From Angiostrongylus vasorum (Eukaryota > Nematoda > Chromadorea > Rhabditida > Metastrongylidae), in the NCBI GenBank assembly GCA_018806985.1, contig JADANN010000401.1, positions 3,162,001 to 3,226,000 on the forward strand: a DNA stretch of 64,000 nucleotides, read 5' to 3'. Position 1 is the first letter of the stretch, and each line of letters opens with the position of its first letter. The position numbers and the translations under genes were made by a program. Of this stretch, positions 1 through 64,000 are shown piece by piece. Under the pieces are notes generated by a model, which worked only from the letters and a program-made list of their open reading frames with translations, had not been told where the DNA came from and did not search any database.

Positions 1-233
1 AAACATTATTGATTTGCATTGATTGGTAGGAAGCAGTACAAGTGAATCATTGAAATTTTCATTGACTAGATTGATAATTTGCTCTAACACCAATGTTTAT
101 CTTATTTAATGAAATGAAGATTATTTTGCGAAAAAAATATGTAGAACCAATCTATGAAATGAATCAGTTATAACAGTTACAGTCGTAAAGCTTTCACTCA
201 GTGACAGCAAGGCAGCATGTGGGCCAACTGGTA

Positions 234-516
234 AAGATAAAAAGGATAAAGCTTTCGGCGTTGATTAATCCCTCAGAGGTGCGCCGTGGATTCGACTTTA
301 TTAAGCATCATTGGAGGTGAGTGAATGCATATCTGGCCTTTACAATGACTCGCGGTGGCCTACCGATGTATCTAGCCAATTCTGCCATCCTCCTAGACAA
401 GTTGGCGCCAATTTGCCGACCGCAGAGGGAAAGGCTTGGTGAGCCACGGACGCGGGGATCGATCCCATGTGTGTGCTGCAGGGCGCCTCCAACCACTGTG
501 CGCCACACGCACCCTT
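234..516 (-). repeat. tRNA-derived SINE, near full length
   Basis: Copy of the main dispersed family in the window. Its head, read on the minus strand, resembles a tRNA: a GGGTGCG-type acceptor arm, then a pol III A-box-like GGCGCAGTGGTTGG, then a B-box-like GGATCGATCCC. The tail ends in TTTATCC/TTTTTA. The family recurs at least ten times in both orientations. Family assignment rests on these boxes and on a copy with a clean target-site duplication at 27,439. The reading frames it contains are shadows. Confidence 0.8.
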
Positions 517-926
517 ATTTGCTAAGTGGTACGTTATCAATATGTTGAACCTAGTTAGACACTAATATGGCGTATGTTAACGAAGGATAGTACAGACCTC
601 TTCTCCTTTTCCAATTAACTGGTATTTTTGCTGTGACAGAGCAGGATTGCTTCCCTAGAAGCACAGAGTTAACGATTTAGGAGGTGCCAAAATTCATCGG
701 GTGTGGTCGTGACAACTGAAGTTTTCACTCACCTCCACTAAATTTCTTTCCTACATAATGGTGATATTGCCCGGCATAGGTATACTTGTGGATGGACTTC
801 TGGATAGAAACGCTGATTGACCTCATCTCAGCAGCTTCAGTGACCTTACCGCAATATGCTTGCTGCATTTTTCGGCTCAAAATTTAGTCGTCATCTTAAA
901 AATTTCTTATATCTAGGTAAAGCGTA
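517..926. other. no recognisable feature
   Basis: AT-rich DNA between two SINEs. I see no convincing exon, RNA gene or transposon here. Confidence 0.5.
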
Positions 927-1217
927 GAAGGATAAAAGACAAAGCTCTTAGCTTTGATCAATTCCTCAGTTATGCGCCATGTATTCAACTTCATTAAGCA
1001 TAGCTAGAGGTCATTTAATAGATACCTGACACACATATATTTACTTGTGGAAACTTAGCGATGTATCAAGTCACTGCTGTTATTCACCCAAACAAATGTT
1101 GTACTAACTTTCCGACCCCGGAGGATGGAAGGCTTAGTGAGCTCAGGGCGGAGGGTCGAACCAAATACCACGTGTGGATTGCAGGCCACCTGTAAGCAAC
1201 ATGCGCATCAGCCAAGA
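927..1217 (-). repeat. tRNA-derived SINE, degraded
   Basis: Same family as the copy at 234, with many substitutions. The tail-like AAAGCTCTTAGCTTTGATCA, the central GTATCAAGTCACTGCTGTTA and a weakened head are recognisable in order. Confidence 0.65.
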
Positions 1218-3530
1218 TTTGCATGATATTACCCATTAAAGTAACAGCTTATGAAGGAAAGAAGCAAGAGAGAGATCTCAAATGAGCACGGTGAAAGGAT
1301 TTGTGGTAAAAGCGGTTTTCGGCCACCCATTATTCAACGAATTTGCGGTGCAAACAAATCGCTGGCCCAAAGCGATCGAACTGGCCGGAGTGGTCCACCG
1401 CTGGTTTAGAGATTCTCCACTTCGCCTGCCATTTTCTATTGCATAGCTACCTGAAGTAACATTTCGAGCCACATATTCACTGTGCTGAAAACTTCGGTTT
1501 TGCTTTTAATGAACTTCACCACAGTTGTGTGAAAGTTCGGAAGAAAACTTGGCTAGGAGTAAATTCACACCATAGCAGAGTCTGATAGAGCTAGTATGGT
1601 GACACCGTTTTCATCAAAAAACGATAGAACGAAAGATTTCGTGTTAAAATTTGGTACTTTTCGTGTCTCTCGAGCTAAAGATGCACACTGATCTTCTTGA
1701 ACTTTTCGACGAACAACGGGAAGGAATAAAAACCTTCCCTTGTCGCTTGACTGAGTCGATGATGAACAGGATTATAGGTGACATAAGTTGAGGGACGAGG
1801 AAATCCATCTACTTTCATTCTTGACTGCCGTAACATCCCTTGAATATATATGGTTAGTCATTAGTCGCAAAGCCGATAATAGCGTTTATTCACAACGAAC
1901 CCAAATAGTTCCTGAACACTCAAAACTGCGCAGAAATTTCAGAATTCCACATAACAATTCTCAAGCTCTTGCAATGTATTTCTCCTTACATGGGTGTTCT
2001 TTTTATAGGTGGCGCACGTTGACACGAAGCTGTCACTATCGCTACAATGTTTCGTTTGTTCTCTTTTTTTAAACTATCTTGCTTCTAAAAGGGATCAGAA
2101 ATAATCGTAATCTGTATGTATTAAAAGAGCATAGTAGCGTTCTTAATGGAATATTGAGCTTATTTTTTATCGTTATTTGTTTTTATCAGGCTTATCTTAA
2201 AAAGAAAAAAATCTCGATAGCCAGTAGAGTATTTATGATGCCTTGCCTAGAGATGACAAGATGAAGAAAGAGCAAAACCATGTTGTCATAATTTTGCCAT
2301 ATTCTCTTTGGAAGCTTAGCTAAGAGTAAAAATTGAGCTGCTGCAGAGTTTGATGAACAAGGCGCGGCTAACTTTAGCCCACTGACTAGCCAATAATGTG
2401 CAAAAAGAACCAGTCAAGCTTACCGGTGCTCGGTTATGTTCTTATTCTACTCGCTTTTACTAATTAGCACACGAGTAGTGCCCCTGTCGAAAATTACGAA
2501 AAGAGAACTGAGTTGACGACACAGACATATGCTTTATTAATGTTGCTTCCTTAGTGCTCTTATTGCTCACCAATAAAATGAGTCTATACACACATGTATA
2601 CACATCCAAAGACACTCAAAGGCATACATGTGCTTGTATATACATAGACATAAACGTAAACATAGACGCATACACACACACATAGACAAGCAAACACACC
2701 TAGTCAGCAATAAAGAGAGCTGACACAAAACTACAAGACACCAACCCACTTAGCTGTGTAGGCGCTCGGCACCAAAAACGTCTGCTGCTAAACGTTCTCA
2801 GCGAAAAAGCCTAATAAATTCGTGAGACGTCTTGACACACATTAACGCAAGGCGGTAATGTCGTGCACATAGAGAAGCTTCTCAACAATTAGGCAGTCAC
2901 ATTCAATCACTAATTTGTAACCGTCCGTAGCTTTTTCTATGACGCTATGCCTTTTTTGCTCAATTTTTTTTAGCACGTTGTGGAATTCTTTATTCATAAA
3001 AGATCAGAGAGAGCGCGATTTGTTGACGTCTGTTGAATTTCGGTCCACCTTTTGAGGAAGTGTTTGCGTTTGTACGATGACCAAAAGTGTGGCGACTATT
3101 CAACGTCCGAGACGTGAACATCACGACATCGCTAATATAAACGAGTATGAACTAAACACTAAAAAAACTTTTTAATCTTCATAAAAGAAACTTCCATAGT
3201 CTTGCTCTATGAATCTGAATGGTGATTGTCAATGAAATTCGAAATGAGAGCCGATCAGCACCACTCAGTTGCTTTGTTGTAAAAAAAGGAACGTTTCGAA
3301 ACTACGGAGTAAGCGATAAAAGCGAAGGGATCACAATAATTAGGAAGAGGAAGAAGACGGAAGTATAACAGTAGACGTATTAATACGGCAAATAATAAAG
3401 ACTTTACTGTTGAATACGAGTGGAGATATTTATACGAACTAACTCGAAGGTACGTCTCTCCATTTAAATGAACTGTTATGGGTAATGTTAACTATTTTAT
3501 TTACTGCCTCTTGCAATTTTTTCACGGCAG
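1218..3530. other. gene-poor stretch, nothing recognised except CA-rich DNA
   Basis: No exon chain or transposase motif could be supported. The only structured piece is a CA/TA-rich low-complexity tract near 2,580-2,700, which produces a spurious Cys/Leu-rich minus-strand reading frame. The short frames at 1,278-1,472 and 1,788-2,264 have no recognisable domain. Confidence 0.45.
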
Positions 3531-3905
3531 GGTATTATATGTGATACAACTACAATGATGCTGAGATACTTGGAGAACTCCGGACCGACCGCAACTATCT
3601 GCGGTGGGGAACTACCTCGCTACTACCCTTTTCGGGGACTAACGCGTTCACTACCTACACTCTTAGCTCATATGGGTTCATTGCCGATTTCGGCTCTCCA
3701 GGTCAATTCCGTTGACATGTGATTGCTGATGGCACTGATCGATAGAACTAGCTGAGAGATAGTCGAAACGATGGATCCGTATGGTGGTGGTGAACGTGTT
3801 AGTTCCCAGAAAAGGCAATAGCGCGTTCGTTCTCCACCGCAGACACCTGCGGTCCGGAGTTTTGCAAATATCCTAGCACCATTGTGGTAATATGTGTAAT
3901 GTTTT
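3531..3905. repeat. inverted-repeat element, tRNA-like arms, deleted form
   Basis: The first ~100 bp (TACAATGATGCTGAGATACT onward) is the inverted complement of the last ~100 bp (ending TAGCACCATTGTGGTA). The right arm is longer and includes CTGAGAGATAGTCGAAAC and a GGTGGTGGTGAACG segment. The same family occurs full length at 12,318-12,910, so this copy has lost most of one arm. The arms contain a B-box-like GGTTCGTTCCC in better copies, hence tRNA-like. No protein is encoded. Confidence 0.65.
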
Positions 3906-4404
3906 GTCTCAATTCATAGGATGCGTATCCTTGTCATACGAATGATTTGATGTGTGATGAATGATAAATTTTGGACCAAACCTTATAAAAACCTTGGTTT
4001 TTTGCAAGAAGCATTACGTCCAAAACATGTAAAAAATCATGTTCTGTGGAAAAAACAATGTTGAGTCATAAATTGGTCAGTAAACATTTCGCGAGACGAA
4101 GGCGGGAAATCATACAACACAGTTCTTACGTGATTTCTTACGATTTCATATCAGTGTTTCTTCTTGCGCTGTTTTTTTGGGTCTAGACTTGTTTCTCATC
4201 TATTCCGGCAATCTGAAATGTTGTGGCTTCGGATTGTTGAAATACTGCAACTGACCAGCACAATCGTTAGGCCAACGAACTCTGGCCAAAAAATAAAGAA
4301 GCCCGACTCCATAATCAGAGGGACAAACTGTCTGTGAAGATTCTTTCTACTTCTTTTTTAGCAAACACGAGGTGTTTTTTTATTTTCTTATTTGCGTACA
4401 AGCT

Positions 4405-4433
4405 GACGTTTCGGCGGATTTCGCCTTCCTCAG
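4405..4433 (-). ncRNA. minimal hammerhead ribozyme motif (left arm)
   Basis: On the minus strand the order is CTGAGGA, a GGCG/CGCC stem II, GAAAC, then GTC, matching the conserved hammerhead core (CUGANGA, GAAA, NUH). Flanking CAGGCT and AGCTTG can pair as a 6-bp stem I with one G-U pair. Helix III is only the 2-bp AC/GU without a loop, the minimal form known from Penelope-like elements, which is thought to act as a dimer. Activity is not shown. Confidence 0.65.
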
Positions 4434-4777
4434 AGCCTGGAAAGGTCAAGTTGACTGCAATCTACACGGCCAAACCCTCCATAAGCAAACAGAGAAAGTG
4501 CTGAACCAAAATTTCAGTCACATTGAACACAGAGCCTTTGCACACTCACCGTTTTCTATGAGTCTTCCACTAAATATGAGATGGGCACATTGCGATCCCA
4601 TGTGAATCCTGTGCTGTTGGTCTCCACGTGACATATTTAGTGCAAGACTCATAGGAAGCGGTGAGTGTGCAAAGACTCTGTGTTCAATATGATTGAAATT
4701 TTGGTTCAGCATTTTCTCTGTTTGATTAAGGAGGTGTTTGGCCGTGTAGATTGCAGTCAACTTGAGCTTTCCAGGCT

Positions 4778-4806
4778 CTGAGGAAGGCGAAATCCGCCGA
4801 AACGTC
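4778..4806 (+). ncRNA. minimal hammerhead ribozyme motif (right arm)
   Basis: Plus-strand mirror of the left-arm motif: CTGAGGA, stem II GGCG/CGCC, GAAAC, GTC, with the same 6-bp stem I. All core positions are intact. The predicted cleavage site follows C4806. Confidence 0.65.
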
Positions 4807-5074
4807 AGCTTGTAAAGAAATAAAATAACACCTCATGTTTGCTAAACAAAAGTAGAAAGAATTATTCAGTCAACGCCGAGGTTAATAGAAAAGACGTGGG
4901 AGTCTGTGAAGATATTTTGATGTGAATAACACTAAAGACACTTTCTTAATTTTTAAGATCATCAGTTTCGTGTTTGCAATTGTACGAATAATTGGGTAAG
5001 AAAACGTGCATTGAAATTATTACATCACTTAACATCGATATTCTTCCAATTTTTCACATTAGCCATTGAACTAA

Positions 5075-5700
5075 GAAATATTCTCGTAGTTTTATGTTGT
5101 AGAAAAGATAGAAATGTGAATTATATATAGCTTTCGTTCCCTTATATACCACCAAACTTTATTGTGGCCAATGTCTCGGCGCCTACGCCTTCTTCAAAGC
5201 CGCATTGAATAGAGTCATAGACCGCAGCCGTACTTCCTCACAGTATGGGTGGTCGTCGTCGTATCGAATCGAATCCAACGAATGTGAGCCCCGATCGAAT
5301 GAAGAACTTCAATTGGCGGGCCTTTTTATAAAGGACCATTGTTGATTGACTGATGGTCGGTTAATAATGGTTTGTTCTTCTCCAAACATTCCACTCTTCC
5401 GCGATCGGAACTAGATTAGCTAGTACATTGAGCAGTAATCATGAAAAATCATTGTATTCTTAGGGTTATTCGGCTTACACGTGGTTGTTATAAATTTCTT
5501 CTTCGGCTAACCTTTCGGCGCTTTCGCCAAGTAGTGAGTAAATCTACAGCATCGTCAAAGGTGGCTACTTCATTAAAGTGGCGCTCCACTTTAGATAATT
5601 TAACTCTTTGTGTTCCACGCTTCGAATAAAGTAGAGACGTCGAAAAAGTTAGCCGAGTGAAGATTTTTATGACAAGTTCGTATAAGCTAAACAATCGAAA
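5075..5700. repeat. decayed hammerhead/PLE-end-like inverted repeats
   Basis: This insertion-like segment separates stretches homologous to unit B. It contains two diverged motif pairs: near 5,170-5,205 the minus strand reads TTGAAGAAGGCG, GGCGCC, GAGAC, and near 5,505-5,535 it reads GGCGAAAGCGCCGAAAGGTT. Around 5,460-5,690, CGGCTTACACG...TTCGGCTAACC is roughly complementary to AAGTTAGCCGAGTG...GTATAAGC. It resembles the ends of the PLE elements nearby, but the hammerhead core is mutated (GAGAC for GAAAC). Confidence 0.4.
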
Positions 5701-6093
5701 AATATACTGGCTTGGAATGTTGGTGGATCTTAGTAAGTCCTTAAATAGGCCAGCTGTGTACTAGATATCTGTACGATGCTAGGAATACATTCCAGTGCTT
5801 GGCGCACTACAAAAGGAATGATCAACACCGGCATTTTGTACTTCATGCTTTTTTTCCAAGAAATCTATGACGAATGAAAATCAGTATTCCTTGTCAGTTC
5901 TTCGACTTGATGTATCATCCTCATTCAGTTCTCTGTGTTTGAATAACAACATATCTTGTGCTATATAGACGGACTTTATAGCCATCATCGAGATCCATAT
6001 GTCCAATAATATTGTCTTTAAGAGGTCGTATAGTTACGGAACGGTTTCATCAGCATAAAAGTGGACGACATAAACTACTACGAGAGACCATAA
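5700..6093 (+). promoter_or_regulatory. 5' flank of chitinase A, conserved in copy B
   Basis: The ~400 bp before the start codon aligns with 22,140-22,495 before copy B, for example CTTTAAGAGGTCGTATAGT against CTTTAAGAGGTGCTATAGT and GGTTTCATCAG against GGTTTCGTCAG. A TATA-like CATAAAAG lies about 40 bp before the ATG in A. Conservation beyond the coding exons suggests regulatory content, but no specific factor site is proven. Confidence 0.4.
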
Positions 6094-19152
<13,059 letters not shown>

Positions 19153-19484
19153 TTCATATTATAAGTTGTTATGTTCGCTTTATACCGCAAAGATACCTCA
19201 TAAAAAATAGTTTTCGCAGTTTTTCAATGGATGTACTCTTGTATGTTAACTACATTGAAGTGTCCAGAGAAACATACACTTTATCATAGCGATTGGATCA
19301 ATACATTTCATTGATCAATTCATTTATTTTGGTCTAATGTTTCAGAGAATACCTTCGAACTGTTATCCCTCAAAATCATATCCTTATATAGAGTGTATGT
19401 AAATAATCGACATAGACTTTATGAGTTTCTTTTCTGCTCCTAGCTCTTTGTCTTTCACAATAGCAAACTCTGATATAGACCGTA

Positions 19485-19705
19485 GACGACGGAGTTCCCG
19501 GTGTTGATCAATCACAGTGGATGTTCATGCGTTCGACCATCAAGTATCGTTAGAGGTGAATGAATAGATATTTGGCCTTTAGAACGACTTGTGGTGCCCT
19601 TCAGATATATCAAATCGGTGTTGCCATCCTTCCAGACAAGTCTGGTGCCAATGTGAACCACCTGGAGAAATGAAAAGCTAGGTGAGCCCGAGAGGAGAGA
19701 ACCTT
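19485..19705 (-). repeat. SINE remnant
   Basis: GTGTTGATCAATCACAGTGG, ATATCAAATCGGTGTTGCCA and CCAGACAAGTCTGGTGCCAA follow the SINE order; the head is lost. Confidence 0.55.
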
Positions 19706-19954
19706 TTGATGACGATTTGAGAAGCCCAGTTTCTTGCATCTCCACAAAAAAGCAGTGGTAAACCACCAACATATCCGTCATATGACAAATGTGATGGAAA
19801 CTGTACCCACGACCATTCATGAGAAGAAAAACTTCATATATAGCGCTGATCAATGACGGAGACTAAACTAGACTACGAATTATGACGACTCTGCGACTTC
19901 TCTACATATTAAATTCATTGAATTCATGTTCATGATCTGTTCGGAAATAGAACA

Positions 19955-20640
19955 AAGCATAGAAGGACAGAAATTGTTCGATTTCGATCAATAATCTCGG
20001 GATGCCTCACACATTTTACTACATTCTCCACATACAGGTGAATGAATGCATATTTGGAGTAAAAGACGCCTTGGGGTGGGCTGCTGATGTATCAAATCAA
20101 ATCAATATAATCACGATATGATGTGAAATACAACTACAATGATATTGAGATATTTGCAAAACTCCGAACCGCAGGTTTCTGCGCCGAGGATCGAACCTCG
20201 TTATTACCCGTTCAGGGGCTAATGTATTTGCCACCATACCATATGCAACAGCTTCAGCTTAACTGAGTTCAATGCCGATTTGTGTTCCCCAGATCAATCT
20301 CGTCGACAGATGATTGCCGATAGTGCCTATAAAACACAGGCTGTGAGAAAGGCGAAACGTAGGACAAGCATGGTGTGGTGGTGAACAAGTTAGTCCCCTG
20401 CAAAGGGTAACAACGACGTTCGATTTTCACCGCAGACACCTGCACTCCGGTGTTTGGCAAATATCTAAACATCATTGTAGTATCAAATCATTGCTTTATT
20501 TTCCGAGAAAAGTCTGGCACCAACCTACAGACCTTTGTCTGCTCGAATGTTCGGTATATCCGCGGCGTTGAATCACACCAGCAACCCATCCTGTGGGTGT
20601 TACAGGACACCTTTAACCACTTATTTTACCTGATACGTGA
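19955..20640 (-). repeat. SINE remnant split by another element
   Basis: The tail half lies at 19,955-20,099 and the head half at 20,481-20,640. The break falls in the family's GTATCAAGTCACTGC segment, where the inverted-repeat element inserted. Confidence 0.6.
20100..20480. repeat. tRNA-like inverted-repeat element with 10-bp TSD
   Basis: Flanked by TATCAAATCA at 20,090-20,099 and 20,481-20,490. Internally it runs from TACAACTACAATGATATTGA to CTAAACATCATTGTAG, the same deleted type as 3,531-3,905. The duplicated flank shows that it moved as a unit. Confidence 0.7.
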
Positions 20641-21239
20641 GATTTTTTGTTGCTATCGTTGGTCATTTTCAGTGTTTTTACAATTCTGCGCAATTGATTT
20701 GTGATCTTCTGAGTCACCTATGGGTCCAAATCCCTACGTTTCCTAGCCAGTATTCTCAAATTGTTTTTGTATCATCCTTGCTTCTTTCCTAATAAAAAGT
20801 ACCTATTCGTGGACCTATTAGGATTATTTGAAGTACACTTCCTACCAATTTTCCGCGCTTACTATTGTCAAGCTTTTCGTCATTAAAAGAAATCTGTTTT
20901 TGTCAGTCTTCGCTTTTATTTTTACTGGTTCGGAATTCCCGTGGCTTACGCTTCTCTAGAGAAGTCCATTTTGTCGTCTACCGGATTTCGCAATGTTTTC
21001 CACCTTATGCTCTATAAATAAATCATACGACATTTTATATTCTACACAACACGAAGAAGCAAAAATAACTATGAGTTTTTGATTCAGGAGTTAATGGCCC
21101 TCCTAGTAGGATGAGTAAACCGCTTGATCTTTTAAATGACCAAGCAAATATTACGCGCAAACGAAAGAGTTGGCAGTGGGAGAACTCTGTTCTAATACCG
21201 CTCCAATTCTGTTGCGCTATTAACTATCTGCTATTGACT

Positions 21240-21640
21240 TGTTTGTCGATGATTTGTTTGGGAAGTTCTTTGCTGGTTCTCCTGCAGATTACAATAAAAT
21301 GGGCTCGTCTCCTTAACCAAGCATTCAGCCACGGTAAGACTGGTGTTAACAATTATCGGCGAAATGACGCCTTCCAGCATCCAGTAAAATCAGACATGAG
21401 CTTCAACACCACATAATATGCCATACCTCTACTTATGAAAGGGATCGCTAACAGTATATGGCGAAACTCTGTAGGCGTAACAACTTTTTGTGCACGGTTT
21501 AATTAACTTTGTGGGATATATTTGTGTAATATGATGTGGGATTTTCCTCACATAAAGGATCAGAGAGAAAAGTGTAGCAGATAGCGCAATGATGGTGATG
21601 CTACTGATTACACGGAAGGTCTGGCTTATACCCACGTGAG
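21240..21640 (-). pseudogene. piggyBac-like transposase scrap
   Basis: Minus-strand sequence aligns by eye with the better remnant at 33,540-34,345: SCYAYRVSPYTVSDP here against LCTRGGYTYRILVYNGSN there, and both share GTCGATGA(C/T)TTGTTTG and a CTCCT(A/G)CAGA segment. Too decayed to show catalytic residues. Confidence 0.4.
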
Positions 21641-22139
21641 TTGAAATGCTGTGGCATCAGATTCTTGAAATACTTCAGTTGATCGGTGCTACCTTTGAGC
21701 AAGCAAATTCGAGTCGCCCCCTGAGCTCGAAAACTAGTTGTTAGTGAGTCAGTGAATGTGCTTTGATGAAAATACTACAGAACTATATCAACTTAGTTTC
21801 CACATTTATCAATTTTACATTGATCTTTGTACAAATAAATGGCTAAGAAAATTTCCATTGTAATTTTGACATCATTTCACATCGATAGCCCTCCAATATC
21901 TCACATTAGTCATTTATACCAAGAGATCGCGTTGTAGTTTTATGCTGCAAAAAAATATGGAAACGTGAACTAGGTGTGGATGTCGGTGCCTTTCCACAGA
22001 AACAAGCACGTGTAACGCTGTAGTTAGAGGTGTTCGGTAGTACACACGTGGTCATTAGATCGATCATCCGCCCTGGGCAACTTACTCGGGGTCATGTCTG
22101 ACTTGACTGCGAGAGTAGTAAACAATGACTTTGTACATC

Positions 22140-22495
22140 GGTAGACTACGGCAAGTCCTTTTATAGGCCAACTATGCATCTAGTTACATTTTTTGATGCT
22201 GTGAATGTATTCCAATGCATAGAGCTTAGCTAACGCATTGATCAACACCAAAATTTTGCTCTTTATACCTTTTTTTTCGCAAAAACCTTTAGCAAGTGAA
22301 ATCGATTTTCTTCGGCCGTTTATTCTCTATATGTTCGAATAACAGCTTATCTTGAGTTATACGAAATACACGGTACTTGTAACTTGTACTGAGATCTGGA
22401 TGTTGAGTAATGTTTCCTTTAAGAGGTGCTATAGTCACATAAAGGTTTCGTCAGTATAGAAGCAGACGAGATAAGCCACTAAGAGGAACCATTAA
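22140..22495 (+). promoter_or_regulatory. 5' flank of chitinase B, conserved with A
   Basis: Aligns with 5,700-6,093. It contains GCTTATCT near 22,347 (a GATA-type AGATAAGC on the other strand); the equivalent in copy A reads CATATCTT, so the site is not shared. A regulatory role is inferred from conservation only. Confidence 0.35.
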
Positions 22496-25400
22496 ATGTC
22501 AACCGGACTGCTCATCCTCGCGGCCCTTATCGGTAATTATTCACTTCATGAACTCATCTAATTAATCGCTTTAGAAAACCAGTGCATAGAAAGACAACGT
22601 AAGACCATCTTTTTAAATAACCAAGGTGGTTTCATTACGCTTAGTTGGACTTAAAATTGTTGCTTTGCCATCTGTTAATTTTTTCATGACGGAATTGTTT
22701 ATAAAGGAAATTTTCATTGACAAGGTGTGATAGTTATTAAGGTCATGAGGATTGATTCAGAGCAATGAAACTCTTCCCAATATGACTCCAAGCATATGTT
22801 TCCCAACTTCTTTCAGGAAGTGGACATGGTGTGATACCTCGATCACAGTGCCCAGATGCCGCAAAGTATGGCACTGGACCGCCGTCAAGCTGTGTAATGC
22901 CGTCCGATCCTAGTAATCTGCCATCATCATCGTTAGAGCAGTGGTTCACAAAGGAGGTGTTCGAGGTGAGAACATACTTTTCTTTAATGTGGCAAAAAGA
23001 TGAGACGGTTGTTCAAAACTTGCTCTAAATATTTGTTACACCATTATTTTTTTTTCTTTCATGCAACACATGTGCACAGGTTCGACTATTCACCGAATAG
23101 AAAAGACCACAAACCCAGCACCCGTAATGAATCGTCAAATTGGCAGCATAATCGCCTTGCAAAAGGTTTATTCGATTTGCAAGGGCCCTGGACAACCTGT
23201 GACGAAAAGCAAAGAATCTTTCTACGAGGATTTCAGAGATAACTATTTCCATGAGCATTCAACGACATTCGTAGAGAAGGTAAAGCCATCACATGTCAAG
23301 TGGACCCACGTGCAAATCCGATGAACATCTTGAATGAGTGATGCAAGTAAATAAATACAAAGTAAACAAGTAAATCAATAAGATATGACTCCAACTATGG
23401 CGACAAAGTGCGGTGTTTTTCCACAACTGTGGCATTTTTCTTTGGATTCGTTCTTACAGGATCTGTTCCCCCTTCGCTAACATTGGTTGGGGGACCGCAT
23501 CCGTGTTCACCCTACTCATATGAGGCGTTCGTGATTGCAGCCAGATATTTTCCAAAATTCGGGACGAGTAGTCCGAATACAGTAAGTTGAAGTTTCGTTG
23601 ATCATCTTTGAGTCAAGATAGATGAATAATATGATCACTTGCCATGAAGAAGCGCTTATGTAGATCTTCAATGAGACGGAAAATACTCGAAGAGATCTAG
23701 CGGCGTTTTTTGCACATGCCATACAAGAAACAGGAGAGAATAATGCAGCATTATATAGGTTAGTTTAAAATTAAAACAAAGAATGGTTTTTCGTTTTAGG
23801 GTCTATGCAATTTCGAGGAGCTAACGGATTTTCGGTCTGGAGATTTATTGATTCTAGACCACGAATTTTTCATAGTATTGATTTGATAGCTAGCTAAAGC
23901 AACGAACATTCTGTACCCTCCCACAAATGGACTTACTAAGGCATTATTATTATATCAGTGCCTTATCTTTTTTGCTAGGGATTCGACTGTTAAAATCTCA
24001 GTAGTCTAGGAATGGCCGAAGTTCTTTGTACTATTGAATCATTGATAACTGTCCGACATTCGAGAATATTATAACTGTGTAAAAATTCTGAAATGAGTAG
24101 TATACCTCAGTGTGATATGATTTAATGAATTTATGCACATCGACATACTCCACCTCTGTAGGATGACAGGTTATCACTTTTCTCAATTTTCTTGATGAAT
24201 ATTACGTTGATCTTTCCCTTTCAGTTCAATGTTCTTTTGTCCATTATCCACCAACATTTCGCCTACCGTCTTAACTACCAGAACCCGAACAGATGATCTG
24301 AATTTTCCAGCGTTCCAAAAAACGGACAGCTGATCGATTTTTTATCAGGGATAATCGATCGGAAAAGGAAGCGACTGATTGCTTCTATCGCGGTGGTCTC
24401 TACAATTGGTTTGAAGGTGGTCCAGTATCTTCGTTGCTCGAACCTGACTCACCTGGGTTCAGTCCAAGCGACGGCGATAAGTGTATTGAACATGGGCGGT
24501 GAGACTTACTCTCGAGCTTTTCACTGTAAAAGTCCAAAAAATTTATTATTAGGTCTGTTAGTGTGGAGGAAAGTCTGCTCTTTTTATATCTGTTATAGGT
24601 TTCTCGAGATTTATCATTTTAGCATTTTTATAGGGTTTAACTTTAGTATTAATCAACGTGATATTCGTGTCCTTTCTTTGTACGAGTGAAGGATGAACAT
24701 AATGCCGCGGCAGGAGCTCGGAATATCATCAACTTTGGGGTGAAGGTAGTGTTGATGAATCAACAGTGCGAACACGGATCCGGAAATTCCATTCTAGTGA
24801 TTTCGACCTCGAAGATAAGAAGGCCCGCGAACGTCGCAATGAACTTGACGACGACTGATTGAAGGCGCTGGTAGAAGCAAAAACATGAACAGCCGTTCCA
24901 GAGCTTGCAGAGCAGCTTGGCGTAAGCGCAGGAACAATTTCCACTCTTGACTTGAATGGCATAGGAAGAAAAAAACTCGACAAGTGGGTGCCGCACGAAT
25001 TAAACGATCATCAAAAAGATCGCCGTTCTGAAGTGTCATCTGCTCTTATTCTGCGCAACAAAACGGCCCTTTTCTTGATCGGATTGTGACGTGCTACGAG
25101 AAATGGATTCTGTACGGCAGCCGGCGACGTTCAGCTCAATGGTTGGATTGCGATCAGGCTCTACAGCACTTCTCAAAGCCGTAATTGCACCTATAAAAGG
25201 TTATGGTGACTGTTTGATGGTCCGCAGCGGGGTTGATTCATCACAGTTTTTTGAATCCGAACGAGATGATTACGGCAGAGAACTATTGCCAACAAATCGA
25301 CGAAAGGCACCATAGGCTTCTACAACAACGACAGGCATTAGTCAAGAGAAAGAGACCAATCGTACTCCACGACAACGCCCGGCCTCACGTTGCGGAACCA

Positions 25401-28278
25401 GCTCTGCAGAAGTTGAACGAGTTGGGCTACGAAACTCTGCCTCATCCGCCATATGCACCAGACCATTCGCCTACCGATTATCATTTTTCAAGCACCTTGA
25501 CAACTTCTTAGGCGAGAAATGCTTCACCAACCACGATGACGCAAAAAATGCCTTCAACGAATCCATCGCTTCCAGAACTCCAGAATTTTAGGCAACTGGA
25601 ATTAATAAACTTCATTCTTGTTTCTAACTGTCCTTACTTTGAGTAAGAAAAATTAGTGTGAAAAGAGTTATGGTTGTTTAAAGTTTACATTTAAAATGGA
25701 ACATTTCATGTGCTACAACCTAATAGCAATGGAGAACAAAGCTTTTCCAACATGTCATGAAAAACTTGGGAAGTCATTGTTTCCTTCATGTATTTCCTAA
25801 GCCACAAACTTTTATCTTCTTTTGTTCTGTTTTTCTTATAACTGAATTACCATCATAACTTTTTTTACATTCCTTTTGCTTTCTTGTTGAGGTGATGGAG
25901 ATTTTCTTTTGGGAATTTCTTAATGCACTAACAACCTCGTGTCTATTCATGAAGAAAACAATAAAGTGGAAATTATGTTATCAACTCAAACATATTTTTT
26001 CTACGATTTATATTTACCATAGCTTATTATCATTGTTACCATTCATATCAGGTACTGCATAGAATCACCGGAAATCGATTTCTTTTATCTTTGCTCAAAA
26101 AATCGAACAGGCAACTTCTTTGCGGGATGCTACTTTGGAAGAGGGGCTATACAGGTAAAGTCGAGCAATTCTTCTCACTAATTTAAACACTTTTCCTTTT
26201 CATTTTCATATTCTGTCTACTAAAGCCGCCGATGTGAAAAAGATAAATGAGCTGAGAAAATTTAAACAAAGCTCAGAGGAGGAGATCAAAAAATCGATTT
26301 TACACAATGTGGACGACTTGAATGATATTTGATTCATACATGGTTGAAAATAGTTTAGTATTTCATTACTATAACGCATTCAATGGAAGTTTAAATATGT
26401 AAATCTCTTGTCATAGTGAACTCTATCAATTGAAATACAAACTGTAAGAATTTGTAAATCTTTATCAACAACATTTTACTGTATTTTCATAAAGTTCCAG
26501 TTTTTAGCGAAGCCCAAAAGTCATTTGTTTTCTGTTGTTTTTCTTTGAGGCCTTCATTTCCGTGAGAGCTAAAGAATTTGCTCGAGTTGACTACGTTTAA
26601 GAGGAAGTAATAGCCTACACCCGAATATCTCTTTAATGCGGAAGTTGCAGTAATTGCATTAAAAACTTAAAGGAAGTGGTTTCTTATTGTGTTAAGTCTG
26701 CATAATTTTTCACCTTCGTTTCTCATTAGGTTGTCGAGTTTCAACTTTAAGCATCTGTGAAATAATACTACTAATTTCAAAAATTGCATACGAACACAGA
26801 TCGTAGTCTCCTACCATAAGCTAGCCAAGTTGTCGATTCCGTATACTGTAGTTATAGAAAACTTATCGCAGTACTGAAAGTTCTGGACTGTTGAAATATA
26901 GCTAGACAGAGAAACGTATCTGAGTACTTTTTTGCAAACTTTAGAGTGAGATCATCTTAATGTATAGATGAAGAATTGATAGTTGTTGTACTACATCTTT
27001 TTGCTCCTATTCAGTTTAAATACATTTACTGAATGAAAGATAAAACTGAAGAAGTGCCTTAATTTTCAAGCTGTTTCTTCAAGAGAAATCGCACTCTTTT
27101 CCTTTATAAAACTACGATATCAATTAAAGTCCATTCCTTAGACGGCTGAATAATTTGCGAAGTGTTCCCTGTCAACGTTTTATTTTTCCAGTGGAACTAC
27201 GAACAGTCACAACTATGCTGAGATATTTGCAAAACTACGGGCCGTATGTGTCTGGGGTGGGGAAAAAACTTGCTATTACTCTTTCCGGGGGTTAACGCCT
27301 TCACCACCACACCATGCGGGTTCATTGTTTCGCCTGTCTCTCAGCTAGTTCTATCGATCAGTGCCACCTTCGGCTCGGAGTTTTGCAAAAACTCAGCATT
27401 GATATGGTTGTATTTCGCGTAATACCCTACCGTGAAAAGGGCGCGTGTGGCGCAGTGATTGGAGGCGCCACTGTGGCACACACGTGGAATTGATCCCGGC
27501 GCCCATGGCCCATCGAGCTCTCCATCCCTCCTGGGTCGGTAGATTGGTACCAGACTTGTCTGGGAGTTTATCAGCACTGGCTCGATACATCGGTAGGCCA
27601 CAATGAGTCATTGTACAGGCCAGATATGCATTCAGTCACCTCCAACGATACTTAATGAAGTCGAGTGCATGGCGCATCCCTCAGGGATCGATCAACGTCG
27701 AGAGCTTTATCCTTTCCTTTTTACCTTGCCGTGAAAATTGTAGGGGCAGAAAATAAAAAGTCAACTGTCAACAATATTCCTTAAGATCTCATACAACTAC
27801 AACTATGGACAATTTATGGATTTTCTGAAATCGAAAAATATTCACGTGGATCTTCTCAACGAACCAAATTTGGTTATGACAAAAAATAACCCTCCATTGG
27901 CACTCTTAGCATCGTTATGGTTCTATATGACACCTCAACCACCAAAACCAGCTATGCATGACATTGTTATGGGTAAGACTTGCAATAGAACAAGCACATT
28001 TAATTTCTGCCTAAATTTACGTCTATCGTTCACTAAATCGAACATTTGAAAAGGAGAACTTCATAGATATGGAAAATTAGCACCTACACTGATCAGTACA
28101 GTACCGACAATTTTCTAGTCACACATGGGCACACAGTTGCATGTTGAATTCAATAATGCTTTTAGTTGAAGCGTTTCAGAAATTGAAATGAGATTTGCAA
28201 ATAAAACCAGGGTTTATTACATTACATATTATATGTTTATGTATGTATGTATGTATGTATGTATGTATGTATGCATGC

Positions 28279-28311
<33 letters not shown>

Positions 28312-31300
28312 TGTATGTATGTATGTATGTATGTATGTATGTATGTATGTATGTATGTATGCATGCATATATGTATGTATGTATGTATGGTATGTATGGT
28401 ATGTATGGTATGTATGGTATGGTATGTATGGTATGTATGGTATGTATGGTATGTATGGTATGTATGGTATGTATGGTATGTATGGTATGTATGGTATGTA
28501 TGGTATGTATGGTATGTATGGTATGTATGGTATGTATGTATGTATGGTATGTATGTATGGTATGTATGTATGGTATGTATGTAATGTATGTAATGTATGT
28601 AATGTATGTAATGTATGTAATGTATGTAATGTATGTAATGTATGTAATGTATGTAGTGTATGTAATGTATGTAATGTATGTAATGTATGTAATGTATGTA
28701 TATATTTACCTATATATATAAATATATACATATATACATTGTATAAAGAATGAGAGAAAAGAATTATTGTCAATGAATAGACAACAATTAAGTGCTTATC
28801 AACTGTATCACTGCTGATTGATCACCGAGTAACTTGACACTTGATTATACGTAAGTTAGCATCCAGTCGTCAATAAAAACCGAGTCATCTGTTTCTTGAG
28901 CAGCTTCACGGCTTGTAAGTTCGCACGTCAGCAGGTTCCATTCATTTGAGATATTTGAACAACATGACATATTCAGTAGCAGATCGTTCATTTCCATGAA
29001 TTCTTGGATAGCGAAGTGTGCACAATTAGTCCAGGAAGGATTTGAATATGTTGGCAAGTTAAGAAATGACGCTCATCTCTACAATTCACATACACATACG
29101 GCATGTAAACTGTCCCCTCTGTGTGTCTTACTCTCTACACGTTACCTAGAATTTAGGGTATTCCACATTTACATGTAATATACTAGTACACACACATCCC
29201 AACGGTTTACCCCCTCATCGTGGCTGGGGAGGTGTTCATGGGTGTCAGGCAGCAATGTGAAGCCGGTTATTCATCGCCCAGTTAGGCCTTTCAAGCTGAG
29301 GTGGAGTCCGGCGTTTCCATCAGGAAGTCCAGCTAAAAGTAGACCAATACCAGGATTCGCCATCGTGTATATGTATATATGTATATATATATATATATAT
29401 ATGTACATATATACGCATATATATTATATATACCTCAAATTATATATGTATATATATACATATATTATTTGAGGTACATATATATATTGGCAGAGAGAAA
29501 TAGTGTTAATAAATATTTATTAATAAGTCCTAATCACTTGTACCACTGCTGTCATTCATTGGGCGACTTGATAATTGATTATACATAAGTTAATATAAAA
29601 TCATAAAGAAGCTAAAAAAGCTAGTTAACTGTTTTCTGAGCGACTTGACGGCTACTGTCTTTGCCACCAATCCCCATAACATCGTCTGCTTTGTATGGTA
29701 GACACCATTCATTCGAGGTGCATGAACAACATGACATATTCAGTAATAGATCCCCTATTTTCACCTTTTTATTTAGTTTTTTGGTTAGCCAAAGATAATG
29801 GATGCACTAGAAAGACTTGAGCAGAATGGCGGGTATGGAAAGGATGCTTATCTCTTCAATTTACATTACTTTGACAAAAAGTAGAAAGTCCCTTTTGTAT
29901 GTCTAGCGTTGAAATAGTTATTCGTTACCTGAGAATGCACTACATAGCCTTGAGTCGAACTGGTTTACGTGAGAGGATAACGATTAAACGATTGATAAAC
30001 GAATGGGTCTATATTTATGCACGTGCACTCTGAATAACAATATTACTCAAGTGAGTTATTTGACAAAGTTATATTGAACTGGAGACATTTCGGGCACATG
30101 GAATAGCGGTGATGAAAATGCTGCTGCTGGTTACACTGGACCTATTTTCGGACCTACAAGTTTGATAATCAACAATGAGTGTAGCGGAGAAGACAAAGAA
30201 GAACCAGGAGGTAATGATGAGTTTTCTACAATTAGTGTCATATGTTTACTTAGAGCAGTAAATGTGGATAACCCACTAGTAAATGGATATTAATGGGAGA
30301 TATCTTCTTATAGAGAACAAGACAATCTCTACAATAGCTTATTTGAGTTCCACACCAACTATCACTACAATTCTCCTTAATCATCCACTAATCCAACCAG
30401 ACGGTAGTAAATTACCCTTTCGTCCTTGTCGCTTTTTTCAGCTTCGCGCTCTTCCGTAGAAGTTTAGGGCCTTTCTATCACACTTTCTCATACAAGCAAG
30501 AACACGATTATGTATATATGGTAAGTAAACCATAACTAGTATTAACCATTCCCTCATTTACCACATGATTTCATTGCTGACATAGGGCATGCACATGGTT
30601 GTTCTGGGTCGGTGGTTAGTCACATGTCCATCATCTGGGAATCTGTCACGTAACATTACCACTATTCGGCCTATGTCGTAGATCGGTGGTTTTCAATATT
30701 TTAATTTTCAGAGTGAAGGAGCTTGACTCTTAGAGGATAAAGATCATCGAAAGATCGTAATTCAATTAAAAACTGATCGATATCCGAACTGTTAAGGTGG
30801 TGGGGAATCACGTCGTATCAAAGCCTTTAAGTGGCTCTGTTCATACTTCGGAGTGCCTGCCGGTGATGATAGGCTGCTCAGCTGTAAAAGTGAGAATCCT
30901 TTTCTAATCCCAGTGAAAATGAATTCGCAACGCGGTATCAGAATCGCTCACTTGATTTTTTGACACATCGCCAGAATGAAAGCTACATCTGTGTTATGTC
31001 TAGCTCTTATTCGGAAATCTTCGTAACTAATGTTCACCATGAACTTGCTAATTGAAGAATTTTAGATATGCCAGTTAGGTTCCAATCACTGCGTTACAAC
31101 TACAGTTACCATCCTGACTGGAGCACAACGTGGAAAGAACAACCGTGTGATTGTGTACCTGCTCCATATGGAGGTGATGTAGTTGAGGTTGAAGAAGGAC
31201 CTTTTTGATCATTTGTAAACTGTAAGGAACTGCTACTGTGATACCCTTGATCATTAAATTAGTCGAATAGGCAACAATGAATCTTAGCGCGACACCTAGA

Positions 31301-31737
31301 ACACTGTTCCATAAGCGATGAACAAGGAACAGCTTGAAATAGAGCAACAACATTTCCTTGATATTGTTTTCAGTTCCTTCATTGTGTATAAATGAGCCAA
31401 TATGCGAGAGCTCTACAACTCTCCCTAAATTTTTCTTTAATTTTTTTCATTTTTTTTTGTTAAAATTAGCGTTTATTCCTATTTCATCTTTTCCTTTTCT
31501 TCACTAAGAACTTTTGGAACAAACTACCAAAAAGAGAGCAGTGGTAATAGAATACCTCATTTTCAGCTTTAGAACACGTCTTTTTCAGGTTTGATACCAT
31601 ACTTTGATCCCGACCACTATCCAGAAGAGTTTGTGTTGATGAATAAGGACAACAAGCTTAAATGTATTGCCAGCATCTATGCGAATCCGTCTATTTATGG
31701 TCTTACAAATGCTACTGCAACTTGCTTGGCTTTCTGA
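22496..31737 (+). CDS. GH19 chitinase paralogue, copy B, with frameshifted exon 3
   Basis: Exons: 22496-22532, 22817-22965, 23460-23581, 23664-23758, 24349-24498, 26052-26154, 27786-27972, 30094-30210, 30797-30889, 31066-31173, 31589-31737. The start MSTGLLILAALIG is a signal-peptide-like exon matching copy A, and GH19 signatures FFAHAIQETG, YNWFEGG, YFGRGAIQ, ISYNYNYG, LWFYMTPQ and FKWLCSYFGVPAGD are all present. Three oddities occur. Exon 3 has one extra C and one extra G in homopolymers relative to A (122 against 120 nt), creating an early stop. Exon 7 fuses A's exons 7 and 8. The acceptor before exon 8 is CGG instead of AG; an AG ten bases upstream (exon from 30,085) would keep the frame and add three residues. 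The rest is open and conserved, so this is a recent pseudogene or a gene with assembly errors. Confidence 0.8.
23460..23581 (+). pseudogene. frameshifted exon 3 of chitinase B
   Basis: In A the exon reads DLFPFANIGWGPHPC in frame. Here CCCCC replaces CCCC (around 23,467) and GGGGG replaces GGGG (around 23,489). The required frame runs into TAA after six codons. Introns on both sides are nearly identical to copy A, so these are the main differences in the block. Confidence 0.75.
24549..25723 (+). mobile_element. dead mariner element (Tc1/mariner DD34D) in intron 5 of chitinase B
   Basis: The plus strand carries mariner landmarks across frames: ARNINFG and DESTVRTRIRKF, ELAEQLGVSAGTIS, VTCYEKWILY, RRRSAQWLD, ENYCQQIDE, IVLHDNARPHVA, LNELGYETLPHPPYAPDHSPTDYHF, and DNFLGEKCF with ATGINKL after a frameshift. 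The first catalytic Asp (usually TCDEKW) is Tyr here, and stops and frameshifts abound. The 3' end CATTTCATGTGCTACAACC-TAA followed by TA fits a mariner TIR; a diverged TTAGGT with TA before it at 24,549 is the proposed 5' end. Confidence 0.8.
27205..27775. repeat. inverted-repeat element interrupted by a SINE
   Basis: Left arm from CACAACTATGCTGAGATATT and the right terminus GTTTTGCAAAAACTCAGCAT...GGTTGTATTTCGCG, then the SINE at 27,439-27,721, then CTTGCCGTGAAAATTG and AATAAAAAGTCAAC. In intron 6 of chitinase B. Confidence 0.65.
27439..27721 (+). repeat. tRNA-derived SINE with 16-bp TSD (best copy)
   Basis: The 283-bp insertion is bracketed by TACCCTACCGTGAAAA (27,423-27,438) and TACCTTGCCGTGAAAA (27,722-27,737). 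The head (about 70 nt) has GGGCGCG...GGCGCCC that can close an acceptor-like stem, an A-box-like GGCGCAGTGATTGG and a B-box-like GGAATTGATCCC. The tail ends in a T-rich TTTATCCTTTCCTTTT. It defines the ends and mobility of the family. Confidence 0.85.
28235..28706. repeat. compound TATG-derived microsatellite, expanded allele
   Basis: Order: (GTAT)n with two GCATGCAT interruptions, then a 9-mer TATGTATGG block (about 28,385-28,535), mixed units, then a 9-mer TATGTAATG block (about 28,575-28,700). Copy A has only ~55 bp here. The long Tyr/Met/Cys frames on both strands are artefacts. Confidence 0.95.
29186..29366. repeat. CCTCCCA-hairpin family repeat, truncated
   Basis: Starts near ACATCCCAACGGTTTACC with GGCTGGGGAGGTGTTC, and tracks 14,325-14,500 of copy A before breaking off at GATTCGCCATCG where an AT repeat begins. 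Confidence 0.55.
29366..29490. repeat. AT-rich palindromic tract
   Basis: (TA)n/(TATG) sequence containing TACCTCAAAT and its complement ATTTGAGGTA (about 29,431 and 29,467) separated by a self-complementary ATATATGTATATATATACAT core. It can form a hairpin or cruciform. Confidence 0.8.
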
Positions 31738-33539
31738 TTGATAGTACCAATTGATCTCCACTTTATGTCGCAAAGATATCCAGTACTAGTACTTTTGTAG
31801 TCATAAAAGAGTATACTTTTGTGTGCTCACATTATTGAGGTGTCTATAAAAGCATGTATTTTACATAATGTAGAAACTGACATCATATGCAAATTAGAAT
31901 GTGACAACATCGAAGTAAAAGTCTATGTCCAGCAACCAAACCATCGTCGATTTACCTATATGTCGTTTCCATTGGATTGAATAAACGACGGCGTGTGGAA
32001 CCCACGGCTCCTGTTTGAACCAGGAAAAAAATGATGTGTATGGAAACTAATTTACTTTTTAATGGTACAGTCAACATCATTAAAACGACTATCTCCGGGT
32101 TCTGTAGCCTTGTGTATTTCTGGTTAGTATGAATATGATGGATCACTTAATAGCGGAGGTGAACAAGAGGAACGGAACATCTTGGAGAGCTAACAAGGCG
32201 TAAAGGATGTAGCGAAATAAGGATAAAGAGCGCGAAGTTGGGTTCCCTGTTGTGCCCGACTTCGAGGTTCCTCCTTACATGCTTTGGAAACCTTAACTCT
32301 ACTAAGATATAACAGAATAAGCGTTATGAAAACCGCAATAAAAGGCATTATAGCTGAGGACATCCAGAGAACTCGTGCCAGATCTATAAGGAAACCAGAA
32401 CCTCAGAAATAGACCTGGATATTTCGTAAAATCGCAGTAGGCCTTAGACTATTGAGCCAGTCTATGACTTAACATTCTTTTAAAAAAAATTCGAAAAATA
32501 GTAATTGAGTTTCTATACTGCTTAGACAATATTGTAGTGACGGTCAATGAACCAGATTTCTAGCTGTTAGGCCAATGCACCAGAATCGTAGTGAATTGGT
32601 TTCGTGGAGTACACTAGTTTGAGTCAGTTGTCAGATCCGAATGATTACTAACCATACTCATACTAATTACTAATACTATACAGTATACTAAACCAAAAAA
32701 CCAGCACCGAGTTCATCGAGTGTCTCATCCTTTTGCGGTAGTGAAATTGGTACTATACTTGCATGGGAAGATCCCAGTCCCATAATTCCACGTGAGAAGC
32801 CTTTAACGCGGCTACCTAAGGTTTCCAGGGAGATCCGACTTGACTAACTTTCAACAACATTCATAAAGAAAATGAAAATCCTCTAGCAACAACAGAAGCA
32901 ACAACCAAAAAATTCGAAGAGTTTGATACAGGATGGATGCGATGAAATGAATCGAATGCAAGAAGTGCTGACATACGCACAGAAAATCTGAAGACGAGTC
33001 ATGGAGGGAAAAAAAACAACAACTTGCAATTCCAACCTACGATCAGGATCGAGGGAGGTTATTCAGAGATCATTCATATATGTACACGAAAGCAGTTACA
33101 TTGTTTACGTAAACCTTAGTACAAACGTTTCTGGCACGTTCAGCAGCGTATTTTTCATGTGCTGCTCTACACTATTTCTTGAAACCCTGGCGGCCTAGCT
33201 CTTCAACAAAATAGGATCTATGCTGTCAAAGCACTGCCGTACCCAGTGCAGTGCAAGCAGAAGTCCAGCTTGAAATCGTTCAGCTAGGCTCTCTCCACAT
33301 GTTCGTTATAAATTCCTTCGTTCACCAGGCACGTCTGAGCAACCAGTTGGAAGAAGAGCCGAATGTAACTACAGTAAAGCTAAAAAAGATCTGTTTAAAC
33401 CAAGGAAAGAAAGACAGAAATCCAAACACCACTCGCTAGTCCTACTAACAAATGGACATCAAATCGCCGTCTGGAGTTGTGTCCACGAAAAGCCTTCTTT
33501 GGATGCAGCTTCCACTGCGGTTTTGATTTTGACTACCTC
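31738..33539. other. 3' flank of chitinase B and gene-poor DNA
   Basis: AATAAA at 31,980-31,985, about 245 bp after the stop of copy B, could serve as its poly(A) signal. Beyond it, 32,000-33,539 holds no exon chain or transposon that I can name; short frames such as 33,001-33,198 look random. Confidence 0.4.
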
Positions 33540-34345
33540 TGGTAGATCGTGAACTGCGGTGAGCACAATAATTTCCTTTTCCATATTCTACTCACTGCCG
33601 ACTATTCGGTTTCCAGTCGATGACTTGTTTGATAAGTTCATTCCTATTTCTCCTACAGACACCTATACGATGGGTTCATCTGCTCGACAAGCCTTCGGCT
33701 AATGTACAAATGCCTTCTTTCAACTCTAACAAATCATACATGGACCTCCATTCAAAATAACTTTCCAAATTTCCAGTTACAGAGAGATTGCTACCATTAT
33801 ACACCAAAATTCTGTAGGTGTAACCACCTCTAGTGCAGAGCTTAAACACTCCACTTTCTACTTTTCCCTCTTATATGGGACTGATGGCGATGAGCGGAGA
33901 ACGATACCACCTCTAAATGACACGGTGAACACGTCAACACATGCGTACATTCCAGGTGTGTGAATCGTCCAAAAGTTCCTGTTAATAATGTCAATTAGTG
34001 GCATAATCTTTTGCAACCTGTCTTCTCGGTCACAAGGCAAATAGGAGTTTCCAACAAGCATCCACATTTCCCTCACGTCATAGCAGGTGTTGAAATAGGA
34101 GGACTCATTTGTAGTATGCGAAGTAGAATAATTCCTTAGATGTGGTACCTTGAAACGGCTCATAAAAAATCAGAGCTCAATTTTCCGTCACTTCTATATT
34201 CGTCACTTCCTTCTTCTGGAAACATTTCTGTTCGGATATTTCCAGCTCAACGACACGCTCCTCATCTTTAGGTTTCTCATAATCACTCTCGGTGAGAAGT
34301 CGGTGGTCGAAGTTGAAATCGTCATCGGTTGACATAGATGTATAG
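33540..34345 (-). pseudogene. piggyBac-like transposase remnant
   Basis: Read on the minus strand. An acidic N-terminus (MSTDDDFNFDHRLL...) begins near 34,340. After a frame change, MSRFKVPHLRNYS, CDREDRLQKIMPLIDIINRN, TIHTPGMYACVDVFTVSFRG and then, in another frame, KLCTRGGYTYRILVYNG follow. These correspond to the piggyBac DDE domain (R.DRL.K..PLID..N..F, VDE...FRGR, KL..LC...GY). The usual Asp-Glu is VDVF here, and at least two frameshifts and a truncated C-terminus make it inactive. Confidence 0.65.
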
Positions 34346-34732
34346 TGAGAAAGAATGTGAATAAAGAAAGTAAAACACCGACGGAAAAAGTATGCAGCAA
34401 TGGTAAACTCAGAAGAAAGAAAACAGCTATACCTTCCAGTAAGCATATCTCAATTTGTAGTGAACTTTGTTACTTGAGATAAAAAAATTTCAAGTTCTTA
34501 GGAGATTCGTCTAAAATATATTTTTCATTACAACAATAGAAGATGGGACTGTTTTTAAAGGTTTGAATTCCACATAAAATCAAAATGAAAGGTTAATTTT
34601 TGAGTTTTTACCTCCTTTTAAAGTAGTAGAGGAAACCCTCTCCTATAACTTTACCACGTTTTGAACTTCGTAAGAGCTTTAGTTGGCGAAAATTTCGGAA
34701 GTTGTTAGAAATCTGCATTCAGTCCTATAAGG

Positions 34733-35026
34733 AGCATAAAAAAAAGATGAAGGGTAAAGCTCTCGGCGCTGATCAATCCGTGAAGAATGCGCCATGCATA
34801 CTTCATTAAGCATCGTTTGGAGGTCACTGGATGCGTACCCAGCGTTTACAATGATTCGTGGTGGCCTACCGATGTGTGGAGCCAGTGCTGCTATCCTCCC
34901 AGACAGGTCTGGTACCAATTTGCCAACCCCGAAGGGATAGAAGGCTTGGTGGGCCATGGGCGCGGGGACCTATTCTACGTGTGTGTTAAAGGGGCGCCTC
35001 CGACCAGTGCGCCACACACACCCTTT
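34733..35026 (-). repeat. tRNA-derived SINE, full length
   Basis: Tail AAGATGAAGGGTAAAGCTCT on the left and head GCGCCTCCGACCAGTGCGCC on the right. Moderately diverged. Confidence 0.75.
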
Positions 35027-35065
35027 TGACTGGCATATATTTATATATTTGGCAGACGAACTAAA

Positions 35066-35350
35066 AACAAGAAGCACAAATCGCTCGGTGTTCACTAATC
35101 TCTGAGCGATGGGCCATCCATTTGGTTTCGTTCATCATCGCTAGAGGTAAATGAATGCTTAGTTGACCTATCAAAAAGATGCGGTGGTCTACGGAGAAGT
35201 GAAGTCCGTACTGCTATCTGTAAAGGCAAGTGTGGTATTTTTTCTGATCCCGGAGGGATAGGAGGCTTAGTGAACCCGACGTACCTCAGCGAAGCAAGGA
35301 CCACATGTGTATTGTGAGACACCTTTAACCACTGCGCTGCACGAGCTTTT
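35066..35350 (-). repeat. tRNA-derived SINE, degraded
   Basis: Tandem neighbour of the previous copy in the same orientation. AAATCGCTCGGTGTTCACTA, GATCCCGGAGGGATAGGAGG and ACACCTTTAACCACTGCGCT follow the family order. Confidence 0.65.
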
Positions 35351-35574
35351 CTTAAGACAACAATTTATTCAGGAATAGGAATGATTTCTGGATCTCATCC
35401 GTGCGGAGAGATGTTTGAAATACAACGCAAGGGCAAAGTTGGTGCATAACAGCGAATCGAGATCTCCTAATTAGTTTACAACAAGCAAATACACCGATAT
35501 AATCTAGCAAGCCATGCGTAGCAACGAAAACAAGGCGCACATGAATTCAACTGCACAAAATAAAGCTGAATGAG

Positions 35575-36800
35575 GCTTGACCGCTTCGTGTCGTCAGAAT
35601 AACGCCGACGTTGCTGCGCTGCTAAAGTTCACGACAGCTGACGTTTCGGCGGATTTTGCCTTCAGCATCGCTTAGGAGGCTCAAACTGACATGATAAATC
35701 TACTCAGCCAAACACTTTCATAACGCCAGCAGACGAATCTTAATAGATAATTTTCTCATTAAAATTTGATTTTTTTTAACCTGAAAAATTGACTTCGATG
35801 AGCATTTAACTGAGTAGATTGCAGGTCAATTTGACCTTTCAACGCTCTGAAGAAGGCGTAGTGAGTTGCTAAATGCTGTAATGACGACCTAGTGTTTCCT
35901 CATCAGGAAAAACAATGGGTTATTGATCAATGTAGAGTTTAAAAGAAAGTCGGTTCTGGGATTTGGTGCAGAAGTTATCGGCTCAATTACTGCTCAAATT
36001 TATTGCATGACACCATGACATAGCGCACAGCTTGAGCTGTCCCAGATATGTACTGGAGTGATTAGAAACGTATTTCCTCAATCGTACTGAAATAGATAGG
36101 TGTTATATAGCTGCATAGTTGGGTCATCGAATATGGATATCGATTAATTTCCACGAAATGAGGAGTGAAGCATAGGAGGCACTGAGAGCAAACTAGGTGA
36201 ACTATAGGAAAAAATGTGGCATATCATAGCAATATCATACCTCTAAATCAATCAATCAAAGCTCTTTATATAACTGCATGATGTGCTCAATCCCATAAGT
36301 TCTTTAGCCGGCGAAAATTTGTCGTTTTCTCGGAAAAAGAAAGAAAAAAACAGGCATTTGCCGTGTTTAAATCGCGGACGAGTTCACTGTTTCTTAAGCT
36401 TCTAACGCTGAAAGCGTGTGTTCAAGAAAGAGTCACGACCCGATACGAAGGACATGGGGAAAGTAAGATCCCGTTTAAACTGCCCTTTACTTGCTACGAA
36501 ATAAGTATAGCTATAAAACGATATTTAAGTAGGGCCGGTCTAGAGAATTCGGTAGTAGTAATTGCTCTACCACAGAACACTACACATCGTGAACTGGTCT
36601 GTAAGGGTTCGTAGGACTATCTACGTACCCCCACAAAACTTTGTGGCTTTTCGTGTGTCTCACAGAAGATAAGGCGATTGCATGAGTTCGAGTGCGATGT
36701 ACCTGGTCTGTGAAGCGTGCGATGACCGATATATTGGCGGAACATGTGCCACTTGTGTCCGTATAAAATAACGCCTTGTTAGGAAACTTGAAATTTAAGA
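35575..36800 (+). mobile_element. second decayed Penelope-like element with GIY-YIG remnant
   Basis: The left part (35,575-35,960) repeats the foldback hammerhead-end structure, with the minus-strand motif damaged (CTGAAGGC, core bases missing) and the plus-strand motif lost after CTGAAGAAGGCG. At 36,425-36,610 the plus strand reads KIPFKLPFTCYEISIAIKRY and LSRAGLENSVVVIALP, like the RT-to-endonuclease linker of PLEs. At about 36,690-36,765 YLVCEACDDRYIGGTCATCV matches the GIY-YIG endonuclease start (YLV.C..C...YIGET). Stops and a frame change show it is dead. Confidence 0.7.
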
Positions 36801-36963
36801 GAACACTTCACTAGGTACTGCAGAGGTTGGGGAGGCGTAACATAGAAGATTTTGGAGTAGCGGTCATCTTAGTTGGGCAGGAATCCGGAACACTAGCTCG
36901 TAAGTCTTGAAGCATCCTGAATAAATTCACAAAACCCAAAGAATCGCAAGCAGTATTGGCCTG

Positions 36964-37095
36964 TGATCAATCGTGATCTAGCCTCATAGCGCAGATCAAT
37001 TTTTTGAATTAATATAAATACAACTTCAAATATCTCAGCTTCACTGCGGTAGTTTTTCGCATGATATCAAGCCCTGAAGAAATATAGCTAGTAAA
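36964..37095. repeat. terminal fragment of the inverted-repeat element
   Basis: ACAACTTCAAATATCTCAGCTTCACTG followed by GCTAGTAAATAAAAAGTTAAG resembles the end of the tRNA-like inverted-repeat family. Strongly diverged. Confidence 0.4.
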
Positions 37096-37322
37096 TAAAA
37101 AGTTAAGTACTGGTATAAATACATTACCCACCAATGTCCCCCCTATGCGGCTGATCTTCCTCAACAAGTGCGAGACATGAAAAGGAGTGTTTGAAAGGAG
37201 TGTTGCACACCACGTGACTGAAATCTAGGTTTTGAGTTTTTTTCTGTTGTGAGTATCAAAGTGCTTGGCGCAATACATTGGATATCAGTGGGGGCTTTTT
37301 TCAGATTTTGAAGAATCCAACA

Positions 37323-37575
37323 CATGGCGAACCTCCCAACGGTTTACCGCCTCAAAGTGGCTGGGAGGTGTTCCTGGGTGTCAGGCTGCGATGTACAGCG
37401 TGGAGATTCATCCCGCTGGCAAGGTTTTCCAAGTTGAGACCTGGGGGCAGACTTTGGTCTGGCTGACCTCAGGACTCCAGGTTACCACAATGGCTAAATC
37501 AGCAAAACTCCGTAAAAAATGGGAATTATGCTGGGGCTCGCACAGCCAGTGCGGACGGGCCATCCAAGTATCCAA
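37323..37575. repeat. CCTCCCA-hairpin family repeat
   Basis: ACCTCCCAACGGTTTACCGC, GTGGCTGGGAGGTGTTCCTG and GGGCCATCCAAGTATCCAAA match the copy at 14,325-14,705. Third copy in the window; function and class unknown. Confidence 0.6.
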
Positions 37576-37739
37576 ATATGTAACATATGACGAAACGACA
37601 ACGGCCGTGAAATAAATACTGTATTGACCTCTTCGTGTGTGCTCACTAAGGAAGACGTAACACTGCTGAACATAGTGTGTTATTTTAAGTGCATCGACTG
37701 AAGTCTCGAAATTTCTGCAGCACTTTCGCAACATTGTTA

Positions 37740-38154
37740 TAACGCGCCATGCCTTCCTATCGATTGGTTTTTGGTCTCCAGGCCTAATGGAATTTTCGAA
37801 AAAAAACCGTTCATTCTCGAAACTATGCCCTTTCTAGGATTCTCGAAACGTTCCTCTTTCGAAACGTCCCCCAATTTCGAAACTACCGCTCGATCGATGC
37901 GAAGGAATGTTCTAGACTCGAGCGCCGCGAATGTTTTCAGCCGCACGCATCGCGCCGCTGCCCATTTCTCGCTGTCGGTGCTCTCCAGAGTCCTCCATAA
38001 GGTGACAATCGGCAATTTATGTCTGCGTCTCTCCAACTGCGTTATTCATCGCTCAAGAATCGACCGTCTCCTCACTAACCACTGTGTTTCATAACCCGTT
38101 GGGTCGATAGTGGGCGTGGCAGGGTATATAAACGCATGCCAGGGTGGTTGATTC
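37740..38154 (+). promoter_or_regulatory. heat-shock-like promoter (HSE cluster, GC box, TATA)
   Basis: Base composition changes here to more CG-rich DNA with repeated TTCGAA/CTCGAAAC words. Correctly phased heat-shock-element units are visible: GAAttTTC (37,790-37,797), TTCtcGAA (37,814-37,821 and 37,840-37,847), TTCtaGGA (37,832-37,839) and a three-unit GAAtgTTCtaGAC (37,905-37,917). An inverted CCAAT (ATTGG, 37,763) and a GGGCGTGGC box (38,112-38,120) accompany a TATATAAA box at 38,125-38,132. Together they resemble a metazoan hsp promoter facing right. Predicted initiation is near 38,155-38,160 (ATTCATTCGAC). Inferred from motifs, not measured. Confidence 0.5.
38125..38132 (+). promoter_or_regulatory. 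TATA box
   Basis: TATATAAA preceded by GGCAGGG and a GGGCGTGGC box. It is the clearest core-promoter motif in this part of the window. Confidence 0.6.
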
Positions 38155-38242
38155 ATTCGACTGCTTCTGTTCCATTGGTGCGGACGTGTGTCGGCTGGTG
38201 ATGTGATCCGGTGGGCTGTTTCAATTTTTATACAGTCGAGCT

Positions 38243-38323
38243 ATGATGTATTATTCTAGCTGGTTGTTAACTGGTTTTCGCAAAGTTATTGATCATAATG
38301 GGCGATCTTGGAGAAAACGTTGA
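38243..38323 (+). CDS. 26-codon small ORF downstream of the heat-shock-like promoter
   Basis: ATGATGTAT... to TGA encodes 26 residues (MMYYSSWLLTGF then a basic end RSWRKR). It begins about 85 nt after the predicted start site. The only earlier ATG (38,201) is followed at once by TGA. The peptide has no recognised domain. The Drosophila hsr-omega transcript also has a translated ORF of about 23-27 codons, which makes this size notable, but chance cannot be excluded. Confidence 0.3.
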   Translation: MMYYSSWLLTGFRKVIDHNGRSWRKR

Positions 38324-39727
38324 ACTACAATGCTATTCATCGGTTGAAATTAAATGTGATTCTGTGATGGATTTCCGTGGATTTCAATTCAGCGAGTAGC
38401 AAGCCTTATGAAGCAGCTTGTGAAGCGTCCAACGTAGGACTGTAAGGTTGGTGTTGCGTAAAGGCTCTGTGATTGGTGATTTTTGGTTTCGAGACAGAAC
38501 CATCCTGGCGGCGGTTACCAGATATCGGCTTGTTTTATTCGGGTGCTGTGTAGTACTCCCTCACCCCATACGAGGTGGTTTGTGTTGGATGACCAGACGT
38601 AGGTGCGTCGCGTTACGGTGTTGCGTCGCGGGTATGCAGTTGGACCTTTGCCAGTTTATGGGCGTATATCGGTACAGCCAATTGGTGCTGAACGGCGCAG
38701 CTCACTATGTGGTGGTTGTCCTTGAGCTGTTATCAAACCGGGGTAAACTAACTGAGTAAGCTTGTGAAAATCCTATGGATTCGATTGCCACTAGTTCAAC
38801 CCGTCTTTTATGAGCGCTTCGGAAGTTTTAGATCTGAGCTTGGAAATTGCGGTATGGTTTGAACCACATGTCGGGATTCTGCATAAGAACTAGTTGTTAA
38901 CATAGTGTTATGCAACGTTGTTTCGGTCCTTTATCGCATATTGTGTTCATGGTTCAGCTCATGGGGTGGAACGATACCATCATAAAGCTGCCCAAATGAA
39001 ACAAGCCGAAATCATTTAATACTAGCAGTATAGCGTGTTGTGTTCACGTATCAAAGTAGCCAATGTCCGTTTTCAGGTGTTCATATGACAAGATAGAGTT
39101 AACGCTATTTTGGCGCTTACTCTCGTTCACTCACTGTCACTCAGTCACCTCTCTCCATCTAAGTGTGTAGGACGCTGGGCGATTTTGTTCGCCACCCATG
39201 TTTTCCGAGATGAGACCCCGAGATGTTCGAGTGATGATTAGTGCTGTCCGCAAACCCATGAAGATGAAGTCGCAAATATATGATATATCGTTTTGAAAAG
39301 GTTGAATTCCAGTAATTACAAAAGTTGTCTGGGAATTGATTAGTGAGTGTCTCACGCAGATCTTAGTTTGGACTGTTAATTGTTCGTAGCCGGTAGTTCT
39401 GAAGTGAGATGTAAACATGCAGATGCGTAAACGTTTGTGTACTGCCTCTATTTCAAACTGCAGACGCTTTTTGCATGGACGTTTAGGTGTTCAGTGTTTT
39501 TTTACCGCTACATGACTGTTCGTCTGCTAGGGTAACACTGCTGAGGGTTTAATTTGTTAGTCATTAACGGCATGGAGCCAATAACGCCGATGAAGTAATA
39601 GGAGTAAGAGACGGTGAATGGTATGCATTGCTCATAGCATATACTGTTATGTCACATAGTTTCATTGTTACGATTTTTAAATGCTAGATACAATAAATAG
39701 TAACGTTGGTCACTTGTAATGTTACGT

Positions 39728-39767
39728 ATTTCTTTTTTTCCCTTTCAGGACGCCGTGGAACTTTCAG
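39728..39767 (+). promoter_or_regulatory. strong 3' splice site (tandem acceptors)
   Basis: TTTCTTTTTTTCCCTTTCAG ends at 39,748 and a second CTTTCAG follows at 39,767. This is the best nematode-type acceptor outside the chitinase genes and implies an intron in the transcript from the promoter at 38,125. Confidence 0.5.
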
Positions 39768-40107
39768 GTTAGGGAAATCGAACCTTTTAACTTCTAAAAG
39801 TTTATGTTTGGGACGCAGTGCTGAGAAATTTTAAGAAGTTTTTAAATAGGAAGAAATGGTAGCAGGAATCTTGTTTAATGTTAAAGAAAATGTGACAAGT
39901 TGAAATTAAGCATACAATTTTCGTGAACCGTGATGTGGGCCAGTGGGTCTCCATTTTGAGTTTTGGGAGAGGATTACCGTTCACTGACATCTATGTCTGT
40001 ATACAACTTTTTGTAGTGCATGGGTTTGTTAATTATACGTTAACGATTAGGCTGTACCTTTTAGCAGCAGTTTGTTGACTGTTAGATAACCTGGGAGGAA
40101 CTGATGA

Positions 40108-40113
40108 AATAAA
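40108..40113 (+). terminator. candidate poly(A) signal
   Basis: AATAAA about 360 bp after the acceptor at 39,748 and 770 bp before the satellite. It could end a short spliced form, leaving the array to a longer read-through form. Confidence 0.35.
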
Positions 40114-40879
40114 TGCAGGGTTGATATTTTGTGACTATTAAGAGACTTGTGTGAGGACTAATAGGATTGTAAATTTGTCTAGGTGAGGATAGTCATTTTG
40201 CATGGGGATAAATTTGAGAAAGCTTCTAAGTAAGGTGACAGTCAATTTATTGGGGGGCATTCCTGTGTTATGTAGTACACCGGTCGTTTGCGGGAAACAC
40301 TTGCAGCGTCAGACGAGTGTAGGTGGCTATTAATTGACTTCTAGCAGGTTCCAGATTTTAAATCTCAGCAACCGCAATTCTGAGGATTCCAGGTAGTAGC
40401 TAATATGTAAGGTGCGATGGAAACTTATGCACAGAAAAGCGATATTCAGCATTTCAAATCGTTGTGTCCTGTGTAGGTTAACTATTTGTAATTGTGGCAA
40501 AATGCAGCGCCATGTGGCTTGTGCTTTTTGACTAAGGGTTAACTCGCTGGGCAGTCTTGAGAGCTTAGCAATGTTTCCAGTTCCAGTCGTATATCAAGAA
40601 GGAAACCTCGCAGTCAGTGTTTGGGTAGGAATTGATTGATAGACACTGTTGTGTTCTCCGCTAACTAGAAATCGGTGGTTACATCTGTGCACTTCATACC
40701 AATAGACGGAAGGCATGTAATAACCATCTTAGCAAGATGCTGCAACTGAATGACCTCGTAAGCGAGGAAAAGTAGATTATTGGTCGTGTTTTCTTCAGTG
40801 GCCCATGTCTTAAGTGTAGTAGGAAACTCGCATTATTGTACTAGGCAACTCAGAGAGTAATGGATCAAATCTGAAGTTT

Positions 40880-41390
40880 CCCTATCCACGCTGGAAGTCG
40901 TTTACTACTCCACTTTTGGTAGTCAAACTGTAATCTCTCATTCGCTCTGTTGAAACCTGCACAAGTATTCTTCGGCCACTTTGGGTCAACGCTGTAGTGT
41001 CTGAGATGGTTGTCAGTTGCCACATTGAAAAAAAAGCTATAGATTTTCTGAAGGCGAAATGAAATTCTGATTTTGACGCGATAACCAACGGGTTAAGGTG
41101 GAAGGGCTGGTACAAAAAATTTATCAGATGAGATTCATTGGGAAGTTTTTCCAGTATATGGTTCCTTTACAATTATTAAAATTCCACACCTACGAGATGG
41201 ACAGCTCTTGAAGTCAGGTCTGAATGATTTCGTTCATGGTGACATCCGAAATACACTTGGTTCCGAAATATTTTCTACAAAAAAGTTTCCTGTTTGTGTG
41301 CTAGAGAACTCATATGGCATTGATCTGGAAGAGTCTCATTGTACTGATTCCTGGAAGAACTACTGTACTTTTGCTAGCCAGGCCCTGATC
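40880..41390 (+). repeat. divergent edge monomer of the satellite
   Basis: Aligns along its whole length with the downstream monomers but with many substitutions (for example TTTGGGTCAACGCTGTAGTG for TTTAGTTTAAGACTGTAGTG, and GAAGTTTTTCCAGTATATGG). It retains the long spacer, which marks long monomers as ancestral. Confidence 0.8.
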
Positions 41391-44300
41391 TATCCTTCGT
41401 TCCCATCAAACGCGCACAAGTATTCGTTTGGCCATTTCAGTTTAAGACTGTAGTGTTTAAGATGATTGTCAGTTGCCACCTTGAAAAAAATGGTACAGAT
41501 TTTCTAAACGCGAAATGAATCCTCGATTTTGACATGGTAGGCGACGGACGGATTAAGGTGGCAGTGGTGCCACAAGAAATTACCAGATGAGGTTCAGTGG
41601 GGAATTTTTTCCAGAATTTAAGTCCTTTGAAATTCCCGCATCTATGAGATTGACGGCTCGTGAAGTCATTAGGCCTAAAGAATTTCATTCATTGTCATAT
41701 TTGCAATACATTTGCTGAGCTTCCCTTAGTAACTGATGGACTTTCGCGACCTTGGTAGGGGAGTTTTGTATGAAAATTGTTGATTGTTTATCTCTGTGTA
41801 GTGGTCCCGAAATATTTCTTCTACAGAAAATTACTGTTTATGTGCTAGACGCCTCATAATTCATGAAATCTGGAAGAGTCCCTTTGTAGTGATTCCTGGA
41901 AGAACTACTGTACTTTTGCTAGCCAGGCTGTGATCTATCCTTCGTTCCCATCAAACGCGCACAAGTATTCTTTTGGCCATTTTAGTTTAAGACTGTAGTG
42001 TCTAAGATGATTGTTAGTTGCCACCTTGAAAAAGAATGGTATAGATTTTCTAAACGCGAAATGAAACTTCGATTTTGACGTGGTAGGCGACAGACGGATT
42101 AAGGTGGTAGGGGGTGGCACAAGAAATTACCAGATGAGGTTCAGTGGGGAATTTTTGCAGAATTTAAGTCCTTTGAAATTCCCGCATCTATGAGATTGAC
42201 GGCTCGTGAAGTCATTAGGCCTAAAGAATTTCATTCATTGTCATATCTGGAATACATTTGCTGAGGTTCCCTTAGTAACTGATGGACTTTCGTGACCTTG
42301 GTAGGGGAGTTTTGTATGAAAATTGTTGATTGTTTATCTCTGTGTAGTGGTCCCGAAATATTTCTTCTATAGAGAATTACTGAACTACTGTACTTTTGCT
42401 AGCCAGGCTGTGATCTATCCTTCGTTCCCATCAAACGCGCACAAATATTCTTTTTGGCCATCTTAGTTTAAGACTGTAGTGTCTAAGATGATTGTCAGTT
42501 GCCTTCTTGAAAAAAAAGGTATAGATTTTCTAAACGCGAAACGAAACTTCGATTTTGACATGGTAGGCGACGGACGGATTAAGATGGTAGGGGGTGCCAC
42601 AAGAAATTACCAGATGAGGTTCAGTGGGGAATTTTTTGCAGAATTTAAGTCCTTTGAAATTCCCGCATCTATGAGATTGACGGCTCGTGAAGTCATTAGG
42701 CCTAAAGAATTTCATTCATTGTCATATCTGGAATACATTTGCTGAGGTTCCCTTAGTAACTGATGGACTTTCGTGACCTTGGTAGGGGAGTTTTGTATGA
42801 AAATTGTTGATTGTTTATCTCTGTGTAGTGGTCCCGAAATATTTCTTCTACAGAAAATTACTGTTTATGTGCTAGACGCCTCATAATTGATGAAATCTGG
42901 AAGAGTCTCGTTGTACTGATTCCTGGAAGAACTACTGTACTTTTGCTAGCCAGGCTCTGATGTATCCTTCGTTCCCATCAAACGCGCTAAAGTATTCTTT
43001 TGGCCATTTTAGTTTAAGACTGTAGTGTCTAAGATGATTGTTAGTTGCCACCTTGAAAAAAATGGTACAGATTTTCTAAACGCGAAATGAATCCTCGATT
43101 TTGACATGGTAGGCGACGGACGGATTAAGGTGGCAGTGGTGCCACAAGAAATTACCAGATGAGGTTCAGTGGGGAATTTTTCCAGAATTTAAGTCCTTTG
43201 AAATTCCCGCATCTATGAGATTGACGGCTCATGAAGTCGTTAGGCCTAAAGAATTTCATTCATTGTCATATCTGGAATACATTTGCTGAGCTTCCCTTAG
43301 TAACTGATGGGCTTTCGTGACCTTGGTAGGGGAGTGTTGTATGAAAATTGTTGATTGTTTATCTCTGTGTAGTGGTCCCGAAATATTTCTTCTATAGAGA
43401 ATTACTGAACTACTGTACTTTTGCTAGCCAGGCTGTGATCTATCCTTCGTTCCCATCAAACGCGCACAAATATTCTTTTTGGCCATCTTAGTTTAAGACT
43501 GTAGTGTCTAAGATGATTGTCAGTTGCCTTCTTGAAAAAAAAAGGTATAGATTTTCTAAACGCGAAACGAAACTTCGATTTTGACATGGTAGGCGACGGA
43601 CGGATTAAGATGGTAGGGGTGCCACAAGAAATTACCAGATGAGGTTCAGTGGGGAATTTTTGCAGAATTTAAGTCCTTTGAAATTCCCGCATCTATGAGA
43701 TTGACGGCTCGTGAAGTCATTAGGCCTAAAGAATTTCATTCATTGTCATATCTGGAATACATTTGCTGAGGTTCCCTTAGTAACTGATGGACTTTCGTGA
43801 CCTTGGTAGGGGAGTTTTGTATGAAAATTGTTGATTGTTTATCTCTGTGTAGTGGTCCCGAAATATTTCTTCTACAGAGAATTACTGAACTACTGTACTT
43901 TTGCTAGCCAGGCTGTGATCTATCCTTCGTTCCCATCAAACGCGCACAAATATTCTTTTGGCCATCTTAGTTTAAGACTGTAGTGTCTAAGATGATTGTC
44001 AGTTGCCTTCTTGAAAAAAAAAGGTATAGATTTTCTAAACGCGAAACGAAACTTCGATTTTGACATGGTAGGCGACGGACGGATTAAGATGGTAGGGGTG
44101 CCACAAGAAATTACCAGATGAGGTTCAGTGGGGAATTTTTGCAGAATTTAAGTCCTTTGAAATTCCCGCATCTATGAGATTGACGGCTCGTGAAGTCATT
44201 AGGCCTAAAGAATTTCATTCATTGTCATATCTGGAATACATTTGCTGAGGTTCCCTTAGTAACTGATGGACTTTCGTGACCTTGGTAGGGGAGTTTTGTA

Positions 44301-47300
44301 TGAAAATTGTTGATTGTTTATCTCTGTGTAGTGGTCCCGAAATATTTCTTCTACAGAAAATTACTGTTTATGTGCTAGACGCCTCATAATTGATGAAATC
44401 TGGAAGAGTCTCGTTGTACTGATTCCTGGAAGAACTACTGTACTTTTGCTAGCCAGGCTGTGATCTATCCTTCGTTCCCATCAAACGCGCACAAATATTC
44501 TTTTTGGCCATCTTAGTTTAAGACTGTAGTGTCTAAGATGATTGTCAGTTGCCTTCTTGAAAAAAAAAGGTATAGATTTTCTAAACGCGAAACGAAACTT
44601 CGATTTTGAGATGGTAGGCGACGGACGGATTAAGGTGGTAGGGGTGGCACAAGAAATTACCAGATGAGGTTCAGTGGGGAATTTTTGCAGAATTTAAGTC
44701 CTTTGAAATTCCCGCATCTATGAGATTGACGGCTCGTGAAGTCATTAGGCCTAAAGAATTTCATTCATTGTCATATCTGGAATACATTTGCTGAGCTTCC
44801 CTTAGTAACTGATGGACTTTCGTGACCTTGGTAGGGGAGTTTTGTATGAAAATTGTTGATTGTTTATCTCTGTGTAGTGGTCCCGAAATATTTCTTCTAC
44901 AGAAAATTACTGTTTATGTGCTAGACGCCTCATAATTGATGAAATCTGGAAGAGTCTCGTTGTACTGATTCCTGGAAGAACTACTGTACTTTTGCTAGCC
45001 AGGCTGTGATCTATCCTTCGTTCCCATCAAACGCGCACAAATATTCTTTTTGGCCATCTTAGTTTAAGACTGTAGTGTTTAAGATGATTGTCAGTTGCCT
45101 TCTTGAAAAAAAAAGGTATAGATTTTCTAAACGCGAAACGAAACTTCGATTTTGACATGGTAGGCGACGGACGGATTAAGGTGGTAGGGGTGGCACAAGA
45201 AATTACCAGATGAGGTTCAGTGGGGGAATTTTTGCAGAATTTAAGTCCTTTGAAATTCCCGCATCTATGAGATTGACGGCTCGTGAAGTCATTAGGCCTA
45301 AAGAATTTCATTCATTGTCATATCTGGAATACATTTGCTGAGGTTCCCTTAGTAACTGATGGACTTTCGTGACCTTGGTAGGGGAGTTTTGTATGAAAAT
45401 TGTTGATTGTTTATCTCTGTGTAGTGGTCCCGAAATATTTCTTCTACAGAAAATTACTGTTTATGTGCTAGACGCCTCATAATTGATGAAATCTGGAAGA
45501 GTCTCGTTGTACTGATTCCTGGAAGAACTACTGTACTTTTGCTAGTCAGGCTGTGATCCATCCTTCGTTCCCATCAAACGCGCACAAATATTCTTTTGGC
45601 CATCTTAGTTTAAGACTGTAGTGTCTAAGATGATTGTCAGTTGCCTTCTTGAAAAAAAAGGTATAGATTTTCTAAACGCGAAATGAAACTTCGATTTTGA
45701 GATGGTAGGCGACGGACGGATTAAGGTGGTAGGGGTGGCACAAGAAATTACCAGATGAGGTTCAGTGGGGGAATTTTTGCAGAATTTAAGTCCTTTGAAA
45801 TTCCCGCATCTATGAGATTGACGGCTCGTGAAGTCATTAGGCCTAAAGAATTTCATTCATTGTCATATCTGGAATACATTTGCTGAGCTTCCCTTAGTAA
45901 CTGATGGACTTTCGTGACCTTGGTAGGGGAGTTTTGTATGAAAATTGTTGATTGTTTATCTCTGTGTAGTGGTCCCGAAATATTTCTTCTACAGAGAATT
46001 ACTGAACTACTGTACTTTTGCTAGCCAGGCTGTGATCTATCCTTCGTTCCCATCAAACGCGCACAAATATTCTTTTTGGCCATCTTAGTTTAAGACTGTA
46101 GTGTCTAAGATGATTGTCAGTTGCCTTCTTGAAAAAAAAAGGTATAGATTTTCTAAACGCGAAACGAAACTTCGATTTTGACATGGTAGGCGACGGACGG
46201 ATTAAGATGGTAGGGGGTGCCACAAGAAATTACCAGATGAGGTTCAGTGGGGAATTTTTTGCAGAATTTAAGTCCTTTGAAATTCCCGCATCTATGAGAT
46301 TGACGGCTCGTGAAGTCATTAGGCCTAAAGAATTTCATTCATTGTCATATCTGGAATACATTTGCTGAGGTTCCCTTAGTAACTGATGGACTTTCGTGAC
46401 CTTGGTAGGGGAGTTTTGTATGAAAATTGTTGATTGTTTATCTCTGTGTAGTGGTCCCGAAATATTTCTTCTACAGAAAATTACTGTTTATGTGCTAGAC
46501 GCCTCATAATTGATGAAATCTGGAAGAGTCTCGTTGTACTGATTCCTGGAAGAACTACTGTACTTTTGCTAGTCAGGCTGTGATCCATCCTTCGTTTCCA
46601 TCAAACGCGCACAAATATTCTTTTGGCCATCTTAGTTTAAGAGTGTAGTGTCTAAGATGATTGTCAGTTGCCTTCTTGAAAAAAAAAGGTATAGATTTTC
46701 TAAACGCGAAACGAAACTTCGATTTTGACATGGTAGGCGACGGACGGATTAAGATGGTAGGGGTGGCACAAGAAATTACCAGATGAGGTTCAGTGGGGGA
46801 ATTTTTGCAGAATTTAAGTCCTTTGAAATTCCCGCATCTATGAGATTGACGGCTCGTGAAGTCATTAGGCCTAAAGAATTTCATTCATTGTCATATCTGG
46901 AATACATTTGCTGAGGTTCCCTTAGTAACTGATGGACTTTCGTGACCTTGGTAGGGGAGTTTTGTATGAAAATTGTTGATTGTTTATCTCTGTGTAGTGG
47001 TCCCGAAATATTTCTTCTATAGAGAATTACTGAACTACTGTACTTTTGCTAGCCAGGCTGTGATCTATCCTTCGTTCCCATCAAACGCGCACAAATATTC
47101 TTTTTGGCCATCTTAGTTTAAGACTGTAGTGTCTAAGATGATTGTCAGTTGCCTTCTTGAAAAAAAAAGGTATAGATTTTCTAAACGCGAAACGAAACTT
47201 CGATTTTGACATGGTAGGCGACGGACGGATTAAGATGGTAGGGGTGCCACAAGAAATTACCAGATGAGGTTCAGTGGGGGAATTTTTGCAGAATTTAAGT

Positions 47301-50300
47301 CCTTTGAAATTCCCGCATCTATGAGATTGACGGCTCGTGAAGTCATTAGGCCTAAAGAATTTCATTCATTGTCATATCTGGAATACATTTGCTGAGGTTC
47401 CCTTAGTAACTGATGGACTTTCGTGACCTTGGTAGGGGAGTTTTGTATGAAAATTGTTGATTGTTTATCTCTGTGTAGTGGTCCCGAAATATTTCTTCTA
47501 TAGAGAATTACTGAACTACTGTACTTTTGCTAGCCAGGCTGTGATCTATCCTTCGTTCCCATCAAACGCGCACAAATATTCTTTTTGGCCATCTTAGTTT
47601 AAGACTGTAGTGTCTAAGATGATTGTCAGTTGCCTTCTTGAAAAAAAAAGGTATAGATTTTCTAAACGCGAAACGAAACTTCGATTTTGACATGGTAGGC
47701 GACGGACGGATTAAGATGGTAGGGGTGCCACAAGAAATTACCAGATGAGGTTCAGTGGGGGAATTTTTGCAGAATTTAAGTCCTTTGAAATTCCCGCATC
47801 TATGAGATTGACGGCTCGTGAAGTCATTAGGCCTAAAGAATTTCATTCATTGTCATATCTGGAATACATTTGCTGAGGTTCCCTTAGTAACTGATGGACT
47901 TTCGTGACCTTGGTAGGGGAGTTTTGTATGAAAATTGTTGATTGTTTATCTCTGTGTAGTGGTCCCGAAATATTTCTTCTACAGAAAATTACTGTTTATG
48001 TGCTAGACGCCTCATAATTGATGAAATCTGGAAGAGTCTCGTTGTACTGATTCCTGGAAGAACTACTGTACTTTTGCTAGCCAGGCTGTGATCTATCCTT
48101 CGTTCCCATCAAACGCGCACAAATATTCTTTTTGGCCATCTTAGTTTAAGACTGTAGTGTTTAAGATGATTGTCAGTTGCCTTCTTGAAAAAAAAAGGTA
48201 TAGATTTTCTAAACGCGAAACGAAACTTCGATTTTGACATGGTAGGCGACGGACGGATTAAGGTGGTAGGGGTGGCACAAGAAATTACCAGATGAGGTTC
48301 AGTGGGGAATTTTTGCAGAATTTAAGTCCTTTGAAATTCCCGCATCTATGAGATTGACGGCTCGTGAAGTCATTAGGCCTAAAGAATTTCATTCATTGTC
48401 ATATCTGGAATACATTTGCTGAGGTTCCCTTAGTAACTGATGGACTTTCGTGACCTTGGTAGGGGAGTTTTGTATGAAAATTGTTGATTGTTTATCTCTG
48501 TGTAGTGGTCCCGAAATATTTCTTCTACAGAAAATTACTGTTTATGTGCTAGACGCCTCATAATTGATGAAATCTGGAAGAGTCTCGTTGTACTGATTCC
48601 TGGAAGAACTACTGTACTTTTGCTAGCCAGGCTGTGATCTATCCTTCGTTCCCATCAAACGCGCACAAATATTCTTTTTGGCCATCTTAGTTTAAGACTG
48701 TAGTGTCTAAGATGATTGTCAGTTGCCTTCTTGAAAAAAAAAGGTATAGATTTTCTAAACGCGAAACGAAACTTCGATTTTGACATGGTAGGCGACGGAC
48801 GGATTAAGATGGTAGGGGTGGCACAAGAAATTACCAGATGAGGTTCAGTGGGGAATTTTTGCAGAATTTAAGTCCTTTGAAATTCCCGCATCTATGAGAT
48901 TGACGGCTCGTGAAGTCATTAGGCCTAAAGAATTTCATTCATTGTCATATCTGGAATACATTTGCTGAGGTTCCCTTAGTAACTGATGGACTTTCGTGAC
49001 CTTGGTAGGGGAGTTTTGTATGAAAATTGTTGATTGTTTATCTCTGTGTAGTGGTCCCGAAATATTTCTTCTATAGAGAATTACTGAACTACTGTACTTT
49101 TGCTAGCCAGGCTGTGATCTATCCTTCGTTCCCATCAAACGCGCACAAATATTCTTTTGGCCATCTTAGTTTAAGACTGTAGTGTCTAAGATGATTGTCA
49201 GTTGCCTTCTTGAAAAAAAAAGGTATAGATTTTCTAAACGCGAAACGAAACTTCGATTTTGACATGGTAGGCGACGGACGGATTAAGATGGTAGGGGTGC
49301 CACAAGAAATTACCAGATGAGGTTCAGTGGGGAATTTTTTGCAGAATTTAAGTCCTTTGAAATTCCCGCATCTATGAGATTGACGGCTCGTGAAGTCATT
49401 AGGCCTAAAGAATTTCATTCATTGTCATATCTGGAATACATTTGCTGAGGTTCCCTTAGTAACTGATGGACTTTCGTGACCTTGGTAGGGGAGTTTTGTA
49501 TGAAAATTGTTGATTGTTTATCTCTGTGTAGTGGTCCCGAAATATTTCTTCTATAGAGAATTACTGAACTACTGTACTTTTGCTAGCCAGGCTGTGATCT
49601 ATCCTTCGTTCCCATCAAACGCGCACAAATATTCTTTTTTGGCCATCTTAGTTTAAGACTGTAGTGTTTAAGATGATTGTCAGTTGCCTTCTTGAAAAAA
49701 AAAGGTATAGATTTTCTAAACGCGAAACGAAACTTCGATTTTGACATGGTAGGCGACGGACGGATTAAGGTGGTAGGGGTGGCACAAGAAATTACCAGAT
49801 GAGGTTCAGTGGGGAATTTTTGCAGAATTTAAGTCCTTTGAAATTCCCGCATCTATGAGATTGACGGCTCGTGAAGTCATTAGGCCTAAAGAATTTCATT
49901 CATTGTCATATCTGGAATACATTTGCTGAGGTTCCCTTAGTAACTGATGGACTTTCGTGACCTTGGTAGGGGAGTTTTGTATGAAAATTGTTGATTGTTT
50001 ATCTCTGTGTAGTGGTCCCGAAATATTTCTTCTATAGAGAATTACTGAACTACTGTACTTTTGCTAGCCAGGCTGTGATCTATCCTTCGTTCCCATCAAA
50101 CGCGCACAAATATTCTTTTTGGCCATCTTAGTTTAAGACTGTAGTGTCTAAGATGATTGTCAGTTGCCTTCTTGAAAAAAAAAGGTATAGATTTTCTAAA
50201 CGCGAAACGAAACTTCGATTTTGACATGGTAGGCGACGGACGGATTAAGGTGGTAGGGGTGGCACAAGAAATTACCAGATGAGGTTCAGTGGGGGAATTT

Positions 50301-50990
50301 TTGCAGAATTTAAGTCCTTTGAAATTCCCGCATCTATGAGATTGACGGCTCGTGAAGTCATTAGGCCTAAAGAATTTCATTCATTGTCATATCTGGAATA
50401 CATTTGCTGAGGTTCCCTTAGTAACTGATGGACTTTCGTGACCTTGGTAGGGGAGTTTTGTATGAAAATTGTTGATTGTTTATCTCTGTGTAGTGGTCCC
50501 GAAATATTTCTTCTACAGAAAATTACTGTTTATGTGCTAGACGCCTCATAATTGATGAAATCTGGAAGAGTCTCGTTGTACTGATTCCTGGAAGAACTAC
50601 TGTACTTTTGCTAGCCAGGCTGTGATCCATCCTTCGTTCCCATCAAACGCGCACAAATATTCTTTTTGGCCATCTTAGTTTAAGACTGTAGTGTCTAAGA
50701 TGATTGTCAGTTGCCTTCTTGAAAAAAAAAGGTATAGATTTTCTAAACGCGAAACGAAACTTCGATTTTGACATGGTAGGCGACGGACGGATTAAGGTGG
50801 TAGGGGTGGCACAAGAAATTACCAGATGAGGTTCAGTGGGGAATTTTTGCAGAATTTAAGTCCTTTGAAATTCCCGCATCTATGAGATTGACGGCTCGTG
50901 AAGTCATTAGGCCTAAAGAATTTCATTCATTGTCATATCTGGAATACATTTGCTGAGCTTCCCTTAGTAACTGATGGACTTTCGTGACCT
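41391..50990 (+). repeat. satellite array, mixed 480- and ~546-bp monomers
   Basis: About 19 head-to-tail monomers. Long forms contain a ~66-bp spacer piece (TTTATGTGCTAGACGCCTCA...CTGATTCCTGGAAG) between ATTACTG and AACTACTG; short forms lack it. Long and short forms alternate irregularly, and the last long one has its spacer near 50,525-50,590. Frames of up to 103 codons on both strands exist but break at A- and G-homopolymers from copy to copy, so coding is not supported. Confidence 0.95.
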
Positions 50991-53900
50991 TGGTAGGGGA
51001 GTTTTGTATGAAAATTGTTGATTGTTTATCTCTGTGTAGTGGTCCCGAAATATTTCTTCTACAGAGAATTACTGAACTACTGTACTTTTGCTAGCCAGGC
51101 TGTGATCTATCCTTCGTTCCCATCAAACGCGCACAAATATTCTTTTGGCCATCTTAGTTTAAGACTGTAGTGTCTAAGATGATTGTCAGTTGCCTTCTTG
51201 AAAAAAAAAGGTATAGATTTTCTAAACGCGAAACGAAACTTCGATTTTGACATGGTAGGCGACGGACGGATTAAGATGGTAGGGGTGCCACAAGAAATTA
51301 CCAGATGAGGTTCAGTGGGGAATTTTTGCAGAATTTAAGTCCCTTTGAAATTCCCGCATCTATGAGATTGACGGCTCGTGAAGTCATTAGGCCTAAAGAA
51401 TTTCATTCATTGTCATATCTGGAATACATTTGCTGAGGTTCCCTTAGTAACTGATGGACTTTCGTGACCTTGGTAGGGGAGTTTTGTATGAAAATTGTTG
51501 ATTGTTTATCTCTGTGTAGTGGTCCCGAAATATTTCTTCTATAGAGAATTACTGAACTACTGTACTTTTGCTAGCCAGGCTGTGATCTATCCTTCGTTCC
51601 CATCAAACGCGCACAAATATTCTTTTTGGCCATCTTAGTTTAAGACTGTAGTGTCTAAGATGATTGTCAGTTGCCTTCTTGAAAAAAAAGGTATAGATTT
51701 TCTAAACGCGAAACCAAACTTCGATTTTGACATGGTAGGCGACGGACGGATTAAGATGGTAGGGGTGCCACAAGAAATTACCAGATGAGGTTCAGTGGGG
51801 AATTTTTGCAGAATTTAAGTCCTTTGAAATTCCCGCATCTATGAGATTGACGGCTCGTGAAGTCATTAGGCCTAAAGAATTTCATTCATTGTCATATCTG
51901 GAATACATTTGCTGAGGTTCCCTTAGTAACTGATGGACTTTCGTGACCTTGGTAGGGGAGTTTTGTATGAAAATTGTTGATTGTTTATCTCTGTGTAGTG
52001 GTCCCTGAAATATTTCTTCTATAGAGAATTACTGAACTACTGTACTTTTGCTAGCCAGGCTGTGATCTATCCTTCGTTCCCATCAAACGCGCACAAATAT
52101 TCTTTTGGCCGTCTTAGTTTAAGACTGTAGTGTCTAAGATGATTGTCAGTTGCCTTCTTGAAAAAAAAAGGTATAGATTTTCTAAACGCGAAACGAAACT
52201 TCGATTTTGACATGGTAGGCGACGGATGGATTAAGATGGTAGGGGTGCCACAAGAAATTACCAGATGAGGTTCAGTGGGGAATTTTTGCAGAATTTAAGT
52301 CCTTTGAAATTCCCGCATCTATGAGATTGACGGCTCGTGAAGTCATTAGGCCTAAAGAATTTCATTCATTGTCATATCTGGAATACATTTGCTGAGGTTC
52401 CGTTAGTAACTGATGGACTTTCGTGACCTTGGTAGGGGAGTTTTGTATGAAAGTTCTTGATTGTTTATCTCTGTGTAGTGGTCCCGAAATATTTCTTCTA
52501 TAGAGAATTACTGAACTACTGTACTTTTGCTAGCCAGGCTGTGATCTATCCTTCGTTCCCATCAAACGCGCACAAATATTCTTTTGGCCATCTTAGTTTA
52601 AGACTGTAGTGTCTAAGATGATTGTCAGTTGCCTTCTTGAAAAAAAAGGTATAGATTTTCTAAACGCGAAACGAAACTTCGATTTTGACATGGTAGGCGA
52701 CGGACGGATTAAGATGGTAGGGGTGCCACAAGAAATTACCAGATGAGGTTCAGTGGGGAATTTTTGCAGAATTTAAGTCCTTTGAAATTCCCGCATCTAT
52801 GAGATTGACGGCTCGTGAAGTCATTAGGCCTAAAGAATTTCATTCATTGTCATATCTGGAATACATTTGCTGAGGTTCCGTTAGTAACTGATGGACTTTC
52901 GTGACCTTGGTAGGGGAGTTTTTGTATGAAAATTGTTGATTGTTTATCTCTGTGTAGTGGTCCCGAAATATTTCTTCTATAGAGAATTACTGAACTACTG
53001 TACTTTTGCTAGCCAGGCTGTGATCTATCCTTCGTTCCCATCAAACGCGCACAAATATTCTTTTGGCCATCTTAGTTTAAGACTGTAGTGTCTAAGATGA
53101 TTGTCAGTTGCCTTCTTGAAAAAAAAGGTATAGATTTTCTAAACGCGAAACGAAACTTCGATTTTTGACATGGTAGGCGACGGACGGATTAAGATGGTAG
53201 GGGTGCCACAAGAAATTACCAGATGAGGTTCAGTGGGGAATTTTTGCAGAATTTAAGTCCTTTGAAATTCCCGCATCTATGAGATTGACGGCTCGTGAAG
53301 TCATTAGGCCTAAAGAATTTCATTCATTGTCATATCTGGAATACATTTGCTGAGGTTCCGTTAGTAACTGATGGACTTTCGTGACCTTGGTAGGGGAGTT
53401 TTGTATGAAAATTGTTGATTGTTTATCTCTGTGTAGTGGTCCCGAAATATTTCTTCTATAGAGAATTACTGAACTACTGTACTTTTGCTAGCCAGGCTGT
53501 GATCTATCCTTCGTTCCCATCAAACGCGCACAAATATTCTTTTGGCCATCTTAGTTTAAGACTGTAGTGTCTAAGATGATTGTCAGTTGCCTTCTTGAAA
53601 AAAAAGGTATAGATTTTCTAAACGCGAAACGAAACTTCGATTTTGACATGGTAGGCGACGGACGGATTAAGGTGGTAGGGGTGCCACAAGAAATTACCAG
53701 ATGAGGTTCAGTGGGGAATTTTTGCAGAATTTAAGTCCTTTGAAATTCCCGCATCTATGAGATTGACGGCTCGTGAAGTCATTAGGCCTAAAGAATTTCA
53801 TTCATTGTCATATCTGGAATACATTTGCTGAGGTTCCCTTAGTAACTGATGGACTTTCGTGACCTTGGTAGGGGAGTTTTGTATGAAAATTGTTGATTGT

Positions 53901-56900
53901 TTATCTCTGTGTAGTGGTCCCGAAATATTTCTTCTATAGAGAATTACTGAACTACTGTACTTTTGCTAGCCAGGCTGTGATCTATCCTTCGTTCCCATCA
54001 AACGCGCACAAATATTCTTTTGGCCATCTTAGTTTAAGACTGTAGTGTCTAAGATGATTGTCAGTTGCCTTCTTGAAAAAAAAAGGTATAGATTTTCTAA
54101 ACGCGAAATGAAACTTCGATTTTGACATGGTAGGCGACGGATGGATTAAGATGGTAGGGGTGCCACAAGAAATTACCAGATGAGGTTCAGTGGGGAATTT
54201 TTGCAGAATTTAAGTCCTTTGAAATTCCCGCATCTATGAGATTGACGGCTCGTGAAGTCATTAGGCCTAAAGAATTTCATTCATTGTCATATCTGGAATA
54301 CATTTGCTGAGGTTCCGTTAGTAACTGATGGACTTTCGTGACCTTGGTAGGGGAGTTTTGTATGAAAATTGTTGATTGTTTATCTCTGTGTAGTGGTCCC
54401 GAAATATTTCTTCTATAGAGAATTACTGAACTACTGTACTTTTGCTAGCCAGGCTGTGATCTATCCTTCGTTCCCATCAAACGCGCACAAATATTCTTTT
54501 GGCCATCTTAGTTTAAGACTGTAGTGTCTAAGATGATTGTCAGTTGCCTTCTTGAAAAAAAAGGTATAGATTTTCTAAACGCGAAACGAAACTTCGATTT
54601 TGACATGGTAGGCGACGGACGGATTAAGATGGTAGGGGTGCCACAAGAAATTACCAGATGAGGTTCAGTGGGGAATTTTTGCAGAATTTAAGTCCTTTGA
54701 AATTCCCGCATCTATGAGATTGACGGCTCGTGAAGTCATTAGGCCTAAAGAATTTCATTCATTGTCATATCTGGAATACATTTGCTGAGGTTCCGTTAGT
54801 AACTGATGGACTTTCGTGACCTTGGTAGGGGAGTTTTGTATGAAAATTGTTGATTGTTTATCTCTGTGTAGTGGTCCCGAAATATTTCTTCTATAGAGAA
54901 TTACTGAACTACTGTACTTTTGCTAGCCAGGCTGTGATCTATCCTTCGTTCCCATCAAACGCGCACAAATATTCTTTTGGCCATCTTAGTTTAAGACTGT
55001 AGTGTCTAAGATGATTGTCAGTTGCCTTCTTGAAAAAAAAAGGTATAGATTTTCTAAACGCGAAACGAAACTTCGATTTTGACATGGTAGGCGACGGACG
55101 GATTAAGATGGTAGGGGTGCCACAAGAAATTACCAGATGAGGTTCAGTGGGGAATTTTTGCAGAATTTAAGTCCTTTGAAATTCCCGCATCTATGAGATT
55201 GACGGCTCGTGAAGTCATTAGGCCTAAAGAATTTCATTCATTGTCATATCTGGAATACATTTGCTGAGGTTCCGTTAGTAACTGATGGACTTTCGTGACC
55301 TTGGTAGGGGAGTTTTGTATGAAAATTGTTGATTGTTTATCTCTGTGTAGTGGTCCCGAAATATTTCTTCTATAGAGAATTACTGAACTACTGTACTTTT
55401 GCTAGCCAGGCTGTGATCTATCCTTCGTTCCCATCAAACGCGCACAAATATTCTTTTGGCCATCTTAGTTTAAGACTGTAGTGTCTAAGATGATTGTCAG
55501 TTGCCTTCTTGAAAAAAAAAGGTATAGATTTTCTAAACGCGAAACGAAACTTCGATTTTGACATGGTAGGCGACGGACGGATTAAGATGGTAGGGGTGCC
55601 ACAAGAAATTACCAGATGAGGTTCAGTGGGGAATTTTTGCAGAATTTAAGTCCTTTGAAATTCCCGCATCTATGAGATTGACGGCTCGTGAAGTCATTAG
55701 GCCTAAAGAATTTCATTCATTGTCATATCTGGAATACATTTGCTGAGGTTCCGTTAGTAACTGATGGACTTTCGTGACCTTGGTAGGGGAGTTTTGTATG
55801 AAAATTGTTGATTGTTTATCTCTGTGTAGTGGTCCCGAAATATTTCTTCTATAGAGAATTACTGAACTACTGTACTTTTGCTAGCCAGGCTGTGATCTAT
55901 CCTTCGTTCCCATCAAACGCGCACAAATATTCTTTTTGGCCATCTTAGTTTAAGACTGTAGTGTCTAAGATGATTGTCAGTTGCCTTCTTGAAAAAAAAG
56001 GTATAGATTTTCTAAACGCGAAACGAAACTTCGATTTTGACATGGTAGGCGACGGACGGATTAAGATGGTAGGGGTGCCACAAGAAATTACCAGATGAGG
56101 TTCAGTGGGGAATTTTTGCAGAATTTAAGTCCTTTGAAATTCCCGCATCTATGAGATTGACGGCTCGTGAAGTCATTAGGCCTAAAGAATTTCATTCATT
56201 GTCATATCTGGAATACATTTGCTGAGGTTCCGTTAGTAACTGATGGACTTTCGTGACCTTGGTAGGGGAGTTTTGTATGAAAATTGTTGATTGTTTATCT
56301 CTGTGTAGTGGTCCCGAAATATTTCTTCTATAGAGAATTACTGAACTACTGTACTTTTGCTAGCCAGGCTGTGATCTATCCTTCGTTCCCATCAAACGCG
56401 CACAAATATTCTTTTGGCCATCTTAGTTTAAGACTGTAGTGTCTAAGATGATTGTCAGTTGCCTTCTTGAAAAAAAAAGGTATAGATTTTCTAAACGCGA
56501 AACGAAACTTCGATTTTGACATGGTAGGCGACGGACGGATTAAGATGGTAGGGGTGCCACAAGAAATTACCAGATGAGGTTCAGTGGGGAATTTTTGCAG
56601 AATTTAAGTCCTTTGAAATTCCCGCATCTATGAGATTGACGGCTCGTGAAGTCATTAGGCCTAAAGAATTTCATTCATTGTCATATCTGGAATACATTTG
56701 CTGAGGTTCCGTTAGTAACTGATGGACTTTCGTGACCTTGGTAGGGGAGTTTTGTATGAAAATTGTTGATTGTTTATCTCTGTGTAGTGGTCCCGAAATA
56801 TTTCTTCTATAGAGAATTACTGAACTACTGTACTTTTGCTAGCCAGGCTGTGATCTATCCTTCGTTCCCATCAAACGCGCACAAATATTCTTTTTGGCCA

Positions 56901-59900
56901 TCTTAGTTTAAGACTGTAGTGTCTAAGATGATTGTCAGTTGCCTTCTTGAAAAAAAAAGGTATAGATTTTCTAAACGCGAAACGAAACTTCGATTTTGAC
57001 ATGGTAGGCGACGGACGGATTAAGATGGTAGGGGTGCCACAAGAAATTACCAGATGAGGTTCAGTGGGGAATTTTTTGCAGAATTTAAGTCCTTTGAAAT
57101 TCCCGCATCTATGAGATTGACGGCTCGTGAAGTCATTAGGCCTAAAGAATTTCATTCATTGTCATATCTGGAATACATTTGCTGAGGTTCCGTTAGTAAC
57201 TGATGGACTTTCGTGACCTTGGTAGGGGAGTTTTGTATGAAAATTGTTGATTGTTTATCTCTGTGTAGTGGTCCCGAAATATTTCTTCTATAGAGAATTA
57301 CTGAACTACTGTACTTTTGCTAGCCAGGCTGTGATCTATCCTTCGTTCCCATCAAACGCGCACAAATATTCTTTTGGCCATCTTAGTTTAAGACTGTAGT
57401 GTCTAAGATGATTGTCAGTTGCCTTCTTGAAAAAAAAAGGTATAGATTTTCTAAACGCGAAACGAAACTTCGATTTTGACATGGTAGGCGACGGACGGAT
57501 TAAGATGGTAGGGGTGCCACAAGAAATTACCAGATGAGGTTCAGTGGGGAATTTTTGCAGAATTTAAGTCCTTTGAAATTCCCGCATCTATGAGATTGAC
57601 GGCTCGTGAAGTCATTAGGCCTAAAGAATTTCATTCATTGTCATATCTGGAATACATTTGCTGAGGTTCCCGTTAGTAACTGATGGACTTTCGTGACCTT
57701 GGTAGGGGAGTTTTGTATGAAAATTGTTGATTGTTTATCTCTGTGTAGTGGTCCCGAAATATTTCTTCTATAGAGAATTACTGAACTACTGTACTTTTGC
57801 TAGCCAGGCTGTGATCTATCCTTCGTTCCCATCAAACGCGCACAAATATTCTTTTGGCCATCTTAGTTTAAGACTGTAGTGTCTAAGATGATTGTCAGTT
57901 GCCTTCTTGAAAAAAAAAGGTATAGATTTTCTAAACGCGAAACCAAACTTCGATTTTGACATGGTAGGCGACGGACGGATTAAGATGGTAGGGGTGCCAC
58001 AAGAAATTACCAGATGAGGTTCAGTGGGGAATTTTTGCAGAATTTAAGTCCTTTGAAATTCCCGCATCTATGAGATTGACGGCTCGTGAAGTCATTAGGC
58101 CTAAAGAATTTCATTCATTGTCATATCTGGAATACATTTGCTGAGGTTCCCTTAGTAACTGATGGACTTTCGTGACCTTGGTAGGGGAGTTTTGTATGAA
58201 AATTGTTGATTGTTTATCTCTGTGTAGTGGTCCCGAAATATTTCTTCTATAGAGAATTACTGAACTACTGTACTTTTGCTAGCCAGGCTGTGATCTATCC
58301 TTCGTTCCCATCAAACGCGCACAAATATTCTTTTGGCCATCTTAGTTTAAGACTGTAGTGTCTAAGATGATTGTCAGTTGCCTTCTTGAAAAAAAAAGGT
58401 ATAGATTTTCTAAACGCGAAACGAAACTTCGATTTTGACATGGTAGGCGACGGACGGATTAAGATGGTAGGGGGTGCCACAAGAAATTACCAGATGAGGT
58501 TCAGTGGGGAATTTTTGCAGAATTTAAGTCCTTTGAAATTCCCGCATCTATGAGATTGACGGCTCGTGAAGTCATTAGGCCTAAAGAATTTCATTCATTG
58601 TCATATCTGGAATACATTTGCTGAGGTTCCGTTAGTAACTGATGGACTTTCGTGACCTTGGTAGGGGAGTTTTGTATGAAAATTGTTGATTGTTTATCTC
58701 TGTGTAGTGGTCCCGAAATATTTCTTCTATAGAGAATTACTGAACTACTGTACTTTTGCTAGCCAGGCTGTGATCTATCCTTCGTTCCCATCAAACGCGC
58801 ACAAATATTCTTTTGGCCATCTTAGTTTAAGACTGTAGTGTCTAAGATGATTGTCAGTTGCCTTCTTGAAAAAAAAAGGTATAGATTTTCTAAACGCGAA
58901 ACGAAACTTCGATTTTGACATGGTAGGCGACGGACGGATTAAGATGGTAGGGGGTGCCACAAGAAATTACCAGATGAGGTTCAGTGGGGAATTTTTGCAG
59001 AATTTAAGTCCTTTGAAATTCCCGCATCTATGAGATTGACGGCTCGTGAAGTCATTAGGCCTAAAGAATTTCATTCATTGTCATATCTGGAATACATTTG
59101 CTGAGGTTCCGTTAGTAACTGATGGACTTTCGTGACCTTGGTAGGGGAGTTTTGTATGAAAATTGTTGATTGTTTATCTCTGTGTAGTGGTCCCGAAATA
59201 TTTCTTCTATAGAGAATTACTGAACTACTGTACTTTTGCTAGCCAGGCTGTGATCTATCCTTCGTTCCCATCAAACGCGCACAAATATTCTTTTTGGCCA
59301 TCTTAGTTTAAGACTGTAGTGTCTAAGATGATTGTCAGTTGCCTTCTTGAAAAAAAAAGGTATAGATTTTCTAAACGCGAAACGAAACTTCGATTTTGAC
59401 ATGGTAGGCGACGGACGGATTAAGATGGTAGGGGTGCCACAAGAAATTACCAGATGAGGTTCAGTGGGGAATTTTTGCAGAATTTAAGTCCTTTGAAATT
59501 CCCGCATCTATGAGATTGACGGCTCGTGAAGTCATTAGGCCTAAAGAATTTCATTCATTGTCATATCTGGAATACATTTGCTGAGGTTCCCGTTAGTAAC
59601 TGATGGACTTTCGTGACCTTGGTAGGGGAGTTTTGTATGAAAATTGTTGATTGTTTATCTCTGTGTAGTGGTCCCGAAATATTTCTTCTATAGAGAATTA
59701 CTGAACTACTGTACTTTTGCTAGCCAGGCTGTGATCTATCCTTCGTTCCCATCAAACGCGCACAAATATTCTTTTGGCCATCTTAGTTTAAGACTGTAGT
59801 GTCTAAGATGATTGTCAGTTGCCACCTTGAAAAAAAAGGTATAGATTTTCTAAACGCGAAACGAAACTTCGATTTTGACATGGTAGGCGACGGACGGATT

Positions 59901-62900
59901 AAGGTGGTAGGGGTGCCACAAGAAATTACCAGATGAGGTTCAGTGGGGAATTTTTGCAGAATTTAAGTCCTTTGAAATTCCCGCATCTATGAGATTGACG
60001 GCTCGTGAAGTCATTAGGCCTAAAGAATTTCATTCATTGTCATATCTGGAATACATTTGCTGAGGTTCCCTTAGTAACTGATGGACTTTCGTGACCTTGG
60101 TAGGGGAGTTTTGTATGAAAATTGTTGATTGTTTATCTCTGTGTAGTGGTCCCGAAATATTTCTTCTATAGAGAATTACTGAACTACTGTACTTTTGCTA
60201 GCCAGGCTGTGATCTATCCTTCGTTCCCATCAAACGCGCACAAATATTCTTTTGGCCATCTTAGTTTAAGACTGTAGTGTCTAAGATGATTGTCAGTTGC
60301 CTTCTTGAAAAAAAAAGGTATAGATTTTCTAAACGCGAAACCAAACTTCGATTTTGACATGGTAGGCGACGGACGGATTAAGATGGTAGGGGGTGCCACA
60401 AGAAATTACCAGATGAGGTTCAGTGGGGAATTTTTGCAGAATTTAAGTCCTTTGAAATTCCCGCATCTATGAGATTGACGGCTCGTGAAGTCATTAGGCC
60501 TAAAGAATTTCATTCATTGTCATATCTGGAATACATTTGCTGAGGTTCCCTTAGTAACTGATGGACTTTCGTGACCTTGGTAGGGGAGTTTTTGTATGAA
60601 AATTGTTGATTGTTTATCTCTGTGTAGTGGTCCCGAAATATTTCTTCTATAGAGAATTACTGAACTACTGTACTTTTGCTAGCCAGGCTGTGATCTATCC
60701 TTCGTTCCCATCAAACGCGCACAAATATTCTTTTGGCCATCTTAGTTTAAGACTGTAGTGTCTAAGATGATTGTCAGTTGCCTTCTTGAAAAAAAAAGGT
60801 ATAGATTTTCTAAACGCGAAACCAAACTTCGATTTTGACATGGTAGGCGACGGACGGATTAAGATGGTAGGGGTGCCACAAGAAATTACCAGATGAGGTT
60901 CAGTGGGGAATTTTTGCAGAATTTAAGTCCTTTGAAATTCCCGCATCTATGAGATTGACGGCTCGTGAAGTCATTAGGCCTAAAGAATTTCATTCATTGT
61001 CATATCTGGAATACATTTGCTGAGGTTCCCTTAGTAACTGATGGACTTTCGTGACCTTGGTAGGGGAGTTTTGTATGAAAATTGTTGATTGTTTATCTCT
61101 GTGTAGTGGTCCCGAAATATTTCTTCTATAGAGAATTACTGAACTACTGTACTTTTGCTAGCCAGGCTGTGATCTATCCTTCGTTCCCATCAAACGCGCA
61201 CAAATATTCTTTTGGCCATCTTAGTTTAAGACTGTAGTGTCTAAGATGATTGTCAGTTGCCTTCTTGAAAAAAAAGGTATAGATTTTCTAAACGCGAAAC
61301 GAAACTTCGATTTTGACATGGTAGGCGACGGACGGATTAAGATGGTAGGGGGTGCCACAAGAAATTACCAGATGAGGTTCAGTGGGGAATTTTTGCAGAA
61401 TTTAAGTCCTTTGAAATTCCCGCATCTATGAGATTGACGGCTCGTGAAGTCATTAGGCCTAAAGAATTTCATTCATTGTCATATCTGGAATACATTTGCT
61501 GAGGTTCCGTTAGTAACTGATGGACTTTCGTGACCTTGGTAGGGGAGTTTTGTATGAAAATTGTTGATTGTTTATCTCTGTGTAGTGGTCCCGAAATATT
61601 TCTTCTATAGAGAATTACTGAACTACTGTACTTTTGCTAGCCAGGCTGTGATCTATCCTTCGTTCCCATCAAACGCGCACAAATATTCTTTTGGCCATCT
61701 TAGTTTAAGACTGTAGTGTCTAAGATGATTGTCAGTTGCCTTCTTGAAAAAAAAAGGTATAGATTTTCTAAACGCGAAACGAAACTTCGATTTTGACATG
61801 GTAGGCGACGGACGGATTAAGATGGTAGGGGTGCCACAAGAAATTACCAGATGAGGTTCAGTGGGGAATTTTTGCAGAATTTAAGTCCTTTGAAATTCCC
61901 GCATCTATGAGATTGACGGCTCGTGAAGTCATTAGGCCTAAAGAATTTCATTCATTGTCATATCTGGAATACATTTGCTGAGGTTCCCTTAGTAACTGAT
62001 GGACTTTCGTGACCTTGGTAGGGGAGTTTTGTATGAAAATTGTTGATTGTTTATCTCTGTGTAGTGGTCCCGAAATATTTCTTCTATAGAGAATTACTGA
62101 ACTACTGTACTTTTGCTAGCCAGGCTGTGATCTATCCTTCGTTCCCATCAAACGCGCACAAATATTCTTTTTGGCCATCTTAGTTTAAGACTGTAGTGTC
62201 TAAGATGATTGTCAGTTGCCTTCTTGAAAAAAAAGGTATAGATTTTCTAAACGCGAAACCAAACTTCGATTTTGACATGGTAGGCGACGGACGGATTAAG
62301 ATGGTAGGGGGTGCCACAAGAAATTACCAGATGAGGTTCAGTGGGGAATTTTTTGCAGAATTTAAGTCCTTTGAAATTCCCGCATCTATGAGATTGACGG
62401 CTCGTGAAGTCATTAGGCCTAAAGAATTTCATTCATTGTCATATCTGGAATACATTTGCTGAGGTTCCCTTAGTAACTGATGGACTTTCGTGACCTTGGT
62501 AGGGGAGTTTTGTATGAAAATTGTTGATTGTTTATCTCTGTGTAGTGGTCCCGAAATATTTCTTCTATAGAGAATTACTGAACTACTGTACTTTTGCTAG
62601 CCAGGCTGTGATCTATCCTTCGTTCCCATCAAACGCGCACAAATATTCTTTTGGCCATCTTAGTTTAAGACTGTAGTGTCTAAGATGATTGTCAGTTGCC
62701 TTCTTGAAAAAAAAAGGTATAGATTTTCTAAACGCGAAACGAAACTTCGATTTTGACATGGTAGGCGACGGACGGATTAAGATGGTAGGGGGTGCCACAA
62801 GAAATTACCAGATGAGGTTCAGTGGGGGAATTTTTGCAGAATTTAAGTCCTTTGAAATTCCCGCATCTATGAGATTGACGGCTCGTGAAGTCATTAGGCC

Positions 62901-64000
62901 TAAAGAATTTCATTCATTGTCATATCTGGAATACATTTGCTGAGGTTCCCTTAGTAACTGATGGACTTTCGTGACCTTGGTAGGGGAGTTTTGTATGAAA
63001 ATTGTTGATTGTTTATCTCTGTGTAGTGGTCCCGAAATATTTCTTCTATAGAGAATTACTGAACTACTGTACTTTTGCTAGCCAGGCTGTGATCTATCCT
63101 TCGTTCCCATCAAACGCGCACAAATATTCTTTTGGCCATCTTAGTTTAAGACTGTAGTGTCTAAGATGATTGTCAGTTGCCTTCTTGAAAAAAAAGGTAT
63201 AGATTTTCTAAACGCGAAACGAAACTTCGATTTTGACATGGTAGGCGACGGACGGATTAAGGTGGTAGGGGTGCCACAAGAAATTACCAGATGAGGTTCA
63301 GTGGGGAATTTTTTCCAGAATTTAAGTCCTTTGAAATTCCCGCATCTATGAGATTGACGGCTCGTGAAGTCATTAGGCCTAAAGAATTTCATTCATTGTC
63401 ATATCTGGAATACATTTGCTGAGGTTCCCTTAGTAACTGATGGACTTTCGTGACCTTGGTAGGGGAGTTTTGTATGAAAATTGTTGATTGTTTATCTCTG
63501 TGTAGTGGTCCCGAAATATTTCTTCTATAGAGAATTACTGAACTACTGTACTTTTGCTAGCCAGGCTGTGATCTATCCTTCGTTCCCATCAAACGCGCAC
63601 AAATATTCTTTTTGGCCATCTTAGTTTAAGACTGTAGTGTCTAAGATGATTGTCAGTTGCCTTCTTGAAAAAAAAAGGTATAGATTTTCTAAACGCGAAA
63701 CCAAACTTCGATTTTGACATGGTAGGCGACGGACGGATTAAGATGGTAGGGGGTGCCACAAGAAATTACCAGATGAGGTTCAGTGGGGAATTTTTGCAGA
63801 ATTTAAGTCCTTTGAAATTCCCGCATCTATGAGATTGACGGCTCGTGAAGTCATTAGGCCTAAAGAATTTCATTCATTGTCATATCTGGAATACATTTGC
63901 TGAGGTTCCCTTAGTAACTGATGGACTTTCGTGACCTTGGTAGGGGAGTTTTGTATGAAAATTGTTGATTGTTTATCTCTGTGTAGTGGTCCCGAAATAT
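50991..64000 (+). repeat. satellite array, homogeneous ~480-bp monomers
   Basis: About 27 short monomers, nearly identical, differing at few positions (CTTAG/GTTAG after GGTTCC, GAAACGAAAC/GAAACCAAAC, one-base homopolymer changes). The array is cut by the window end. Each monomer holds three GGTAGG words (for example 58,442, 58,466 and 58,660) and usually TTCTTGAA and GAAACTTC (58,383 and 58,423). Confidence 0.97.

Follow-up and report, generated by a model that had tools for sequence, protein, structure and literature searches.

The Drosophila gene hsr-omega (93D) has a promoter with heat-shock elements (HSEs) and a TATA box, makes use of poly(A) choice, yields on heat shock a repeat RNA that stays in the nucleus and gathers hnRNPs, and carries the nonamer ATAGGTAGG in its repeats. 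The account in PMC9865238 gives it an exon 1 of ~475 bp, an intron of ~700 bp and an exon 2 of ~750 bp, with an ORF of 23–27 amino acids in exon 1 and the repeats thereafter, and reports that the ORF sequence diverges while the organisation is kept. The gene is described as single-copy (PMC9032817), and omega speckles are reported solely from Drosophila melanogaster (PMC9530788). For human satellite III, HSF1 is described as binding the repeats themselves (PMC6453478), which PMC9530788 places on several chromosomes and in primates only. The Helitron RNAs of C. elegans are described as HSF-1-driven and repeat-derived (PMC6765114). Among the literature matches listed, seen as titles and the beginnings of abstracts and with most subscription journals outside coverage, there was no heat-inducible nematode gene with a tandem satellite.

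Analysis of a 64,000-nucleotide stretch of the Angiostrongylus vasorum genome (the window) suggests an hsr-omega-type gene plan in a nematode, consisting of a promoter, an apparently spliced non-coding leader and a giant tandem repeat. A single promoter precedes unique putative exons, recognised by conservation and splice signals, and these lead into a co-oriented tandem array; this arrangement is replicated in a second promoter-leader-array unit on another contig (C456:33557-43450). The hsr-omega-like order proposed in a first-pass annotation is supported, and replicated by a second unit with an unrelated monomer, while other parts of that reading fared less well, the heat-shock character of the promoter being only moderately supported and the parallel with satellite III weaker. 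The features of the window, all on the + strand, are as follows.

37786–37917, +: upstream cluster of two-unit HSEs and TCGAAA motifs (enrichment)
37875–38154, +: promoter shared by both units, 92.5% identical and gapless
37905–37917, +: three-unit HSE with one mismatch (8 of 9), kept in the second unit
38112, +: GC box GGGCGTGG, also in the conserved block of the second unit
38125, +: TATATAA box (sequence match), GC box and TATA box together spanning 38112–38131
38155–38457, +: putative exon 1, 95–98% identical between units, with sharp loss of similarity after 38463
38243–38323, +: predicted 26-codon ORF, intact in both units
38298–38399, +: 33-codon ORF in another frame, overlapping the 26-codon ORF and likewise intact in each unit, the two copies differing by 3 amino-acid changes
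38447 (AAG/GTTGGT) and 38458 (GC/GTAAAG), +: candidate 5' splice sites, both kept in the second unit
38458–39076, +: putative intron 1, ending in TTTTCAG in both units
ending at 39076, +: first acceptor TTTTCAG, nematode-type, kept in the second unit
39077–39720 (3' end approximate), +: putative exon 2 of a short RNA (conservation)
39692–39697, +: AATAAA, with its counterpart in the second unit at C456:35328
39734–39748, +: second acceptor CCCTTTCAG, a polypyrimidine tract and CAG, kept in the second unit
40904–64000, +: satellite array, running on as far as the contig end, 65269 in window coordinates (monomer comparison)

The GC box and TATA box facing right were both found as first proposed, and transcription is inferred to start ~30 bp past the TATA box, at ~38155. 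The core promoter (38040–38131, 92 bp, reaching the TATA box) shows zero differences between the units, and a genome-wide search for an extended 24-base promoter word, tolerating up to three mismatches, gave just two occurrences. The promoter word had 0 matches in viral_contigs and 0 in genome_contigs, viral and prokaryote DNA that is uninformative on conservation, and a sigma-70 promoter scan was set aside as its model is bacterial. Within the 420-bp upstream region, four exact two-unit HSEs were found (37790, 37814, 37840 and 37905) versus 0.36 expected per 420 bp from the 88.7 kb around it; background windows of 420 bp, taken in steps of 100, held three at most, and four were reached in 0 of 300 letter shuffles. 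A perfect three-unit HSE was absent from the same region, in which two one-mismatch sites were present (0.22 expected). The second unit has two two-unit HSEs, a borderline count (Poisson P ~0.05). In one of three hsp70-family control regions from the same genome, by contrast, two perfect three-unit HSEs lie upstream, one of them 13 bp from the TATA box; the HSEs of the window promoter are weaker than those of an hsp70 gene in its own genome. The TCGAAA/TTTCGA motif, which is not itself an HSE, was present in 8 and 5 copies against 0.36 expected, an excess stronger than that of the HSEs, and another factor may therefore act on this promoter.

Of the clustered HSEs originally proposed, the enrichment stands and the strength does not. 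A heat-shock-type promoter is thus moderately supported by the motif content, with the two-unit enrichment and the shared 8-of-9 site in its favour and the lack of a perfect site, against two in hsp70, counting the other way. The same considerations bear on a reading in which the gene anatomy is unchanged and the locus is not a stress gene, its TATA promoter being constitutive or developmental and its HSE-like sites either fortuitous or occupied by a different factor. The missing perfect three-unit site and the stronger over-representation of a non-HSE motif both point that way, whereas four exact two-unit HSEs, unmatched by any background window tested, and a three-unit site common to both units do not; we consider this reading rather unlikely, although its odds overlap those of the stress-gene explanation that we prefer.

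The ~2.7-kb leader between promoter and array contains the 26-codon ORF, two splice acceptors and an AATAAA. The ORF (38243–38323), the AATAAA (39692) and a strong 3' splice site (CCCTTTCAG, ending at 39748) had all been noticed in the first-pass annotation; its list lacked the TTTTCAG acceptor at 39076, and a further AATAAA is present at 40108. Between the units, promoter and exon 1 align over 591 gap-free bp with 32 differences. The putative intron body (38466–38987) is hardly alignable (score 20; the best of 60 shuffles reached 16), and the final 88 bp of the intron are 83% identical. Both acceptors and the AATAAA are kept in the second unit, in which the putative exon 2 block is 90% identical (39077–39245 ~90%, 39246–39445 patchy). 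Past the second acceptor, similarity was not above shuffles (score 14 versus a shuffle maximum of 17). The exon- and intron-like conservation blocks coincide with splice signals, and the splice and poly(A) signals that would give the putative short and long RNAs are kept in both units. G-over-C skew is 0.19 in the window leader and 0.14 in the second, versus 0.06 and 0.04 upstream; the second leader's T-over-A skew (-0.068) is close to that of the DNA upstream of it (-0.052). Folding of exon 1 RNA was no better than that of shuffles (z -0.11), and Rfam returned 0 families at the gathering threshold across the whole window. Up to the second acceptor, no ATG-started sense ORF exceeds 56 aa in the window leader or 74 aa in that of the second unit; frames lacking an ATG reach 111 aa in sense (38424–38759) and 117 aa in antisense (39137–39490). 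The spliced leader SL1 has 266 exact genomic occurrences (121 forward, 145 reverse), and its reversed control 0, which marks the genome as that of a nematode. A COX1 search gave 11 matches, all of them with in-frame stops when read in the standard code (in some, TGA only), and was set aside.

These patterns would also be consistent with a conserved gene for a short RNA or a micropeptide, ending at the AATAAA at 39692, with the satellite an unrelated local tandem expansion past the gene end. Such a gene would account for the loss of between-unit similarity at the second acceptor, for an AATAAA kept in both units, and for two overlapping short ORFs intact in both; a 513-type satellite array at C456:1-21134 without an upstream promoter in the contig fits it as well. 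Yet the 26-codon ORF differs between units by two amino-acid changes and zero silent changes, and so shows no sign of codon-level selection; the acceptor kept 51 bp 3' of the AATAAA makes most sense if the RNA runs on; and a private, sense-oriented array of ~500-bp monomers behind each unit, the two arrays being unrelated, is unexpected from chance adjacency. We regard the short-gene account as possible, if doubtful.

The window array begins at ~40904 rather than at 41400 as first placed, and its head-to-tail structure is borne out by 48 complete monomers (window and L003), each 95.0–100% identical to its consensus and of two forms, 478–481 bp and 544–548 bp (~479 and 546 bp). At the proximal edge, one degraded copy (73%, at ~40904) is followed by copies of 95–97.5% and then mostly of ~99%. 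The array's length of 24,366 bp is a lower bound, since the contig breaks off within it 1,269 bp past the end of the window. The array of the second unit, at whose beginning a run of ~100 N is present, is a 514-bp satellite (513 type) unrelated to that of the window (480 type), and comparison of one copy of each gave no shared 10-mer on either strand. In the 280 Mb genome, 45 of 45 exact matches to a 480-type anchor word fell on C401 and 45 of 45 matches to a 513-type word (≤2 mismatches) on C456, with 0 reverse matches for either; a single broken 480-type monomer was also seen on C456. Each satellite runs in the sense orientation of its promoter, and neither was seen outside these two contigs. 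The skew of the leader carries on into the 480 array but flips in the 513 arrays, of which the one at C456:1-21134 has no visible promoter within the contig. Sense-strand AATAAA occurs 0 times in 24.4 kb of 480 array, and 0 times in 21.1 kb and once in 7.8 kb of 513 arrays, a scarcity that is uninformative because only 0.3–0.8 would be expected per monomer. The poly(A) variant ATTAAA is present on the sense strand once in the 480 array and 41 and 12 times in the 21.1-kb and 7.8-kb 513 arrays, or about once per 513 monomer.

The locus could also be an artefact of assembly or a relic, with a duplicated promoter fragment and a dead gene beside ordinary satellite DNA, and this we think very unlikely. 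The surroundings are repeat-rich, the contig breaks within the array, and the 10 of 45 stop-to-stop frames (≥95 aa, window 1–42000) scanned with Pfam yielded no recognisable coding gene: eight matched no family, one gave a Transposase_1 fragment over the cut-off and one a transposase match below it. A relic does not, however, sit well with a promoter and exon 1 that are near-identical and ungapped beside a hardly alignable intron, nor with units that are unlike alleles, and alleles rather than paralogues are disfavoured since the 575 bp tested upstream do not align above shuffles. A transposon origin of leader and promoter was rejected, as just two promoter copies in the genome do not make a transposon family. 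The possibility, raised at the outset, that the array is an assembly join at the leader boundary is likewise unlikely, given that the window contains no N and that the leader passes into the array by way of diverged monomers. Farther out, matches between C401 and C456 (rows to window 18.5 kb, and from 37000) hit several places on C456 and were read as dispersed repeats.

The closest parallel is with hsr-omega as described above: a tiny-ORF exon 1, one intron and an exon 2 (all putative here), and behind them a long co-oriented tandem array, with similar overall sizes, and a predicted 26-codon ORF (compare 23–27 aa) intact in both units while the repeats are unrelated. By analogy, this conserved structure with swapped repeats recalls the Drosophila gene. 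The differences are that monomers are 479–546 and 514 bp rather than 280 bp, that the array is at least 24 kb rather than 5–15 kb, and that there are two promoter units with unrelated repeats where hsr-omega is reported as single-copy (PMC9032817). The nonamer ATAGGTAGG, at ≤2 mismatches on the sense strand, was found once in the 480 consensus (shuffle mean 0.52) and 0 times in the 513; only its core GGTAGG is enriched, solely in the 480 consensus (three copies, 0 of 500 shuffles reaching three; 0 in the 513). Human satellite III and its nuclear stress bodies share tandem repeats, proposed HSF-controlled transcription and proposed protein gathering. Neither monomer consensus here, though, contains a three-unit HSE at ≤1 mismatch; the 480 consensus has two exact two-unit HSEs (8 of 200 shuffles reach two) and the 513 none. 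As the monomers are not HSE arrays, satellite III, cited alongside hsr-omega in the first-pass annotation, fits less well. The C. elegans Helitron RNAs likewise come from a nematode, are repeat-derived and share the HSF-1 control proposed here, but Helitrons are HSE-carrying transposon families, unlike this locus with its leader and tandem array.

The explanation we tentatively favour, at somewhat under an even chance, is a duplicated non-coding RNA gene, with two and possibly three units, that would make a short polyadenylated RNA and a long nuclear repeat RNA, is probably stress-induced and would have arisen independently of hsr-omega. The TATA promoter with its HSE-like sites would drive a rightward RNA in which exon 1, with the 26-codon ORF inside, is joined by splicing to exon 2. 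Cleavage at the conserved AATAAA would then yield a short exported RNA, while splicing at the acceptor 51 bp beyond it, or read-through, would carry transcription into the satellite and give a long RNA retained in the nucleus, whose repeat tail may act as a scaffold for RNA-binding proteins, as in hsr-omega-n. The repeat sequence would be exchangeable, with promoter, exons and RNA-processing signals maintained. Several findings weigh against this explanation: no motif is common to the two kinds of monomer, folding is no better than in shuffles for exon 1 or for one monomer (z +0.90), the HSEs are weaker than those of one hsp70 gene and borderline in number in the second unit, skew reverses in the 513 arrays, ATTAAA recurs along them, one of them has no visible promoter, and the other begins at a run of N. 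As conservation stops at the second acceptor, the short RNA alone could be the target of selection, gene conversion between the units could have caused the likeness of exon 1, and, the units being duplicates, their arrays fall short of two fully independent observations.

A bolder version, which we hold to be unlikely, is that this is a lineage-specific, independent hsr-omega-type stress gene, with selection acting on the promoter, short exons, processing signals and a long tail of any repeat sequence, and that the locus is the physical scaffold of HSF-1 nuclear stress bodies in nematodes, for which no binding sites are known to have been described. If true, a nematode gene of hsr-omega design would add a third, separately evolved case to omega speckles and satellite III, and two units with unrelated repeats would allow a direct test of whether the repeat sequence matters, or merely its length and repetition.

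All of the parts named in the first-pass annotation, which had proposed that a heat-shock-type promoter and short leader feed a satellite at an hsr-omega-like stress lncRNA locus (hsr-omega being a Drosophila stress repeat-RNA gene), were present in the window: the satellite array and the parts listed here.

Parts of the window's unit preceding the array
38112, GC box
38125, TATATAA
38243, 26-codon ORF
39692, AATAAA
ending at 39748, 3' splice acceptor

When the promoter was used as a query against the genome (279.9 Mb, 468 contigs), two places were matched, the window itself (C401:3162001-3226000) and C456:33557-34082. In this genome the nematode SL1 word has 266 exact matches, its reversed control 0. 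The leader, which runs from the putative start to the array, matched on these two contigs only, and a 24-base word over the GC box and TATA occurred twice genome-wide with ≤3 mismatches allowed. The C456 unit runs into a 514-bp tandem array, to ~C456:43450, with a degraded first 513-type monomer at ~C456:35690 and a run of ~100 N soon after; N was absent from the whole 64-kb window. The arrangement is thus real, and an order that was at first suggestive is now replicated. Elsewhere in the window lie a tRNA-Ser (TGA) on the minus strand (20174-20250), a mariner/Tc-type transposase fragment (25218-25508; Pfam Transposase_1, E 4e-9) and long TATG/TATGG and TG microsatellites (28238-28705 and 11661-11855). 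On contigs C140, C335, C108 and C2 there are sequences resembling COX1 that contain stops when read in the standard code; they may be mitochondrial DNA copied into the nucleus.

To compare the two units, local alignment scores were judged against the maximum of 60 shuffles. The units align without gaps over 37875-38465 (32 differences in 591), with no differences at 38040-38131. Identity was 92.5% in the promoter (score 238 versus a shuffle maximum of 14) and 95–98% in putative exon 1 (285 versus 13), and similarity was lost sharply past 38463, immediately 3' of GC|GTAAAG, with a weak BLAST extension to 38539. The putative intron body was 52% identical and barely above chance (20 versus 16), its last 88 bp 83% and the exon-2 block 90% (intron end plus exon 2, 185 versus 15); TTTTCAG precedes putative exon 2 in both units, and AATAAA and the subsequent acceptor are likewise present in both. 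Onward to the second acceptor identity was 57–69%, with three stretches in 39246-39760 above chance (60, 29 and 39 versus 13–15), and past the acceptor it was 42%; neither post-acceptor DNA (14 versus 17) nor the upstream region (14 versus 15) scored above shuffles. This pattern would be accounted for most simply by an old duplication followed by purifying selection on the promoter and exons, although gene conversion restricted to the conserved blocks could produce it instead.

Both units keep the 26-codon ORF open; their versions differ at two amino acids and show no silent substitutions. An overlapping 33-codon ORF is likewise unbroken in both (three changes). The 26-codon ORF resembles the small, sequence-divergent ORF of 23–27 aa described in hsr-omega exon 1 (PMC9865238). 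ATG-started sense ORFs upstream of the second acceptor are no longer than 56 aa in the window leader and 74 aa in the C456 leader; when no ATG is required, the longest open frames are 111 aa (sense) and 117 aa (antisense).

The first copy in the array on C401 (the 480 satellite), at ~40904, has 73% identity to the consensus; 48 complete monomers at 95.0–100% follow, and the array runs to the contig end, 1,269 bp beyond the window, so that its observed length is a minimum. Its 546-bp monomer form is interspersed to ~50.6 kb and is seen again at 64.0 kb, with the 479-bp form occupying the interval (array 41363-65269); the pattern suggests that the 479-bp form arose by a 66-bp deletion that spread. 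One copy of its monomer and one of the C456 array (the 513 satellite, 513–514 bp) had no 10-mers in common on either strand. All 45 exact matches to the 480 anchor word lay on C401, and all 45 to the 513 word (≤2 mismatches) on C456 (32 in a first block, 13 in a second), with none on the opposite strand for either. Because the words are confined in this way, each satellite looks private and sense to its promoter unit, rather than a genome-wide satellite nearby by chance. Apart from arrays, which the word filter skipped, a genome search with the 480 monomer found only a broken copy, at C456:21157-21494. This copy follows the first 513 block, which occupies C456:1-21134 from the contig's first base, fits a 1,025-bp period too and could be part of a third unit with an unassembled promoter; the second block spans C456:36341-43450. 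C401 ends in an array, and C456 begins in another and holds both a paralogous promoter and a remnant of the 480 satellite; this suggests that C401 and C456 are neighbours, with unassembled array between them. Minus-strand frames at C456:21474-22378, which by eye resemble the endonuclease of a non-LTR retroelement, adjoin the broken monomer, and others at C456:49918-52943 and 74060-74428, by eye sushi/CCP domain-like, are the only likely coding gene noticed near the second unit.

G-over-C skew was 0.19 and 0.14 in the leaders, 0.15 in the 480 array and -0.08 in the 513 arrays, whose opposite sign means that skew gives no support to their transcription. The hsr-omega repeat nonamer did not stand out in the monomer consensuses: at ≤2 mismatches it had one match on the sense strand of the 480 (shuffle mean 0.52) and none in the 513. 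GGTAGG, the core of the nonamer, occurs three times on the plus strand of the 480 consensus (0/500 shuffles reach this) and is absent from the 513 monomer.

Exact two-unit heat-shock elements (HSEs) numbered four in 420 bp of window promoter, whereas their frequency in 88.7 kb of DNA around it predicts 0.36 (Poisson P 0.0005); background windows (step 100) held at most three, and 0/300 shuffles reached four. The second unit has two altogether (P 0.05), and a three-unit HSE with one mismatch at 37905 is present in both. Six contigs had HSP70-family matches; as a yardstick, 858–900 bp of upstream DNA was taken from three of them. Three-unit HSEs without a mismatch occurred twice upstream of the C465 gene, cytosolic by reading of its N terminus, once 13 bp 5' of the TATA box. 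By contrast, the C464 and C242 regions, whose genes have N termini that look signal-peptide-like, had no three-unit HSE at ≤1 mismatch; two-unit sites numbered two in the C464 region and zero in the C242 region. TCGAAA/TTTCGA, which is not an HSE, is more over-represented, with eight copies at 37786-37883 and five at C456:33440-33565 versus 0.36 expected, mostly in flanks otherwise unalignable between units. The reading as a heat-shock-type promoter is thus moderately supported by enriched two-unit HSEs and a kept near-perfect site, but its HSEs are weaker than those of the C465 HSP70; because its HSE content falls between the yardsticks and the non-HSE motif is stronger, HSF control is plausible.

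Neither monomer is an HSE array, unlike human satellite III, where HSF1 binds at the repeats (PMC6453478). In C. elegans, published work describes heat-induced, HSF-1-dependent repeat RNAs as chiefly Helitrons (PMC6765114) and the sites of HSF-1 granules as unknown (PMC6453478, PMC9737000). Among the matches listed from open-access literature, no comparable nematode locus was present.

A single gene with two RNA outputs would fit the anatomy. One, a short RNA, would end by cleavage downstream of the conserved AATAAA; the other, a long RNA either spliced at the acceptor 51 bp further on or left uncleaved, would read into the satellite. At nematode operon junctions, AATAAA is closely trailed by an acceptor; since the pair here (39692, then the strong acceptor) resembles one, trans-splicing at 39748 is a further possibility, which would make the array RNA a trans-spliced downstream unit. 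For the two-output gene, the long RNA might, as in Drosophila, be retained in the nucleus and hold hnRNPs, as described for the hsr-omega long form (PMC9865238, PMC9032817); in the proposed mode of working, hsr-omega is the nearest known system.
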